Source: Bradyrhizobium sp. CCBAU 53338
GTDB taxonomy: Bacteria > Pseudomonadota > Alphaproteobacteria > Rhizobiales > Xanthobacteraceae
DNA length: 64,000 bases
NCBI RefSeq assembly: GCF_015291665.1
Contig: NZ_CP030048.1
Span: 2,046,001 to 2,110,000, forward strand
Direction of reading: 5' to 3'
Part shown: positions 1-64,000 of the stretch, one piece after another
Position numbering within the stretch: position 1 is the first letter of the stretch
Layout: each line of letters begins with the position of its first letter
Notes under the pieces: generated by a model
Databases searched by the model: none
Told to the model about the DNA's origin: nothing
Seen by the model: the letters and a program-made list of their open reading frames with translations, nothing else
Program-made: the position numbers and the translations under genes

Positions 1-684
1 TACGACTATCCCGGCGTTCCCGTGGCGCCTGCCACGATCAAGCGCCGGCATGTCGTGCTGGATGGCGTCCGCATCCCGCTGCGGCCGCACTTCGGCGTGA
101 TCGCCGTGGCGCCGCGCGAGGTCGATTTCATCGACTCCGTGCCGCCGTCCTATTTTGGCGGCAATCTTGACAATTGGCGGCTCGGGAAGGGATCGACCGT
201 CTATCTTCCGGTCTCAGTTCCTGGCGCGCTGCTGTCGGTCGGCGACTCCCACGCCACACAGGGCGATGGCGAATTGAGCGGCACCGCGATCGAATGCTCG
301 ATGACCGGTACGTTCGAGGTGGTCCTGCACAAAAAGGCGGATCTTTCCGGCCGGCCGTTCGCCGATCTCTCGTATCCGCTGATCGAGACCGAGACTGACT
401 GGGTGCTGACCGGTTTCAGCCATCCCAACTACCTCGCCGAGTTCGGCGCGCAAGGCCAGAGTGAGGTCTACGCAAAATCCTCGCTCGACCTTGCGATGAA
501 GGATGCGTTCCGCAAGATGCGGCGCTTCCTGATGAACACCAGGGGCCTCAGCGAGGACGAGGCGATTGCGCTGATGTCGGCCGCCGTCGATTTCGGTGTC
601 ACGCAAGTGGTCGACGGGAATTGGGGCGTGCACGCCATCCTCAGCAAGCGCCTGTTTCAGGACGCGCCTTGGCAAGGAAGCTAG
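1..684 (+). CDS. Acetamidase/formamidase family protein, C-terminal part
   Basis: The reading frame is open from the first base of the window, so the N-terminus lies outside; the GTG at 22 is only an internal codon. The protein contains the FmdA/AmdA family core around GGNLDNWRLGKG and the metal-site region GDSHATQGDGELSGTAIE. Family members hydrolyse formamide or acetamide to ammonia and the carboxylate in the cytoplasm. The stop is 2 bases before the RidA-like start, so the two are probably cotranscribed. Amide substrate cannot be told from sequence. Confidence 0.9.
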   Translation, partial: YDYPGVPVAPATIKRRHVVLDGVRIPLRPHFGVIAVAPREVDFIDSVPPSYFGGNLDNWRLGKGSTVYLPVSVPGALLSVGDSHATQGDGELSGTAIECSMTGTFEVVLHKKADLSGRPFADLSYPLIETETDWVLTGFSHPNYLAEFGAQGQSEVYAKSSLDLAMKDAFRKMRRFLMNTRGLSEDEAIALMSAAVDFGVTQVVDGNWGVHAILSKRLFQDAPWQGS

Positions 685-686
685 CA

Positions 687-1070
687 GTGAAATTCCACAT
701 GATCAGCGGCGGACCAAAGCCGGTCGCGCCTTTCAGCCACGCGGTCGAGACCGACGGCTTTGTCTTCGTCACCGGCCAGATGCCGGACACGCCGCAAGCG
801 CCGGGTGTGCTGCCGGAGGGAATCGCCGCGCAGACCCGTGCGGTGATGGAAAATTTGAAGGTTGTCCTCGCCGGTCTCGATCTTGGCCTCGAGCATGTGG
901 CGATGACGCGAGTGTATCTGATGCGTTTTAAGGAAGACTATGCCGGGATGAATGACACCTATCGCGGCTTCTTTGCGGAGGGCAGGCTGCCGGCTCGCAC
1001 CTGTGTCGGCGTCACCGGTCTGGCCTACGACGCGCTGATCGAGATCGACTTGGTCTGTCGACGACCGTGA
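687..1070 (+). CDS. RidA/YjgF/UK114-family protein
   Basis: A 127-residue protein of the RidA family, whose members deaminate reactive enamine/imine intermediates. The typical segments are visible: FVFVTGQMP near the N-terminus, the TRAVMENL helix, and ARTCVGVTGLAYDALIEID near the C-terminus, including the conserved Arg-Thr-Cys type stretch. GTG 687 is preferred because AAGGAA lies 7 bases upstream; ATG 699 is the alternative. It follows the amidase gene directly, which fits detoxification next to amide or amine catabolism. It converges on the permease gene ending at 1184. Confidence 0.88.
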   Translation: MKFHMISGGPKPVAPFSHAVETDGFVFVTGQMPDTPQAPGVLPEGIAAQTRAVMENLKVVLAGLDLGLEHVAMTRVYLMRFKEDYAGMNDTYRGFFAEGRLPARTCVGVTGLAYDALIEIDLVCRRP

Positions 1071-1183
1071 GGCGGATCACGGTGACAGAGGCAAAGGTCG
1101 ATCCGGAATCTACGCAATCTCGCAAAGCTCATCCCACCACCCACGCTCCAGCCCTAGGAGCCTTCCCGGATCGAGCCTTAGCC

Positions 1184-2134
1184 TTAGGCCTGCGCCTTCT
1201 GTCCACCAGCGGCCGTGATGACGGCGACAATGACGAGGCCGGTCATCAGGAGCCGCACGCCGGCGCTAACCCCAAACGTGTTCAACATAGTCAGGAGTAG
1301 CACGAGGAAGAGCGCCGCGCCCCACAGGCCCGTGACATTGGCCTTGCCGCCGGCAACCGAGGTCCCACCGATCACGACCACGGCGACGGAAGCGAGCAGA
1401 TATTCGTTGCCGATATCGACATTGGCACCTCGGAAATAACCGGCCAGCAATGCGCCATCGAGGCCGCCGAGTGTGCCCGACAGCGCGTAGGTGGCAAAGC
1501 GCACCCATCCGACCCGGATTCCTGCGAGCCGCGCCGCCCGAATGTTCTGGCCAATCGCCAGCACCGATCGGCCATAGACAGTGCGCTGCAAGATAATTCC
1601 GGCGGCGACGGTGAAGATCAACGTGAGAATGGCGAGCAAGGGAATGCCGAGGATCTGGATGTTGGTGAAAGCGGCAAAGCCCGGCGGCGGCTTGATCTGC
1701 AGACCGCGCCCGTAGCTGATGTCGATCGATTGGATGATGAAGCTCGCCGATAGTGTTGCAATGATGGGCGGGATGCGTAGCGCGCTGATCAGGAGATAGT
1801 TGACCGCGCCGATAGCGAGCCCGCAGCCGAGTGCCGCGGCGACGCCGATGGCGACCAGACGGTCATCGCCGGCCATCACGGTCATCGCCACCGCGCTGGA
1901 AAGCCCAATATTGGCGGGCAACGACAGATCGACGTTGCCGGGCCCAAGCGTGATGACGAACATCTGCCCGACGCCGACCACCACGGTGAATACCGCAAGC
2001 GACAGCGCCGCGATGAGCATGCCGCCGGCGCCGTAGCCACGAGTGAAGACAATCGCGGCGATCCACACCAGCGCCGCGCCGAGATAGGACCACATCCAGG
2101 GACTCGTGGAGAGCCAGCGCCGCGCCGCCATCAT
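1184..2134 (-). CDS. Sugar-type ABC transporter permease (RbsC-like), second of two
   Basis: A 316-residue, highly hydrophobic inner-membrane permease of the RbsC/YtfT/YjfF (BPD_transp_2) family. The family signature is seen as FVITLGPGNVDLSLPANIGL and the C-terminal LLASVAVVVIGGTSVAGGKA block. ATG 2134 overlaps the stop of the upstream permease (ATGA at 2131-2134), so translation is probably coupled. An upstream extension of this frame overlaps the other permease and is not real. It is the last gene of the operon starting at 5651. The substrate is probably a sugar or sugar-like compound but is unknown. Confidence 0.9.
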   Translation of the reverse strand: MMAARRWLSTSPWMWSYLGAALVWIAAIVFTRGYGAGGMLIAALSLAVFTVVVGVGQMFVITLGPGNVDLSLPANIGLSSAVAMTVMAGDDRLVAIGVAAALGCGLAIGAVNYLLISALRIPPIIATLSASFIIQSIDISYGRGLQIKPPPGFAAFTNIQILGIPLLAILTLIFTVAAGIILQRTVYGRSVLAIGQNIRAARLAGIRVGWVRFATYALSGTLGGLDGALLAGYFRGANVDIGNEYLLASVAVVVIGGTSVAGGKANVTGLWGAALFLVLLLTMLNTFGVSAGVRLLMTGLVIVAVITAAGGQKAQA

Positions 2135-3117
2135 TGCTCGACCTCCCTGCGGCTGATCAACGCGCGGGCGGCGAGCACCACGATCAGAATGGCGCCGTTG
2201 GCGGCGACCTGCCAGTCCGGAGGAATATGCATGAACGTCAGTAGCGGGGAGGCCGCCAGCGCCAGCGTCAGCGCGCCGATCACGGCGCCTACGGGGGACA
2301 CACGTCCGCCGACGAATTCGCCACCCCCCAGGATAACGCCCGCAATTGAGAGGAGGGTGTAGCCGTTGCCGATATTGGCATCGCCGGACGTCGTTATACC
2401 AATCAATGCGAGCCCCGACAGCACGCCGAACACGCCGGCGCACGCGTACAATACAATCTTGGCCTTCAACAGTGACCAGCCGGCGCGAGCGATGGCGGCG
2501 GCGTTGCCGCCGGAGCCGCGCAGGATAGCTCCATAGGATGTGCGCATCAGGCCGAAATAGGCGACCGCGGCTATGATCACCGCGGCCAGTACCGGAAACG
2601 GAACCAAAGGCGGCTTGATACTCATGGACGCCAACAGCCAGTCCGGCGCCCGGCCGCCCGGCTTGGGCAGCAGAAGCACGGCGAGGCCCTGCCAGACGAA
2701 GTTCATGCCGAGCGTCACCACGATCGAGGGCAGGTTGCGCCAATGGACAAGCGCGCCGAGCGTCGCGTACACGCCGACGCAACCCAATAACGCGAGAATC
2801 CCGAGCATCGGGGTCTCGCGCAGCCAGGTCGCCGTGATGCAGCCGACAAAACCGACGAAGGCGCCGATCGACAGGTCGAGATCGTTGCCGGTAATGATGA
2901 ACATCTGCGCGATCGTCGCCAGCGCGATCGGGATCGCCAAGTTTAGCATCAGGGTGAAGCCAAAATAGCTGACCGCGCGCTGGTTCAGCCAAGCGATGGC
3001 GAGCAGCACCAGCCCCATGGACAGGGCCGGCAGCAACGCCCGCAGCACCCGCGGTGAATCTACCTTTCCCATAGCCGTGGGCGCTGGCCGGGCCGCGGCG
3101 GTCGGCTTGGCCGTCAT
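2131..3117 (-). CDS. Sugar-type ABC transporter permease (RbsC-like), first of two
   Basis: A 328-residue inner-membrane permease with about eight to ten hydrophobic segments. It carries the RbsC-family hallmark [18 protein letters not shown] (residues around 75-92) and a C-terminal glycine-rich [17 protein letters not shown] block. It overlaps both neighbours by four bases (ATGA), as expected for the two permeases of a CUT2 importer. The first about 25 residues are Ala/Pro rich and cytoplasmic. Pairing with the next permease forms a heterodimeric channel. Confidence 0.9.
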
Positions 3118-4589
3118 CTCAAGGCTACCTCGATGAAGGAGGATTGGATCACCTTCTCCTCGGTCAGCTCATCGCGGCGGAGGTCGGCGACAATAGCGCC
3201 GTTGCGGAACACGTAGACATGGTCGCATTTCTTCAATTCGTCGGCCTCCGTCGTGTACCAGATGAAGGTCCGCCCGCCGCGCGCCTCCTCGCGAATGAGA
3301 TCATAAACTTCGAGCTTGGTGCCGACATCGACGCCGCGCATCGGGTCGTCCATCAACACGATGCGCGCCTCCGACCCGAGCGCGCGCGCAAACAGCGCCT
3401 TCTGCTGGTTGCCGCCTGACAGTGACAGAATGTTGTTGTGGATATTTGGGGTGCGGATGTTGATCTTATCGCGCCAGTAACTGGCCAGCGTGTCCTCCCG
3501 CCGGCGCGAAATCAAACCTCCCTGGCGCAGCTTGCGCAATGAGCATATGCCGATATTTTCCGCGATCGACCATAGCGGGAAAATGCCGTCGGCCTGTCGG
3601 TCGCCGGCCACCAGGGCAACCGTTGCGTTTACCGCGACGCCAGGGCGCGGGCTCATCGCGGCCGCGAAAATCGTCAGCAGCAATTCGGTCTGCCCGTGGC
3701 CGGCAAGGCCGGCAAGACCGATGATCTCGCCCTCGTGTGCGACCAGTTCCGCGGATCCGCCCTGCTGTCGCAGACGTGCGCGAACATGCAAGGGAGTTTT
3801 CCCTCGGGCCAGACGGTCGCTGACGTTCGCCTCAGTGCCGGGCGCTTCCGTGCCTCCCATGGTGGCTACCAGCCGGTCGCGGTCGAAGGCCTCGGCGCGA
3901 TCGGCCGCGATGGTCCGTCCGTCACGCATCACCACGATACGGTCACTGTTTTGCAGGACTTCGCCAAGCAGATGCGAGATGAAGATGCAACTGATACCCC
4001 CGGCGACGGCGCGCCGCATGAAGGCGAGCAACTGACCCGCGGTATGAGTGTCGAGCGAGGAGGTCGGTTCGTCCAGAATGATGAGACGTACCGGTTCATC
4101 GGTTGCAGTGAAGGCCCGCGCCACCTCGACCATCTGCCGACGCGCGATCGGAAGATCCCGAATCAGGTCGGAGGGGTTGACGCCGTGACCCGGGAAGATC
4201 TCGTCGAGCTTGCTTGTAATCAGCGCGCCGGCCTTGCGACGCCAGTTCAGGCCGGTGAGCGCCGGATGAAACACTCGCGTGTTCTCGGCCACCGTCAGGT
4301 TGGGGCAGAGCGACAGTTCCTGGAACACGCAGCGGATACCGAGATGCTTGGCCCGCGCTGGCGAGTAGCCCTTCTGCTCGTCACCGCCAATGACCACGCG
4401 TCCGCGATCCGCCGCGATGGTGCCCGCCAGAACATGCATCAGGGTAGATTTCCCGGCGCCATTGTGTCCGACCAGGCTGAGGCATTCGCCACCTTGGACC
4501 GTCAGATCGACGCCGTCTAGCGCACGGACGGCGCCGAAATGCTTTTCGACGCCGTCAAGTCTGACAATACCAGATTCCGCAATGGTCAT
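3114..4589 (-). CDS. Sugar-type ABC transporter ATPase with two nucleotide-binding domains (RbsA/MglA-like)
   Basis: A 491-residue tandem ATPase of the CUT2 family that powers the two downstream permeases. Domain 1 has Walker [10 protein letters not shown] at residues 41-49 and Walker [13 protein letters not shown]. Domain 2 has a degenerate Walker A ([11 protein letters not shown] instead of GxxGxGKST), which is usual for the second domain of RbsA/MglA proteins, but keeps the signature [15 protein letters not shown] and Walker B region [11 protein letters not shown]. It sits 42 bases after the binding-protein gene and overlaps the first permease by four bases. Confidence 0.92.
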
Positions 4590-4631
4590 TGACTGCCTAA
4601 ATCGAGCGGTTGCCAGACGTAGAGCGAGCCA

Positions 4632-5651
4632 CTACTTGATGTTGGCTTTGATCGCGTCGATGGCGTCCTGCTGGGTATATTCGTGGCTCGCGACACTGCC
4701 CTTCGGAATCTTCGGTAGTTCGGCCTCGAAGTCGGCCTGAGTGAACGCGAGATAAGGCACTAGCAGATCGTGCGGCACTTTCTTGCCATCCAACACCTGC
4801 TGGGCAACCCAGAATGCCAGTGTCGATACGCCGGGCGCGATCGAGGCGGACCATGTGGTGTAACCGTCCTTGGCCTTCTGCTCCTTCCACCATTCCAGCT
4901 CGTCCTGCCGGTTTCCCATGATGATGGTCGGCCGCGGCTTGCCGGCCGCCGCGAAAGCTTGGGCCGCCCCGTAGCCGTCGCCGCCCTGATCGACTACGCC
5001 AACCACCTCGGGCAGCGAAGGCAGCACGGTAGCAACCGCCTTCTGCGCGGTGGTCTGGTCCCAATCGCCCGTTACCGATCCGACGATCTTGAACTCCGGA
5101 TGATCCTTGACGCCCTCGAGGATGCCATTGTGAATGGCTTCGTCAATGGAGGTGCCAGCGAGGCCGCGGATTTCCAGGAGATTACCGCCCTTGGGCTGGA
5201 ACTTGGCCATCTGCGTTACTTCCTGCTTGCCCATATCCTTGAAGTCGACGACGACTCGGTAGGCGCAGGGCGCGGTGACAATACCATCGAAAGAGACGAC
5301 GACGATATTGGCGTCGCAGGCCTGCTTGATGGCACCGTTCAGGGCGTCGGGCGAAGACGCGTTGATGACGATCGCGTCATAGCCCTGCAGGATCAGGTTC
5401 TGGATCTGCGCCGCCTGCGTCGGTACTTCCTTGTCAGCGGTGGTGAAGACGTCTGCGGCGGCAACAACCTTGTCCGCCACCGCCTTCTTGGTGACGATAT
5501 CATAGCTCTTTAGCATCGCCTGGCGCCAAGAATTGCCGGCGTAGTTATTGGAGAACGCGATCTTCTTGCCGCTGGTGTCGGCGAGAGCCGATCCGGCGAG
5601 GATCGCGCTGCCGATGGCTGACACGGCCACGAGTCGGATAGCAGGCTTCAT
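4632..5651 (-). CDS. Periplasmic sugar-type substrate-binding protein
   Basis: A 339-residue secreted binding protein of the ribose/galactose-binding (Peripla_BP_4) type. An N-terminal signal peptide is clear (hydrophobic stretch then AGSALADT). The fold is indicated by the repeated alpha/beta pattern and segments IQNLILQGYDAIVINASSPDALNGAIKQA and GVVDQGGDGYGAAQAFAAAGK, split across the two lobes. It is the first gene of the four-gene importer operon, with GGGAGAGAC just upstream of the ATG as ribosome site. Ligand not predictable. Confidence 0.9.
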   Translation of the reverse strand: MKPAIRLVAVSAIGSAILAGSALADTSGKKIAFSNNYAGNSWRQAMLKSYDIVTKKAVADKVVAAADVFTTADKEVPTQAAQIQNLILQGYDAIVINASSPDALNGAIKQACDANIVVVSFDGIVTAPCAYRVVVDFKDMGKQEVTQMAKFQPKGGNLLEIRGLAGTSIDEAIHNGILEGVKDHPEFKIVGSVTGDWDQTTAQKAVATVLPSLPEVVGVVDQGGDGYGAAQAFAAAGKPRPTIIMGNRQDELEWWKEQKAKDGYTTWSASIAPGVSTLAFWVAQQVLDGKKVPHDLLVPYLAFTQADFEAELPKIPKGSVASHEYTQQDAIDAIKANIK

Positions 5652-6030
5652 GGTGTCTCTCCCAAGTCATTGTTTGATGAGCTCGAATACGAAAGCCTCG
5701 GTCGAGCCGTTGCGCACGACAATTTGGAGGAAAAACAGGCGGATCGTTTCAGTCTGCGTCCAGGAGGGCGCGGCCCAATTAGTCACATTTTCCGGGATCC
5801 TCCGTCAAACGGTAAGTCCTTTCGCAACCCGTTTTTGCGATGATTCCGCCAACGGTGACCTTGCGACGGGTGCGATCTGCAAGCCGTTGATTTTTCTCCA
5901 TCTGTGGCGGAGTCCTAATCAGCGGTTCGGTCGGATTTGCTTTAGGCATCAATTCGTCACTTGAGCCCTGAGCTTTGTAAAGCCGTATGGTCCCGAGTGC
6001 CGATCCGAGCAGATAAACCTGCCTAGTTAG
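5652..6030. other. Intergenic region upstream of the sugar-type ABC operon
   Basis: About 380 bases without a convincing gene. It must contain the promoter of the minus-strand operon that starts at 5651, but I could not fix a -35/-10 pair. A minus-strand frame at 5779-6063 has no family resemblance and runs into the IS110 remnant. Confidence 0.4.
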
Positions 6031-6660
6031 AATGGATCTCTCCGTCGGGATGTCGAGAACCAAGTCCGCAGTCTGATCAAAGAAAGTGGGTTGCTATTCC
6101 GCCGCGCCATCGGCCAACAGTTCCGCAACTTAGTCCGCGAGCTGTTGAGCGAGGGCCATCACCTCCTCGCCGTGATCGAGCCGCTCCTGTCGATTCATGA
6201 GCATATCTGCCAGCAGCAGAGCAAATTTGACGACGAGGTCCGCCGATTGGCGAAGTCGGACAAGACGACGCGTCGCCTGATGACGGTTCCTGGTGTCGGC
6301 GTGGTGACCGCCTTGACCTTCCGCCATACGATCGATGATCCATCGCGCTTCCGATCGGCCTCGACGGTTGGCGCATATCTCGGCCTCACACCTCGGCGCA
6401 ACCAATCAGGTGAAACTGACACCAGTGGCAAGATATCCCGATGGGGAGACCGGCTGCTGCGAACATACCTGTACGAGGCAGCGACCGTACTTCTCTATCG
6501 AACCAAAAAATGGTCTTCTCTCAAAGCTTGGGGAGTGAAACTCGCGAAGCGGGTCGGCATGAAAAAGGCAAAGGTTGCCATTGCCCGCAAGATTGCTGTG
6601 ATCCTCCACTGCATCTGGGTCGTCGGCACGTCGTTCGACTGGGGCCACGCGCCGGCCTGA
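6031..6660 (+). pseudogene. IS110-family transposase, C-terminal remnant
   Basis: Homology to IS110-family transposases begins right after a stop codon at 6028-6030, at the conserved [16 protein letters not shown] segment, and continues through the Transposase_20 region ([44 protein letters not shown]) to a natural C-terminus near 6660. The N-terminal DEDD catalytic half (about 130 residues) is absent, so this copy cannot be active. TTG 6091 could still start a 189-residue product, but that would be a fragment. Confidence 0.88.
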
Positions 6661-7269
6661 CCTTATCTTCCAAGAACCTGGCCCGGTCCGCCGGGCTGGC
6701 GATGTCCCGCTGGGACGGTGGTCGTGGTGACCTCGGTCAATCGGCTGGTGGCGGCTCGTCCGCACTCCGTTGCACACGATGAGGCACCCGATCCGGACAT
6801 CATCATGAGGCGCTCGCGACCTCGGAAAGGACCATGACCCCGGCGATGGGCAATTGATCACATTGGGATTTGGAGGGGATAGCTAATCGATCCATCACTA
6901 CCGAGCGGGCTATCGATCTATCAGCCGCGCTCGCCCCGTCTACGCAACCCCGACCCGCTCCGACGGGTCGAGCGCTACCGTCTTGCCGAGTGTCTTGAAA
7001 AAGAGAATTGACATCAATCCGCAATTAAAGGGCCGATTGACACCGCTTCATCGTCAAACGCCCCATTTACCTCTACAAAAGGTGCGCGCACGAGGCGTTC
7101 CGGGCTGGCCGTCGACAACAGAACAAGCGCCGCAATAGGCAGATTCCGGCCCCATTTGCAGCGCGACGCGCAGCACCCGCACGCGGGTCGTTCGCCTCGG
7201 GTCCGGCCGGCCTTGCCGAGTGGGCGGGTTTGCAAATCCGCCAGATTGACACGCCCTGTGGCACCCCTA
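6661..7269. other. Gene-poor stretch after the IS110 remnant
   Basis: About 600 bases. The first part is probably the 3' flank of the IS110 element. A 95-codon minus-strand frame at 7014-7301 has no recognisable family and starts inside the operator region, so it was not called. Promoter elements for the gene at 7301 must lie near the right end. Confidence 0.4.
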
Positions 7270-7281
7270 ATGTATAGACAT
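7270..7281. promoter_or_regulatory. Palindromic operator-like site upstream of the cyclodeaminase-like gene
   Basis: ATGTATAGACAT, a 12-bp palindrome with one mismatch, ends 19 bases before ATG 7301. The same site, perfect, is present at 11860-11871 before the opposing ABC operon, and the four bases after it also nearly match (ATTA versus ATTC). The half-site spacing resembles operators of GntR-type repressors; the regulator itself is not in the window. Confidence 0.6.
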
Positions 7282-7300
7282 ATTATCGGGAGCCAGCGCA

Positions 7301-8302
7301 ATGCCGCCGATCTACATTTCCTATCTGAACCGCCTCGACATCGAGGAATTGAAGATCACAGACGAAGAGATCCTCACAGCGATCGAGACAAGCCTAGCGG
7401 CACAAGGCCGCGGCAACACCGTCATCGAACCGCGCGTTCATCTGGAGCCTGGCGCCGCCAACGGGCACTTCAACGTGCTGCGCGGCGCGATCAAGGCGCC
7501 GATCGACCGGGCCGGCATCAAAGTCGTCGGCGACTTCGTGGACAACTACAAGCAGGGCCTGCATTCCGAGCTGGGCATCCTGGCGCTGTTCGATCCCTCC
7601 AACGGCGCGCCGAAGGCGATCATGGACGCCAGCGGCATTACCGACATGCGCACCGGCGCGGTGACGGCGATCGGCGCAAAATACCTCGCCCGCAAGAATT
7701 CGAAGGTGCTCGGCCATATCGGCGCACGCGGCACCGCCTACTGGAACGTGCGGCTGCTCGATCATCTCTTCGATTTCGACGAGATCCGGGTGCATTCGCG
7801 CCGCGAGGAAAGCCGCAACAGCTTTGCCGAAAAGCTCAGCCAGGATCTTGGCAAGAAGGTCGTCGCGACCGAGGATTGGCGATCCTGCCTCCAGGGCGCC
7901 GATATCGTTGTGGAGGCCTCGCGCCTCGACAAGCCGACGCCGATGCTCAAAACTGAATGGATCAAGAAGGGCGCTTTTGTTGTGCCCTACGGCACGATGA
8001 GCGCGATCGAACTCTCGCTGACCGACATCATGAGCAAGCTCGTGGTCGACGACTGGGGGCAGTGCAAGGGCGGAAAATTCGGCAGCCTCCGCGCCCATGT
8101 CGAAGCCGGCAAACTGTCGGAGACAACGCTTCACGCCGAACTCGGCCAGATCGTTGCCGGGCTGAAGCCGGGACGGCAGAGCGATGACGAGACCAATCTG
8201 CTCTGGCATCGCGGATTGTCGCTCTCTGATATCGCCCTCGGCCATGCCATGCTTGAAAAGGCCGAGCGGATCGGCATCGGCCAGCGCCTGCGCTTTGCAT
8301 GA
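7301..8302 (+). CDS. Ornithine cyclodeaminase/mu-crystallin family protein
   Basis: A 333-residue NAD(P)-dependent enzyme of the OCD/mu-crystallin family (members include ornithine cyclodeaminase, alanine dehydrogenase, ketimine reductases and opine-related enzymes). The family core is clear: SGITDMRTGAVTAIGAKYLAR, then the dinucleotide-binding segment KVLGHIGARGTAYWNVRLL, and GADIVVEASRLDKPTP. GGGAG lies about 9 bases before ATG 7301. Its stop overlaps the start of the PhnD-like gene (ATGA), so they form a unit. Physiological substrate unknown; an amino acid or imino acid is likely. Confidence 0.85.
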   Translation: MPPIYISYLNRLDIEELKITDEEILTAIETSLAAQGRGNTVIEPRVHLEPGAANGHFNVLRGAIKAPIDRAGIKVVGDFVDNYKQGLHSELGILALFDPSNGAPKAIMDASGITDMRTGAVTAIGAKYLARKNSKVLGHIGARGTAYWNVRLLDHLFDFDEIRVHSRREESRNSFAEKLSQDLGKKVVATEDWRSCLQGADIVVEASRLDKPTPMLKTEWIKKGAFVVPYGTMSAIELSLTDIMSKLVVDDWGQCKGGKFGSLRAHVEAGKLSETTLHAELGQIVAGLKPGRQSDDETNLLWHRGLSLSDIALGHAMLEKAERIGIGQRLRFA

Positions 8303-9132
8303 CCGGCCGGCCGCCAGCGCCGCGATGCGTCGCCAATGCGCGGATGTATTCGCCGGCGCCAGGGGCAGCCGCGGCATGGAAGGAGCTATTCGCGTGGCTC
8401 GCGCGCGAGAGCCGCATTGATCTCGACGTGATCGATCACGCGTTCCCGCTCGCGCTCTCCGATCTCTGGGCGCGCAAGGATCTCGGCGCAGCCTTCATGT
8501 GCGGATTTCCATTCATGCTCGCAGGCGCTCGTCCACGGCCGGTTGCGGCGCCTGTTCCATGTGGCGCGCTCTATGGCGGGAAGCCGGTCTATGCGACCCG
8601 GCTTATCGTCGGCGCAAAAACGCGCTTTCAATCGCTTGAGGACACGTTCGGCGGCCGGCTTGGCTACACAGTCCCCGACTCGCATTCCGGCTACAATGCG
8701 CTGCGCCACCATCTACTGCCGTACTTCAGGCAACACGGAGCAAAGCTTTACCGCCAGAGCGTCGGGCCGCTGACGACGCCGCGCCGGGTGATCGAGGCGC
8801 TTTTGGCCGGCGACATCGACGTCGGGCCGCTCGACAGCTACGCGTTGGACCTGATGCTGCGCCACGATCCGGCGCTCGCTTCGCAGATCCGCGTGGTCGC
8901 AACGACCGATCTTGCGCCGATTCCGTTCCTGGTCGCGGCGGCTGATTGTCCCGACGAGATCATCACCAGATTGCGGGCGACGCTTCTGTCGTTCGCCGCA
9001 GCGCCAGCTTGCGCGCCCCTGGGCGATCAGCTCTGTCTCGACGCCTTTGCGCCGGTGGACGTAGCCGTCTACGATCTCATCCTGCGATGGGACGCCGATG
9101 CGCGCGCGGCCGGTTACGCGCGGCCCTGCTGA
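8299..9132 (+). CDS. PhnD-like substrate-binding domain protein without obvious signal peptide
   Basis: A 277-residue protein resembling the phosphate/phosphonate-binding PhnD group: TRLIVGAKTRFQSLEDTFGG, then DSHSGYNALRHHLLPYF, and LLAGDIDVGPLDSYALDLM. These are the lobe and ligand-site segments of type 2 binding proteins. The N-terminus (MTGRPPAPRC...) has no hydrophobic export signal, so the protein may stay cytoplasmic or the real start may be misjudged. It overlaps the cyclodeaminase-like gene by four bases and stops 9 bases from the converging NitT/TauT-type binding-protein gene. Confidence 0.7.
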   Translation: MTGRPPAPRCVANARMYSPAPGAAAAWKELFAWLARESRIDLDVIDHAFPLALSDLWARKDLGAAFMCGFPFMLAGARPRPVAAPVPCGALYGGKPVYATRLIVGAKTRFQSLEDTFGGRLGYTVPDSHSGYNALRHHLLPYFRQHGAKLYRQSVGPLTTPRRVIEALLAGDIDVGPLDSYALDLMLRHDPALASQIRVVATTDLAPIPFLVAAADCPDEIITRLRATLLSFAAAPACAPLGDQLCLDAFAPVDVAVYDLILRWDADARAAGYARPC

Positions 9133-9141
9133 TCTGCGTCC

Positions 9142-10182
9142 TTACTTCGCCTTCTCGCCGTCGACGAAGACGTTGGTCCACAGGTCGTCCTTGGTCGCAG
9201 CGGCGTCGAAATCCTTGCCGAAATTGTTGCCGACTTCCTTGTTGAAGGTCAACGCGTTCTTCATGCCGTCGACGTCGATCTTGCCGAGATCGGCGACGCC
9301 GTTGCTCATGCTCTTGACTGCCGAGGCGATCGCCTGCGGATCGGCCTTGGCGAAGAACTGCTTCTGGATCGCGTCGGCCGTCTCGGCGGGCTTGTCCATC
9401 ACGGCTTTGCTGGCCGCCTGCATCGCCGCCACCGTCTTCGTGATGAGGTCCGACGTCGTCGGGCTGATCGGCTTCTTCACAACCAGCACGAGGTAGGGCT
9501 GTTTGCCGAGCGGCGGAAATTCATCGCCCATCGCAACGAGAACGACGCCGCTCCCCGCTTTCTCCGAGAGAAAGCCTTCGGGCGGCGACAGCACGTAGGC
9601 ATCGATGCGCTTGGCTTCGAGCGCCGCCTGGATCGCGACGGGATTGCCGATCTGCGCCACCTTGATGTCGTTTTTCGGATCCAGGCCGCCCTGCCCGGCG
9701 AGCCAGCGCGCCGCGGCTTCCTGGGCGCCGGCCAGAGCTGTGGCGCCGAACGTCGCGCCCTTCAGCGCAGCGAGGCGCTTCTGCATTGGGTCGGTCGGCT
9801 TCACGCCGGTCCGTTCAAGGAAATCCTTGGAAACGACAAGCTGCAGCGTCACCTTCGACATCAAAGAGTACACGATCTCGAAAGGCTGGCCCTTCGCGGC
9901 CGCGCGCAACATCGAATCCGGGCCGACTGCGGCCATATCGATATCGCCGGCGTCGAGCGCGGCGAGCGCGGAGGCATCGCCGCCTGGCAAGGCAGCGACC
10001 GTGGCGGTGAGGCCTTGCGGCTTGAAGGTGTCGAGCGCACGTCCCGACCAGATCGGCAGGAAGCTCAGCGTCGGTGCACCCAGGCCGATCTTCACGGCTT
10101 GCTGGGCTTCGGCCAGACCGGGCAACAATGTGAGCGCCGCAGTAAGTGTGGCGATCTTCGCCCAATTCATCGTCACGCGCAT
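9142..10182 (-). CDS. NitT/TauT-type ABC substrate-binding protein
   Basis: A 346-residue periplasmic binding protein of the NMT1/SsuA type. It has a classical signal peptide (ATLTAALTLLPGLAEAQQ). Typical segments are LGAPTLSFLPIWSGRALDTFK, GDASALAALDAGDIDMAAVGPD and the second-lobe FGATALAGAQEAAARWLAG. It is the third gene of an operon in which the ATPase and permease come first. Likely ligands for the class are sulfonates, nitrate, taurine, pyrimidine precursors or amino-acid-like compounds; the adjoining cyclodeaminase-like enzyme hints at a nitrogen compound. Confidence 0.88.
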   Translation of the reverse strand: MRVTMNWAKIATLTAALTLLPGLAEAQQAVKIGLGAPTLSFLPIWSGRALDTFKPQGLTATVAALPGGDASALAALDAGDIDMAAVGPDSMLRAAAKGQPFEIVYSLMSKVTLQLVVSKDFLERTGVKPTDPMQKRLAALKGATFGATALAGAQEAAARWLAGQGGLDPKNDIKVAQIGNPVAIQAALEAKRIDAYVLSPPEGFLSEKAGSGVVLVAMGDEFPPLGKQPYLVLVVKKPISPTTSDLITKTVAAMQAASKAVMDKPAETADAIQKQFFAKADPQAIASAVKSMSNGVADLGKIDVDGMKNALTFNKEVGNNFGKDFDAAATKDDLWTNVFVDGEKAK

Positions 10183-10200
10183 TGCACCATCCTCTTCGGT

Positions 10201-11049
10201 TTAGGCATCGATTGGGCCGGAGCCCGAAAATGTTCGCCAGCGAAGCAATCGCCGCTCGATGGCGCCGGCGATCAAATTGGCGATCGTCACAAAGCCGAGC
10301 AGGATCACGATCCCGGCGAAGACGCCGGCAGGATCGTAGGTCGAGGACGCCTCATGGATGAATAGACCTAGCCCCTGGATCGAGGACGTGAACTCTCCGA
10401 CGATCACGCCGATGACGCTGTACGGAATTGCAAGCCGCATACCGAGCATGACAAAGGGCGCCGCGGCAGGCAGGAACACGTGATAGGTCAACTGACGCTG
10501 ATTGGCGCCCATCACCAACGTGAGATTGACGAGCTCGCGATCGACACTGCGGACCCCGGCGAACACGTTGTAGAAGACCAGGAAGAACACCATGATCGAG
10601 GCAAGCGCGACCTTCGATCCGATGCCGATCCCGAACCAGATGATAAAGAGCGGCGCCAGGGCGATCTTGGGGATGCCGTAGAAGGCCATCACGTAGGGCT
10701 CGAAGATTCGCGCCAGCCGGGGCGAGCGGCCGAGCGCATAGCCCGCGAACACGCCGCCGGCGACGCCGATGATATAGCCGAGTACGAGCTCTTGTCCGGT
10801 GACCCACAGGTGCGGGTAGATCTCTCCGGAGGCAAACAGCTCGTACAGCCGTGCGATCACCGCTGTCGGCTTGCTGACATAGATCTCTTTGATTAGTCGG
10901 CCCGAGGCCCATTGCCAGAAGATCAGCAGCGCCAGACCCGGCAACAGCTTGACCGCCACCTGCAACGCTTTCGAGCCAATCGCAGCCATTCCGTTCGACG
11001 CAGCCGACGACGGGTAGGCAACATCATCGATTGCCTTTTGCTCGTTCAA
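10201..11049 (-). CDS. NitT/TauT-type ABC transporter permease (SsuC-like)
   Basis: A 282-residue inner-membrane permease with about six hydrophobic helices. The cytoplasmic EAA-like loop is seen as LVMGANQRQLTYHVFLPAAAPFVM, matching the SsuC/TauC family. Translation appears to start at TTG 11049, overlapping the ATPase stop (TTGA), so it depends on coupling; ATG codons further in would remove the first residues only. It is followed after 18 bases by the binding-protein gene. Confidence 0.88.
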   Translation of the reverse strand: MNEQKAIDDVAYPSSAASNGMAAIGSKALQVAVKLLPGLALLIFWQWASGRLIKEIYVSKPTAVIARLYELFASGEIYPHLWVTGQELVLGYIIGVAGGVFAGYALGRSPRLARIFEPYVMAFYGIPKIALAPLFIIWFGIGIGSKVALASIMVFFLVFYNVFAGVRSVDRELVNLTLVMGANQRQLTYHVFLPAAAPFVMLGMRLAIPYSVIGVIVGEFTSSIQGLGLFIHEASSTYDPAGVFAGIVILLGFVTIANLIAGAIERRLLRWRTFSGSGPIDA

Positions 11050-11837
11050 TGGATCTGTCCGGTTTGAATTTGCGAGCGGAATTCGGTCCAGACCGCGTCA
11101 TAGGCGACGTCGAAGCCCGGGTTCTTGAACGGTTCGAACATGTTGCGCGGCCGCGGTAGATCGATCGGGATGTTGGCCAGCAGCTTCGACGGCCGCTGGC
11201 TCAGCACGACGATATTGTCGGCAAGTAGCACGGCTTCGGTGATGTCATGCGTGACGAAAATGACGGTGGCGCCGGCCTCCATCGACAACGTCTGCAGGTC
11301 GCTCTGCATCACCATGCGCGTTTGGGCATCGAGCGCGCCGAACGGCTCGTCCATCAGGATGACGTCGGGTCGATAGACCAACGTGCGCGCGATCGATCCG
11401 CGCTTTTGCATGCCGCCGGAGAGCTGTCTGGGAAAATGCTGCTCGAAACCGGACAAGCCAACCGAGCGAAGAACGTCGGCGACGCGCTTCTGCCGCTCGG
11501 GCGCGGAAATGCCGCGCAACACGAGCGGCAATTCGACGTTCTCGAAAAGCGTCTTCCAAGGCAGCAATTGCGCTTGCTGCGGCACAAAGCCAACCTCGGT
11601 ATTGACCGACGCCACCTTGTGCCCGCGATGATGCACCGACCCGCGCGTCGGAAAGAGGAGGCCAGCAGCCATGTGCAGCAGCGTGCTCTTCCCGCAGCCG
11701 CTGGGCCCAATCACTGCGATGAACCTGCCGCGATCAGCCTCGAAGCTGATCCCGTCCAGCACTCGCACTGGCGTGCGCTGCCCCGGCGACGGGAAGTCCT
11801 GTCCTATGCCGTCGAACACCAGCACGCGATCGTCCAT
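11046..11837 (-). CDS. NitT/TauT-type ABC transporter ATPase (SsuB-like)
   Basis: A 263-residue ATPase with Walker A GPSGCGKST (residues 44-52), Q-loop region VPQQAQLLPWKT, signature LSGGMQKRGSIAR and Walker B VILMDEPFGALD followed by the H-loop VTHDITEA. Start ATG 11837 is preferred: GAGGG lies about 9 bases upstream and the palindromic operator then falls in the untranslated leader. ATG 11861 (eight residues longer) lies inside that palindrome. A still longer frame to 12107 has no homology. First gene of the ATPase-permease-binding protein operon. Confidence 0.88.
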   Translation of the reverse strand: MDDRVLVFDGIGQDFPSPGQRTPVRVLDGISFEADRGRFIAVIGPSGCGKSTLLHMAAGLLFPTRGSVHHRGHKVASVNTEVGFVPQQAQLLPWKTLFENVELPLVLRGISAPERQKRVADVLRSVGLSGFEQHFPRQLSGGMQKRGSIARTLVYRPDVILMDEPFGALDAQTRMVMQSDLQTLSMEAGATVIFVTHDITEAVLLADNIVVLSQRPSKLLANIPIDLPRPRNMFEPFKNPGFDVAYDAVWTEFRSQIQTGQIH

Positions 11838-11859
11838 GCCGTTCAACCCTCGGTCTGAC

Positions 11860-11871
11860 ATGTATATACAT
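11860..11871. promoter_or_regulatory. Perfect palindromic operator-like site upstream of the NitT/TauT-type ABC operon
   Basis: ATGTATATACAT, a perfect 12-bp palindrome, lies 22 bases upstream of the preferred start of the ATPase gene. It matches the site at 7270-7281 in 11 of 12 positions. The two sites bracket a converging pair of transcription units, which suggests one repressor or activator controls both. Confidence 0.62.
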
Positions 11872-12048
11872 ATTCCAAGCCATCGAAATGAGCAAGCCGA
11901 GTGACGTGGCGAGGTTTTGGGCATTTGGTCGAGAGCAGACGCCATTTGCATCGTGCGACCAAATCTGTTGCACGTTAAATCTCGTTTGAAATGCGTCGTA
12001 CGACGGGAGCAGGATGGAACGTTCGCCCTTGAGTGGACGGCCGCCCCC

Positions 12049-12366
12049 TTAATTGGTTTGTTCGCCGGCCTTGAGGGCGTGTTTCTGTCGCGCCTCGAAC
12101 AGCTCAAGCTGCAGCTGCGCTATCTTCAACTTGGCTTCGGCGACCTGACGTCTATCCGCTGGCCAACCCAGCACTATGGTCGAGGCAGTGCCGGTTGCGG
12201 AAACCACAAACGTTGCGAGCGAAACCCAGCCTGCCATGACGGCATAGAAGATCAGACGTTTGTCCTCAGGCGCCAGCGACGGCCCTTGCGGGCCTTTCCT
12301 CGCAATCCAGAACGCGATACGACCACCGCCGCGGGCGACAGGCACGCGAAGGTTCAGGAAGTTCAT
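12049..12366 (-). CDS. Hypothetical small membrane protein
   Basis: A 105-residue frame with a plausible design: a charged N-terminus, one or two hydrophobic stretches at about residues 38-68 (LIFYAVMAGWVSLATFVV and following), then a charged amphipathic helix at 72-98 (EAKLKIAQLQLELFEARQK) that could form a coiled coil. No family is recognised. The ribosome site is weak. It stands alone between the ABC operon and the IS256 element; function unknown and its reality is uncertain. Confidence 0.4.
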   Translation of the reverse strand: MNFLNLRVPVARGGGRIAFWIARKGPQGPSLAPEDKRLIFYAVMAGWVSLATFVVSATGTASTIVLGWPADRRQVAEAKLKIAQLQLELFEARQKHALKAGEQTN

Positions 12367-12638
12367 CGCTTCATAGCGGCGTCGGTGAAAGCAGCCGATT
12401 CAGCTTCGAAGCGAACTGACGTCGACGATCGGCCCCTGGTAAGCGGGCATCCTTTGGGCCTCAAGTTATGCCACGAGTCAGTCTGCAAAGGCTGGTGCCG
12501 CCGATCTTTGCCGGCTGGTGCGCGGGTATATTAGTCGATGACCGACGTAGCGGATATCGTTCGCGCGTTCTGCTGGTGGAGCAGCCAATGGCCCGCCCGG
12601 CCAGGGTCGTGTCCCCGAGGGTGGTGTAGCTGGGTAGA

Positions 12639-12695
12639 GCAAAGCCGCCCGGACGCGCGCCCCCAAATAGCGCCGTAGCGGGCGGGCGGCTTTGC
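12639..12695. repeat. Subterminal 13-bp hairpin in the IS256 left end
   Basis: Arms GCAAAGCCGCCCG (12639-12651) and CGGGCGGCTTTGC (12683-12695) are perfectly complementary around a 31-base loop. It lies between the left inverted repeat and the transposase start at 12762, where it could limit transcription running in from outside; that role is inferred. Confidence 0.75.
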
Positions 12696-13503
12696 GGTGG
12701 TCACCGGCAGTTCTCCGGTAGGATCGGGTTGCGACACGCCAACGCAACCGAGGAACCACCGATGACCGACGACATGATGAACCTGCGCACGCTCGTGGAG
12801 AAGACCCCTGATGCCGATCTCTTGCGCGAAATGATTGGCTTTGCTGCCCAGCGCCTGATGGAGCTGGAAGTCGAAAGCCGGACCGGGGCGGCTTACGGCG
12901 AGAAGAACCCCGAGCGTCTGGCCCAGCGCAACGGTTACCGCGACCGGATCTGGGAGACCCGGGCCGGCACGGTCGAGCTGCGGATTCCCAAGCTGCGCAA
13001 GGGCTCCTATTTCCCGGGCTTCCTGGAGCCGCGCCGCATGGCCGAGAAGGCGCTCACCGCCGTGATGCAGGAAGCCTATGTGCAGGGCGTTTCGACCCGA
13101 TCGGTCGACGATCTAGTGCAGGCCATGGGCATGAGCGGCATCTCCAAGAGCCAGGTCAGCCGGCTCTGCGCCGAGATCGACGACAAGGTGAAGGCCTTCC
13201 TCGGCCGCCCGATCGAGGGCGACTGGCCGTATCTGTGGATCGACGCCACCTATGTGAAGGTGCGCCAAAATGGGCGGATCGTCTCGGTCGCAGTGATCAT
13301 CGCGGTCGGCGTCAACGGCGACGGCCGGCGCGAGGTGCTCGGCATGGACGTCGGCCCGTCGGAAGCCGAGACGTTCTGGACCGCGTTCCTGCGCAAGCTC
13401 GCCCGCCGCGGCCTGCGTGGTGTCAAGCTGGTCGTCTCCGACGCCCACGAGGGCATCAAGGCCACCGTGACCAAGGTGCTCAACGCCAGCTGGCAGCGTT
13501 GCC

Positions 13504-13507
13504 GCGT
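13504..13507. repeat. Target-site duplication GCGT, left copy (right copy 15021-15024)
   Basis: GCGT occurs immediately outside both ends of the IS1182 element. One copy restores the IS256 reading frame, so it is a genuine insertion footprint. Confidence 0.85.
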
Positions 13508-15020
13508 GGGGCTGTTGTATAAGTGGTTCACGGGTCCGCTCAATGCAGCAACCGGCCCATTGATGCCTTCACATCAAATCCGGCACGCGTCGCGATGCGG
13601 GACCGCGACGCGTCGAAGAAAGACGATCAAGCACAAAAGAAGCGCATCAAAAGCGGCTGCCAGCCGCTTAAGGTTGATGGCGGCGGCCGTCAGGTAAGCC
13701 TGGATCTTCATGTTCGGTAGACCACGCCGTATGGCGCGCGCCAGCCCATGCCAGGTCTTGGCTTCGCCATGGAAGCCCTCTGAACGCCAGCGATGGCGCT
13801 GATAGAGCCGTCGATCCTGCCAGCTCCATCGCTCGCGACGGCGGCGGGCGCGGAGTAGTGCAGGATAATCGTTACCCACAACAACTGCCTTATTAACTCG
13901 CCCCTTCGATAGGCAGTCACCCTTGAGTGGACACCGGGAGCAATCCTTCGCCTTCGAGTAAAAGAAACGCCCGTGCTTGATGGGTCGCGCGGGGCGTAAG
14001 ATACGTCCTCGCGGGCACTTCAGGATGTCGTGCTTGGCGTCGTACCGGAAGCGTCTGAGCGGTACGCGACTCTTGATTGGTTCGGCTTTAGCTGGGATCA
14101 GGGCATCGATGCCGCGCCGTTCAAGAGCGCCGCAGACTTTAGCGTAGGCATAGCCAGCATCGGCAGTGACCGTTTTGATTTCAACGCCTGTAATCGCTTC
14201 AACCTCATCGACTTGCGGCTCGATCATCTCGCCTTCGTTCGTTTGTCCAGTTGTGACCGCGACATCCAGAATGACGCCGACCTTGTCGTCGACGGCCGTG
14301 TGCTGCTTGTAAGAGGGCTCCAGCCGCCGGTTGCGGGCATTCGTGGCCATCGTTGCATCGGGATCGGTCGTGCAGATCTTCTTATACTTGCCACTCTGTC
14401 GGCCCGTTCTCTCAACCTCGCTTTCATCCTCGCTTTGATTTTCGCTCAGTACATCCATCACATGCTGCTCGGTGAGGCTGTCCCAACTCACGTTGGCGCG
14501 GATCAGGGACGCATCGATGTGGACCACCTCCGCTGTGGCGATCTTGGCCTTCAGGCAGGCCTCGACCGTGCGCTTGAAGATCCTACGGAACCGCTCTTCG
14601 CCCCAGCGCTGGCGAATGCGCGTGAGGCTGGAATGGTGCGGCAATTGCTCATGCAGGCCATAACCGACAAACCAGCGGATCGCGATGTTGACCTGAGCTT
14701 CACGCATCAGCTTGCGATCGTGCACGATGCCGGTGAGCAGACCGGCGAGCATCAGCCGTACCGCCGCTTCGGGATCGATGCCGGGCCGTCCGTCATTCGC
14801 GCAGTAACAGTCGGTGACCTCTTCCCTTAGCCACGACAGGTCGAGCACACGATCGACCCGCGCCAGCACGTGTTCATCTGGGACGAGTTGTTCGAGCGAG
14901 CCAGTGATGAAGAGCTCAAGTTGATCCCGCTCCTTGCGCCCCAGCATCTCGTTTGCTCCGCCGATCGCGAATCGCCGACGAGAATGGAATCAGTCAATTC
15001 AGACTTTTTCAACGATCCCC
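13508..15020 (-). mobile_element. IS1182-family insertion sequence nested in IS256
   Basis: A 1513-bp element with imperfect inverted ends: left GGGGCTGTTGTATAAGT and right (complement) GGGGATCGTTGAAAAAGT, differing by one gap and a few substitutions. It is bounded by 4-bp direct repeats GCGT. The single transposase gene is intact, so the element may be mobile and is younger than the IS256 copy it disrupts. Confidence 0.88.
13574..14947 (-). CDS. IS1182-family transposase
   Basis: A 457-residue DDE transposase. N-terminal DUF772-type region ([34 protein letters not shown]), then catalytic Asp regions [18 protein letters not shown] and [12 protein letters not shown], a cysteine cluster ([10 protein letters not shown]) and the Glu region [19 protein letters not shown]. 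Length and order match the IS1182 group. No frameshift or stop is seen. It fills almost the whole element and runs opposite to the host IS256 gene. Confidence 0.93.
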
Positions 15021-15763
15021 GCGTCCACTTCATGCGCAACGCGCTGGCACATGCCGGCAAGAGCGGCCGGCGCGTGGTCTCCGCCTTCATCGCCACCGCG
15101 TTTGCCCAGGACGATGCCGAGGCCGTGCGAACCCAATGGCGCAAGGTCGCCGATCAGCTCCGCCCCAAGCTGCCGAAGCTGGCCTGCTTCCTCGACGAGG
15201 CCGAGACCGACGTGCTCGCCTACATGACGTTCCCGCCGCAGCATCGGGCCAAGTTGCACTCCACCAACCCGATCGAGCGCCTTAACGGTGAGATCAAGCG
15301 GCGGACCGAGGTGGTCGGCATCTTCGCCAACGAGGATGCCATCGTCCGCCTCATCGGAGCGATCCTGCTCGAACAGAACGATGAGTGGGCGGTCCAGCGC
15401 GCCCGCTACATGACGCTGGAAACCATCGCGCCGTTAAGCGATGATCCAACCGTCAGCCTTCCGGCTATCGCCAGCTGACCGGCCCGGCTCCCGCCGGCGA
15501 ACGCGGTGACCCGCCGCCAGTTACACCATGCTGGGGGACACGATCCCGGCCAGTTCGTGCTCGGCCAGGGGCAGGGATTCCAGGGGCGCGCCTAACCTCC
15601 GCGGCTATCGCAATCGCCAGATATTGAACTCGCCATAGACGGCGGCTATGACCCTTGCGAAGTTTTGTCGGTACCTCCCTTCGGCCTGCTCTGGCACTCT
15701 CGCTTCAACAAACTGCCCTTAAGCCTGTCAAGGCGCGCGGCAGAAAAGATAGGGAGGACCGAC

Positions 15764-17206
15764 TTGAAGGCCCAGAATCTGCTCATTCTGATGTCCGACG
15801 AGCACAACGCCAGCATGCTCGGCTGTGCCGGACATCCGCTCGCCAAGACGCCGAATCTCGATGCGCTGGCAGCGCGCGGCACGCGTTTCGTCGATGCCTA
15901 TACGAGCTGCCCGATCTGCGTGCCGGCCCGCGCCAGTTTCGCCACCGGCCGTTACATCCACGACATCGAATATTGGGACAACTCGATCGCCTATGACGGA
16001 CGGGTGCCGAGCTGGGGCCACAAGCTCCAGGCGGCCGGCGTGCGCGTCGAATCCGTCGGCAAGCTGCACTACCGGCTCGAGGAGGATCCGACCGGCTTCG
16101 ACAAGCAGCATATCCCGATGCACATCACCGGCGGCGTCGGCATGATCCAGCTGTCGATCCGCAAGCAGTTCCCCGATTTCGTGCCGCCGCCACGCAAGCG
16201 CTCGGCGATTGCCGAAGCGGCCAGCGTCGGCGAGAGCGAGTACACCCAATATGACCGCCGCGTCGCTGACATCGCCACGCAATGGCTGCACGAGGCTGCC
16301 GGATCGCAACAGCCCTGGGCGCTGTTCGTCTCCTTCGTGACACCGCACTATCCGCTGGTGGCACCGAAAGAATTCTTCGACCTCTACCCGATCGAGGACA
16401 TGCCGGATCCGACCTACGGCCCGAGCTCCGGCTATCAGCCGCATCCCTGGCTCGCGGACCTGTTGTCGGGCGGCGCGCCCAATCCACAGGACCAGCGCCG
16501 CGCGCTCGCGGCCTATCTCGGTCTCGTCAGCTTCATGGACGCGCAGGTCGGCCGCGTGCTCGGCGCACTCGATGCGGCGGGACTGCGCGAGACCACGCGC
16601 ATCCTCTACACGTCGGACCACGGCGAGAACGCCGGCAAGCGCGGCTTCTGGGGCAAATCCAACCACTATCAGGAAGCGGTCGCGATCCCCATGATCGTCG
16701 CCGGCGAAGGCATACCCGCGGGCAAGCTCTCCTCGACCCCGGTCTCGCTGGTCGATGCCTATCCCACCGTGCTCGACGGCGTCGGCCTTTCCGCTGACGG
16801 CGACGACGTCCCCGGCCAGTCGCTGTTCAGCCTCGCCAACGAAGGCGATGATCGCGACCGCATCGCCTTCAGCGAATATCACGCCGCTGGTTCGCCGTCG
16901 GCGTCCTACATGCTGCGCAAAGGCCGGTTCAAATACATCTACTACGTCCGCTTCGAGCCTGAGCTGTTCGATCTGGAAAACGACCCGGAGGAAAGCAACA
17001 ATCTCGCCGCGCGGCCGGAATATGCCGCGACGGTGAAAGCGCTCGATGCGCAATTGCGCGCGATCGTGAACCCCGAGGAAGAAGACCGCCACGCCAACGA
17101 GGCGCAGCGCCTGTTGATCGAGAGCAAGGGCGGACCGGAGCAGGTCATGGCGAACCTGCCGACCAAGAAGCTCTACACGCCCGTGCCGACCGGGTTGATC
17201 TCATGA
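15764..17206 (+). CDS. Sulfatase family hydrolase
   Basis: A 480-residue alkaline-phosphatase-superfamily sulfatase. The activation motif C-V-P-A-R is present at residues 52-56, so the cysteine would need conversion to formylglycine. Metal-site segments are MSDEHN near the N-terminus and TSDHGENAGKRGFWGKSNHYQEAVAIPM. No signal peptide, so probably cytoplasmic. TTG 15764 is chosen because AGGGAGG lies just upstream and the first beta strand (NLLILMSDEHN) would be cut by the next ATG. Its stop overlaps the MFS gene (ATGA). Could be a choline-sulfatase-like or phosphonate ester hydrolase-like enzyme; substrate unknown. Confidence 0.88.
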   Translation: MKAQNLLILMSDEHNASMLGCAGHPLAKTPNLDALAARGTRFVDAYTSCPICVPARASFATGRYIHDIEYWDNSIAYDGRVPSWGHKLQAAGVRVESVGKLHYRLEEDPTGFDKQHIPMHITGGVGMIQLSIRKQFPDFVPPPRKRSAIAEAASVGESEYTQYDRRVADIATQWLHEAAGSQQPWALFVSFVTPHYPLVAPKEFFDLYPIEDMPDPTYGPSSGYQPHPWLADLLSGGAPNPQDQRRALAAYLGLVSFMDAQVGRVLGALDAAGLRETTRILYTSDHGENAGKRGFWGKSNHYQEAVAIPMIVAGEGIPAGKLSSTPVSLVDAYPTVLDGVGLSADGDDVPGQSLFSLANEGDDRDRIAFSEYHAAGSPSASYMLRKGRFKYIYYVRFEPELFDLENDPEESNNLAARPEYAATVKALDAQLRAIVNPEEEDRHANEAQRLLIESKGGPEQVMANLPTKKLYTPVPTGLIS

Positions 17207-18531
17207 GCGAGACCCCAGCCTCCAGCATCGATCGACGGCCCCCAACGATGGCTTCATCCCGGCCTTCGCAGGACACGGCATTCTTCGCCATCCGCCTCGC
17301 GAAAAACCGCTGGGCCCGTATCCTAGGCGTCGCCTTCACGATGTATCTGCTCGCCTTCGTCGATCGCACCAATCTGTCGATGGCTGCGCCCTTTGTCAGG
17401 GACGAACTCGGTTTCACGCCTGCCGGACTCGGGTTCGCCAACGGCCTGTTCTTCTGGGGTTACATCCTCCTGCAAATCCCGGCGGGACGGCTGGCCTCGA
17501 CCTGGAGCCCCAAGCGGGTGCTGCTGTGTCAGATGCTGCTCTGGAGCTTCATCTCGCTCACGATGGCGCTCGTGCAGACGCCGTTCGAGCTCGCGCTCAA
17601 CCGCTTCGCACTGGGCCTAGCTGAAGGAGGCGTGCTGACTTGCACGCTGGTGCTGATCAGGAACTGGTTCACGAAGGCGGAGCGAGCCCGCGCCAATGCG
17701 CTCTTCCTGCTCACCTTCCCGATCGCGCCCATGATCGCGGGTCCGATCTCGGGACTGATCCTGACCTATTCGCATTGGCGCTGGATGTTCGTGATCGAAG
17801 CCATTCCGGGCCTCGTCTGGGCGCTGGTCTGGTGGTGGGCGATCGAGGATCGCCCGGGCAATGCCGAATGGCTGCCGCCGCGCGAGCGCGCCGAGCTGAC
17901 AGGCAGGCTGGCGGCGGAGGCGGAACAGACCACTGCAACGATCTCCGGCCACTGGCTCTCCACGCTCTGGCATCCGAGCATGCTGCTGCTCGCGCTCTAT
18001 AATTTCCTGGCGTTGATGGCCGAATGGGGTGTGAACTTCTGGTTCCCGACCGTGCTGAAGGAAACCGGACTTTCGATCGGACTGGTTGGGCTGCTCGCCT
18101 CGGTGCCTTCCGTGCTCGGGATCGTCACGATGCTGGCGGTGGCCATAAGCTCGGATCGGCGGCGCGAGCGCAAATGGCACATGATCGCGGCAACTGCCGC
18201 CGCAGGCGTGCCGCTGATCGTCCTCCAGTTCACCGGCGGCGGGACCTGGGCCACGGTGATCTGCCTTTCGATCGGCATCGGCGCATTCCTCGGCCGCTTC
18301 GGCCCGTTCTGGACCCTGCCCGGCGAAGTGCTGCCGGCGAGCGTGGCCGGCGTCGGCATCGGCCTGATCAATGGCCTCGGCAATCTCGGCGGCACGGTCG
18401 GCCCGTGGTTCTTCGGCGTTGCGAAGACCCAGACCGGCAGCTTCTCGCTGGCGCTGGCCGCCGGCGGCGTCTCCCTGCTGCTTAGCGCGGCGATCGCGGT
18501 GCTGATCAGGGTGCCGGACGCGCGCAAATAA
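17203..18531 (+). CDS. MFS transporter, anion:cation symporter (ACS) type
   Basis: A 442-residue major facilitator with about 12 membrane helices. The ACS-type signature region is visible (VDRTNLSMAAPFVRDELGFTPAGLG, then LLQIPAGRLA and NRFALGLAEGG). ACS members take up organic anions such as phthalate, tartrate, sugar acids or allantoate. Translationally coupled to the sulfatase by a four-base overlap, so it most likely imports the sulfate ester (or another acidic substrate) that the sulfatase hydrolyses. Confidence 0.9.
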   Translation: MSETPASSIDRRPPTMASSRPSQDTAFFAIRLAKNRWARILGVAFTMYLLAFVDRTNLSMAAPFVRDELGFTPAGLGFANGLFFWGYILLQIPAGRLASTWSPKRVLLCQMLLWSFISLTMALVQTPFELALNRFALGLAEGGVLTCTLVLIRNWFTKAERARANALFLLTFPIAPMIAGPISGLILTYSHWRWMFVIEAIPGLVWALVWWWAIEDRPGNAEWLPPRERAELTGRLAAEAEQTTATISGHWLSTLWHPSMLLLALYNFLALMAEWGVNFWFPTVLKETGLSIGLVGLLASVPSVLGIVTMLAVAISSDRRRERKWHMIAATAAAGVPLIVLQFTGGGTWATVICLSIGIGAFLGRFGPFWTLPGEVLPASVAGVGIGLINGLGNLGGTVGPWFFGVAKTQTGSFSLALAAGGVSLLLSAAIAVLIRVPDARK

Positions 18532-18573
18532 TGCCATCTCGTTGCGACCGCACGCATCTGCTATGGTCGCTTC

Positions 18574-19449
18574 ATGGATTTGCGTCACCTCGAACAGATC
18601 GTCGCGATCTGCCGCGCGGGCAGCTTCAGCGGCGCGGCCAAGGCGCTGGGCATCGCCCAGCCCACCCTGAGCAAGAGCATCGGCCGTCTCGAAGCCAAGC
18701 TCGGCATTCAGCTGTTCGAGCGGACCAACACCAGCGCCCGCCCGACCTCCTATGGCCAGTTCGTCGCCGATCATGCCTCGACGCTGTTGCAGAGCGTCGG
18801 CACGCTCGGACACGAGCTCGAGCAGATGGCAAGAGGCGAAGCCGGCATGCTGAAGATCGGCGTCGGTCCCGCCACCAGGCTGCATCCGTTACCGAAGGTC
18901 ATGCAGAAGGCGGCACAGGCATTTCCTCGTCTTCAGTTCGTCACGCGCTACGCCGGGCCGAACCTGATGATGCGGGCGTTGCGGGCCGGCACGTTCGATC
19001 TGGTGTTCTGCAATCATCAACTGGCGACACCGCAGGACGGCTTCATCCGCATCAAGGTGTTCGAGGATCGTTACATTGTCGTGGCACGTCCCGGCCACCC
19101 AGCGCTGAAGGCCGCGCCGCTATCGGCTGCCGAATTCACGCGCCTGCCGCTCGCGAGCGCCGGCCTTACGCCGGACTTCAGGGCTTGGCTCGGCATGATC
19201 GCCGATGCGCAGAAACGCAGCCTCGAGGCTTTTCTTTCCGATGACTACGATCTCATCAAGCGAATGGCGGTGGAGACCGACCATATCGCGCGCGGTCCGC
19301 GCTTCGTGTTCGAACGCGAGCTTGAGCGCGGAGATCTGGTCGAGGTGGGCCTGATCTCGGATTTTCAATATGAATGCTGGATGCTGACGACCGCAGCGAC
19401 ATGGCGCTCGCCCATTGTCAAGGCCATCGCCAAATTCGCCAAGGAGTGA
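18574..19449 (+). CDS. LysR-family transcriptional regulator
   Basis: A 291-residue regulator with an N-terminal winged helix-turn-helix (SGAAKALGIAQPTLSKSIGRLEAKLG, split motif around residues 18-45) and a LysR effector-binding domain (EAGMLKIGVGPATRLHPLPKVM onward). It lies 42 bases after the transporter and in the same direction, so it may be cotranscribed with the sulfatase and transporter that it probably controls. Usual LysR genes are divergent from their targets; here no divergent partner exists. Confidence 0.92.
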   Translation: MDLRHLEQIVAICRAGSFSGAAKALGIAQPTLSKSIGRLEAKLGIQLFERTNTSARPTSYGQFVADHASTLLQSVGTLGHELEQMARGEAGMLKIGVGPATRLHPLPKVMQKAAQAFPRLQFVTRYAGPNLMMRALRAGTFDLVFCNHQLATPQDGFIRIKVFEDRYIVVARPGHPALKAAPLSAAEFTRLPLASAGLTPDFRAWLGMIADAQKRSLEAFLSDDYDLIKRMAVETDHIARGPRFVFERELERGDLVEVGLISDFQYECWMLTTAATWRSPIVKAIAKFAKE

Positions 19450-19800
19450 ACGGCGAACATCGCCACAGCAACATGGATTGCGTCGCGATGCCTCTGACGT
19501 GCACAAATTCTGCGCAGCGAGAGGAGCCCTCCCTTCGATCCGCCTACTGCTTCTGTCCACCTTCAGGCATCCGCGGCCCACCATAAGAATTCGCTATGGC
19601 GGCGGAGGACCGTCGTGCTTCCCCTTTCATCGCATGCAAATCTATTTTTTACCGTCGGCCGCAGCAACACTTCTCAAGAGAATGACCGCGGAAATGGCGG
19701 AAATTGGCGGACGCCTCATTGGGTACGGCCACTTCTGGCGTAAGCCGGTCGTCGAGCCGGCTAATCTAGGAGCGACCGCTCGTCGCGGCAGGAAGGGGAA
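19450..19800. other. Gene-free spacer after the LysR gene
   Basis: About 350 bases between convergent genes (LysR ending 19449 and the cytochrome gene ending 19801). Overlapping short frames have no recognisable family. I see no repeat or RNA gene. Confidence 0.5.
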
Positions 19801-20343
19801 TTACAGGCTCATGCGGTCAAGCAGACGGTCGCGCCAGACGTACTGATGGACGAGCGCCGCCAAGGCGTGCAGGAAAGCGACAAGAACTGTCAAATTGGCC
19901 GCGAGCTCGTGCCATTCATTGATGTCGCGCCGGGTCGCGGCGTTCCCTGTCCCGAACTGCGGCACGGACCAGATTCCGAACAGATCGAAGCCTCGATACG
20001 AGGCATCGATGATGCCAAGTACAACGACCGCTCCGAGCAGGATGTACAGCAGGTAATGCGTAGCTCCTGCAATTGCATGAAGAATTCCGGTGTCGGCAGG
20101 CGGCAGAGCGAGCCCGAAATGCGCGCGCCAGGCGACACGCGTCAGAAGGACGAGCCCAGTGGCAAGTCCGAGTATCACGTGGATAGACCACAGGCCGGTC
20201 CGAAATGGGCCGCGCGGCACCCAATCGGCCGTCTGACCAATTACCCACAGGGCGGCGATGAGCCCAACGGTCGCCCAGTGGAGCCAAATCGTCGTCAGAT
20301 CGTAACGCGGAGCTTGTGGTTCACGAGGGTTCTGGATCAGCAT
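19801..20343 (-). CDS. Cytochrome b561-like membrane protein
   Basis: A 180-residue integral membrane protein with four hydrophobic helices. Conserved histidines fit haem ligation in the YodB/b561 family: TTIWLHWATVG in helix 1, WSIHVILGLATG in helix 2, HAIAGATHYLLYILL in helix 3 and HALAALVHQYVW in helix 4. GGAGAAGAG precedes ATG 20343. Such proteins carry electrons across the inner membrane. It stands alone. Confidence 0.85.
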   Translation of the reverse strand: MLIQNPREPQAPRYDLTTIWLHWATVGLIAALWVIGQTADWVPRGPFRTGLWSIHVILGLATGLVLLTRVAWRAHFGLALPPADTGILHAIAGATHYLLYILLGAVVVLGIIDASYRGFDLFGIWSVPQFGTGNAATRRDINEWHELAANLTVLVAFLHALAALVHQYVWRDRLLDRMSL

Positions 20344-20501
20344 CGCTCTTCTCCATGCCGTTCCTCATGCGTGCGAGTGATCCTCCAGAGCGGACCCGCA
20401 TCATTTCTAACCAAACTGATCCGACGACCTACTGATTTAGATCAACCGGCGTGCCAAGGGCCTCCGATTTATTCGCCCGCAGTCCGCCCCTCCGCTTTAC
20501 T

Positions 20502-21897
20502 CGTAGTGCTTCGATTGGGTTGAGACGGGCGGCCTTACGGGCAGGATAATATCCGAAGAAGATTCCAACGGCGGCCCGCGAAGGCGAAGCCCACCAGCAC
20601 GGCCGACAGCGATATCACCGCAGGCCATCCGAACAAAGGCGGCAACGGCAGCGAGAAGACCAGGCCGGTCAGAATCCCGGCAATTCCGCCGCTGACGCTG
20701 AGAAACACCGCCTCCGCCAGGAATTGCAGCAGGACGTGGATACCGCGGGCACCGAGCGCCATGCGCAGACCGATTTCGCGGGTGCGCTCGGTCACGGACA
20801 CGAGCAGGATGTTCATGATACCGATGCCGCCGACCAGGAGGGAGATCGAGGCAACGGCAGCGAGCAGGATCGCCATCGTCCGGCTGCTGCCCTGAGCGGT
20901 CTCCGCGATCTGGCTGAGATTGCGCACCGAGAAGTCGTTGGGCTGGCCGGGCCGGATGTTGTGGCGCCTGGTCAGGATGTGCGTGACCTCGGCGACTGCT
21001 TCCGGCAGATTGTCCTGGCTGGTAGCCTGGACATAGATCTGATTGACCAAGCCGGCCAGTCGCCGCTGCAGATTGTACGGATTTGGGTTCGGCGGATAGA
21101 CCCAGTTGAGGGGATTCTGGCTCTGCCATGGCGCAGCGACGCCGAGGATCTTCCGCTCGGCCCTGGTGAACGGCACCATCACGATGTCGTCCTGGTCTTG
21201 GCCATAAGCCGTCTGTCCCTTTGAAGCGAGAAGACTAATGACTCGCACGGGGGTGCTCTTCAATGGCGCCCACTGAACTCTGGTCGACGTTGAACAGCTG
21301 TCTCGCAGCCGATTGTCCGATCACGGCCACAAGCGCGGAGGAGCGCACTTCGTCGCGGCTGATGCCGCGGCCCTCGGCGATGCGCCAGTTGGTGATCGGC
21401 GGATAGTTGGCACTGACCCCCTGGATGATCGTCGTCCAGTTGCGGTTCATGTACTGAATCTGCCCGCCCTGGCGGATCAGGTAACTTACGCTGCTGACAT
21501 TGGCTGATTCCCGCCGGATGGCGGCAACGTCGGCGGTGGTCAGTGTTGAAGCGCTGCCGAAGCCGCCTCGTGCCCCGCCAAGACGTGTTGCGCCGGGCAC
21601 CACGACGAACAGGTTGGTGCCAAGACTTTCGATCTGTTGGCGAACTACCTCGTTGGCTCCTTGGCCGATCGCCACCATGGTGATCAGAGCAGCGACGCCG
21701 ATGAACACGCCGAGCATCGTCAGCACGGATCTCGTCATATTGCGCGCCAGCGCCTGGATCGCCGCGGCCCAGACCATCCTGGCGAATCCCAGCACAGTGG
21801 GGAAGGGTGCTGCCGCTCCGTCGTTCGACAAGGGTGGCACAGGCGGGGAGGTCGCGGGAACTTCGTCGCGGCCGGCCCGTTTTAGGCGCTCGTCGGC
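20502..21897 (-). pseudogene. macB: MacB-like ABC transporter permease domain, frameshifted
   Basis: The first segment (to about 21240) encodes the MacB N-terminal membrane region and periplasmic core (ARNMTRSVLTMLGVFIGVAA, GTNLFVVVPGA). The reading frame then breaks inside QSSVGA, and the next frame (21263 to about 20570) continues with KSTPVRVISLLASKGQ to the FtsX-type helices (SISLLVGGIGIMNILLVSVTERTREIGLRMALGAR). A further frame change is needed to read GIFFGYYPARKAARLNPIEAL at the end. The ATPase half is missing, and the 5' side is joined to an IS3 remnant. At least two frameshifts make this a pseudogene. Confidence 0.85.
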
Positions 21898-22329
21898 GCG
21901 GTAACGGACCATCTTCCGATCCGCGCCCACGATCGAGCGGGCCCGCCGTTCCGACAGGCTCATGACGGCCTGTAGGTGTGCGACAGCAGTGTGGCGGCCG
22001 GCCCTACCATTTTTTTGAGAGGAACTCGCGAAGGGCGGCTGCATCGAGCATCTGCTCGGTAAGCAGCTTCTTCAGCTTCGCGTTCTCCTCCTCCAGGGCC
22101 CTCAGCCGCTTAGCCTCGGAGACATCCATTCCGCCGAATTTGGCCTTCCAGTTGTAGATCGTCGCTTCGGAGATCCCGTGCTTGCGAGCCAGATCGGCCG
22201 TCTGCGCCCCGGCTTCATGCTCCTTCACCACGAAAATCTGCTCTTCCGTAGACCTTGCTCGCTTCATCTGTCCGTCCTTCTTCAGGCCGGACTCTAACCC
22301 TTGTGAAGAAAATACTCAGTGGCAGGTCA
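21898..22329 (-). mobile_element. IS3-family element remnant (orfA plus start of orfB)
   Basis: From the outside: a probable terminal end TGACCTGCCACTGAGT (complement of 22314-22329), orfA at 22267-22004, then about 38 codons related to the start of IS3 orfB (TAVAHLQAVMSLSERRARSIVGADRKMVRYR, split) ending near 21898, where it joins macB sequence. The orfB catalytic domain and right end are gone. Confidence 0.75.
22004..22267 (-). CDS. IS3-family transposase OrfA
   Basis: An 87-residue helix-turn-helix protein: STEEQIFVVKEHEAG, then LARKHGISEATIYNWKAKFGG as the DNA-binding motif and a leucine-zipper-like LRALEEENAKLKKLL. It ends LREFLSKKW. The last codons contain a run of seven A (CAAAAAAATGG), the usual slippery site for the orfA-orfB frameshift, but orfB is truncated after it, so no transposase can be made. 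Confidence 0.9.
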   Translation of the reverse strand: MKRARSTEEQIFVVKEHEAGAQTADLARKHGISEATIYNWKAKFGGMDVSEAKRLRALEEENAKLKKLLTEQMLDAAALREFLSKKW

Positions 22330-22508
22330 AGGTCAGCCGGAGATTTGCTGGCAGGTCGATCCCTGGCCTTTGGTGAACAAGATTGAGGTCTGAATTAAGC
22401 CAGCGCAGCTGAGGTCCAGAAGCTCGTTTGTGTCTGGCGTTTCGGTTTCTATGAACGGGCAGTGAATCCAGCTAACCGCGTCTTGGCCCCCAACATCGTG
22501 GGAGCAGC

Positions 22509-23471
22509 TCAAAGCAAGCACTCTCGTTGGGATTTCATCTCAAACTCGATGTCCAAGGAGTAGGCGCGACTCTCGCCTGGCATGAGCACCGCTTCGGTTC
22601 CATTCACCTTGGCGCTTGTGCAGGGTTCGATCGCAAGCACACAAGCATGTGGCCGCAAATCGTGCCAAAGCTGAAGATGTGGAAGGGTGCTGGCATCGAA
22701 TGTGATGGCGATCTCTAGCGTCATGTCGTTGTCCAACGGTGTTGCCAGTTTGCAAGTCGCGGAGGTGCCTTCATCGCCAGCGGGAAAGCTGACGGACTCC
22801 GACAATAACGAGACATCAGGCAGTGCCTTGACCTCCAGCAGACGCCGCGAGCCAAGGGTCACGGATGATCCCGGCGCGAGAGCGGGGTAGCCAAAATTGA
22901 AGTGATAAAGGCTCGCTTGCGGCGTGGGATCGTTTGAAAGGTTGGTCACCTCGTCGCGAATTCGCAAGAGGTTGCCGCCAATTGGCGCCTCAAGCCGGCG
23001 CCTGACGCGCAACGCTTCGCCGCCAAACCGAAACTGCATGACCTCGCCCTGGCAGAACAGCACGGGCTCAGACCGGTTCCAGTCTTCGCCCTGGGCGGTC
23101 ACACGCGCCGGCGTGAACGGCAGCCGGCCGTGCATAGGATGACCAGGAATGGGTTGTCGAAAATGGTCGAGGCCACACGTGACGAGGAATCCGGAATTGG
23201 TGCGGCTGTAGCCGCGCCCGTCTTCTTCCTCCGGATGGTGCAGATGCGGGCTGCGGAAACCGGCCATGCTCTGCCAGGCCACCGGCATGCCCCTCCACCA
23301 CAGCGGTCCGATGTCGAGCGACCGGTCGGCGAGCGCCCAGAAATCGAGGCCACCACCGTTGGAGAAGGCGAGCGCGGCCACACCGCGCTCCACGCCGTCA
23401 TCGAGCACGACGCGCCGGACGCTCGCGAACTGCCTGAGATCGCCGACCTTGGCGCGCAGCTCCGCGGCCAT
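22509..23471 (-). CDS. DUF4432 (aldose-epimerase-like) family protein
   Basis: A 320-residue protein of the galactose-mutarotase-like fold. Matching segments: GLDFWALADRSLDIGPLWWRGMP, FLVTCGLDHFRQPIPGHPMHGRLPF and YHFNFGYPALAPGS, with conserved His and Glu positions typical of sugar epimerase relatives. ATG 23471 overlaps the sulfatase stop (ATGA). As the last gene of the importer-sulfatase operon it probably acts on the desulfated sugar, or interconverts its anomers; reaction not established for the family. Confidence 0.82.
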   Translation of the reverse strand: MAAELRAKVGDLRQFASVRRVVLDDGVERGVAALAFSNGGGLDFWALADRSLDIGPLWWRGMPVAWQSMAGFRSPHLHHPEEEDGRGYSRTNSGFLVTCGLDHFRQPIPGHPMHGRLPFTPARVTAQGEDWNRSEPVLFCQGEVMQFRFGGEALRVRRRLEAPIGGNLLRIRDEVTNLSNDPTPQASLYHFNFGYPALAPGSSVTLGSRRLLEVKALPDVSLLSESVSFPAGDEGTSATCKLATPLDNDMTLEIAITFDASTLPHLQLWHDLRPHACVLAIEPCTSAKVNGTEAVLMPGESRAYSLDIEFEMKSQRECLL

Positions 23472-25006
23472 CACGATACCTCGCGTTGGGCTGCCGGTCC
23501 CGGCAAGTCGAGCCTGCCGAAAGCTTCGGGCGGCGCCTCGTTGGCCGCCATCAGACGCGCCATCAGCGCGACAAGGCGCGCCTCTTGTGCTCCGTTCTTC
23601 ACGGGCTGCTGCTGGCCTGGATCCTTCGCAAGATCATACAGCCGCGTGTCGTTCTCGAGCAGCGCGCCCGGGCCGTAATTGAGATACATTGGCGAGCGCT
23701 CGATCACGGGGACCTTGAGCAGCTTTGCGCCCTTGGTGAATGGGAAGCCGTCCGACAGCGATGCGCCAGCGAGTTCCTCCGGCAGGAAGGGCGAGCGGAT
23801 GTGCGTCGGCATCACCGTGTACTGGAAGATCTCCTGCGTCTTCAGATCGGCGGGAAAGCGATGATAAGTATAGTGGCCATCGGTGATGTTCACGGCGCCG
23901 CCGAAATACCCGAACAGCGCCGCCTCCCGTAACGGCTGGGCGGAACGCGCAGCCTTCAGGATCGAGTGCCCCTCCATCTCGGGCGGCGGCGCCACGTCGA
24001 AGAGATCGAGGAATGTCGGCGCAAGATCGATGGACTGGGTGAGGACTCCGCTTCGCGCGCCGGGTTGCGGGCGCCGCGGATCGTGCACGAACAATGGAAT
24101 GTGCACGATCTCTTCGTAAAGGTTCATGCGGTTCTTGGCCCAGAAATCGTGCTCGCCGAGCAGGAACCCGTGGTCGGTGGTGACGACGAGGGCGGTATCC
24201 TTCCACATGTCGCGGCGGTCGAAATCGTCGAGCAACTGCCCGAGCAGGAAGTCGCACATCGACACCACGGCGTAATAGTTTGCGCGCAATTCCTCGCATT
24301 CGGCCGGGAGCTCGTCGACCCGGCCATAGCGCGGCCAGTCGCGGATCGGACCATTCCAGCCGCTGTCGAACGGCGCCTTGAACCGGGCCGGCGCGTGGAA
24401 CGGCTCATGCGGATCGAAGGTCTCGAGCTGGAGCAACCAGTTGTCGGCGTCGTAATTGCGGTCGAGGAAGTCGAAGGCGTGCGCGAAGCACTGCACCGAC
24501 GGAAAGTCCTTCTCCTCCTTGATGAACTCGCGGTTGATGATGTTCTGCGAGTGGTACTTGCGCCGGTCGGTGGTGAACTGGCGCGCGTGATACATCTCGC
24601 GCAGCCGCTCCCAATGCGGCTGCACCATCGCCTTCCAGGGATCGCCTTCCTGGCCGCGCACGAACTCATAACTGTCGTAGCGATTGTGATAGGTCGCGCC
24701 GCCGTCCTCCCAATAATGGAAGTGATCGGTGATGAGGTGACTATAGATGCCGGCGTGATGCAAGAGCTCCGGCATCGCATTGTCGAACGGCTCGAGCGGG
24801 CCCCAGCTTCGGTGCAGGAAGCTGAGCCGGCCGGTGAGGAGATCGCGCCGCGCCGGCATGCAAGGCAGGCTGCCGACATAATGGCGATCGAAGGTCAGCG
24901 TCTTCGCGGCGAGGCGATCGAAGTTCGGTGTCGGAATTCGCTTGCCGCCATAGGCGCCGAGCAGATGGCGGTTGAGGGAATCAAAGAGAACGAAGACCGT
25001 CTTCAT
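23471..25006 (-). CDS. Sulfatase family hydrolase (second sulfatase)
   Basis: A 511-residue sulfatase with activation motif C-M-P-A-R at residues 49-53 and downstream RRDLLTGR. Metal-binding segments: FVLFDSLNRHLLG at the N-terminus (Asp8) and VVTTDHGFLLGEHDFWAKNRM. No signal peptide, so cytoplasmic. It starts 24 bases after the permease gene and overlaps the DUF4432 gene, placing it in a sulfated-sugar uptake and desulfation operon. It shares only the family core with the sulfatase at 15764. Confidence 0.9.
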   Translation of the reverse strand: MKTVFVLFDSLNRHLLGAYGGKRIPTPNFDRLAAKTLTFDRHYVGSLPCMPARRDLLTGRLSFLHRSWGPLEPFDNAMPELLHHAGIYSHLITDHFHYWEDGGATYHNRYDSYEFVRGQEGDPWKAMVQPHWERLREMYHARQFTTDRRKYHSQNIINREFIKEEKDFPSVQCFAHAFDFLDRNYDADNWLLQLETFDPHEPFHAPARFKAPFDSGWNGPIRDWPRYGRVDELPAECEELRANYYAVVSMCDFLLGQLLDDFDRRDMWKDTALVVTTDHGFLLGEHDFWAKNRMNLYEEIVHIPLFVHDPRRPQPGARSGVLTQSIDLAPTFLDLFDVAPPPEMEGHSILKAARSAQPLREAALFGYFGGAVNITDGHYTYHRFPADLKTQEIFQYTVMPTHIRSPFLPEELAGASLSDGFPFTKGAKLLKVPVIERSPMYLNYGPGALLENDTRLYDLAKDPGQQQPVKNGAQEARLVALMARLMAANEAPPEAFGRLDLPGPAAQREVS

Positions 25007-25030
25007 GGCATTTCCTTCGTTGGTCGCGTC

Positions 25031-25861
25031 TTATTTCACGGCGCCTTGCGTGAGCCCCGCCACGATGTAGCGCTGGCCGATGATGAGCAGCACGAGTGCG
25101 GGCAGGATCGACAGCGCGGCGGCGGCCGCCATCTGCGTGTAGAGAATCTCGTAGTCCTGGGCGAATTTGGCGATCGCGACCGGCACGGTTGCGGTCTGCT
25201 TCATGGTCAGCGTCAGCGCGACGCCGAAATCGTTCCAGCTGAACACGAAGGTCAGAATGCCGGTCGCAGCGAGGCCTGGCGCGATGATCGGCAGGACGAT
25301 CCGCCAGAGCAGGACCGGCGTCGTGGCGCCGTCCAGCCGGGCGGCTTCCTCGAGTTCGACCGGCACGTCGCGCACGAATACGCCCATCAGCCACAGCGCC
25401 ATCGGCAAGTTGAGCACGGTATGCGCGAGCACCACGGCGCTCAGCGTGTTGTCGAGGCCGACCGTGCGCATGATGGTGAACCAGGCGCTCGCCAGCGCCA
25501 GCGGCGGGAACATGTGAAACACCAGCGCCCAGCCGAGGAAGATGTGCACGAACCAGCGCGGCCAGGACATCCGGTTGAGCGACCAAGCGGCGAGCGTGGC
25601 GGCGACGAGGCAGATCAGCGTGCTGAGCGTGCCGACGACGAGCGAGTTCCGGTAGTTGACGAGGAAGTCCGAGGTCTTGGAAAACAGCACCTCGTTGAAG
25701 TTCTTCAGGACCGGCGTGAACCAGAACGCGCCTGACAGCAGCGAGATCTGGGTGCGGAATCCGGCAGCGACGACCCAGACCACGGGGATGAGCACAAGCA
25801 GGGCCGCGGCGATCAGCAGCGCATGAACGATCAAAGAGCCTGCTCTCGGAGGCGTCGTCAT
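25031..25861 (-). CDS. Sugar ABC transporter permease, MalG-like
   Basis: A 276-residue inner-membrane permease of the CUT1 family with six hydrophobic helices. The cytoplasmic EAA loop reads EEAARLDGATTPVLLWRIVLP. ATG 25861 overlaps the stop of the MalF-like gene (ATGA); an upstream extension of the frame overlaps that gene and is not real. Pairs with the preceding permease. Confidence 0.92.
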   Translation of the reverse strand: MTTPPRAGSLIVHALLIAAALLVLIPVVWVVAAGFRTQISLLSGAFWFTPVLKNFNEVLFSKTSDFLVNYRNSLVVGTLSTLICLVAATLAAWSLNRMSWPRWFVHIFLGWALVFHMFPPLALASAWFTIMRTVGLDNTLSAVVLAHTVLNLPMALWLMGVFVRDVPVELEEAARLDGATTPVLLWRIVLPIIAPGLAATGILTFVFSWNDFGVALTLTMKQTATVPVAIAKFAQDYEILYTQMAAAAALSILPALVLLIIGQRYIVAGLTQGAVK

Positions 25862-26832
25862 TTCGCAGCCCCCATCCGTCCGCGCGCCGCAAAAGCGGCC
25901 GACAACAGAATGCAGGTCATGAAGATGATCGCGACCGACATCGCCGAACCATATCCGGTCTGGTCCTCTCGGAAGAAGCGCTGGTAGAGCGTGAAGCTCA
26001 TGACCTGGGTCGACGTGCCCGGCCCGCCGCCTGTCAGCAAATAGACCTCGTCGAAGACCTTCAACGCAAGCACGAGGCGGAAGGCGAAGGTCACCATGAT
26101 GGTCGGCAGCATCATCGGCAGCGTGACATATGTCAGCTCCTGCCAGCCGCTGGCTCCGTCGATCTTGGCGGCTTCGTAGACATCCTGGGGCAGCGATTGC
26201 AGGCCTGCCAGAAACAGCAGGAAGCAGAACGGTGTCCAGTGCCAGATGTCGACGAAGATCACCGAAGCCAGGGCCGTGTTGGGCGAGCCGAGCCAGTTGA
26301 GGGGATCGATACCGACCAGCGCGATGGCCTGGTTGACCAGGCCGAAATCGAAATTGAGCAGAAGTTTCCAGATCGCGCCGACGACGATGCCGGGAACCAG
26401 GATCGGCAGGATGAAGATGGTGCGATAGAGCAAGCGACCACGTGTAACGCCGGTGCAGAGCAGCGCGAGCACAAAGCCGCATAGCATCTGCCCGCCGACG
26501 GCAAACACCGCGAACAGAATGGTGCTGAGAATGCCGGCGCGGAACAGCGTGTCGCCGGCAAGCGCGCGGTAGTTGTTCAGGCCCGCGGCGGCGAAGCTCG
26601 AATGGCCGCCGCTCCAGCTCACGGTGAAGAAGCTCGTCGCGAACAGATTGACCAGCGGCAGCACGCTGAGTGCCAGCAACAGCAGCAATGCCGGCGACAA
26701 TGTCAGCCAGCGCCACAGCCGCTCGTCGAGGCCGCGCTGGAAATCAGCCGCCGTCGGCTGCCCCGCCGAAGCGGATGGTTCTGCCATCACCGCGCCGATT
26801 TGCGCGGTGGCGCTCGCGGTAGGCTTCATCAT
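25858..26832 (-). CDS. Sugar ABC transporter permease, MalF-like
   Basis: A 324-residue CUT1 permease with a 40-residue cytoplasmic N-terminus and six membrane helices. The EAA loop reads YEAAKIDGASGWQELTYVTLP, and VYLLTGGGPGTSTQVMSFTLY is the usual C-terminal periplasmic block of this group. It starts 5 bases after the binding-protein stop and overlaps the MalG-like gene. No MalK/UgpC-type ATPase gene is present in the operon. Confidence 0.92.
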   Translation of the reverse strand: MMKPTASATAQIGAVMAEPSASAGQPTAADFQRGLDERLWRWLTLSPALLLLLALSVLPLVNLFATSFFTVSWSGGHSSFAAAGLNNYRALAGDTLFRAGILSTILFAVFAVGGQMLCGFVLALLCTGVTRGRLLYRTIFILPILVPGIVVGAIWKLLLNFDFGLVNQAIALVGIDPLNWLGSPNTALASVIFVDIWHWTPFCFLLFLAGLQSLPQDVYEAAKIDGASGWQELTYVTLPMMLPTIMVTFAFRLVLALKVFDEVYLLTGGGPGTSTQVMSFTLYQRFFREDQTGYGSAMSVAIIFMTCILLSAAFAARGRMGAAK

Positions 26833-26837
26833 TGGCC

Positions 26838-28196
26838 TCAGGGCAATGCGGGCAGCTTGCCGGTATTGTAGCTGTGCTTCGACATCACGCCAAAGATCTG
26901 CTCGGCCATGCTGTTGAGAGCCTGCACCGACGTGGCATTGCCGGCGACGGCCTGATTGAGGCCGAGTTCGAGGATCGAGATCACCTCGCTCGCTTGCGGG
27001 AACTGGTAAATGTTGACCGCGTGCGGCAGGGCCTCGCCGAGCGGCTTCATCCAGCGGTAGCGGCGCTCCTGCGCGATCGGGTCGCGAGAGCTCGCCGCAC
27101 TGACGGGAATGCCGCCGACCTTGGTATAGGCGAGCTGGGCCTCCTTGGTCTGGAACCAGCGCAGGAATTCGAGCGCGCTGCGCTTGCGATCATCGGGCAC
27201 GTTGCGTGCGATGCCGCCCAGCCAATGGCCGAGGCCGGGACCGGTCGAGAAGCCCTCCGCGTGCGGAGTGACCGCGAACTCCACCTTGTCGACCACGGCG
27301 GATTTGTCGGGATCGTCCATCTGCGACCATGCCGAGACCACCACACTGATGTGCGCGGCCTTGCCGGTCAGCATGTTCTGGATCACCTCGGCCTGGTCGA
27401 GGGAGGCGGTCTGCGGATGGCCGGCTTCTTTGGCGAGCCGCAAGTAATAGTCGAGCGCGGTGCGACCGGCCTCGTTGTTGAGCGTGACGGTATAGTCGCC
27501 GGCCGCCTGGTTCTTGAAGATGCCGCCGCCGAAGCCGTAGAGATAGGGATAGAAGTCGTAGCTGACGGAGGCCGGGCCGCGGGCGCCGCGCTGGACAATG
27601 CCATAGCGGCTCGGCGGCTTGTGCAGCTTCCTGGCATTGGCCTCGAGCTCGGCAAACGTCTCCGGCGCCTTCAGTCCCGCTTCCTTGTAGAGATCGCCGC
27701 GATAATAAAGCAGCGGGATCAGCGGCGAGATCGGCACCGACATCAGCTTGCCGGAGGCCGACATCGTCTTCTTGTCGGCATCGAAATAGACGGTGTTGTC
27801 GAGCGTGTATACATCAGGATCGAGCTTGAAGGACGGATCGATCGCGGCGATCGGCTCGACGAAACCGCCGAAATACATTTCGGCGACCCATCCGGAATTC
27901 ATGATCAGCAAGTCGTACTGGCCGTTCGCGGCACGCACGGAGTTGCGCTGCTTCTCCAGCGATCCCGCAAAGGGATTGACGTCGAGCTCGACGTGGTTGC
28001 CGGTTTCCTTCTCGTAGAGCTCGACCGTCTTGCGGAAGCTGTTGAACCAAGGCGACTGGTTGATCACGATGGTCATCGGCGCGACCTTGGCCGCCGCCGC
28101 GTATCGCCACGGCGCAGCGAACCCCAGCGCAGCCGCGCCACCTGCACCCACGACCTGACGGCGCGTCAGGCCACGCTTCCCGCTCTGTCCTGGCAT
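26838..28196 (-). CDS. Extracellular sugar-binding protein (family 1) with Tat-type signal
   Basis: A 452-residue periplasmic binding protein. The N-terminus has a twin-arginine motif (LTRRQVVGAGGAAALGF) and a cleavage region near AAAAKVAP, so export is probably by the Tat route in a folded state. Typical MalE/UgpB segments are NGQYDLLIMNSGWVAEMYFGG and VPISPLIPLLYYRGDLYKEAGLK (split lobe). First gene of the operon running to 22509. The associated sulfatase suggests a sulfated sugar as ligand. Confidence 0.9.
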   Translation of the reverse strand: MPGQSGKRGLTRRQVVGAGGAAALGFAAPWRYAAAAKVAPMTIVINQSPWFNSFRKTVELYEKETGNHVELDVNPFAGSLEKQRNSVRAANGQYDLLIMNSGWVAEMYFGGFVEPIAAIDPSFKLDPDVYTLDNTVYFDADKKTMSASGKLMSVPISPLIPLLYYRGDLYKEAGLKAPETFAELEANARKLHKPPSRYGIVQRGARGPASVSYDFYPYLYGFGGGIFKNQAAGDYTVTLNNEAGRTALDYYLRLAKEAGHPQTASLDQAEVIQNMLTGKAAHISVVVSAWSQMDDPDKSAVVDKVEFAVTPHAEGFSTGPGLGHWLGGIARNVPDDRKRSALEFLRWFQTKEAQLAYTKVGGIPVSAASSRDPIAQERRYRWMKPLGEALPHAVNIYQFPQASEVISILELGLNQAVAGNATSVQALNSMAEQIFGVMSKHSYNTGKLPALP

Positions 28197-28305
28197 CTCA
28201 ATCCTCCCCGCGTTTCGGCCGATTCCGGCTCTCTATCGGGGCCAAGCAAAACAGGATTCAGGTATTCTTACAAAGAGATAATTGTGCCACTAACATAGAT
28301 AAAAG

Positions 28306-29226
28306 CTATGGCTTCCCTTTGCGGCTCGCTATCTCCGCAGCGCAGACTGCCTTGAGCGCCTCGATGATCCCCGCGGCCGCCGGCGAGACGAAGCCGTCCT
28401 TGCGCGTGATGATGCCGGCATCCCGCGTCAGTGCAAGTTCGGGAACATTGAGCATCACGAGGCCATCGCCTTCAGGTGTTTGCAGCGTTTTCGACACGGT
28501 GGTTGCGAGCGCGTCGGACTGTCGAAGTACGTTGAGCTGAAGCGCCACCGATCCGCTTTCGAGTACACTCGAGGGCGGCGGGAGATCATTGGCGACAAAT
28601 AGCGAGTCGAGCCGTCGATGAGCCCGAGTCGCATGTGGTGGCTTGATCCAGGGATACTGCAAAAGATCGCTCATTCTGACTCGCCGGCGTCGGGTCAGCG
28701 GATGACCGCGGCGGCAACAGACACCGAGCCGATCGGATGTCAGTGTCAGAGTCTCGAACTCCCGCTGGTCCTCGATCGATGGGATTTCTGCGACCACGAA
28801 GTCGAGCTCACCTTGCCTCAGCGCGCGAAGCAGCGACTCGTCGAAGCCGGCCTCAACACGGACCCGAATTGACGGATATGCCGAGACCGTGCGCGCAAGC
28901 GCTGCCGGAAGATACCGACGCAACCATGTCGGGCCGGCACCGATCACCACGGTCCCGACCGCACCGGAACGCTGAGCGGCAATCTCGTGACCAGCATCCT
29001 TGATCTGGACATGTACGGCCTCAGCGTGGCGTAGCAACGTAGTCCCGAACGATGTCAGTGCAACGCCGCGTGGTAAGCGCTCGAACAGCTTCACGCCAAG
29101 CTGCTCTTCCAGCAGCTTGATGCTTTTGGTCAGTGTCGGCTGCGCGATGCTCAGATCGGCCGCAGCAAGAGAGATGCTCTTACGCTCTGCCACACGCAGG
29201 AAGTATTCGAGCTGCCGTAGGTCCAT
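28306..29226 (-). CDS. LysR-family transcriptional regulator
   Basis: A 306-residue LysR regulator: helix-turn-helix SLAAADLSIAQPTLTKSIKLLEEQLGVKLF (split over residues 17-46) and effector domain beginning GTVVIGAGPTWLRRYLPAAL. It lies directly upstream of, and in the same direction as, the sugar importer-sulfatase operon (109-base gap), which it most likely controls. Confidence 0.92.
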   Translation of the reverse strand: MDLRQLEYFLRVAERKSISLAAADLSIAQPTLTKSIKLLEEQLGVKLFERLPRGVALTSFGTTLLRHAEAVHVQIKDAGHEIAAQRSGAVGTVVIGAGPTWLRRYLPAALARTVSAYPSIRVRVEAGFDESLLRALRQGELDFVVAEIPSIEDQREFETLTLTSDRLGVCCRRGHPLTRRRRVRMSDLLQYPWIKPPHATRAHRRLDSLFVANDLPPPSSVLESGSVALQLNVLRQSDALATTVSKTLQTPEGDGLVMLNVPELALTRDAGIITRKDGFVSPAAAGIIEALKAVCAAEIASRKGKP

Positions 29227-29661
29227 TCACTCCTCGTACTCCGAACGAGGCCTTGCCTTCAACAATTACCTCACCTGAGAAAGAAGTTCTTCCGCGAAGC
29301 GAGGCACTCTAGCACGAATGAGTTGATTCAGGATATTCAAGCGGGAAACCCATCAGAGCATTGCAGCCTCAATTCCAGAGCCAAGCGGCGGGCCTGAGGT
29401 CGCCAAGGCGGACCATCAGCCGTTCTCGGCGTCTGCTCGATGCTCAGGATATGACATTGAGCTGCTGCCGGTTTGATGGACGTTAGGTTAAGCTAATCCC
29501 ACCTTGCGCTCGTTTAAAGGGCCGATTGCCATGCCGGGATCAACGCTTACTCCGCGTTCAGCGCGTCTGGCCTGATACGCGGCCAGTATGTTGGACCTAG
29601 CGGGAATTGGCCGTAGCTATTCGCTCTACTCGCGATGGCGTACAGCGCGACGGACCAATCA
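29227..29661. other. Spacer between the LysR gene and the large catabolic cluster
   Basis: About 430 bases with no convincing coding frame. It separates the LysR start (29226, minus strand) from the end of the azoreductase-like gene (29662, minus strand), so it should hold the LysR promoter and any terminator of the 22-kb cluster. I could not identify either. Confidence 0.45.
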
Positions 29662-30288
29662 TCAGAATCGTCTGGCGATCTCCTCTAGTCGGCGATACGC
29701 CACCTCGCGAGCGGCGCGCAGCGACTCGGCCGGCCCCGTGGTTGGTCCGATCGGTACGAAGCGCACGTCGGTGACGCCGATGAAGCGGAGTGCCTCGCGC
29801 AGATAGGGCGTCGCCATGTCAATGCGACCGCGGTTCATGCCGGTGGCAAAGTCGCTGCCGGAGGCGAGGATCACGATGGTCGGGCGGTCCTTGAGCAGCG
29901 GAATGTAGCCCTGCGCCGGGTCGAAGCGGAACGTCAGGCCGGGCTGGATGATGATGTCGAACCATTGCTTCAGCTTGTAGGGGATGGCGAAATTCCACAT
30001 GGGCGTCGAGATCAGCACGCGGTCGGCCAGCGAGAAGCGCGTCGCAATTCGTTCGGCCTCAGCGAAATTGTTGCGTTGGGCGTCGTTGAAGGTCTCCGCC
30101 CTCATGCGCGCATATTTGGCCTCGACGATGGGACCGGCGAATTCCGGCATCCGTTCCTGCCAAAGATCGACGACGTCGATGTCCCAATCGGGGCGGGCCT
30201 TGCGAAAGCCGTTAAGAAAGATGCGCGCACCGGCGCTCGACTCGGAATCGACGCGCGGCGAGCAGGAGAGGTGCAAGAGCTTTGCCAC
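29662..30288 (-). CDS. FMN-dependent NADH-azoreductase-like flavoprotein (AzoR family)
   Basis: A 208-residue flavodoxin-fold protein. FMN-binding regions are SCSPRVDSESSAG near the N-terminus, STPMWNFAIPYKLKQWFD (a highly characteristic AzoR segment) and VILASGSDF. AzoR enzymes reduce quinones or azo compounds with NADH in the cytoplasm. It starts 3 bases after the stop of the SMP-30/isochorismatase gene and is the last gene of the cluster. A quinone intermediate as substrate is possible but unproven. Confidence 0.9.
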   Translation of the reverse strand: MAKLLHLSCSPRVDSESSAGARIFLNGFRKARPDWDIDVVDLWQERMPEFAGPIVEAKYARMRAETFNDAQRNNFAEAERIATRFSLADRVLISTPMWNFAIPYKLKQWFDIIIQPGLTFRFDPAQGYIPLLKDRPTIVILASGSDFATGMNRGRIDMATPYLREALRFIGVTDVRFVPIGPTTGPAESLRAAREVAYRRLEEIARRF

Positions 30289-30291
30289 CGC

Positions 30292-31869
30292 TCATCCCAG
30301 CGCTCTGATGACGGCATCCGCGCGCGTGACCACGGCGACGTTCTGCATGGCAAAGTTGATCGAGGCCGAGTGCCAGTCCGCATTCATGGTCGAGCAGCAA
30401 TCCTCCGGCACGATCATGAAATAGCCCTTGTCGGCGCCGGTGCGGGCGGTGTGTTCGATCGACATGTTGGTCCAGGCACCGGTGTTGATGATCATGTCGC
30501 GGCCAGTGGCTTTTAGGATCGTCTCCAGCTTGGTGCCTTCCCAAGCACTCATCCGCATCTTCTCGACCACGTAGTCGCCGGGCCGCGGCTCGAGGCCTGA
30601 CACCGGCGCAGCGCCCCAGCTGCCGCGCACCATCGCCTTGCTGTCGACCAGCCCTTCGAACAGCGGCGCGTTCAGCGTCACACCAGGCGCACCGGGCTCG
30701 ACCACGAACCAGACGTGGATGATGGCAACGCCGCGCGACCGCGCGGTCTCCGCCAGGCGCCGGACGTTCTCGACCACATGCTGCTGCTTGGCGTGGCCTG
30801 GCGCACCGGAGTCAGCGAAGGCGCCGCCATCCATGATGACGTCGTTCTGGAGATCCTGGATGATCATGGCGCAGCGCTTCGGATCGAGGCGCAACTCGCC
30901 ATCAGCTAGGATCGGTGGAGTGGCGGCAGAGGCTGTGCTCGTGGCTCCCCCGCTGCTGCGCCTGCCGCTCATATAGGGCTCGTGTCGCGGTCCGGTCCTG
31001 GTTGTGATGGCATAGACTGAATGCGTGGAGGTCAAATAGAGCGTGCGGAAATCAGCTCCACCCCAGGCAAGGTTGGCGACCAACTCCGGCACGCGAACTT
31101 TTCCGAGCTGCTCGCCGCGCGGCGAATAGACCCAGACGCCGCCGGGCGCTGTGACCCAGACATTGCCGTGCTGATCGCATTTCATGCCGTCGGGGACGCC
31201 CGCCTCGAGCTCGGAGCGGATGCCGCTCGCGAATACGCGTGCGTTTGCCAGCATCCCGTCGGCGTTGACGTCGAACACGCGGATCAGCGCCTGCGCGGTG
31301 TCATTGACATAGAGCAGTCTTTCGTCGGGCGAGAAGCACAGCCCGTTCGGCTGTTCGAACAAGGTTCTGTCGACCACCAGCTTCGGTTCGCCGCCGGGCA
31401 CGACGCGATAGACGCCTTGGAAGCCGAGCTGGCGCGGCCGCTCGACGCCATAGACCGGCATCCGGCCATACCAAGGGTCGGAGAAATAGATCGCACCTGA
31501 GGAGTGCACGCAGACGTCGTTTGGACTGTTGAGCTCCTGTCCGCCAAAGTGCGAGGCGAGCACCTCGCGCCGCCCATCCGGCCGTTCGCGGATCAGCGAC
31601 GACGTCGCGTGCTCGCAGACGATCAAATTGAGCTCGGCATCGTAGGTCATGCCGTTGCATTTGTTCGACGGACGCTTGACCTCGGCAACGCCGCGCCGCG
31701 CATCCCAGCGGCGGCGTACATCGCCCGGCATGTCCGAGAACAGAAGGTAGTGATCGACGGGATGCCAGATCGGTCCTTCCGTGAACTCAAAGCCTGTGCC
31801 GACCTGGGCAACGGGTGCGTAGGGGTCGATCAGGGTCTCGAATTCAGAACGTAAGGTGACGTGTGTCAT
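30292..31869 (-). CDS. Fusion protein: SMP-30/gluconolactonase domain plus isochorismatase-like domain
   Basis: A 525-residue two-domain enzyme. Residues 1 to about 295 are an SMP-30/gluconolactonase beta-propeller with likely metal residues Glu31 (FTEGPIWHP), Asn175 (QPNGLCFS) and Asp227 (VPDGMK). A Gly/Ser/Thr/Ala linker (301-320) leads to an isochorismatase-like domain (330-525) with Asp339 (IIQDLQND) and Lys437 (VEKMRMSAWEG). The usual catalytic Cys position is Ser470 (TNMSIEHT), so the second domain may not be a standard cysteine amidohydrolase. The combination suggests lactone opening followed by hydrolysis of an amide- or vinyl-ether-type bond. Confidence 0.9.
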   Translation of the reverse strand: MTHVTLRSEFETLIDPYAPVAQVGTGFEFTEGPIWHPVDHYLLFSDMPGDVRRRWDARRGVAEVKRPSNKCNGMTYDAELNLIVCEHATSSLIRERPDGRREVLASHFGGQELNSPNDVCVHSSGAIYFSDPWYGRMPVYGVERPRQLGFQGVYRVVPGGEPKLVVDRTLFEQPNGLCFSPDERLLYVNDTAQALIRVFDVNADGMLANARVFASGIRSELEAGVPDGMKCDQHGNVWVTAPGGVWVYSPRGEQLGKVRVPELVANLAWGGADFRTLYLTSTHSVYAITTRTGPRHEPYMSGRRSSGGATSTASAATPPILADGELRLDPKRCAMIIQDLQNDVIMDGGAFADSGAPGHAKQQHVVENVRRLAETARSRGVAIIHVWFVVEPGAPGVTLNAPLFEGLVDSKAMVRGSWGAAPVSGLEPRPGDYVVEKMRMSAWEGTKLETILKATGRDMIINTGAWTNMSIEHTARTGADKGYFMIVPEDCCSTMNADWHSASINFAMQNVAVVTRADAVIRALG

Positions 31870-31889
31870 CGGACGATCCTCACATCATG

Positions 31890-32738
31890 CTAGGCCGGGA
31901 ACCAGTTGCGAGCGGGCAGGGACTGCACGATCGGTCCGGGGACCTGGTCGTGCAGCCGGCCCACGACATTGCCGCCTTCGATCTTGGCGGGGCGGTCGTG
32001 CACCGGCAACAGATAGCGCGAGTTGCTGAGCAGCTTCTTGATCGCAGCCTTCTCGGCACGCTTGCTGGTGCCGTGGTTACCCGTGGTGCGCGGCTCCCAG
32101 TCATGGATCTCGTGGAAGGGCGTGACGATCTGGTCGTTGAAATCGTAAATCACGTCGCCGCAGATGGTGGCGATGCCGTCCGCGGTCTCGACGATGATGT
32201 TCATCGAGCCCTCGGTGTGGGCATTGGCGGCGTCACAATAGACACCCGGCATCAGCTCGATCGGGCCGGTGATCTCCAGGTCGAGGAAGCGCAGCGCGCT
32301 CTTGGTGTGCAGACGGTCGATCAAATGTTTGATGTCGGGCGCCGGATATTGCGGGTGCATCAGGCCGGAGACGGAATATTCCAGCTCCTTGCGGTTGAGA
32401 ACGACAGTCGTATTCATCGGGAACAGATCGTCCTTGCCCGCATGATCGATGTGCAGATGGGTGTGGCAGACGAAGCGCACGTCGCCCATGCGCACGCCGT
32501 GGCGGGCGAGCTGGTTCTCGATCATGTGTTCGTGGTACTGCAGCCCCCGCATGCCCAGCGTCTCCATGATCTGATTGGAGCGATAGCCGGTGTCGACCAC
32601 GACAGGATATTTGCCGCCGAGAATCAGAAAGCCCAGCGTGAGGACGCGGCGGGTGCGGCCGCAGTCGCGACCGAGCACCAGGAAGCTCGATTCCAGCTCG
32701 ATATCGCCGTAGTCCAGGATCTTGATCTCCAGCGCCAT
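31890..32738 (-). CDS. Metallo-beta-lactamase-fold hydrolase (lactonase-like)
   Basis: A 282-residue MBL-fold enzyme with the metal motif H-x-H-x-D-H at residues 94-99 (HTHLHIDHAG), a further His-rich site at ANAHTEGSMN, and TICGDVIYDF. The architecture resembles N-acyl-homoserine lactonases and related lactonases. ATG 32738 is preferred because GGGAGGGAA precedes it; a longer frame overlaps the amidohydrolase gene. Lies between the amidohydrolase and the SMP-30 fusion, another hint that ring or lactone opening is part of the pathway. Confidence 0.87.
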   Translation of the reverse strand: MALEIKILDYGDIELESSFLVLGRDCGRTRRVLTLGFLILGGKYPVVVDTGYRSNQIMETLGMRGLQYHEHMIENQLARHGVRMGDVRFVCHTHLHIDHAGKDDLFPMNTTVVLNRKELEYSVSGLMHPQYPAPDIKHLIDRLHTKSALRFLDLEITGPIELMPGVYCDAANAHTEGSMNIIVETADGIATICGDVIYDFNDQIVTPFHEIHDWEPRTTGNHGTSKRAEKAAIKKLLSNSRYLLPVHDRPAKIEGGNVVGRLHDQVPGPIVQSLPARNWFPA

Positions 32739-32769
32739 TCGTTTCCCTCCCTGTGTTCTTTCTTGTCTT

Positions 32770-33654
32770 TCAAAGCCGATAGACGCGAGTTGCGGTACCT
32801 CGGAAGATCGCATCCCGTTGCTCGACGCTCAGCGGCGCGGCCGCTGAGCGGAATGCGTCAACAAGCTCGCGATAGCTGGTCCACAATTTCTCGATCGGGA
32901 AATTCGAGCCGAACAGGCAGCGCTCGGCGCCGAAGATGGCGACGGTGTCCATGACCACCGCAGCGATATGCGCGGGATCGTTGCGGTGGATGAAGGTGCC
33001 GAGCCCCGAGAGCTTCGAGACCACGTTCGGGCAGGTCGCGAGCCGGGCCATGCCGGCGCGCCAGGCCGCACTGCCCGCTGACGAAAGGTCTTCGAGCATG
33101 CCAGCATGCTGGAGGATAAAGGTCACCTTGGGGCAGGATTCGGCGAGATGCGCGGCATCGGGCATCTGCGGCGTGAAAACCTGCAGATCGAAGCTCCAGC
33201 CGTAGTCGGCGAGCCGCGCGACGTTGCGGCGGACCATGGGATCGATGCAGAGATCGGGCCTGGCCGCGAAACGATAGAGCGGGTTTTCATGCCAATGCAG
33301 CTGCATGCGCACGCCGCGGACCAGCGGATAGCGCTTCAAGCGCTCAAGCTGCGGACGCACATCGTCGACAGCGAAATTGGCATAGGCGACGATCGCGTGC
33401 GGCCAGCCATGCTCGTCGGCGGTCCGCTGTACCCAGGCCGCTTCGTTCTCGAAACGGTCATTGGCCCAGTTGGTCTGGACGTAGACTGAGCGGGTGACGC
33501 CGGTGCCCTTGAGGTCGTCGAAATACTCCTCGATCGGATAATCGCGCCTGATAGCCTCGTAGGGTCCGAAGATGCGAGGTTGCATCGCGCCGACCAGCCA
33601 AGGCAGGTCGGCCTGCCGCCAGATATGATGATGCCCGTCGACAATCTCGGTCAC
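32770..33654 (-). CDS. Amidohydrolase_2 family (TIM-barrel) hydrolase
   Basis: A 294-residue metal-dependent hydrolase starting with the family motif VDGHHHIW (His8-10). Later segments FILQHAGML and ERCLFGSNFPIEKLW are the strand 6 and strand 8 sites. Related enzymes open lactones (2-pyrone-4,6-dicarboxylate lactonase, L-fucono- and L-rhamnono-lactonase) or decarboxylate aromatic acids. The start is GTG 33654, overlapping the VWA gene stop (GTGA). Confidence 0.87.
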   Translation of the reverse strand: MTEIVDGHHHIWRQADLPWLVGAMQPRIFGPYEAIRRDYPIEEYFDDLKGTGVTRSVYVQTNWANDRFENEAAWVQRTADEHGWPHAIVAYANFAVDDVRPQLERLKRYPLVRGVRMQLHWHENPLYRFAARPDLCIDPMVRRNVARLADYGWSFDLQVFTPQMPDAAHLAESCPKVTFILQHAGMLEDLSSAGSAAWRAGMARLATCPNVVSKLSGLGTFIHRNDPAHIAAVVMDTVAIFGAERCLFGSNFPIEKLWTSYRELVDAFRSAAAPLSVEQRDAIFRGTATRVYRL

Positions 33655-34772
33655 GCAACTCTCCTTCGTCCCAAGGCCAGGACAAGGGCGACGATCGACG
33701 CGCTCGATCCGCCATCGACGAGGTCGTCAACGAAGCGCTCGATCGCAACGAGCGCCTCCGTCTGCGGACGGAATCTTGGCCCGCTTGCAAGCGGCGTCAG
33801 CCAGCTCACGCGCCAGGCCCGCCGCGATAGCTTTGCCACAGCATCACGCAGGGCATCGGGCTCGCCGCGCTCCAGCCCGTCCGAGACGATGACCACGGCT
33901 GCCCCGCGCGCATAGCCGCCGAAGCGAGGCACCGCGAGGAAGGCTTGGAGCGCATCGCCGATACGGGTGCCCCCGTCCCAGTCGCTGACGAGATGCGCGG
34001 CCGCGCTCAGTGCCTGCTCGCGGCGCTTCACCCGCAGCGCGCGGGTGACGCGGGTCAGCCGGGTGCCGAAGGTGAAGACCTCGACATTGGGCGCGGCCTG
34101 CACCAGCGCATGCGCCAGCTTCATGTTCTCCTCGGTGCGGCTTTTCATCGAGCCGGAGACGTCGATCAGCAGCAGGAACTTTCGCGGGCGCTGGCGCCGC
34201 TTCATATGCCCGAGTCGCAAAATCTCCCCGTCGCTGCGGACGGAGTCGCGCAAAGTGCGGCGGAGATCGGCAAATGGTCCGCGCCGGGCGCGCATGCGGC
34301 GGTGACCGCGCCGTCGCGGCAGGCGCCGCGGCGCTTCGCGAGACAGCCGGCGCAAGGCCTCGCTCGTGGAAAGCTGCGCGAAGCGGCGCTCGACCAGCGC
34401 CTCGGTACGGGTCGCGGTCAGGCCGGACTCGTTGGCGTCGTCGGAGGGCAGCGGCTCCTCGTCGCCGCGACCTTCTTCCTGGAGGCGGACGGCCTCGTCA
34501 TCCTCGCCGTCATCGGTGTGCTCGACTGCCTCACTGCCGCGGAAGTGAAGATCGAATAGCCGGTCAAAGGTCACGCGGCGCTCGGGTGGCGGGGCGAGGG
34601 TGGCCAGAGCGGCCTGCCTGATGTCCCCGAGGTCGCGCGGGCCGAGCAGTTCGATCGCTGTGAGAAACGCGGTGGTCTGCTCCGGCGCGACGGCAAAGGC
34701 GTTGGCGCGCAGCAGTGCGACGAAGGAGACAAAGATGCGGGCGCCGCGCGGAAGCTGAAGCTCGGTGCTCAT
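33651..34772 (-). CDS. VWA-domain protein, CoxE-like
   Basis: A 373-residue protein of the CoxE group. The C-terminal von Willebrand A domain has the metal-dependent adhesion motif D-x-S-x-S at residues 204-208 (LIDVSGSMKSR). The middle (residues 80-170) is acidic then very Arg-rich. In carboxydotrophs CoxE works with the AAA protein CoxD in building the [CuSMoO2] site. ATG 34772 overlaps the MoxR-like gene stop (ATGA). Its place beside a Mo hydroxylase predicts a cofactor-maturation role. Confidence 0.88.
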   Translation of the reverse strand: MSTELQLPRGARIFVSFVALLRANAFAVAPEQTTAFLTAIELLGPRDLGDIRQAALATLAPPPERRVTFDRLFDLHFRGSEAVEHTDDGEDDEAVRLQEEGRGDEEPLPSDDANESGLTATRTEALVERRFAQLSTSEALRRLSREAPRRLPRRRGHRRMRARRGPFADLRRTLRDSVRSDGEILRLGHMKRRQRPRKFLLLIDVSGSMKSRTEENMKLAHALVQAAPNVEVFTFGTRLTRVTRALRVKRREQALSAAAHLVSDWDGGTRIGDALQAFLAVPRFGGYARGAAVVIVSDGLERGEPDALRDAVAKLSRRAWRVSWLTPLASGPRFRPQTEALVAIERFVDDLVDGGSSASIVALVLALGRRRVA

Positions 34773-35650
34773 GCGGTGGCCTCCGCGAGCATCGCGTCGA
34801 GCCGGGACGAGATGAAATGCAGATCCTCCTCGTCCTTGAGCGCCACGCCGATCGAGCGCTTGAACGCGTCCGGCCATCGCGCGCCGCCCTTGTTCAGGAG
34901 CGTCGCGGCCTCGGCCCAGTCGACAGCTTCCGCGATGCCGGGCGCCTTGCTCAGCGGTTCGCGCCGGAGTTTGCCGACCGCCGCGACGACGGCCCGCGCA
35001 GTGGCTTCGGCGACACTGGAGGCTCGTAGCATCACGATGCGCGCCTCGCGCTCCTCGGTCGGATAGTCGATCCAGTGATAGACGCAGCGGCGGCGAAGGG
35101 CTTCGTGCAGGTCGCGCGTCCGGTTCGACGTCAGCACGACGACGGGGCGCTCGGCGGCACGTACCGTGCCGCGTTCGGGAATCGAAATCTGGAAGTCGGA
35201 TAAAAATTCGAGCAGGAAGGCCTCGAACTCCTGATCGGCGCGGTCGATTTCGTCGATCAGCAGCACGGTAGAATCAGGCGCGCGCAACGCCGCCAGCATC
35301 GGCCGCTCGATCAGGAACGTCTCGCCATAGATGTCGATGCTCTCGTCGCCGGCCTGGCGGATCGCGAGCATCTGGCGCGGATAGTTCCATTCGTAGAGCG
35401 CCGCAGAGGCGTCGATGCCCTCGTAGCATTGCAGGCGGATCAGCCGGCGGCCGAGCACGGCGGCGATGGCTTTTGCCGCTTCCGTCTTGCCGACACCCGG
35501 CGCGCCTTCCAGCAGCAGCGGCTTGCCGAGCGCAAGGCTGAGATAGGCGGCGGTCGCAAGGCCTTCGTCGGCGAGGTAATAGGCCGCGCGCAGCGCCCTC
35601 TCCAGCGCCTCCGGGCTGTCGATGCCGACGATGTTGCTGCGGACCGCCAT
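34769..35650 (-). CDS. MoxR-type AAA ATPase, CoxD-like
   Basis: A 293-residue AAA+ ATPase: Walker A GAPGVGKT (residues 49-56), Walker B VLLIDEIDRAD, sensor region VVVLTSNRTRDLHEALRRRC. This is the MoxR/CoxD family, chaperone-like ATPases that act with VWA partners on metalloenzymes. Four-base overlap with the VWA gene and a 12-base gap after the Mo-hydroxylase large subunit support a joint role in maturing that enzyme. Confidence 0.92.
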   Translation of the reverse strand: MAVRSNIVGIDSPEALERALRAAYYLADEGLATAAYLSLALGKPLLLEGAPGVGKTEAAKAIAAVLGRRLIRLQCYEGIDASAALYEWNYPRQMLAIRQAGDESIDIYGETFLIERPMLAALRAPDSTVLLIDEIDRADQEFEAFLLEFLSDFQISIPERGTVRAAERPVVVLTSNRTRDLHEALRRRCVYHWIDYPTEEREARIVMLRASSVAEATARAVVAAVGKLRREPLSKAPGIAEAVDWAEAATLLNKGGARWPDAFKRSIGVALKDEEDLHFISSRLDAMLAEATA

Positions 35651-35662
35651 GAACCAAAACCT

Positions 35663-36685
35663 CTAGCGCCGCGCCTGCGGCCGCGCGCCGCCCTGGGCCT
35701 TGATCGCGCGCAGCACCTTTTCAGGCGTAATCGGGAGATCGTCGATGCGTACGCCGACCGCGTTGAAGATCGCGTTGGCTACGGCCGGCAGCACCGGGTT
35801 GGCGCACATCTCGCCGGGGCCCTTGGCGCCGAACGGACCATCAGGGGCAGGGCGTTCCAGCACGGCGATATCGTGCGGGCAGATGTCACCGGGGCCGGGC
35901 ATCAGATATTCGACGAAGTCGCGCGGGCCATGCACGGGTTCGGGATAATACGGCTCCGGCGTCTCATACAGCGCGTGGCTCACGCCCATCCAGGCGCCCC
36001 CAACGAGTTGCTGCTCGACCAGGCGCGGATTGAGCGCGCGTCCGAGCTCGTAGGCCGAATCCATTCGCACCATCGCGACCTCGCCGGTCTCGTCGTCGAC
36101 ATCGACCTCGGCGACGAGGCAGGCATGGGCATAGCAGGTCGCCGGCGACATCTCGCCGGTCTCCGGGTTCACCTCGGAGAGGGGCACCAGGAAGATGCCG
36201 CGGCCGGAGATGGTCTTGCCCTGCTTGAACTGCGCGGCAATCGCGACGTCCTTGGTCGAGATCGAGCGGTGCGGCGCGCCCCTGACGTGAATGTTGCCAC
36301 GCCCGTCGGTCTCGAGATCGGCGGCGTTGACTTCCAGCTCCTCGGCGGCCGCTTCCATCATCACGCCGCGCGCCTCGCGGGCCGCGGCCATCACAGCATT
36401 GCCGACGCGATGGGTGCCTCGTGATGCGAACGAACCCATGCAATGCGGGCCGGTGTCGGAATCGGCCGTGTCGACATAGACGTCCTCGACCGGCACGCCC
36501 AGCGTCTCCGCGCAGATCTGCCGCGTCACCGACTTCATGCCCTGTCCCAGGTCGATCGACGACAGCGCCACCGTGAACTTGCCGCTCGGGTTGGAATGCA
36601 CCAGCGCCTGGCTGGGATCGCCGCCGAGATTCATGCCGATGGGATAATTGATCGACGCGATGCCGCGTCCGCGATGCCGGGTCAT
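35663..36685 (-). CDS. Molybdenum hydroxylase large subunit, C-terminal half (separate gene)
   Basis: A 340-residue protein equal to the second half of XdhB/CoxL-type subunits. It has the molybdopterin-binding SSIDLGQGMKSVTRQI, FASRGTHRVGNAV and the active-site glutamate region GPFGAKGPGEMCANP with the catalytic Glu at residue 292. It starts with ATG directly after the TAG of the N-terminal-half gene and in the same frame, so one amber codon separates the halves. Both halves together (about 870 residues) match a normal large subunit. Confidence 0.9.
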   Translation of the reverse strand: MTRHRGRGIASINYPIGMNLGGDPSQALVHSNPSGKFTVALSSIDLGQGMKSVTRQICAETLGVPVEDVYVDTADSDTGPHCMGSFASRGTHRVGNAVMAAAREARGVMMEAAAEELEVNAADLETDGRGNIHVRGAPHRSISTKDVAIAAQFKQGKTISGRGIFLVPLSEVNPETGEMSPATCYAHACLVAEVDVDDETGEVAMVRMDSAYELGRALNPRLVEQQLVGGAWMGVSHALYETPEPYYPEPVHGPRDFVEYLMPGPGDICPHDIAVLERPAPDGPFGAKGPGEMCANPVLPAVANAIFNAVGVRIDDLPITPEKVLRAIKAQGGARPQARR

Positions 36686-38278
36686 CTAGCGCCTCCTGGT
36701 GCCGAAGACGGAGGAGAAACGGGTCGCGCCATGCGATGGCGCGGCGGGCCGCGGCGAGGGCGGCGGCGGGGCAGGTGGTGGTGGTTCGCGCGGCGGTTCG
36801 CGGGTGACGGTCGGCGGCAGGCGGTCATAGCTAGTGCGCTGTTGAGCCGGAGAAGCGGAGCGCGCGCGTCCGTCCGTTGGCGTGGACGGGATGGTCGCGC
36901 GGCTGCCGCCGCCGTCCTTGCGCGAGGACGCTCGCTTGAATTCCTCGCGCAGCGGCCATTTTGCCTTCTCGGCCGCGACCTGCACGCATTCGATCAGTGC
37001 CGTGTTCTTGGCCTCGCGCCGGTGCGCCTTCATGTCTCCGTCGCGATAGGCGTTGAGGATCCGGAATTCCATCGGATCCATGTTGATGAGGTTCGCCAGC
37101 TTGTCCATCTGGCACTCGATGGCAAAATCCATCGCGGTGACGCCGAAGCCGCGCATGGCGGTCGCCGGCGTACGGTTGGTGAAAACGCAATAGACGTCGC
37201 CATAGACGTTCGGGATGGTGTAGGGGCCCGGCAGATGAGCGGCGCATTTCACCGCGGCGTAGCTGGACAGCCGCGTATAGGCGCCGCTGTCGAAATAGGC
37301 GCGGATCTTGCGCGCGACGATGCGGCCATCGCGCATGACGCCGTCCTTGATGTAGATGCGCTCGGCGCCGCGCGGCGGGCCGTACTGCATCTCCTCTTCG
37401 CGCCCGAACACGTAACGTACAGGCTTTCCGGTCAGCATCGCGCCGAGGATGGCGAGCGGCTCGGTCAGCGTGTCGACCTTGCCGCCAAAGCCGCCCCCTA
37501 CGGTGCCGCCGATGAAGTGGAAGGTGTTGGACGGGACGTCCAAAATCTTGGCGCAGGTGTCGACCGAGAAGAACAGCGCCTGGGTCGAGGTGTAGACGAC
37601 ATAACGGCCATTGGTGTCGGGGGCCGCGATCGCGCCGTTGGTCTCGGTCGGCGCGTGCTCGATCGGCGACATCTGGTAGCGCTGCTCCAGCACGTGATCG
37701 GCGGTCGCCAGCGCCGCATCGGCATCGCCAAAGCGCAGCCGCTGGTGATCATAAGTCTCGTGATAGGTGAAGGTGTTCTTCGGATAGGTCTCGTTGACCA
37801 CGGGCGCGCCGGGCTTGAGCGCATCCTCGACGTCGAACACGGCCGGCAGCGGTTCGTAGTCGATTCTGACTTTCGCGATCGCCTCGAACGCCTCGCGCTC
37901 GCCGTCGGCGACGATGGCGACAATGGGCTCGCCCTTGTAGCGGACCTTGTCGACCGCCAGCGACGGCTCGTCGTCCTTGCCGAAATTGATCAGGCTCAAA
38001 AGCGTGTTGAGATTGACCGGTACGTCGGCGCCGCGGATGATCCTGCGCACGCCGGACGAACGCTCGGCCTCGGCCGTGTCGATGCGGCGGATGCGTGCAT
38101 GTGCCTGCGTCGAGCGCACGACCTTCAGATGCAGCATGCCCTGCAGTTTGTGGTCATTAAAGTAGCTCGACGTACCCGTGACATGGCCAAGCATGTCCTG
38201 GCGCTGGGTGCCCTTGCCGATTTCCTTCAAGTTATCGTCGCGCTCGTCGGCGAAAATGTCCTTGCGCAATTCCAGCAT
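36686..38278 (-). CDS. Molybdenum hydroxylase large subunit, N-terminal half with Pro-rich tail
   Basis: A 530-residue protein: the Ald_Xan_dh_C a/b domain (residues 25-145; VTGTSSYFNDHKLQGMLH), then the first Mo-cofactor domain with GGGFGGK (261-267) and the active-site loop TAMRGFG (374-379). That loop resembles xanthine-dehydrogenase-type hydroxylases and not the AYxCSFR loop of form I CO dehydrogenase. Residues about 455-530 are an unusual low-complexity tail rich in Pro, Arg and Ser. It ends in TAG directly before the C-terminal-half gene. Confidence 0.9.
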   Translation of the reverse strand: MLELRKDIFADERDDNLKEIGKGTQRQDMLGHVTGTSSYFNDHKLQGMLHLKVVRSTQAHARIRRIDTAEAERSSGVRRIIRGADVPVNLNTLLSLINFGKDDEPSLAVDKVRYKGEPIVAIVADGEREAFEAIAKVRIDYEPLPAVFDVEDALKPGAPVVNETYPKNTFTYHETYDHQRLRFGDADAALATADHVLEQRYQMSPIEHAPTETNGAIAAPDTNGRYVVYTSTQALFFSVDTCAKILDVPSNTFHFIGGTVGGGFGGKVDTLTEPLAILGAMLTGKPVRYVFGREEEMQYGPPRGAERIYIKDGVMRDGRIVARKIRAYFDSGAYTRLSSYAAVKCAAHLPGPYTIPNVYGDVYCVFTNRTPATAMRGFGVTAMDFAIECQMDKLANLINMDPMEFRILNAYRDGDMKAHRREAKNTALIECVQVAAEKAKWPLREEFKRASSRKDGGGSRATIPSTPTDGRARSASPAQQRTSYDRLPPTVTREPPREPPPPAPPPPSPRPAAPSHGATRFSSVFGTRRR

Positions 38279-38289
38279 GGCGACGTCCT

Positions 38290-38766
38290 TCAGGCGCTGA
38301 CCCGGCCGCCGGCGGCGGCGAGGATGGCATTGATGATCGGCTCATAGCCGGTGCAGCGGCAGATATTGCCGGAGATGGCCTCGATGACCTCGTCGCGGCT
38401 GGGCGAGGGATTGCGGTCGAGCAGGGCTTTTGCGGCCATCAGCATGCCCGGCGTGCAATAGCCGCACTGGGCGGCAAAATTGTCGGCGAAGGCGCGCTGG
38501 AGCGGATGCAGGTTCGGACCCTGCTTCATGCCGTCGAGCGTCTCAACGGAGCGGCCCGCGACTGTTTCCGCCAGCGTCAGGCAGGAGAGGTGGAGTTCGC
38601 CGTCGACGAGCACGCTGCAGGTGCCACAGCCGCCCTGACCGCAGCCGAATTTCGGCGTCATGTCGCCGATCAGCTCGCGCAGCGCGACCAAGAGATTGGT
38701 GCCGCCGTCGACGAAGATCGCGACGTCGCGGCCATTGTGACGAAATTGCACGGGTATCTTGGACAT
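38290..38766 (-). CDS. Molybdenum hydroxylase [2Fe-2S] subunit (CoxS-like)
   Basis: A 158-residue iron-sulfur subunit. The plant-type [2Fe-2S] site has Cys42, Cys47, Cys50 and Cys62 (CGQGGCGTC then LSC). The second, helical site has Cys101, Cys104, Cys136 and Cys138 (QCGYCTPGM and ICRCTGY). Together with the FAD and Mo subunits it forms the electron path of a three-subunit hydroxylase in the cytoplasm. Short spacings (5 and 11 bases) to neighbours. Confidence 0.95.
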   Translation of the reverse strand: MSKIPVQFRHNGRDVAIFVDGGTNLLVALRELIGDMTPKFGCGQGGCGTCSVLVDGELHLSCLTLAETVAGRSVETLDGMKQGPNLHPLQRAFADNFAAQCGYCTPGMLMAAKALLDRNPSPSRDEVIEAISGNICRCTGYEPIINAILAAAGGRVSA

Positions 38767-38771
38767 GCGGT

Positions 38772-39590
38772 CTATTCCTGTCCGGACAGCAGGCGGCGCA
38801 GATGAACGCCGACGATCTCGCGGCGGTACCAGGCGCTGCCGAGCGCGTTGTCGGAGGGTGACGTTCCTTCAGTTGCGGCAGACTCAGCGGCCGCGATGGT
38901 CGCCGCATCCAGCGAACGTCCTTCCAGCGCCCGCTCGGCGGCGCGGGCGCGGATCTGCGTCGGCGCCATCGAGCCCAGCGCGATCCGCGCGCCGGCGATG
39001 CGGCCGCCCGAGATCGGCAGATGCGCGGCGAGCGTGATGACCGAGCCGCCCTTCGGCTTGATGCGGGCGATCTTGCGGTAGCGGAACGCCTCGGTGCTTG
39101 CAGGGCGTGTGCAGGAGATCGACAAGACCAGCGATCCAGCCTGCCGGTCGCGCGCCTGCAAGAATTCCTCGATCGGGATGTCGCGCGAGCCGAAGCCGCC
39201 TGCGACGGCCACGGTCGCATCCAGCGCGAGCAGCGCAACGGTGAAATCGCCGTAGGGATTCGGCGCAAAGAGATTGCCGCCGACCGTCCCCATATTGCGC
39301 ACGGCAGGACCGCCGATCGAACGGGCAGGGGCATGCAGGAAGCCAAGGTCACGCTCGGCCAAGACTCGCGCGAAGGTGACGCCGGCCCCGATCGTCACGC
39401 GTGGGCCTGATGCGTCGATGCGTGCCAGCGCCTGGTCCTGGGCGCGCACCACGGTCGAGATCTTGACGTCGCCTTCATTCAGGGCCCGCATCACTAGCGT
39501 GCCTCCGCCGAGATAACGCGCGGTGCGATCGGACAACAGCGCCCCGGCCGCCTCGCTGGCACTGGCAAAAGTCTTCACTGTTACGGCCAT
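38772..39590 (-). CDS. Molybdenum hydroxylase FAD-binding subunit (CoxM-like)
   Basis: A 272-residue FAD_binding_5/CO_deh_flav_C protein. FAD motifs: AARYLGGGTLVMRALN-type segment near residue 25-40 (ARYLGGGTLVM) and RNMGTVGGNLF near residue 100. The C-terminal domain includes KGGSVITLAAHLPI. The ATG follows the TAG of the SRPBCC gene with no gap (TAGATG), the same junction type as between the large-subunit halves. Confidence 0.92.
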   Translation of the reverse strand: MAVTVKTFASASEAAGALLSDRTARYLGGGTLVMRALNEGDVKISTVVRAQDQALARIDASGPRVTIGAGVTFARVLAERDLGFLHAPARSIGGPAVRNMGTVGGNLFAPNPYGDFTVALLALDATVAVAGGFGSRDIPIEEFLQARDRQAGSLVLSISCTRPASTEAFRYRKIARIKPKGGSVITLAAHLPISGGRIAGARIALGSMAPTQIRARAAERALEGRSLDAATIAAAESAATEGTSPSDNALGSAWYRREIVGVHLRRLLSGQE

Positions 39591-40034
39591 CTAGGCGGCC
39601 TCCTTGAGATGCCGGCGGATTGCTTCGAACCCGGCCTGATAAATGTCTTCCGCGACCATGTGGCTGATGCGATCGCGGTCTTCCGGTCTGGTCGTGAAGC
39701 GCGACTCCCAATGCCAGAAAGTGCGATCGCCATCGGTGACCGGCAGCAGGCGGACATGGGCGACATAGTTGAACATCGGGATCGGAGTATCGAGCAGGCA
39801 GTAGCTGAAACTCTGCTCGAGGTCGGACAGTGCCAGCAATTGCTCACGCAGCTCGGCCCCATCCTTCAGCTTGAACCGCCTGATGCAACCGATCTTGTCC
39901 GAGGAATGGGCGCGCTCGATCGAGGAGGTCGCCACCGCCGGATGCCAGCGGTCGTGCCCGTTGAAATCGCGCAGCATCGCCCAAGCCGCATCGGTTGGCG
40001 CGTCCAGGATCGTGCTTTTGACGATATGCGGCAC
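39591..40034 (-). CDS. SRPBCC-family protein (MxaD/CoxG-type), copy 2
   Basis: A 147-residue START-like ligand-binding fold: ILDAPTDAAWAMLRDFNGHDRWHP at the N-terminus is the hallmark strand-helix, followed by DKIGCIRRFKLKDGAELRE and HVRLLPVTDGDRTFWHWES. It is clearly paralogous to the next protein upstream. SRPBCC proteins (CoxG) accompany Mo hydroxylases, possibly anchoring or delivering a ligand. Tight spacing on both sides. Confidence 0.88.
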   Translation of the reverse strand: MPHIVKSTILDAPTDAAWAMLRDFNGHDRWHPAVATSSIERAHSSDKIGCIRRFKLKDGAELREQLLALSDLEQSFSYCLLDTPIPMFNYVAHVRLLPVTDGDRTFWHWESRFTTRPEDRDRISHMVAEDIYQAGFEAIRRHLKEAA

Positions 40035-40039
40035 GGATC

Positions 40040-40477
40040 TCAGCCTCCGAACACGCGCTTGAGCGCATCAAAGCCGCCCTGGAACACGCCGCCGCCGATA
40101 TTGCCGACAAGCTCGGTCTCGCGCTCCGGCGCGCAGTCGAACTCGGCGGTCCATTCCACAAAGGTCTGGTCGCCGTCGGTGACCGGCGTCAGGCGCAAGG
40201 TCGCGACGTAGTTTTCGACACCCATCGGGGATTCAAGGATCGAATAGGTGCAGAACATGTCGTAGTCGGAGAGGCCCAAAAGCTTCTCGCGGATGCGGTC
40301 GCCATTGCGCAGGCGAAAGTCTCTGATGCAGCCGATCTTGTCGGCGGGCTCGCCGCCCTCGATGCGGCTTTCGGCAATCGCCGGGTGCCAGTTCGGCAGG
40401 CCGTTGAAGTCGCGTACACGCGCCCAGACGCGGTCGTTGCGCGCATTGACGACGGTGGAGACGTAGACGCGGGGCAT
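40040..40477 (-). CDS. SRPBCC-family protein (MxaD/CoxG-type), copy 1
   Basis: A 145-residue SRPBCC protein: VVNARNDRVWARVRDFNGLPNWHP, DKIGCIRDFRLRNGDRIRE and RLTPVTDGDQTFVEWTAEF align along the whole length with the neighbouring copy. ATG 40477 (MPRVYVST) is used because a longer frame would overlap the flotillin-like gene and has no homology. Tandem duplication within the operon is the simplest explanation of the pair. Confidence 0.88.
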   Translation of the reverse strand: MPRVYVSTVVNARNDRVWARVRDFNGLPNWHPAIAESRIEGGEPADKIGCIRDFRLRNGDRIREKLLGLSDYDMFCTYSILESPMGVENYVATLRLTPVTDGDQTFVEWTAEFDCAPERETELVGNIGGGVFQGGFDALKRVFGG

Positions 40478-40487
40478 GGGTCGGACC

Positions 40488-43394
40488 TCAGCTCTTCTTC
40501 CGCGGAGCGCGGTCGGCCGGCGGTTCGCCGCCGCCCTCGGCCGCAGGCGGGGAGGCCGCAGGTTTGTCGCCGCCCGCACCGCCCTTGCGCGCGGACTCCT
40601 TGATGCCCTGCATGTCGCGGGCCTCGCGGATCAGACCCGGCATCTTGGAGAGGCTGCCGCCCTCGACGCCGATGTCGGACAGGAGGGAGTCGATCAACGG
40701 CGCCTGCACGCGGTAGCGCAGCGCGGAGTCGATCACCTCGTCGGTGGCGCTGCGGCCGCCGTTGCCGCCATGGCCGTTGCCGTTGAGGCCGTCGACCTGG
40801 AGGATGCGGATGCCCTCGATCTTCTCCATCGGCCTGACGCTCTCGCGCACGATGCCTTCGATCCGGTCGAGCAGCTTGCGGCGGAACAGCGAGTAGCGCG
40901 CCTGGTCGGTGAGCACGTTCTCGGCCTCGTTGAGCATCCGCTGCGCCTCCGCCTCGACGGCGGCGCGGACGCGTTCCGCTTCGGCGGCGATCCGCGTTTC
41001 CTCGGCCTGCTTTTCGGCGAGCAGCACTTCGACCGTCTTGCGGCGTTTTGCGATCTCGCTTTCGCGGGCGGTGACGACGCGCTCGGCGGCTTCCGTCGCG
41101 CGTATACGGGCCTCTTCGGCGGCCGCGCGTGCGGCGGACTCTTCGAGCGACTTCTGATGGATGGCGATCGCCTTCTCCATCAGGACCGTTTCAACCTCCT
41201 TCTCGCGGTTCACTTCAAGCTTGCGCAGCTCGCGCTCGCGGCCGATGCGGGCCTCATCGAGGCCGCGGTCGGAGGCGATGCGGGCACGCTCGACTTCCTC
41301 GCGCGAGACAATCTCGGCCTCCTGGAGCGACTGCACGCGGGCGACCTCGAGCTGCTCGATCGCGCGGCGGCGTTCGAGCCGGGCGGCTTCCAGCGCCTGC
41401 TCGCGCGAGACGTCAGTGGTCTCGACCTCCTTGCGAGCAACGATCTCGGCCTGCCGGACCTGCCGATCGGCGTCGATCCGTTCGGACTTCTTGGCGGAGA
41501 GGGCGATCACGCGGTCCTCGTCCGCAATCTCGATCGCCTTCTTCTGCTCGATATTGAGCACCTCGCGCTTCTTGGATGAGGTGATCCGCTCGGCCTCCAG
41601 TGCGAGATCGACCGTGATGCGCTGGCGCTCGGTGGCATCGCGCCGCTTCAGCTCGGCAGCCTCCAGCACGCCGGTCCGCTCGATCTCCAGGGAACGGGTG
41701 TCGCGCTCGGCCTGGATGCGTTCGGCCGCAACCGCCTTTTCCTGGGCGATACGGGCTGCCTCGATCGCTTCGCGGGAGGCGATATCGGCTTCCTCGACGG
41801 CGCGGTTGCGCGCGATTTCCAGCGAGCGGACGCGCTCTTCCTGGGCAATACGCGATACCTCGGTGGTCTCGCGTGCCGCGATGCCGGCGACTTCGAGGCT
41901 CTGGTTGCGCTCGATCTCCAGCTGCCGGGTGTTCTGCTCGGCGGCGATGCGTTCGGCGGCGAGCGTCCGCTCGCGGGCGATCCGGGCGGCCTCGACCGCA
42001 CGCTGCGCCTCGATCTCGGCCTCCTGGATGGTGCGGACCTGCTGGATCTCCAGCGCGCGGGTGCGCTCGTCGGAGGAGATGCGTTCGACATTGACGATCA
42101 GCGTCTGGGCGATACGGGCCTTTTCCGTGGCTTCTCGGGCGGCGATTTCGGCCTCGTCGACGGCGCGGGTGCGCTCGATCTCGCGCCGCCGCGTCTCCTC
42201 CTCATTGGCGATGCGGGCGTCGGTGACGACGCGGTCTTGCTGGATCCGGGCCTTCTCGATCGCTTCGCGGGCGGCGATCTCGGCTTCCTCGACGGTGCGC
42301 ATCCGCTCGATCTCGCGCTGGCGGACCTCGCGTTCGCTGGCGATTCGCGTCGTGTCGATCGAGCGCTGGTTGGCGATACGGGTCTTCTCGATCTCCTCGC
42401 GCGCCAGCAGTTCCTTCTCCTCGATGGTGCGGGTGCGCTCGATCTCCTTCTGGCGGGTTTCGCGCTCGGAGGCGATGCGGGCTTCCGCGATCGCCTGATC
42501 GTTGGCGATCCGGGATCGCTCGATGGCCTCGCGCGCCGAGATCTGCGCCTGCTCGGCCTCGGTCTCGCGCAGCGCGCGCTCGCGGGCCACTTCGGTGCGC
42601 TGGAGCGCGCGACGCATCTCGATGTCGCGTTCCTGCTCCAGCCGCGCGGTCTCGCTCTCGCGCTCGATTTCGAGCGCCTGTCTCTCGGCCTCGAGATTGC
42701 GTGTGCGGATCTTGATCATCGAGTCCTGCTCGATGTCGTTGCGCAGCTTGCGCCTCGCTTCGATGTCCTCCATCAGCCGGGTCAAGCCTTCGGCGTCGAA
42801 CCGGTTCGAGGGGTTGAAGAACTCGAGGTCGGTCTGGTCGAGGTCGGTGATGGCGACGGACTCGAGTTCGAGGCCGTTCTGCGCGAGGGCTTCGGCGGCG
42901 TTGGTCTTGACCCGCGCGACATAGTCGCCGCGGCGCTCGTGCATCTCCTCCATGGTCATTTCGGAGGCGACCGAGCGGATCGCCGAGATGAACTTGCCAG
43001 CGAGCAGCGCGTGGAGCTGTTCCGGCTCCATGGTGCGGCGGCCCAGCGTCGCAGCGGCGATCGATACGGCCTCGCGGGTCGGCTGCACGCGGACATAGAA
43101 GTCGGCTTCGATGTCGACGCGCATCCGGTCGCGGGTGATCACCGCGTCCTGCCGCGAACGCACGATACCCATCGGCAACACGTTCATGTTGACAGGCGTG
43201 TAATCGTGAATGAACGGCAGCACGAACGCGCCGCCGTTGATCACCACGCGTTCGCCGAGGAAACCGGTCCGCACGAACGACACCTCCTTGGAGGAGCGGT
43301 GGTAGAGCCAGTTGACGATGTAGACGCCAACCACGATCACGATGATGGCGACGATCAGCCAGAGGATGAGCTCGCCGACCAGGATCCCTGACAT
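40488..43394 (-). CDS. Giant flotillin/SPFH-family membrane protein with expanded coiled coil
   Basis: A 968-residue protein, far longer than usual flotillins (about 430-570). Residues 5-30 form one membrane helix (LILWLIVAIIVIVVGVYIV), followed by an SPFH/band 7 domain to about 195. Residues about 220-840 are almost entirely Glu/Arg/Ala/Ile-rich helix. Within it, 288-741 contains near-tandem 44-residue repeats (see repeat entry). The C-terminus has a flotillin-like part (NVLTDQARYSLFRRKLLDRIEGIVRES, split) and a Gly/Pro-rich tail. ATG 43394 follows GGGAGAG. Likely a membrane-attached oligomeric scaffold; why it sits in this operon is unknown. Confidence 0.88.
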   Translation of the reverse strand: MSGILVGELILWLIVAIIVIVVGVYIVNWLYHRSSKEVSFVRTGFLGERVVINGGAFVLPFIHDYTPVNMNVLPMGIVRSRQDAVITRDRMRVDIEADFYVRVQPTREAVSIAAATLGRRTMEPEQLHALLAGKFISAIRSVASEMTMEEMHERRGDYVARVKTNAAEALAQNGLELESVAITDLDQTDLEFFNPSNRFDAEGLTRLMEDIEARRKLRNDIEQDSMIKIRTRNLEAERQALEIERESETARLEQERDIEMRRALQRTEVARERALRETEAEQAQISAREAIERSRIANDQAIAEARIASERETRQKEIERTRTIEEKELLAREEIEKTRIANQRSIDTTRIASEREVRQREIERMRTVEEAEIAAREAIEKARIQQDRVVTDARIANEEETRRREIERTRAVDEAEIAAREATEKARIAQTLIVNVERISSDERTRALEIQQVRTIQEAEIEAQRAVEAARIARERTLAAERIAAEQNTRQLEIERNQSLEVAGIAARETTEVSRIAQEERVRSLEIARNRAVEEADIASREAIEAARIAQEKAVAAERIQAERDTRSLEIERTGVLEAAELKRRDATERQRITVDLALEAERITSSKKREVLNIEQKKAIEIADEDRVIALSAKKSERIDADRQVRQAEIVARKEVETTDVSREQALEAARLERRRAIEQLEVARVQSLQEAEIVSREEVERARIASDRGLDEARIGRERELRKLEVNREKEVETVLMEKAIAIHQKSLEESAARAAAEEARIRATEAAERVVTARESEIAKRRKTVEVLLAEKQAEETRIAAEAERVRAAVEAEAQRMLNEAENVLTDQARYSLFRRKLLDRIEGIVRESVRPMEKIEGIRILQVDGLNGNGHGGNGGRSATDEVIDSALRYRVQAPLIDSLLSDIGVEGGSLSKMPGLIREARDMQGIKESARKGGAGGDKPAASPPAAEGGGEPPADRAPRKKS
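41172..42533 (-). repeat. Coding repeat: 132-bp units (44 residues, 4 x 11) in the flotillin-like gene
   Basis: Five consecutive units of exactly 44 residues occupy 288-507 of the protein (41874-42533), each starting like REAIEKARIA and ending like EEAEIAA. They are followed by a 33-residue unit (508-540), two more 44-residue units (541-628), a less regular part, and another 44-residue unit (698-741). All unit lengths of the regular part are multiples of 11, the hendecad period of right-handed coiled coils. Confidence 0.85.
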
Positions 43395-43421
43395 GTTTCT
43401 CTCCCTCAATCCTAAAAGGCG

Positions 43422-44255
43422 TTACGGCGCGCCGATCGCCTTGAACTTGCGGACCTGCTCTGTCAAAGCCCGCTCCACCGGCAGCCGCTCCATCGAGGAG
43501 GCGCCGTAGAAGCCGTGGCAGTAACGCGTGTTCTTCATGATGAAATCGGCATCCTGGGGATCCGCGATCGGGCCGCCGTGGGCGAGCACCAGGATGTCAG
43601 GGTTGACGCTGAGCGCGGCCGCGGCCCAGGTGTCGATGCGCGCGGGACAGTCCTTCAGCTTGGGCGCGGTCTGTGCGCCGATCGTGCCGCCGGTGGTGAG
43701 GCCGAGATGGCAGACGATGATGTCGGCACCGGCGATCGCCATTGCCGCCGCTTCCTTCTCGCTGAAGACATAAGGCGTCGTCAGCAAATCCTTCTCGCGC
43801 GCCTTCGCGATCATGTCGATCTCGAGCGCGTAAGACATGCCGGTCTCTTCGAGATTGGCCCGGAAGATGCCGTCGATCAGGCCGACGGTCGGAAAGTTCT
43901 GCACGCCGGCAAAGCCGAGGGCCTTGAGCTGGTCGAGGAAAACATCCATGTCGCGGAACGGATCGGTGCCGTTCACGCCGGCGAGCACGGGCGTCCTGCT
44001 CACCACGGGCAGCACTTCTCCGGCCATTTCCACCACGATGGCGTTGGCATCGCCATAGGGCATCAGCCCGGCAAGCGAGCCGCGGCCGGCCATGCGATAG
44101 CGGCCGGAATTGTAAATCACGATGAGGTCGACGCCGCCCGCCTCTTCGCATTTGGCGGACAGGCCGGTGCCGGCGCCGCCGCCGACGATCGGCTCGCCGC
44201 GCTTCGCCATCTCGCGAAACCGTTTCAGGAGTGCCGCGCGTTCAAACCGGGCCAT
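43422..44255 (-). CDS. PEP-hydrolase-family TIM-barrel protein (Tm-1 C-terminal-domain-like)
   Basis: A 277-residue protein of the phosphoenolpyruvate hydrolase-like/TIM-barrel family (PF09370). Matching segments: [40 protein letters not shown] (split), [27 protein letters not shown] and [17 protein letters not shown]. This domain forms the C-terminal half of the tomato Tm-1 protein; here it is a separate gene placed 3 bases after a gene that ends in the other Tm-1 half. Enzymatic activity of the family is not settled. Confidence 0.88.
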
Positions 44256-44258
44256 CGG

Positions 44259-46478
44259 TCACCTCGCTACTCTCCGGCGTGCCCCGGCGCGTCCGAACAG
44301 GGTTCGGAAGGCGCTCACGATGATCGAGGCGAACTCGGGATCGTTGATGTTCTGCTTGACGCGAATGAGCTGCCGGTTGCCGGTCAAACGCACTGTGCGT
44401 TCCAGCGTCCGGAACAGCGCGGCGTCGGCCTCGGGGTCCCAGAACGGCTGGCCGCGGGCATCGAGCGCGGAAACGCCACCCTCGGGGAGGAAGAAGCGCA
44501 CGGGCCCGTCCATCTGGTTCAACCGTTCGCCGATCCAGCGGCCCATGCGCTCGTTCTCTTCCGCGGTCGTGCGCATCAGCGTGACCTGCGGATTATGGAC
44601 GTGGAATTTACGGCCGCGATAGCGCTCGGGGACGGTGTCCGGCGCGCCGAAATTGACCATGTCGAGAGCGCCGACCGAGCCGACAAAGGGCAGGCGGGTG
44701 CGGATCACGGCGCTGAAGCGATCCTCCGTCGCCGGAAACACGCCGCCCATCAGGAGGTCGCATATCTCGGTGGTGGTGAGATCGATCACGCCGGCAAGCT
44801 GGCCGGACTCGACGAGCTTCTCCATGGAGCGGCCGCCGACGCCGGTGGCGTGAAACACCAGGCATTCGAAATCGTCGCGTAAGTCGGCTGCGATCTTCTG
44901 CACGGCCGGCGTGGTGACGCCGAACATGGTGATGCCGATCGACGGCAGCCCCGCGCTTGCCGCGCGCTCCCTGTCCTCGCGCTGGTCGAGCCGCGCCTTG
45001 ACCATGCCGATGATGGCGTTGGCGCCATTCGACAGCACGGCGCGCGAGATCGAGTTGAGGCCCTGCACGTCGGTGACCGAATACATCATGGTGATGTCGG
45101 CGGGACCGACATAGGGCGCGACGTCGCCCGAGGCGACTGAAGAGATGATCAATTTGGGCACCCCGACGGGGAGGGTGCGCATAGCGGGGGCGACCAGCGA
45201 TGCCGCGCCAGAGCCGCCGGCAGAAATCACGCCGGCGACGTTGCCCTGGCGTTTGATCCAGTTGGCAAACGCCTCCGCCATCGCCGTCACGGCGGCGCCG
45301 CGGTCCGGGCCGAACACGGCGGAACCGCCGCGGCCATGGTTCAGCGCGATCTCCTGCGCGGAAACGTCGCAAGTTGCATGCTTGCCGCTGGTGGAGACGT
45401 CGACCAGCCGCGTGCGCAGCCCGGCCTCGCCGATGATGTCGCGGATGAAGCGCAGCTCCGTGCCCTTGGTGTCGAGCGTGCCGACGACCAGCACCGCCGG
45501 CGGGCCCGAGGCCTGCGCCGTCGTCGTCGGCTCGCGCTTGCGCCGAGCGGTCTCGTCGAGGCGCGAGACCTGCGTTGACAGCGTGCGCGCCGCCGCTTCG
45601 ATGCGGCCGATCGAGACCGGCTGCGACCAGCGCGTCGGCGGGGTGGGGTTGGAGATGTAGACCCGGATCGGACCGCTGCTGCGTGGAGGCTGAGCAGCTG
45701 GCTTTGTTTCGCCGCCCGCCGCCGTCATATCGATATCGGGCTCTAGTTCGGCATGCAGTCCGACGCCAAGCAGGCGTTGCTGCAGCTCTCGGTCAGCGGA
45801 CAGCCGCGCGGAATCGATGATGCGGTTGATGCGGCCGTTGACCATGATCGCGACATTGCGCGAGATCGCGGTAGCGACGCCGATGTTCTGCTCGATCACG
45901 AGTACTGACATGTCGCCGTCCTCACCGAGCTGCAGCAGCATCTCCTCGACCTGGGCGACGATGACGGGCGCAAGCCCCTCGGTCGGCTCGTCCATGATCA
46001 GCAATTGTGGATTGGTCAGCAGCGCGCGCGAGATCGCGAGCATCTGCTGCTCGCCGCCCGAGAGCTGGCCGCCGCCATGGTCCTTGCGCTCGGCGAGCCG
46101 CGGAAAGGTGTCGTAGATGCGCTCGACGGTCCAGGCGCCGGAGCGCATGCCGCCGGCGAGCCGCAGATGTTCGTCGACGCTCAGCGAGCGCCAGAGCCGG
46201 CGGCCTTGCGGCACGTAGCCGACGCCCAGCCGCGCGATCTGCGCCGGCGGCCGGCGCGTGATGTCCTCACCGCGCACCCGGATCGAGCCGCCGCTGACCG
46301 ACACCAGACCCATGATCGCCTTGCACAGCGTGGTCTTGCCCATGCCGTTGCGCCCGACCACCGAGAACACGCCGGCGTCGAGGGTGAGGTCGACACCCTG
46401 CAGCGCGTGCGAATGGCCGTAATAGACGTCGAGGCCACGGACCTCGAGTGCGGCGGCGGAGCGGCGGGCCTCACTCAT
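44259..46478 (-). CDS. Fusion: LivF-type ABC ATPase plus Tm-1-like/UPF0261 domain
   Basis: A 739-residue protein. Residues 1-240 are a complete LivF-type ATPase: Walker A GRNGMGKTT, signature LSGGEQQMLAISRALL, Walker B LLIMDEPTEGLAP. Residues about 240-325 are a linker, and about 330-730 are a Tm-1-like ATP-binding (UPF0261) domain: VLVVGTLDTKGTELRFI, AGVISAGGSGAASLVAPAMR, FGVTTPAVQKIA and VFHATGVGGRSMEKL. The start overlaps the LivG-like gene by 8 bases. The usual LivF is about 235 residues, so this is a true gene fusion and not a read-through artefact. Confidence 0.92.
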   Translation of the reverse strand: MSEARRSAAALEVRGLDVYYGHSHALQGVDLTLDAGVFSVVGRNGMGKTTLCKAIMGLVSVSGGSIRVRGEDITRRPPAQIARLGVGYVPQGRRLWRSLSVDEHLRLAGGMRSGAWTVERIYDTFPRLAERKDHGGGQLSGGEQQMLAISRALLTNPQLLIMDEPTEGLAPVIVAQVEEMLLQLGEDGDMSVLVIEQNIGVATAISRNVAIMVNGRINRIIDSARLSADRELQQRLLGVGLHAELEPDIDMTAAGGETKPAAQPPRSSGPIRVYISNPTPPTRWSQPVSIGRIEAAARTLSTQVSRLDETARRKREPTTTAQASGPPAVLVVGTLDTKGTELRFIRDIIGEAGLRTRLVDVSTSGKHATCDVSAQEIALNHGRGGSAVFGPDRGAAVTAMAEAFANWIKRQGNVAGVISAGGSGAASLVAPAMRTLPVGVPKLIISSVASGDVAPYVGPADITMMYSVTDVQGLNSISRAVLSNGANAIIGMVKARLDQREDRERAASAGLPSIGITMFGVTTPAVQKIAADLRDDFECLVFHATGVGGRSMEKLVESGQLAGVIDLTTTEICDLLMGGVFPATEDRFSAVIRTRLPFVGSVGALDMVNFGAPDTVPERYRGRKFHVHNPQVTLMRTTAEENERMGRWIGERLNQMDGPVRFFLPEGGVSALDARGQPFWDPEADAALFRTLERTVRLTGNRQLIRVKQNINDPEFASIIVSAFRTLFGRAGARRRVAR

Positions 46479-47253
46479 GGCCGCCTCCGAGATAAAGCTC
46501 CTGCACCTCGGGGTCGGACTGGATCTCCTCCGGCAGCCCCTCCTTGAAGATGCGGCCGTTGTGCATCATCGTCACGCTCTCGACGACGCGCAGCGCGACA
46601 TCCATGTCATGCTCGATGATGATGTAGCCGATATGCGCCGGCAGCGAGGTCAGGATCTCGACCAGCTCGGCGCGTTCGGTCGGCGACAGGCCGGCGGCGG
46701 GCTCGTCGAACAGCACGAAGCGCGGCGCACCTGCGAGCGCCAGCGCGATCTCGAGCTGGCGCTGCTGGCCGTGCGCGAGCTCGGCGACGCGTTGGTCTTT
46801 CACGGCGGTCAGATGCACGGCCTGCACCAGGCCATCGGCTGCATGGATCAGCGCATCGTTCTGGGTGGGCCGCAGGAAGGAGAAGCGTCCGCGCGAGACG
46901 CCGCGACAGGCAAGATACACATTGTCCTGCACGGTGAGGCCGGGGAACAGCGCGGAGATCTGATAGGTCCGCCTGAGGCCACGGCGAATGCGCTCATAGG
47001 GCGGGAAGTGGGTGACGTCCTCGCCGAAGAAACGGATCGTGCCCGATGTCGGTGGGAAGTCGCCGGTGATGCAGTTAAACAGCGTGGTCTTGCCGGCGCC
47101 GTTGGAGCCGAGCACGGCGCGCCGTTCGCCGGGGCGCACGGTGATGGTGACGTCGGTCAGCGCCGCCAGCGCGCCGAACAGCCGGGTGACGCCGCGCAGC
47201 TCGAGCGCAGCACCGGCACCGACGGCGGAGAGGCGCTGGGCGACGCTATCCAT
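46471..47253 (-). CDS. Branched-chain-amino-acid-type ABC ATPase (LivG-like)
   Basis: A 260-residue ATPase: Walker A GSNGAGKTT, a LivG-typical insertion region RGLRRTYQISALFPGLTV, signature-like LAHGQQRQLEIALALAG (the first Ser-Gly of LSGG is LAHG, as usual for LivG proteins) and Walker B VLFDEPAAGLSP. It overlaps the LivM-like gene by 8 bases and the fusion ATPase gene by 8 bases. Forms the ATPase pair with the LivF domain of the next gene. Confidence 0.93.
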   Translation of the reverse strand: MDSVAQRLSAVGAGAALELRGVTRLFGALAALTDVTITVRPGERRAVLGSNGAGKTTLFNCITGDFPPTSGTIRFFGEDVTHFPPYERIRRGLRRTYQISALFPGLTVQDNVYLACRGVSRGRFSFLRPTQNDALIHAADGLVQAVHLTAVKDQRVAELAHGQQRQLEIALALAGAPRFVLFDEPAAGLSPTERAELVEILTSLPAHIGYIIIEHDMDVALRVVESVTMMHNGRIFKEGLPEEIQSDPEVQELYLGGGHE

Positions 47254-48334
47254 GGCCGCGCCCTCCGCCCAGCCGATCCGACTGCGGGCGATGGCTCTGC
47301 CGCCAGCGCTGCCACAGGCCGATCATGCCATCCGACGACCAGAACACGATGGCGAGGAAGCCGAGGCCGATAAGCAGCCGGAAACGGTTGCCGTCGAGCC
47401 CGATCTTGACCAGGAAGTCGAGCGCGAAGGTGCGCAGGAGCACGAACACGAGCGCGCCGATATAGGGACCGATCGGCCGGGTGATGCCGCCAACGACAGC
47501 GATGATGAGGATATCGATGCAGGCGCCGACGCTGACCGAACCCGGCGAGATCTGGCGATAGTTCCAGACCTGGAGCACACCGGCGAGGCCGGCGATGAAG
47601 GATGCCACCGCGTAGGCGGCGACGCGGTGCGCATTGACGTTGAAGCCGAGCGCCGCCATGCGGCGCGGGTTGTCGCGCACGCCCTGCAGTGCTAGGCCGA
47701 ACGGCGCGCGGGAGATGTAGTCGACGGCGAAATAGCACAGCGCGGCGACTGCGAGCACGACGTAGTAGAAGGGGATATCGGATCGCCAGTCGACGCCCCA
47801 GAAATGCGGCGTCGCGACGTTGTTGATGCCGGTGTGGCCGTTGAAGATCGCCCAGTTCTGGTTGGTGAAGTAGTAGAACGCCGCCCCGATCGCGAGCGTG
47901 ATCATGATGGTGTAGATGCCTTCAGTCCGTACCGCGAGCGCGCCGCCGAGCGTGCCGAAGATGGTCGCAAGCGTCAGCGCCATCGGTACGGCGAGCCACC
48001 ACGGCCAGCCCAGGCTGATATTGGCATTGCCGCTGACGCCGAACACCGCGACCATATAGGCACAGAAGCCCGCGATGGTGAGCTGCATCAGGCTGACCAT
48101 GCCGCCATAACCGGCCAGGAACATCAGGCTGAGCGCGATGGTGCCGAGCATCAGCGTGGTCGCAAAAATCTCGATCAGGAAGAAGCCGTTGGCGATCAGC
48201 GGCATGATCAGAAGGATCACGGCGACGATCCAGGCTGCGGGATTGTTCAGGTCGGGCCAGCCGCGGGCGGCCTGCCGCTGCGCCGATGAAGCGGAGCTGC
48301 GGATCCGAATGCGAGTATCGTGGGTGACGGACAT
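47246..48334 (-). CDS. Branched-chain-amino-acid-type ABC permease (LivM-like)
   Basis: A 362-residue membrane protein with about nine to ten helices. LivM family segments: LMFLAGYGGMVSLMQLTIAGFCAY, GALAVRTEGIYTIMITLAIGAAFYY and RAPFGLALQGVRDNPRRMAALGFN. The N-terminal 30 residues are polar. One base separates it from the LivH-like stop. Confidence 0.92.
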   Translation of the reverse strand: MSVTHDTRIRIRSSASSAQRQAARGWPDLNNPAAWIVAVILLIMPLIANGFFLIEIFATTLMLGTIALSLMFLAGYGGMVSLMQLTIAGFCAYMVAVFGVSGNANISLGWPWWLAVPMALTLATIFGTLGGALAVRTEGIYTIMITLAIGAAFYYFTNQNWAIFNGHTGINNVATPHFWGVDWRSDIPFYYVVLAVAALCYFAVDYISRAPFGLALQGVRDNPRRMAALGFNVNAHRVAAYAVASFIAGLAGVLQVWNYRQISPGSVSVGACIDILIIAVVGGITRPIGPYIGALVFVLLRTFALDFLVKIGLDGNRFRLLIGLGFLAIVFWSSDGMIGLWQRWRQSHRPQSDRLGGGRGHG

Positions 48335-48335
48335 G

Positions 48336-49346
48336 TCAGCGCCTCGCCAGCAGGCCCTGCGGCCGAAGCGCCAGCACCAGCACCATGATCAGGAAGGTCA
48401 CGACGATGGCGTAGGTCGGGATGTAGACCGAGCCGAGCTGCTCGGCGAGGCCGATGATGAGCGCGCCGAGGGCGGCACCGGGGATCGAGCCCATGCCGCC
48501 GACGATCACGACCACGAGGGACGCCAGCAGGAAGCGGATGTCCTCGCCGGGCGACAGTGACTGGAAGGTGCCGCCGACCACGCCCGCGATACCGGCAAGG
48601 CCGGCGCCGAGTGCGAACACCAGCACGAACACGATCTGGATGCGCACGCCGGTCGCGGCGAGAATGTCGCGGTCGTCGACGCCGGCGCGGATGATCATGC
48701 CGATCCGGGTGCGGTTGAGCGCGAGCCACATCGCGATGCCGATGATCACGGAAGCCAGGAAGATCACGAGTCGCACCAGCGGATAGCGCAAGTAAACCGG
48801 CTCGCCGGAGGATTTCACCGCGGTGATCAGCGGCAGCTCGATCGGGCCGATCAGCCAATTCGGGGTCTGGATCTGGTAGAAGTCGCCGCCGCAGGCCCAC
48901 AGCATCAAATCGGCGAACACGATCGAGAGGCCGATGGTCACCATGGTTTGCCTGAGATCCTGGCCCTCCATCCGGCGGAACACGAGCATCTGAAGCAAGA
49001 CGCCGACCAGCGCCGTCAGGATGAAGGCGACGATGAAGGAGAGGATCCACGACCCGGTCGAGGCGCTGATGGCGTAGCCGACATAGCCGCCGAACAGATA
49101 GAGCGAGCCGTGTGCAAGGTTGACGTTGCGCATCAGGCCGAAGATCAGCGTGAAGCCGCTGGCGACGAGGAAATAGAGGCCACCAAGCGTAATGCCGTTG
49201 AACAGCGCGTTGAGGAACACCCGCTTGCGGCCGATGGTGTCCTCAAGCCCGGACGGCCAGACCGCGAAAATCAGCCACAGCAACACGGCAACTGCGATGA
49301 TGATGATCAGTGCCCAAGCGGGATGGCGCTCGATAAAGCGGGTCAT
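48336..49346 (-). CDS. Branched-chain-amino-acid-type ABC permease (LivH-like)
   Basis: A 336-residue membrane protein. LivH segments: FNGITLGGLYFLVASGFTLIFGLMRNVNLAHGSLY (split), RTRIGMIIRAGVDDRDILAATG and the C-terminal FLLASLVVVIVGGMGSIPGAALGA. An N-terminal extra helix (residues 10-32) precedes the usual start. Encoded upstream of the LivM-like gene; 198 bases separate it from the AraC gene. Confidence 0.92.
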   Translation of the reverse strand: MTRFIERHPAWALIIIIAVAVLLWLIFAVWPSGLEDTIGRKRVFLNALFNGITLGGLYFLVASGFTLIFGLMRNVNLAHGSLYLFGGYVGYAISASTGSWILSFIVAFILTALVGVLLQMLVFRRMEGQDLRQTMVTIGLSIVFADLMLWACGGDFYQIQTPNWLIGPIELPLITAVKSSGEPVYLRYPLVRLVIFLASVIIGIAMWLALNRTRIGMIIRAGVDDRDILAATGVRIQIVFVLVFALGAGLAGIAGVVGGTFQSLSPGEDIRFLLASLVVVIVGGMGSIPGAALGALIIGLAEQLGSVYIPTYAIVVTFLIMVLVLALRPQGLLARR

Positions 49347-49543
49347 GGCGTCACCTCGCTCCGCTTGCGATGGTCGCCATCACACTTCGGATACAGGTCA
49401 GACAGCCCTGTGCAGGCTGCGTACGTCGCCATGGACGTGCGTCCTCCCGGACTTGAGCGATCCTCTTGCCGGGATCGCGTTCCGCCCATCCTAGTGGGGC
49501 GGCGAGAGAGGCACTTGATCGTGAGTATCTTTTCGCGCGTCCG

Positions 49544-50371
49544 TCAGCCGCGCAAAACCTTGGCCGCGCGGCGATAATCGGTCGGCGCCATCCCGACATT
49601 GGCGGCAAAGAAGCGGGTGAAACCGCTCTGCGAGGAGAAGCCGAGGTCGAAGCCGATGTCGGCGATCGGCGCCTCGCTCGCCACCAGGGCTTCCAGCGCC
49701 TGCTCCATCATCAGCGTGTTGAGATAGAGGTGCGGCGTGACACCGGTCTGGGTGCGGAACAGCCGGTAGAAATGCGGCCGCGACAGGCCGGATTCGCGTG
49801 CGATGGAGTCAAGCTCGATCTCCGCGCCGGGACTTTCCGACATCATCTTGATGCACTTGCGGACGCGATAATCGGTGATGGAGCCATTTGCGCGCAGATC
49901 GGGCGCGGTCTCGGCCTGCTGCCAGCTTTCGTCGTAGCAGATATCGATAAGCCGTCGCAACTCGCCATCGAGGCTGTTCAGCGAGGGTGCGCCGCACACA
50001 AGGGCTGCGGCGTGCCTGATCTGCTTATCGAGCGCCGGCGATCGCGCGAACTGAGTACGGCCGAAGCGGAGGCGGTCGGCGCCGGGCGCATCGGGCGCGA
50101 ACCATTCCGCATTGACATAGAGCACGAAGAAGACGGCGCCGCCGTCGAGGTCGGTGGGAAGGAAATTATGCGGCTCCCACGGATTGACCGCGACGACCGA
50201 GCCTTCGGTGAGGTCGTAGCGTCCGTCGTTGACATCGATGCATGCGGAGCGCCCGCCGACATGGAAGATCAAATGACCTTCGCGATGCGCGTGGATATTG
50301 AAGGGGCGGTTCAACTGATAGACCGTCGCCCGGCCGAAACGGCCGTGGAAGACGGCGAGCGCCCGGCTCAT
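49544..50371 (-). CDS. AraC-family transcriptional regulator
   Basis: A 275-residue regulator. The N-terminal cupin-like sensor domain (INIHAHREGHLIFHVGG-like stretch, GSVVAVNPWEPHNF) is followed by two C-terminal helix-turn-helix motifs (LDSIARESGLSRPHFYRLFR and IADIGFDLGFSSQSGFTRFF). ATG 50371 is used, with GGGAGGGAAG upstream; the frame open to 50434 has no homology there. Located between the binding-protein and permease genes, it is the likely ligand-responsive activator of the cluster. Confidence 0.92.
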   Translation of the reverse strand: MSRALAVFHGRFGRATVYQLNRPFNIHAHREGHLIFHVGGRSACIDVNDGRYDLTEGSVVAVNPWEPHNFLPTDLDGGAVFFVLYVNAEWFAPDAPGADRLRFGRTQFARSPALDKQIRHAAALVCGAPSLNSLDGELRRLIDICYDESWQQAETAPDLRANGSITDYRVRKCIKMMSESPGAEIELDSIARESGLSRPHFYRLFRTQTGVTPHLYLNTLMMEQALEALVASEAPIADIGFDLGFSSQSGFTRFFAANVGMAPTDYRRAAKVLRG

Positions 50372-50499
50372 GCCTTCCCTCCCAGAAGCTTTTGTCTTTT
50401 TTTGTAGCGTTCTACAACCGGGGAGAGAATGCAAGAGTTCGCGTGTCGCGCCTCTGCAAATCTCTCCCGGTCAGTCATCACGTCGCTGACGCGACTACG

Positions 50500-51750
50500 T
50501 CAGTACTTCTTACATTCCGGTACTGTACGACTGGGCAGACCGATCTTGGCGAACACGGCGGGGTCGTAGCCCAGCGTCTGGTTGACGTTCGGGATCACCT
50601 TCACGACCTTCGAGAACAATGCACCCTTGCCGTCATCGACCACTTCGGTGACGAAATTGGTGCCGATCGCTTGGCGGTTGGAGTCGAGCTTGATCTTGCC
50701 GTTGGGCGCGTCGAGCTCAATTTTGGCGAGAGCAGCCTTGTACTTGGACTGGTTGTCGCTGAGATCGCCGTTGACCTGACGCAGCGCCAGGATCAGCGCC
50801 ATGGTCGAGCCGTAATAGTTGGTGGCGAGCAGCGACGGGCTCGGGAAGCGCTTAGCCGGCGGGAAGGCGTCCTGATAGTCCTTCACGAACTTCTGCCAAC
50901 CCGGATCCTCCCAGGTGTCGGCCTGGCCGCTGGCGGCCAGCGTGCCGATCAGCGCGTTCTTGGCGTTGCCCTTGGACGACAGGATGGTCTGGTCGATCAT
51001 GATCGAGCCGCCCATCAAATGCGCCTTGCCGCCAGCCTGCTGGTACTGGTTGAGGAAGTTAACCGCGTCGGCGCCGCCGAGGCCGAGATAGATGGCATCG
51101 ACATCGTCGGGCAGGGCGGCGATGACCGAGGCAAAGTCCTTGGTGCCGAGCGGCACCCATTGCCGGTTGGTCACTTGCCCGCCGGCGCCGCAAAATTCGA
51201 GCACGAGGCCAAATACCTGGGTGTAGATGAAGGAGTAATCCTCGCCGACGGTCGCGATCTTGCGATAACCCTTGGTCTCGTAGGCGTATTTGCCGAGGCC
51301 GACCTGCCACTGCGCGCCATCCATGTTGTAGCGGAAGAAGTTCGGGGCCGGATCGACATAGGTCGTTTCCTGCGCGCCGGAGGCCGCGTTGATGAAAGTC
51401 AGCTCCGGATGAGTCTTTGCGAAGTTCTTGACCGCGATGCCCTCGTCGCCCGAGAGCGGCGAAAGCAGAATCTGCACCTTGTCCTGCTCAATCAGCTTTC
51501 GCACAGCGCGTACTGCGGAATCGGGCGTCGCGTCGGTCGAGGCGATGACGAATTCGAGTTCCTTGTCGCCGACCTTCTTGCCGAGCACGTTGAGTGCCGT
51601 CTGGAAGCCGCGGATGCCGTCCTCGCCGAGTACGGTGTAGGTACCTTCGAGCGTCGCAGTGACGCCGACCTTGATCTTCTCTTGTGCGAAGGCGGGGCCC
51701 GACAACAATAAGCTGCTCAACGCAATCAGTCCTAGACTGCCTTTCAACAT
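50500..51750 (-). CDS. Branched-chain-amino-acid-type periplasmic binding protein (LivJ/K-like)
   Basis: A 416-residue Peripla_BP_6 protein with a signal peptide (SLGLIALSSLLLSGPAFAQE). Typical features: IKVGVTATLEGTYTVLGEDGIRGFQ, VQILLSPLSGDEGIAV and the central KIATVGEDYSFIYTQVFG. GGAGGAGAG precedes ATG 51750. First gene of the cluster. Proteins of this family in soil bacteria often bind aromatic acids or other organic compounds, so the name does not fix the ligand. Confidence 0.9.
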   Translation of the reverse strand: MLKGSLGLIALSSLLLSGPAFAQEKIKVGVTATLEGTYTVLGEDGIRGFQTALNVLGKKVGDKELEFVIASTDATPDSAVRAVRKLIEQDKVQILLSPLSGDEGIAVKNFAKTHPELTFINAASGAQETTYVDPAPNFFRYNMDGAQWQVGLGKYAYETKGYRKIATVGEDYSFIYTQVFGLVLEFCGAGGQVTNRQWVPLGTKDFASVIAALPDDVDAIYLGLGGADAVNFLNQYQQAGGKAHLMGGSIMIDQTILSSKGNAKNALIGTLAASGQADTWEDPGWQKFVKDYQDAFPPAKRFPSPSLLATNYYGSTMALILALRQVNGDLSDNQSKYKAALAKIELDAPNGKIKLDSNRQAIGTNFVTEVVDDGKGALFSKVVKVIPNVNQTLGYDPAVFAKIGLPSRTVPECKKY

Positions 51751-52424
51751 TGCTCTCCTCCATAGGGCATTCTTGTCGCTTTTTTTGCTGCATCCTAGCT
51801 TCCGTCACACGAAGCGGCATTTTGGTAAAGAGGGCAGTCGCTTCGACGGTTCTTGTAAAGGAGGCTAGCCGAACTCGGATGCAGCGCTCGCGTCGGAGCC
51901 ATGCGCGGCTTAACGGATAGTCTCATTTTAAATGCTGCGCCGCAAATCGTTCTGCGGTGCAATAGGTACTGCTACGCTATAGCTGATAGCAGGTTCTACA
52001 TGCAGCAGCAGTCTGCTTCTGGCCTTGCAGCAACGCGAAGCGGAGCACCAGCATCGGAAGGCGCGCGTTGCTACCAATACACAAACCGATTTCCGCGCTG
52101 ATACCTCGGGCGCTGTTTGTAGAGGTCGTACTACCAAATCCAGACAAAATCCTTCGTCGTCGATGGGTGTCGGCGCCTGTTACGCCTCCGTGACTTTCAT
52201 TTTTGGGCCGCTTCTGTACTGGCCTCCGGGCTACCGCCCGAAAAATTGGTTCCCTTTAGCGCGCCGACCAAATGCTACTTGTCCGGTTCTTCTATGAGAA
52301 ATATCAATATTGGCATGAGCGATATGATCGCGACCCCGGTCACGAATGACTCAGGGCGCTCTTCCATGATCGATGTAGCCGCATCGTGGTTGCCTAGCGG
52401 CTTCCTGAATCGTGGATTTAGGTC
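51751..52424. other. Upstream region of the 22-kb cluster
   Basis: About 670 bases without a convincing gene. It must contain the promoter of the cluster (minus strand) near 51760-51850. Short frames here have no family resemblance. No hairpin or repeat stood out. Confidence 0.45.
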
Positions 52425-52616
52425 ATGACTGCGTCCAGTGTCGTTGAGCAATCCTTCGATATTGCCTGGGGCGTTCTTGCAAAGTCCGAAGTTGTGCGAC
52501 CTGCTGTGGCCGCCAACTTGCTCCTTGAAAGCATCCTCACGCAGATAAGGATGGGTGAGTTTCGCCCGCTCATGCTCGGAAACCGGGCCTTCGAAGCATG
52601 TCGTACCCGCCGCTAA
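52425..52616 (+). CDS. Small hypothetical protein, paralogue of the one at 58378
   Basis: A 63-residue protein. It aligns along its length with the product at 58378-58623: both have S-F-[DE]-I-A-W near residue 10, then a helix, an Ile-rich segment (ESILTQIRMGEFRPLMLGNRAF here) and a final Arg-rich end. This two-copy conservation supports that both are real genes. No function is known to me; predicted mostly helical and soluble. Confidence 0.65.
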   Translation: MTASSVVEQSFDIAWGVLAKSEVVRPAVAANLLLESILTQIRMGEFRPLMLGNRAFEACRTRR

Positions 52617-52642
52617 AAGAGGGGCTGCAATCAAGGCGGATC

Positions 52643-52864
52643 CTAAGTAGTCGTCGAAGCAAGAGCGATCCGATCGGGCTCTTGACCGCCCTCCATAACA
52701 ATTGCAATCGAATTACCATCTCGCACCAGATGAGGCTTCTCTGTAGCTAAACTACGCGCTAACGCCTTGGCATGCGCAGGCGCCTCGCGCTCATCCGCGC
52801 AATCCTGGCCGAGGACGCCGTGAGCGGGCGTATCGCCCACGAGATGGAGGTAGAAGCGGGGCAT
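52643..52864 (-). CDS. DUF6894-type small protein
   Basis: A 73-residue protein starting MPRFYLHLVGD, the typical opening of the small DUF6894 family abundant in rhizobia, with a later helix (EAPAHAKALARSLATEK) and a C-terminal strand (GNSIAIVMEGG). ATG 52864 is preferred over the TTG at 52873. Related to the protein at 59560. Function unknown. Confidence 0.7.
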   Translation of the reverse strand: MPRFYLHLVGDTPAHGVLGQDCADEREAPAHAKALARSLATEKPHLVRDGNSIAIVMEGGQEPDRIALASTTT

Positions 52865-52873
52865 TGCGGTCAA

Positions 52874-53230
52874 TCATGGAGGCTGCACATGCCGAGAATG
52901 GGTTAGTTGTCAGCGCGTGCCGATGCGTTGATGTCGTGGGCAGAAACCGAGAAAATGCTCCGCGTCCAACATACCCATTGCGTCCGGTTGTCACCCGGCA
53001 GTGCATTGGACAAACGCGGCTATGTTCGCAAAGTTGCTAACAAGCGAGAGCTCACGCTGACCCTCGGCCTAGTTCCCGGAAGGCGGAATCACTATCCGCG
53101 GCCTTTGCGATGCTGCTCAGAGCCACCAAGAGCAGCGTCTAATCTTACAGCGTGGTCTTTTACGAAGTAGCAGCCCCAGCTCCGGAAGGGGTGATGAGCT
53201 GAGGCCGCTGTTGCTTCGGAACGGAAGCGA
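52874..53230. other. Spacer before the IS66 derivative
   Basis: About 360 bases; overlapping short frames in both directions have no recognisable family. I see no regulatory structure. Confidence 0.4.
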
Positions 53231-53323
53231 ATCCAACCGTAAGCCTCCGGTGGAGGCCGCCTTCCCGGATCGGGTTCGATCGTGAGATGGTTTGCTCATT
53301 AATTCGCAAGCAAATGAGCAAAC

Positions 53324-53722
53324 GTGACGACGGTTACGGTTCTGTCCGGTCCAGAGCGGCGACGGCGGCGGACGAGTGCCGAGAAGCTTCGGATCGTGGA
53401 GGAGAGTCTGGCTCCTGGAGCCAGTGCTGTCGAGGTTGCCCGGCGACATGACGTTCACCGCAATCTGATTACGGCTTGGCGGCGGCAGGCGCGGACCGGC
53501 GTCCTCGCCCGCGGGCCCGAGGCGATGCAGCGGCAGGATGGCGAAGTCTGTTTTGCGGCAGTCTCGATTGCGTCAGACCGGCAACCTTTGACGGCGCCCG
53601 GGAGCTGCGGCGCGATCGAGATTGAGTTCGCGGCTGGAGCTCGGATGCGGATCACGGGCGCGGTTGACGCCGCGACGCTGACCGCAGTTGTGGCGGCGCT
53701 GACTGATGGACGGCCGCGGTGA
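53324..53722 (+). CDS. tnpA: IS66-family accessory protein TnpA
   Basis: A 132-residue protein with helix-turn-helix RRRTSAEKLRIVEESL and VARRHDVHRNLITAWRRQAR, as in IS66 OrfA. It starts at GTG 53324. The C-terminal part (IEIEFAAGARMRITG) also matches the family. Its stop overlaps the tnpB start (GTGA), the normal IS66 arrangement. Not a transposase by itself. Confidence 0.9.
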   Translation: MTTVTVLSGPERRRRRTSAEKLRIVEESLAPGASAVEVARRHDVHRNLITAWRRQARTGVLARGPEAMQRQDGEVCFAAVSIASDRQPLTAPGSCGAIEIEFAAGARMRITGAVDAATLTAVVAALTDGRPR

Positions 53723-53898
53723 TCCCGTTGCCGGCCGGCGTGCGGGTATGGCTCGCGACCGGCCATACCGACATGCGGAAGGGCTTTCCGTCGCTGGCAT
53801 TGCAGGTTCAGGAGATCTTGCATCGCGACCCGCTGGGCGGCCACCTGTTTTGCTTCCGCGGTCGCCGCGGCAACCTGTTGAAGGTGATCTGGCATGAC
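53719..53898 (+). pseudogene. tnpB: IS66 TnpB, truncated
   Basis: GTG 53719 begins a TnpB protein: PLPAGVRVWLATGHTDMRKG, then LHRDPLGGHLFCFRGRRGN and LLKVIWHD. Homology stops at about 53898, roughly 60 residues in, where the internal deletion joins the right end of the element. The frame continues out of the element to 54312 with unrelated sequence. Confidence 0.88.
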
Positions 53899-54155
53899 GA
53901 TAACCCTCGTTCAGCCCGCGGCCTGATCGGGCCACCGCACCACGCGATCATCCCGCGGCCCTCACCGGACGGTTACATCCAACCGTCGCTAGGCAATCGT
54001 AGATCGCGCTCCGTCTGTTTCTTGTTCAATTTTGAACATTGGCGCGGTGATGTTCGTGCAAGTGCTTTACGTCTGGTGAACTCTAGCAGAGCAGTGCTCG
54101 CCAACCCCGCAGGAGCCGTCCTCCCATGGAGTGCAAAAGAAATCCATATTAGCCG

Positions 54156-54437
54156 TCATCCCGACAACCTTGATTTCAGTTCAGCGGTTGAAAGCATGAT
54201 CCGTTTAAACGTCTCGGTTGCGAGCTTCCTTTCTCTTCCACGCGAGACAAGAAGGCTGATGTCCCGAAGGACAATGCTTGCTTTCTCAATGCTCGCCAGC
54301 TGTTCAGTATAACCATCTGCGCGACTCGAAAGTGCCGTTTCCAATTCCTCGGTGAGATCTGTTAGTCGAGAAGCGAACTCTTCCGGTGATAGGTCGCTAG
54401 CGGGAACAGGAAATTGCAGGATCTTGTTTGGTTCCAT
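54156..54437 (-). CDS. Hypothetical helical protein
   Basis: A 93-residue product from ATG 54437 (MEPNKILQFPVPASD). It is rich in Leu, Ser, Glu and Arg and should be mostly helical (EEFASRLTDLTEELETALSS, later SIVLRDISLLVSRGRERKL). No family recognised. It is divergent from the histidine kinase gene at 54582, so the two might share a promoter region. An upstream start would give 126 residues. Confidence 0.55.
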   Translation of the reverse strand: MEPNKILQFPVPASDLSPEEFASRLTDLTEELETALSSRADGYTEQLASIEKASIVLRDISLLVSRGRERKLATETFKRIMLSTAELKSRLSG

Positions 54438-54581
54438 TTGAGCCTCCGTCAGCGAAACGAAGGCGGAGCGGAATTGGATCAGCGGGCGACGCCGGATGAC
54501 CAAATGGGAACGGGGTAATGAGCCGCGCAGGAACAATGAGCGCGGCCCTACGTTAGCTTGACCCGCCTTCTGAGTTAAATC

Positions 54582-56537
54582 ATGAAAACAGCCGCTCCAC
54601 CGGGTTCGCCGAACCTCGACTTGCTGATCAATTCCATCGTCGACTATGCCATCTTCATGCTCGATGCCGACGGCGTGGTCAGAAGCTGGAATAAGGGAGC
54701 CGAGCGTCTCAAAGGCTACCTCGCTGATGAAATCATAGGGAAGTCATTCTCAACCTTTTACACGCCGGAAGACCGGGAAAGGGACTTACCGCGCAAAGCG
54801 CTCACAACAGCGGCTGCGACGGGGCGCTTCGCGTCCGAGGGTTGGCGCGTGAGAAAAGATGGCAGCCGCTTCTGGGCCCTCGTGGTCCTTGACGCGATAT
54901 GGGGCGAAGACGGTGGGTTGATCGGGTTTGCGAAGGTCACGCGCGACATCACCGAACGGCAGCAGGCCCATAACGACCTCATTGAAAGCGAACGACGATA
55001 TCGCCGGCTCGTTGAGGCTGTTGTCGATTACGCTATTTTCCAGTTGGACTCCTCAGGACATGTCGCGACCTGGAATCCCGGCGCCGAGCGCATCAAGGGT
55101 TATCGGCCGGAGGAGATCATCGGTCGACATTTCAGCGCTTTCTACACGCCCGAGGATCTTGAAAAGGAAGTACCGAAAAGGGCATTGGCGGAGGCCGCCG
55201 AAAAAGGCCGGTTCGAGGCCGGGGGCTGGCGCTTGCGCAAGGATGGCACGCGCTTCTGGGCCTCGGTCGTCATCGACAGGATTACCGATGAGAGCGGCAC
55301 GATCGTCGGCTTTGCGAAAGTCACGCGCGATCTCACCGAGCGTAAGCAGGCCCAGGACGAGCTTCAGCGGGTTCAGGAGCAACTCGTTGCATCCCAGAAG
55401 CTCGAGGCGGTCGGGCAACTCAGCGGCGGCATCGCTCATGACTTCAATAATCTTCTAATGATCGTCCTTGGAAACCTTGAGAATGCGGAACGCAACAGCC
55501 GCAACGTCGGAGGACCGAACCTGCATCGCGCGCTGGCAAACGCGAAGCGCGGCGCCCAACGGGCCGCGGCGCTGACATCTAGGTTGCTCGCCTTCTCGCG
55601 CCGCCAAGCGCTCGACCCAAAGCCTATCAATCTCAACGGCTTTCTGGGTGGCCTCCAGGAGTTCCTTCAACGCACCCTGGGTGAACGCATTGAAGTGCAG
55701 ACGGTCGGCGGCGCAGGCCTTTGGCAGATTGAAGCCGACGTCAATCATCTGGAATCAACGATCGTCAATCTTGCGATTAATGCCCGCGATGCGATGCCGG
55801 ATGGCGGGAAGCTCACAATCGAGGCCACCAACGTCTCCGCTGACGAAGACTATTCGCGCACCAACCCGGAGCTCGCAGCCGGCCAATATGTCGTCATCGG
55901 CGTGAGCGACACCGGCTCGGGCATGGCTCCGGAGGTCCTAAATCATGTATTCGAGCCGTTTTTTACGACCAAGGAGCCTGGGCACGGGACCGGCCTTGGA
56001 CTGAGCCAAGTCTATGGCTTCGTCAAACAGTCCGGCGGGCATGTGAAAATCTACAGCGAAGTCGGAGAAGGTACGAGCATCAAGATGTATTTTCCGCGTT
56101 ATGCGGGCAGTGCGCAGCCCAGTTCTGACGACGCGGACGAGTTCGTGTCGGAAGGCGCCTCTGTCGAGACCATTCTGGTCGTCGAAGATGATGCCGATCT
56201 TAGGACCTACGTCTCGGACGTCCTGCGAGATCTCAATTATCGGGTATTGTCTGCCGGCAGCGCGCAGGCCGCTTTGACCATTTTGTTGCAGGAAGGTCAG
56301 CAGATAGATCTCCTTCTCACCGACGTTGTCATGCCCGGCATCAATGGTCGCGAGCTGGGAAGGCGCGCGGTGCAGATCAGACCCAAGCTAAAGATCCTCT
56401 ACATGACCGGTTACTCGCGAAACGCGGTGGTTCACCAGGGGCGCCTCGATGAGGGCGTCGATCTCCTGGAGAAGCCAGTTACCCAGGCAAGGTTGGCATT
56501 AAAGGTTCGCGAGCTTCTGGACCGGAACCAAGATTAG
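54582..56537 (+). CDS. Hybrid sensor histidine kinase with tandem PAS domains and receiver domain
   Basis: A 651-residue soluble kinase. PAS1 at about 12-125 and PAS2 at about 143-255 are near-duplicates (both have DYAIF, GAER, KGY, FYTPED and GFAKVTRD). The dimerisation domain has phospho-His286 (GGIAHDFNNLL). The ATPase domain (about 385-505) has the N-box NLAINARDAMPDGG and G-boxes DTGSGM and GTGLGLS. The receiver domain (530-648) has Glu535-Asp536-Asp537, phosphoacceptor Asp581 and a Lys near the end (LLEKPV). No transmembrane helix, so it senses a cytoplasmic signal. No response regulator gene is adjacent. Confidence 0.93.
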   Translation: MKTAAPPGSPNLDLLINSIVDYAIFMLDADGVVRSWNKGAERLKGYLADEIIGKSFSTFYTPEDRERDLPRKALTTAAATGRFASEGWRVRKDGSRFWALVVLDAIWGEDGGLIGFAKVTRDITERQQAHNDLIESERRYRRLVEAVVDYAIFQLDSSGHVATWNPGAERIKGYRPEEIIGRHFSAFYTPEDLEKEVPKRALAEAAEKGRFEAGGWRLRKDGTRFWASVVIDRITDESGTIVGFAKVTRDLTERKQAQDELQRVQEQLVASQKLEAVGQLSGGIAHDFNNLLMIVLGNLENAERNSRNVGGPNLHRALANAKRGAQRAAALTSRLLAFSRRQALDPKPINLNGFLGGLQEFLQRTLGERIEVQTVGGAGLWQIEADVNHLESTIVNLAINARDAMPDGGKLTIEATNVSADEDYSRTNPELAAGQYVVIGVSDTGSGMAPEVLNHVFEPFFTTKEPGHGTGLGLSQVYGFVKQSGGHVKIYSEVGEGTSIKMYFPRYAGSAQPSSDDADEFVSEGASVETILVVEDDADLRTYVSDVLRDLNYRVLSAGSAQAALTILLQEGQQIDLLLTDVVMPGINGRELGRRAVQIRPKLKILYMTGYSRNAVVHQGRLDEGVDLLEKPVTQARLALKVRELLDRNQD

Positions 56538-56829
56538 CTGGCTCGGCCTCTCGGGAAGCAGCGTCATGCGGGTGCGCTACGAAGGAGTAAGGCCGCCGAT
56601 TGGTTTGTGCGGCAAAGAAGCCCGACCAATCGACCGGACGGACGCGGGTGAGGCATGTAGGCGAGGATGCCACGTCTCCACTTTTCCGGTCTGACTTGGC
56701 TCAATATTGCTGCGACGAAAAGCGGGCGTCGCACGCTCACTGCGCGCGGCTCTTAGGAAGGCCCAAGAATAGACCTGCAATCCCCAGTTAACCCATCCGA
56801 ATCCGGGGTGAAATAAGTCGCGCCGGCCC

Positions 56830-56859
56830 CTTGAAACTTTCTCCGGGCTTCCAAATTTT
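56830..56859 (+). promoter_or_regulatory. Possible promoter of the hsp20 stub
   Basis: TTGAAA at 56831-56836, 17 bases, then AATTTT at 56854-56859. CTTGAAA (56830-56836) also fits the first half of a heat-shock sigma-32 promoter, but the second half (CCAAATTT) is a poor match. It lies at the expected distance before the thermometer. Confidence 0.4.
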
Positions 56860-56882
56860 TTCGGCGTCGTCATACGACGATC

Positions 56883-56971
56883 GGGATGCCGTCAGGGTCC
56901 CGCCACTTGAGACGGGCACCGGTCGTGTCCGGTGCCGCTCGTAACCATTTTGCTCGCAGGAGGATCTGGCT
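56883..56971 (+). ncRNA. ROSE-type RNA thermometer (5' leader of a small heat-shock gene)
   Basis: The leader has a strong hairpin GGCACCGG/CCGGTGCC (56915-56922 with 56929-56936) followed by the conserved ROSE 3' element: GTAACC, then TTGCTC, a short loop and GGAGGATCTGGCT before ATG 56972. TTGCTC can pair with GAGGAT in the Shine-Dalgarno region, leaving the G-G opposition typical of ROSE. At low temperature it would hide the ribosome site. The downstream gene is truncated, so the element now has little to control. Confidence 0.85.
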
Positions 56972-57073
56972 ATGCGCACTGTTGATTTTTCGCCCCTGTT
57001 CCGGTCGGCCATCGGCTTCGACCGTCTTTTCGACCTCGCCGAAGCTGCCCAGCGCACGGGCGAGTGTGAATAA
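56972..57073 (+). pseudogene. Hsp20 small heat-shock protein, 33-codon N-terminal stub
   Basis: The product starts MRTVDFSPLFRSAIGFDRLF and DLAEAAQR, the well-known N-terminus of rhizobial Hsp20 proteins, then stops after 33 codons. The alpha-crystallin domain is gone; about 40 bases further on the IS110 remnant (minus strand) begins, so insertion or deletion around that element removed it. Confidence 0.88.
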
Positions 57074-57150
57074 GCGTCCAACACTGCCCCCTCCACCGCC
57101 AAATGATTCAATAGCTTAGCGTGCCGATCGGCGTCGGGACCCCACGCTGA

Positions 57151-57858
57151 TTAACAGGCAATGCTGGCGACCAGCGCTGTTGCCAGCGCCGGACCGACGC
57201 CGGGACTAGCATCAAGCCTCTGGCTCGTCGCGTTTGATCGATGCCAGGCGATGATGCGTCGGTCGAACTCAAGGATGCGAGCCTTGACAGCGCACAATTG
57301 TTCGCCGAGAGCGGCGAGGCACATCCGGGCGACCTCCGGGATCTGGTCTTCGGCTTTATCGGCGACGACTTCCAGTAGTTGCTCGACACCTCTGCGTCCG
57401 ACGGGAGCGACGATACCGAACTCGGCAAGATAGGCGCGGATTGAATTGATGACCGCAGTCTGCTGCCGCATAAAAAGATGGCGCGCTCGATGAAGCATTA
57501 GGCAACTCTGTTGCTCGATTGTCTTGGTCGGCACAAACCGCATATTGGGTCTCGTGACCGCCTTGCAAATCGCCTCTGCATCGGTCGTATCGTTCTTCTG
57601 CCGCTTGACGTAGGGCTTTACGTAACCCGGAGGCATCAACCGCACTGTATGCCCCAACGCCTGCAGTTCGCGGGACCAGTAATGGGGTGACGCGCACGCT
57701 TCGATTCCCACCAAGCACGGCGGCAGCTTCTCAAAGAAGGAATGCACAAAACGGCGTTTTAACTGCCGGCGGATCACCACCTGCCCGGCTCCATCGACGC
57801 CATGCACCTGGAAGACCGACTTTGCTATATCCAGACCAATCGTCGAAATTGACTGCAT
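57151..57858 (-). pseudogene. IS110-family transposase, N-terminal remnant
   Basis: From ATG 57858 (GGAGGAG upstream): TIGLDIAKSVFQVHGVD (first catalytic Asp), VGIEACASPHYWSREL, KRQKNDTTDAEAICKAV (later acidic residues) and the start of the C-terminal domain ASPGVGPALATALVASI. It then ends abruptly near 57150, losing about 100 C-terminal residues including the conserved Ser region. Inactive. It is a different IS110 lineage from the remnant at 6031. Confidence 0.88.
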
Positions 57859-58113
57859 AGGCTGCTCCTCCAATCCGTGGGAGCTTTAAACGGCGCCCAC
57901 TCCTTGGCACTCTCGTGCCCATGGAGGAGCCGTCCACAGCATCAAAAGCTGGCTTTGCGAATTTGCAGCCGGTTCCAACCACGTTTCAAATAAAGCGCTC
58001 GCTATCTCGCTCATAAGGGCGCACTGTCTCGCCACCACCGAGCGGCCCTTAGCAACTATCGGTGGGGTGGACGCCAATTGCGCTCTCGCTCAACCCAGCA
58101 GCGGAGCATCATC

Positions 58114-58314
58114 ATGCCAGCTCAACCATCCTCCGAACGCGAAAAGACGTTCGAATACCGGCTGACACAAGAGGCGATCAGTTTGCGCCAACAGGCCAAG
58201 GGAAGGCCGCCTGGCATCCGCCGCACGGAACTTCTGCAAAAGGCACGGCAGATCGACGTTGCAGGCGAAGCCAACAAGTGGCTGACCTCGCCTGGATTGT
58301 TGCCACCATCCTGA
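58114..58314 (+). CDS. Small hypothetical protein
   Basis: A 66-residue product from ATG 58114 (MPAQPSSEREKTFEYRLTQE). It looks like the short, helical, charged proteins common in Bradyrhizobium (QEAISLRQQAKGRP, RTELLQKARQIDVAGEANKWL). No function known. Codon use is typical for the organism and it stands in a row of similar small genes in the same direction. Confidence 0.6.
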   Translation: MPAQPSSEREKTFEYRLTQEAISLRQQAKGRPPGIRRTELLQKARQIDVAGEANKWLTSPGLLPPS

Positions 58315-58377
58315 GCGCCGGCGTCGACCCGCTCCGAGAGAGCGAGGAACGGGCACGATGCGGCGGCGTTGACGATT

Positions 58378-58623
58378 ATGACACGCCTCACCGCACTTGA
58401 AGGGTCATTCGAGATCGCCTGGAGTTTTCTGGAGAAATCCGGCGAGCTTAGAGGCGCGGCGGAATCCGCCAGTATGATCATGGATTCGATTGAACAGCAG
58501 CTGCGTGCAGGCGAGCACAGAAAGCTCATGCTCGCCAACAGGGCGATTTCTTCCTATCGGACGCAGGTTGCGCAAGCCCCCGTCGTCGCCGTTCCGCACC
58601 GGGACATCATATGGCTATCTTGA
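58378..58623 (+). CDS. Small hypothetical protein, paralogue of the one at 52425
   Basis: An 81-residue product from ATG 58378 (TTG 58369 is an alternative). The segments GSFEIAWSFLEKSGEL and MDSIEQQLRAGEHRKLMLAN align with the protein at 52425 (SFDIAW, ESILTQIRMGEFRPLMLGN). The C-terminal 20 residues differ. Its end overlaps the DUF3606 start by 13 bases. Function unknown. Confidence 0.65.
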   Translation: MTRLTALEGSFEIAWSFLEKSGELRGAAESASMIMDSIEQQLRAGEHRKLMLANRAISSYRTQVAQAPVVAVPHRDIIWLS

Positions 58624-58784
58624 CTAATCGCGCGCAACCGGACCGCAGCAAGATCAACATGGACAGGGAGCAGGAGGTCAAGTCCTGGTCCCGGGAGCTC
58701 GGCATCACACGTGCGCAGCTGCAACAGATCGTCAACAGGGTAGGTAACTCCGCCGCCGTCGTTCGGAAGGAATTGACGAGGTGA
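58611..58784 (+). CDS. DUF3606-type small protein
   Basis: A 57-residue product: MAILTNRAQPDRSKINMD, then EVKSWSRELGITRAQLQQ and VGNSAAVVRKELTR. The pattern P-D-R-x-x-I-N, then a Trp-x-x-x-hydrophobic-Gly helix and VG-x-S-A-x-x-V-R matches the DUF3606 family of alphaproteobacteria. Function unknown. Easily missed because of its length. Confidence 0.72.
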   Translation: MAILTNRAQPDRSKINMDREQEVKSWSRELGITRAQLQQIVNRVGNSAAVVRKELTR

Positions 58785-58936
58785 AGCCCGACCGGGCGCC
58801 CTCGTCGGGCTGCTCCTTCTCGTCGATGTTGCACTCGCGATTTGCCTGTCGGAATTGCTGGTGAGCCTTCTCAAATTGGCTTGGTGACGAGATCTCGAAA
58901 GCCACCGCGCCTGCTTGGCGCAACCCAGGAGATCAC

Positions 58937-59131
58937 ATGATCAGGAACGAGGCCAATGACCGTCGTCGGCGGGAAGCTGATGAGGCCTTCAAGACCATCG
59001 GCAATGTCAAGCCGATGACCGACTACGCGAAGGCGGAGCAATCATTTCACGACAATCGCAAGCGCCTGAAAGCCGAACGCCTGGCCCGGGAAGCCGCTGC
59101 GCGAAAGCCACTCCGAAATAACTCAGCGTGA
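58937..59131 (+). CDS. Small charged hypothetical protein
   Basis: A 64-residue, strongly basic and helical product (MIRNEANDRRRREADEAFK, later FHDNRKRLKAERLAREAAA). GGAGAT lies just before ATG 58937. No known function; similar short proteins occur in rhizobia. Confidence 0.55.
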   Translation: MIRNEANDRRRREADEAFKTIGNVKPMTDYAKAEQSFHDNRKRLKAERLAREAAARKPLRNNSA

Positions 59132-59559
59132 GACAGGCTGAGCTGGAGCATCGTAAGAATGACGATTCCGTCTTCGGGCTCGCCCGAAGCAAGCCGCACT
59201 CGCGCGATCTGCTCGAATTGGGTCCGGTATTTATGGAGATAGCTGAAAGCCTGCTTATCGGTTTGGAACGTCGTTGTAAGTCTGCAAAGCTGGCGCGCTG
59301 CGCCGAGCGCGAGCGTGAAAGGGATCGTTCCATTACCGTCTGACCTTGCTCTAGGCACGATCAACACACTCCAGCTTGGGGCTCTCGGTCTTCCGCAGAC
59401 CTCCAGGCCGGCGGGAGGACTTGGCTTGTTCTATCGGAACCTACGAAGCAGAAGCAATGCTGTCCGTGTGCTTCGCATCGGATTGACGGCGCGCGATTGG
59501 TCAGGAACGGCCTATTGGCGCTGATGTTGATGTCGGCGCGAGTTCAGAGAGACACCGCA
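59132..59559. other. Gene-poor spacer
   Basis: About 430 bases between small genes. Overlapping short frames in both directions have no family resemblance; I see no hairpin or repeat. Confidence 0.4.
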
Positions 59560-59796
59560 GTGACCCGCTATTATTTCGACATCAGGGACGACACGGGCCT
59601 CTATCCCGATGAGGAGGGGCTGGAGTTCGGTACGCAGCGGGAAGCTGAGATGGAGGCGGCCCACGCGCTGGCGGACCTGGCCCGCGACCTGGCGGTCGCG
59701 GACCAGCGTCGAGACGTCTCCGTCGAGGTACGAACCGATGCCAAGCGGGTGTTTCAGGCCGCGCTCATTGTCAGTGGTAGCAATATAAAGCAGTGA
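59560..59796 (+). CDS. DUF6894-type small protein
   Basis: A 78-residue product from GTG 59560 with the family opening TRYYFDIRDDTGLYPDEEG, then a long helix (QREAEMEAAHALADLARDL) and a closing strand (RDVSVEVRTDAKRVFQAALIV, split). ATG 59530 would add ten residues. The same family occurs at 52643 on the other side of the IS66 and kinase region. Function unknown. Confidence 0.75.
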   Translation: MTRYYFDIRDDTGLYPDEEGLEFGTQREAEMEAAHALADLARDLAVADQRRDVSVEVRTDAKRVFQAALIVSGSNIKQ

Positions 59797-59983
59797 AATG
59801 GAAGAAGCTGGAGGCTCAGCCGCTCCCCGCGTTTACAGCCGATTATGTGTCTGATTAGGGTCAATCGCGTCGATCTGGCCCGATTTAAGTTAGGTCGGGT
59901 CTACCCTGACAGCCGACATATCCTCGGCCGTGGGATACGGCAGCGATGGGCCACTAAGAGACCAACGCCTACTGGCCCGAGCA

Positions 59984-60982
59984 TCATGCCTGTTCGAACA
60001 AAAGAAGGCTCTGTGGTGTGGGCGGCAGCGACTTCGCTGTCACCCTTGCGAACCCTGCTGCCCGGCCCATCTCCTCGAACTCTCGGACCGTGTACGTGTC
60101 ACCGTGCGGCGTGGAACCTAGCATCTGAAACGCGAACATGGCTGAGAAGCGCGGAGAAACTCGGTCCTCATTCAGCAAGAACTCGACGGCCACAGCGCGT
60201 CCTCCGGAAACGAGACTCTTGCGAGCCTTTCGAAGGAGGGTCACACAGCCATCTTTGTCAAGTTGGTGCAAGAAGTTGGCGAGCAGCACCAAATCGAACC
60301 CGCTGCCCCAATCAGTGTCGAACGCGCTACCCCCTAAAATGCGGTAGCGCCCCGACACACCGGCCGCATCGGCGTTTTGTTGCGCAACCGAAAGGACCGC
60401 GTCCCAGTCGACCGCCGTGATCTGCGCGTCCACGACGGCCTGAGCAATCGCGATGCCGAACATTCCGTGCCCGGCGGCGACGTCAAGCACCTTGCGAGGA
60501 GACGAGACTGCAAGCTCGGACGCGATTCTTTTTGCAAGAGGAACCCTGGACGGGCCCATCGCCCGCGCAAACTTCACCCAAATCGGATGATCAGGCGCGT
60601 TGTTTGCCAAACCAATCGAGCCGCCGTTTCGGACAAAGGCCGGCGGATCGCTCAGGAACAGCGCCATCATCTCAGGCGCGGTCAGATATTCGACGACGCT
60701 GCCCATCCACGAAGGCGCGCTCCGGTCCAAGAATGCAGCCGTAGATTCGGTGAGCTGATACTGGTCACCATGCTTCTCAAGGTGACCACGGGCTGTGAGG
60801 TAATCGCAAAGTATCCGGACGCCACGAGCCGCTGATCCGGTTGCCCGCGCGAGATTCTCCGCCGTAGCACTGCCCTTCCCGATCTCAGAAAAAAGATCGA
60901 GTTCGAGAGCAGCTTTGATGGCGGCAGTCTGCTGATAGGCAAGGACGGCATCCATGAACAGATCAGGCGAGATGTCGGCCAT
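59984..60982 (-). CDS. SAM-dependent O-methyltransferase-like protein
   Basis: A 332-residue class I methyltransferase with an N-terminal winged-helix dimerisation domain (residues 10-85; AAIKAALELDLFSEIGKG) as in plant and polyketide O-methyltransferases. SAM motif I is VLDVAAGHGMFGIA (165-178), then ITAVDWDAVLSVA, and FDLVLLANFLHQLD. The family catalytic His would be near HQLD. Start ATG 60982. No operon partner is obvious; substrate unknown. Confidence 0.88.
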   Translation of the reverse strand: MADISPDLFMDAVLAYQQTAAIKAALELDLFSEIGKGSATAENLARATGSAARGVRILCDYLTARGHLEKHGDQYQLTESTAAFLDRSAPSWMGSVVEYLTAPEMMALFLSDPPAFVRNGGSIGLANNAPDHPIWVKFARAMGPSRVPLAKRIASELAVSSPRKVLDVAAGHGMFGIAIAQAVVDAQITAVDWDAVLSVAQQNADAAGVSGRYRILGGSAFDTDWGSGFDLVLLANFLHQLDKDGCVTLLRKARKSLVSGGRAVAVEFLLNEDRVSPRFSAMFAFQMLGSTPHGDTYTVREFEEMGRAAGFARVTAKSLPPTPQSLLLFEQA

Positions 60983-61215
60983 GTCTTATGCCTCTCTTGC
61001 TGCGGTGTGATACCTTATATCAGCCGCGCTCGCTCGTTGCATCCCTCGACGAGGTCTCCTCTGGGTCAACAGCTCCGTTTTGAGCAGCGGTGGGAGCTTC
61101 CGCTTTACCCCCGACCCCGGACATCTCGCCGCAACGCCCTGGCGGAAGCGAAGGGCCAAGAGCTACTTTGCTGTATATCCGCTACCGGGCGCAAAGCGGT
61201 CATTTGCAGCGTGCG

Positions 61216-62031
61216 TCACGTTGCCTGAGCTGCTGTAGCGTCGCTGGATCGAAGGCGTAGAGAGCCGGCGAAATCCAGGAGGATTTGCGCGAGCACGTCC
61301 GGAGATTCCAGCATCGATAGATGACCGGTCCCCGGCAGGCGATGAAGCGCGGCGTGGGGGATGCGCGGCAGCACTTCGGCCTGGAGGGTCGCGATGCCGT
61401 CCACCCGGTCGAGTTCTCCCCCGATCACGATGGTGGGCACGTCGATAGCGCCGACGAGTGTGGTGATATCCTCCTGGCTCATGATCAGCGGCCAGGCTGT
61501 CTTGGCGGCCGATGCGCCCCTGAGGGTGTCCTGCACCACGGTCTCGAGGTCATCCGCGCTCAGCGGTTTGCCGGCCAACACCTCCGTGATTGTGGCGATG
61601 ATGCTGTCGCGGCTCGCATAGGCGGCGACCATGCCTCGCCGGGCTTCGAGCGGCAGTTGCATGGGCGACGGTGGCGACGGGGCAACGAGGACCAGTCCGG
61701 CCAGTCCGATCGGGCGACGTGAGCCGAGGAGCTGCGCGACCTTGCCGCCCATTGAGTGCCCGACCAGGATATAATGCGGCAGGCCGAGGGCATCGATAAC
61801 ACCCTGTGCGTCCGCGGCGAGATCGGCCAGCGTATAGCCGCTCGCCGGCGCGTCGGACTGCCCCCAGCCGCGGTGGTCGGTCGCGATCGTGCGGTATGAG
61901 TGCGTTAGCTCGGAGGTGACGTGGCGCCAGGTGCGCGACGAGCCTCCCCAGTAATGCAGGAAGACGATCGGCAGGTCGCCGACGCCATTGTCCTCTACAT
62001 GAATGTGAATGCCGTTCGAAGCGATTTTCAT
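61216..62031 (-). CDS. Alpha/beta hydrolase
   Basis: A 271-residue alpha/beta-hydrolase. Oxyanion region FLHYWGGSSRTW, nucleophile elbow GHSMGG with Ser93, acid region VIGGELDRVDG and a final catalytic His in PGTGHLSMLESP. Good ribosome site (AAAGGAAAT) before ATG 62031; a frame open to 62214 has no homology there. Last of three hydrolase genes in one direction, 46 bases after the MBL gene. Substrate unknown. Confidence 0.9.
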   Translation of the reverse strand: MKIASNGIHIHVEDNGVGDLPIVFLHYWGGSSRTWRHVTSELTHSYRTIATDHRGWGQSDAPASGYTLADLAADAQGVIDALGLPHYILVGHSMGGKVAQLLGSRRPIGLAGLVLVAPSPPSPMQLPLEARRGMVAAYASRDSIIATITEVLAGKPLSADDLETVVQDTLRGASAAKTAWPLIMSQEDITTLVGAIDVPTIVIGGELDRVDGIATLQAEVLPRIPHAALHRLPGTGHLSMLESPDVLAQILLDFAGSLRLRSSDATAAQAT

Positions 62032-62077
62032 CGTTCGATTTCCTTTCTGATGGCTAAGAGTGCAGACATCGCCGCGG

Positions 62078-62839
62078 TCAGTGCGAGGCGTGATGGCAGC
62101 AGCCGATGGCGCAGGCGTTCGGTTTGATGGCGGCAAGCTTGTGCGCATGCCGCGCGACTTCGGCGGCTTCCAAGGGACCGCCGTGGCCCATGTAGAAGCG
62201 CTTGGCGCCGCCATCGAGCATGCGGGTCAGCTGGCGGGCAACTGCTTGCGGATCATCCTCGAAGGGCGGCCTGATGGCACGCCCGGTTAAGGCGATGCCG
62301 CCGATCAGGATGCCGGAGGCGACGAGGTCGCCAACCAGCATGTCCTGCGACGCCAACTCGATCGCAATCGAGCCTGGCGTGTGACCGGCGGTGTGACGAA
62401 CGATGCCGTCGACGCCGAACTCCCCAAGCTTTAGCTCATCGGCGTTTTTCATCATGATGTCCGCTTCAAACCCTTCATACGGCTCATGTGGAACCGGTGT
62501 CTTGAAGAATAGCTTGCCGACCCATCCAGTCGGGCAGTATGTCATCGGCAGCCGCCGGCTGTAGAAGTCCGCATCATCCTGATGCGCTAGGATCGGGGCG
62601 CCTGACAGTTGCCGCAGGCGCGCGGCGCTTCCGGCATGATCCGTGTGGGCGTGGGTCACAATGATCAGCTTGATGTCCTTGAACGAAAGCCCGCACTTAT
62701 TCAGCGCTCTTTCGATCTTGCGCTCGGAGCCGGGGATGCCGGCGTCGATCAGCACGCAGCCGCTTTCGCTTTGGATCAGATGCGCGTTGACCATGCCGAG
62801 CGGCAGGATCGGAATGTGAATGATCTGGGTGAACGACAT
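62078..62839 (-). CDS. Metallo-beta-lactamase-fold hydrolase
   Basis: A 253-residue MBL-fold protein with H-x-H-x-D-H at residues 63-68 (THAHTDHAG), a second site HTAGHTPGSIA and GDLVASG. The C-terminus is His/Cys-rich (CAIGCCHHASH), which may bind metal. ATG 62839 follows GGAGAG. Part of the hydrolase operon. Confidence 0.9.
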   Translation of the reverse strand: MSFTQIIHIPILPLGMVNAHLIQSESGCVLIDAGIPGSERKIERALNKCGLSFKDIKLIIVTHAHTDHAGSAARLRQLSGAPILAHQDDADFYSRRLPMTYCPTGWVGKLFFKTPVPHEPYEGFEADIMMKNADELKLGEFGVDGIVRHTAGHTPGSIAIELASQDMLVGDLVASGILIGGIALTGRAIRPPFEDDPQAVARQLTRMLDGGAKRFYMGHGGPLEAAEVARHAHKLAAIKPNACAIGCCHHASH

Positions 62840-62891
62840 GATGGTCTCTCCTGTGGGGGTATGCGGCTGGCCGCCGTTCATCGATCGCCAG

Positions 62892-63572
62892 TCAGACGGC
62901 GGCCTTCAGGATGAAGTTCGCGACAGCTTCTGGCTTGGACAGCATCGAGACATGGCTGGCGTCGACATGCTCGATGGTGGCGTCCATTCGGGTGGCCATC
63001 TTTTCTTGCTCGGCGCGCGGGATGGCGTGGTCCTGGTCGCCAATTAGATAAAAAGTTGGCCGGGCGTGCCATGCGGCCTTGGTGAGCACGCCGCCTAAAG
63101 CCGCGCCGTTGATCGGCCCTTGCGTGGCATAGACAACCGCCTTTTCCGCCTCGTCGAGATCCTGGGCGAACAGCTCGAAGACGCCCTTATGCGAGAGCGA
63201 CAGGAACCCTTCGGCGTCAGGACGCAGCTCGGCGCCGAGTGGCGCGGGCTGGAATTGGGCAAACAGCGACCCGGCCGACTCGCCGGCGTCGGGCGCGAAG
63301 GCGTCGACATAGACCAGCCGTTTCACTTTGTCGTCGTTGCCCGCTTCGCCAATCACCGCACCGGCATAGCTATGCCCGACCAACACCACATCGCCCAGGG
63401 CCAGCGCGATGGCGCGGCGAACGGCAGCCACGTCGGCCTCGAAGCCGGTGAGCGGCAATTGCACGGCGGTGACTGTCATATTCTTGGTCGCCAGCAGCGG
63501 AATAATCTTGTTCCAGGACGATCCGTCGGCCCAGGCCCCATGCACCAAGATCACATTGAAAATCGCGTTCAT
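62892..63572 (-). CDS. Alpha/beta hydrolase (esterase EstA-like)
   Basis: A 226-residue alpha/beta hydrolase: ILVHGAWADGSSW with the HGAW oxyanion region, nucleophile elbow GHSYAG with Ser68, and late His in HVDASHVSMLSKP. It resembles the small salicylate-esterase-like group. ATG 63572 follows CGGAGAACG. First gene of the three-hydrolase operon; divergent from the regulator at 63868. Confidence 0.9.
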   Translation of the reverse strand: MNAIFNVILVHGAWADGSSWNKIIPLLATKNMTVTAVQLPLTGFEADVAAVRRAIALALGDVVLVGHSYAGAVIGEAGNDDKVKRLVYVDAFAPDAGESAGSLFAQFQPAPLGAELRPDAEGFLSLSHKGVFELFAQDLDEAEKAVVYATQGPINGAALGGVLTKAAWHARPTFYLIGDQDHAIPRAEQEKMATRMDATIEHVDASHVSMLSKPEAVANFILKAAV

Positions 63573-63867
63573 CTTCGTTCTCCGTGGTTTTTTGCTCGAT
63601 CGCAGGCGCACGCCGGCAGCCCCCGAATCCGGGTGCCCAACGCGGCTTGCGACCGCAGGATGAGTTGATGCCGGCTGGGGTTCGGCGGGCTGCTCTTGAT
63701 GAGCGTTGAACCTCGCGCCCGGCCCGTCATCGATCGCAGCGAAACCATCTCCGAGCAACAATCGGCACCCTCGAAAAACTGCCAACGATGTGGGATAAAC
63801 CGCCGGCGGCCGGTCTCTGGGATCGCGGACGTCAGGCAGACCGCGAACAGGCAGAGGTCGATCCATA

Positions 63868-64000
63868 ATGGCTAAACGGGATATCGCCCTCATCATCCAT
63901 GATGGCGTGCAGGCGCTTGACGTGGCCGGACCGCTCGACGTGTTCTCCACGGCGAACATGTTCGTCGCCGAGGGCGATGGTTACAACTGTCTGCTGATCG
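63868..64000 (+). CDS. GlxA-type transcriptional regulator, N-terminal part (cut by window end)
   Basis: The frame from ATG 63868 reads AKRDIALIIHDGVQALDVAG and PLDVFSTANMF, the opening of DJ-1/PfpI-domain regulators of the GlxA family, which normally continue into an AraC helix-turn-helix. The window ends after 44 codons. Divergent placement (295 bases) suggests control of the hydrolase operon. Confidence 0.82.
   Translation, partial: MAKRDIALIIHDGVQALDVAGPLDVFSTANMFVAEGDGYNCLLI

Follow-up and report, generated by a model that had tools for sequence, protein, structure and literature searches.

Nicotinate dehydrogenase of Eubacterium barkeri (NdhF/S/L/M; 3hrd) is described, in the part of PMC10331938 available, as an enzyme of FAD and 2Fe-2S subunits in which the Mo subunit consists of separate large and medium polypeptides, and the cox operon (CO dehydrogenase, CoxD/E/F/G) likewise couples a FAD/FeS/Mo enzyme to AAA and VWA partners. 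UPF0261 and TBST, paired in tomato Tm-1 (3wry) and Mll9387 (2p10), are called uncharacterised in the accessible part of a paper on their origin (PMC5028733), and no function for UPF0261 was found in the available parts of that paper and of PMC6867892. Counterparts of the split Mo enzyme, of the AAA and VWA partners and of the Tm-1 pair lie in a single island of Bradyrhizobium sp. CCBAU 53338, where both halves of the Tm-1 pair are adjacent.

The window, a stretch of 64,000 nucleotides (NZ_CP030048.1, positions 2,046,001-2,110,000), holds the island at positions 29662-51750. ORF coordinates and domain searches placed 20 ORFs there, all on the minus strand (Table 1), in agreement with the same-strand cluster of 20 genes given in a preliminary description. 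Read 5′ to 3′, and with SRPBCC-1, CoxE and MBL begun at their likely internal starts, the intergene gaps are 65, 197, 1, -8, -8, 3, 12, about 10, 5, 0, 5, 11, 0, 12, about -4, -4, about 31, 20 and 3. As had been claimed, most are short (0-31 bases) or overlaps, with only SBP-AraC (65) and AraC-LivH (197) exceeding about 31.

Table 1. Genes of the island in window coordinates, listed 5′ to 3′.
Feature	Position	Strand	Basis
Periplasmic substrate-binding protein, SBP (Peripla_BP_6)	50500..51750	-	Pfam; nearest solved chains 4zpj, then 4evq, 4ey3
AraC-type regulator with cupin-like sensor domain	49544..50434	-	Domain match
LivH-type permease	48336..49346	-	Domain and model match
LivM-type permease	47246..48334	-	Domain and model match
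LivG-type ATPase	46471..47253	-	Domain and model match
Fusion: LivF/UrtE-type ABC ATPase (residues about 11-240) and UPF0261/Tm-1 N- and C-domains (328-729)	44259..46478	-	Domain matches; Walker A, LSGG, Walker B present
TBST/PEP_hydrolase-like TIM barrel, usual partner of UPF0261	43422..44255	-	PF09370; 2p10 match, 404 bits
Giant flotillin, 973 aa, 44/11-residue repeat	40488..43409	-	Domain match
SRPBCC protein 1, likely start near 40477	40040..40579	-	PF10604
SRPBCC protein 2; zinc ADH fusion in type B relatives	39591..40034	-	PF10604
FAD subunit of Mo hydroxylase	38772..39590	-	Domain match
2x[2Fe-2S] subunit of Mo hydroxylase, eight Cys	38290..38766	-	Domain match and motif
Large Mo subunit (Ald_Xan_dh_C, MoCoBD_1), Pro/Arg-rich C-terminal tail, AMRGFG at 374	36686..38278	-	Domain match and motif
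Medium Mo subunit (MoCoBD_2), GAKGPGE motif at 286	35663..36685	-	Domain match and motif
AAA+ ATPase, MadB/CoxD-like	34769..35650	-	Domain match and MadB model
VWA protein, CoxE-like, likely start near 34772	33651..34877	-	Domain match
COG3618 amidohydrolase (Amh2), lactonase-like	32770..33654	-	Domain, model, structural comparison
Metallo-beta-lactamase-fold (MBL) hydrolase, AHL/pyridoxolactonase-like, likely start near 32738	31890..32813	-	Domain, model, motif
Fusion: SMP-30/gluconolactonase and isochorismatase-fold domain, Ser470 for Cys	30292..31869	-	Domain match and alignment
FMN-dependent azoreductase/flavodoxin-fold protein, accessory	29662..30288	-	Domain match

Pfam matches in the window make up a Liv/HAAT-type ABC importer, with a binding protein, two BPD_transp_2 permeases and two ATPases. 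The second ATPase carries UPF0261 in the same polypeptide, a fusion that the preliminary description did not state although it had recognised both Tm-1 domains. Both exceed their Pfam cut-offs, and NF002673 gives 596 bits (cut-off 520); TBST scores 433 bits on PF09370 (cut-off 33.8). Type A fusion proteins sampled (n = 27) formed one clade (99/99) in a UPF0261 tree, which leaves out row L128 (no match). Type B requires three changes on this tree, so repeated gain or loss of the ABC-UPF0261 fusion is possible. The other domains named previously were found among the 20 ORFs, but the 'CoxG' label of the SRPBCC pair is without Pfam support, PF10604 (SRPBCC/Polyketide_cyc2) being the only match of either protein. 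The Yoonia flotillin is 1311 aa counted from the frame's first start codon and 1129 aa as annotated; lengths in relatives were counted in the former way and are possible overestimates.

The Mo hydroxylase, already proposed, belongs by its domains to the xanthine-oxidase family (FAD, 2x2Fe-2S, Ald_Xan_dh_C, MoCoBD_1 and MoCoBD_2), with what we take to be the catalytic Glu motif, as with the other motif assignments in the Mo subunits. A correction is that the Mo subunit is encoded by two genes. They are abutting ORFs, in varying relative frame, in 71/71 loci, so the split is real and a single gene broken in the window is ruled out. The AAA+ ATPase scores 271.5 bits on the MadB model (cut-off 475). 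A motif search of the Mo subunits found no CSFR, presumably the active-site motif of aerobic CO dehydrogenase, and on the CO dehydrogenase model TIGR02416, built for an unsplit subunit, the large and medium subunits reach 178 and 116.5 bits against a cut-off of 991. Together these rule out a CO dehydrogenase, and CO had previously been argued against as substrate.

By structure, the closest relatives of Amh2, which has an amidohydrolase fold, are the COG3618 members (4dlf, 6uvz) and the PDC hydrolases. The MBL protein carries an HxHxDH motif. No island protein reached an NCBIfam lactonase cut-off: Amh2 scored 107.6 on L-fucono-1,5-lactonase (NF052480, cut-off 400), and MBL 50.3 on AiiA (375) and 38.9 on AttM (390). 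In the isochorismatase-type domain, alignment showed the Cys nucleophile of the cysteine hydrolases to be absent. Its place is taken by Ser in 30/31 relatives (the 31st is cut), whereas Cys is found in all 7 paralogues aligned, out of the genome's 10 domain matches, and in locus L246. A cysteine-amidase role is thereby weakened, and of the lactone or amide opening suggested earlier, the lactone has the better support; the hydrolases are of ring-opening type. The FMN reductase, previously counted with the set, was matched in 16/19 uncut Bradyrhizobium loci, in 0/9 extended type A loci from other families and in 0/20 of another set from other families, most of whose stretches end before its place; on these counts it is accessory, not core. 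MBL is missing in 2/9 of the extended loci and TBST in 1/9 (and 3/20 of the other set), so the rest of the island can do without either one. Conversely, an Fe-ADH occurs in 6/9 extended loci and an aldehyde dehydrogenase (ALDH) in two loci. Fe-ADH is absent from the window, 10/10 close named loci checked, G025 and G052, the nearest copies elsewhere in the genome being 34% and 32% identical.

Gene order from SBP to CoxE was kept in all 71 long-enough loci among the best 80 of 569 in a genome-contig scan. As 79 of these 80 are titled Bradyrhizobium (the other is Frankia), named loci outside the genus were drawn from plasmid records. Across 146 Bradyrhizobium genomes, the fusion gene (match at E 1e-240 or below) was found in 116; it occurred with the Mo subunit in 112 and alone in 4, 30 genomes had neither and none had the Mo subunit alone. 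The block is also present in 14 other families, where genes keep their sequence and direction although the proteins are 37-86% identical, an arrangement that is thus more than chance. Judged by this conservation, the 20 genes are one inherited unit; the parts without co-conservation that would have spoken against a unit were not found. However, the importer module and the Mo module were each also found separately in other genomes. The single uptake and Mo-dependent unit proposed earlier is therefore co-inherited but is two joined modules that in some other genomes also occur apart. Twelve stand-alone Mo loci were read (G249, the thirteenth genome carrying this kind of Mo subunit, was left out); 10 are complete, a contig end truncates L254, and L256 is without MadB, CoxE and Amh2. 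In 5/12 the module is preceded by genes for SRPBCC and AraC proteins. Gene content, co-inheritance, modularity and fusions are thus observed.

We lean slightly towards one inherited import-and-catabolism system, in which uptake would be followed by Mo-dependent oxidation to a lactone-like ring and hydrolytic opening; here we infer every reaction, the step order and the substrate class. In module 1, the binding protein and Liv-type permeases would import a small molecule, and UPF0261/Tm-1, bound covalently to the second ATPase, would act with TBST. Alongside this pair, at the membrane's inner face, flotillin would form a scaffold and the two SRPBCC proteins would carry ligands, allowing the substrate or an early intermediate to be handled at the importer. 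In module 2, the Mo hydroxylase, matured by its CoxD/CoxE-type helpers, would oxidise a ring or lactol carbon; Amh2 would open the lactone-like ring produced, and the MBL and SMP-30 lactonase-type enzymes may act on the same or later lactones. Where present in other families, Fe-ADH and aldehyde dehydrogenase would convert a hydroxy acid to a semialdehyde and then a diacid. A lactol or O-heterocycle is somewhat favoured over an N-heterocycle as substrate. Against this pathway, the window's own clade lacks Fe-ADH, the SRPBCC pairs suggest a hydrophobic ligand, and the nearest chains of the binding protein are not known here as sugar binders. The loci lacking MBL or TBST, the lactonase scores below every NCBIfam cut-off and the possibly repeated gain or loss of the fusion count against it as well. 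A bolder and rather doubtful version makes Tm-1/UPF0261-TBST an ATP-using enzyme pair (we take Tm-1 to be an ATP binder) tethered to the importer. In this version flotillin would build a surrounding membrane compartment that also holds the SRPBCC carriers, and import and the first reactions would run as a single assembly line bound to the membrane. If true, the plant antiviral protein Tm-1 would be a catabolic enzyme put to new use.

Catabolism of an N-heterocycle, in which the Mo hydroxylase would turn an N-heteroaromatic into a cyclic amide opened by Amh2 or the isochorismatase-fold domain, draws on nicotinate dehydrogenase (3hrd A and B), which among solved structures is closest to both Mo subunits. 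Moreover, amidohydrolases are present in two type B loci, and in one haloarchaeal and one Thermomicrobium locus there are cyclase-family hydrolases close to a Mo hydroxylase; the best model for these hydrolases is arylformamidase (about 40 bits, cut-off 223). We nevertheless consider it unlikely, given the missing Cys nucleophile, the structural affinities of Amh2 and the lack of any ring dioxygenase domain in a domain search of the window's 20 genes. That two functionally unrelated operons merely travel together would fit their separate occurrence but is improbable, the modules being joined in 15 families, the type A fusions forming a single clade, and the SRPBCC and AraC genes ahead of stand-alone Mo modules linking both. 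Inactivation of a signal or xenobiotic (e.g. lactone signals) rather than growth catabolism seems very improbable. MBL does resemble AHL lactonases, yet its AiiA and AttM scores fall far below the cut-offs, quenching would be a costly purpose for 19 core genes and an importer of its own, and blcABC is itself described, in the part of PMC5924552 available, as a degrader of gamma-butyrolactone.

As a system the island is apparently uncharacterised, in line with the earlier 'candidate undescribed': no description was found in the literature searched, nor any mention of 9mpy or of flotillin, xanthine dehydrogenase and Bradyrhizobium together, although the component families are known. Its enzyme shares the split Mo subunit of NdhF/S/L/M and is a distant sequence match to it. 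Unlike the cox operon, it has no CSFR motif, none of its 20 ORFs is left for CoxF, and its SRPBCC pair was matched by PF10604 alone. Likeness to blcABC/attKLM lies in the MBL lactonase-like gene, accompanied in several relatives by Fe-ADH and in Yoonia and G474 by ALDH; the window has no match to Fe-ADH and ALDH beside the lactonase, its MBL is far from AttM and the island is far larger. Amh2 is 30% identical to the COG3618 hydrolase 4dlf. Lastly, UPF0261 is fused to TBST in plants, according to the accessible part of PMC5028733, and to an ABC-import ATPase in the island. A large, strongly conserved island here couples UPF0261/TBST to substrate import, and because this tie is a covalent fusion, the role of the pair is directly testable in a soil bacterium.

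The island at 29662-51750 is filled by 20 ORFs, all on the minus strand, which bears out the colinear 20-gene cluster of the preliminary description. The parts named there were likewise seen in domain scans: an importer, an AraC regulator, the Tm-1 domains (UPF0261 and TBST), a flotillin, the subunits of a Mo hydroxylase along with AAA and VWA helpers, and five domains of hydrolase or redox type. We read the island as a two-module import and ring-opening system, and its inheritance as one unit is well supported. The genome containing it is 8.28 Mb; four more TBST (PF09370) matches over cut-off lie on a second contig (G000:C2).

Features of the island and its surroundings
Feature	Position	Strand	Remark
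Isochorismatase-fold domain fused to SMP-30 lactonase domain	30292-31869	minus	conserved Ser for Cys
Flotillin	40488-43409	minus	44/11-residue repeat
LysR regulator and separate ABC importer (SBP_bac_1, BPD_transp_1)	25858-29226		adjoining island
IS66 TnpB-like fragment	53719-54312		upstream of island

Within Bradyrhizobium, 21 loci were taken from the 116 genomes (146 searched) bearing the fusion of a LivF/UrtE-type ABC ATPase with UPF0261/Tm-1. All 20 genes were matched in 16 of the 19 loci uncut by contig ends, and the other three (G012, G084, G074), at 39-82% identity, had 19, lacking the FMN reductase. Two of the 16 full matches (G045, G097) contain interrupted genes. In G045 (L082-L083) the fusion gene is in two pieces, the medium Mo subunit (MoM) has a stop and CoxE is half matched; this island is apparently a decaying copy. 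The 80 named loci that best match the window's TBST gene include 79 titled Bradyrhizobium. The gene neighbourhood, which the preliminary description had proposed to check, is kept: among the best 80 named loci the block from binding protein (SBP) to CoxE is complete and in order in 71, the other nine being short contig ends, and strict colinearity holds in 78. One locus titled Frankia sp. RB7 (L155) has a TBST 98% identical and the SBP-to-CoxE block, and is probably mislabelled.

Parts occurring separately, without co-conservation, would have told against the island. With a Mo subunit threshold of E 1e-120 or below, fusion and Mo subunit occurred together in 112 of 146 Bradyrhizobium genomes, neither in 30, and the Mo subunit without the fusion in none (Fisher p = 3.6e-27, shared ancestry ignored). 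The fusion without the Mo subunit was found in four (G041, G072, G089, G138), assemblies of 330 to 1020 contigs.

Order-wide, the Mo subunit was present in 60 of 397 genomes. Forty seven were at 74% identity or more, every one with the fusion; the other 13 were at 63-72%, and the fusion was absent near the Mo subunit in all 12 of these loci read. There the order FAD-FeS-MoL-MoM-MadB-CoxE-Amh2 (MoL, large Mo subunit; Amh2, COG3618 amidohydrolase) was complete in 10, cut in one and partial in one, with AraC and SRPBCC upstream in 5/12. Sinorhizobium BG8 and Nonomuraea, an actinomycete, share this seven-gene order; a haloarchaeon has FAD-FeS-MoL-MoM-cyclase-SRPBCC. On a haloarchaeal plasmid (L241) a split Mo subunit, 60% identical, accompanies SRPBCC and a cyclase-family hydrolase.

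Outside Bradyrhizobium, the fusion was matched over 60% of its length in 36 of 40 stretches fetched. Twenty of these, spanning 14 families, had FAD to MadB beside it, and 16 had nothing of the Mo module. Twelve of the 16 are type B, i.e. importer/Tm-1 genes without the Mo module; the others are one cut stretch (G371), two with a Mo part elsewhere (G244, G401) and an intermediate (G814). The type B order is LivH-LivM-SBP-LivG-fusion-TBST-flotillin-SRPBCC-SRPBCC, some loci lacking TBST, or LivH in its usual position. In 12 of 13 type B loci SRPBCC-2 is 489-608 aa long, with a zinc ADH domain in both copies scanned. Type A, in which these genes join the Mo module, accounts for 9 of 10 extended loci. 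The full 19-gene core is in order in six extended loci (G158, G242, G474, G369, G166, G832); in extended type A loci, SBP is relocated to the 3′ end (G346), and MBL, the metallo-beta-lactamase-fold hydrolase, is missing from G810 and, with TBST, from G416. Plasmids carry type A in Yoonia and Shinella (the latter without MBL) and type B in Variovorax; on a Thermomicrobium plasmid, ATPase and Tm-1 are encoded by two distinct genes that neighbour each other, accompanied by TBST and a Mo enzyme that is not split. In three plasmid loci (L236, L237, L238) Tm-1/TBST pairs stand alone with Gfo/Idh/MocA and cupin genes, two having sugar-type ABC genes alongside. On the UPF0261 tree (49 rows) all 27 type A rows form one clade (support 99/99) and type B requires three changes, so the tree fixes no single history of the fusion. 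Measured by its longest frame, flotillin spans 876-1311 aa across 23 loci of type A, its length varying among type A relatives, and 528-939 aa across 13 of type B.

Lactone chemistry is moderately supported. Amh2, predicted with a pLDDT of 93.5, has COG3618 chains as its best structural matches and is a putative lactonase, fold resemblance by itself being no proof of activity; MBL and SMP-30 add two further lactonase-type folds. In the isochorismatase-fold domain, Asp339 and Lys437 are retained, and Ser470 aligns with Cys in seven paralogues. An Fe-ADH lies between SBP and AraC in six of the nine extended type A loci from other families, and also in Shinella, Yoonia and three distant Bradyrhizobium. 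In the two copies scanned its best model was 4-hydroxybutyrate dehydrogenase, both under the cut-off of 500 (G810, 372 bits; Yoonia, 86 bits); the closest model for the G474 and Yoonia ALDH, also under cut-off, was alpha-ketoglutaric semialdehyde dehydrogenase. On a Burkholderia plasmid, an MBL sharing 61% identity with that of the window lies <5 kb from an Fe-ADH that is over the 4-hydroxybutyrate dehydrogenase cut-off. BlcABC breaks gamma-butyrolactone down to gamma-hydroxybutyrate and semialdehyde (PMC5924552). The window's genome has, elsewhere, an ALDH 63% identical to that of Yoonia; no close Fe-ADH was found in it.

The Mo subunit is split into two abutting ORFs in 71/71 loci, and the iron-sulfur subunit (FeS) has eight Cys. 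The window's Mo subunits contain what we take to be the molybdopterin motifs and the catalytic Glu motif; the CSFR motif of the CO dehydrogenase active site was absent from them. For CO dehydrogenase, CoxD has been tied to sulfuration and CoxE/CoxF to copper (PMC4240915). In contrast to that cox system, every one of the island's 20 ORFs was assigned otherwise than CoxF, which fits a copper-free Mo hydroxylase. The nearest solved relative of both the large and the medium Mo subunit is nicotinate dehydrogenase.
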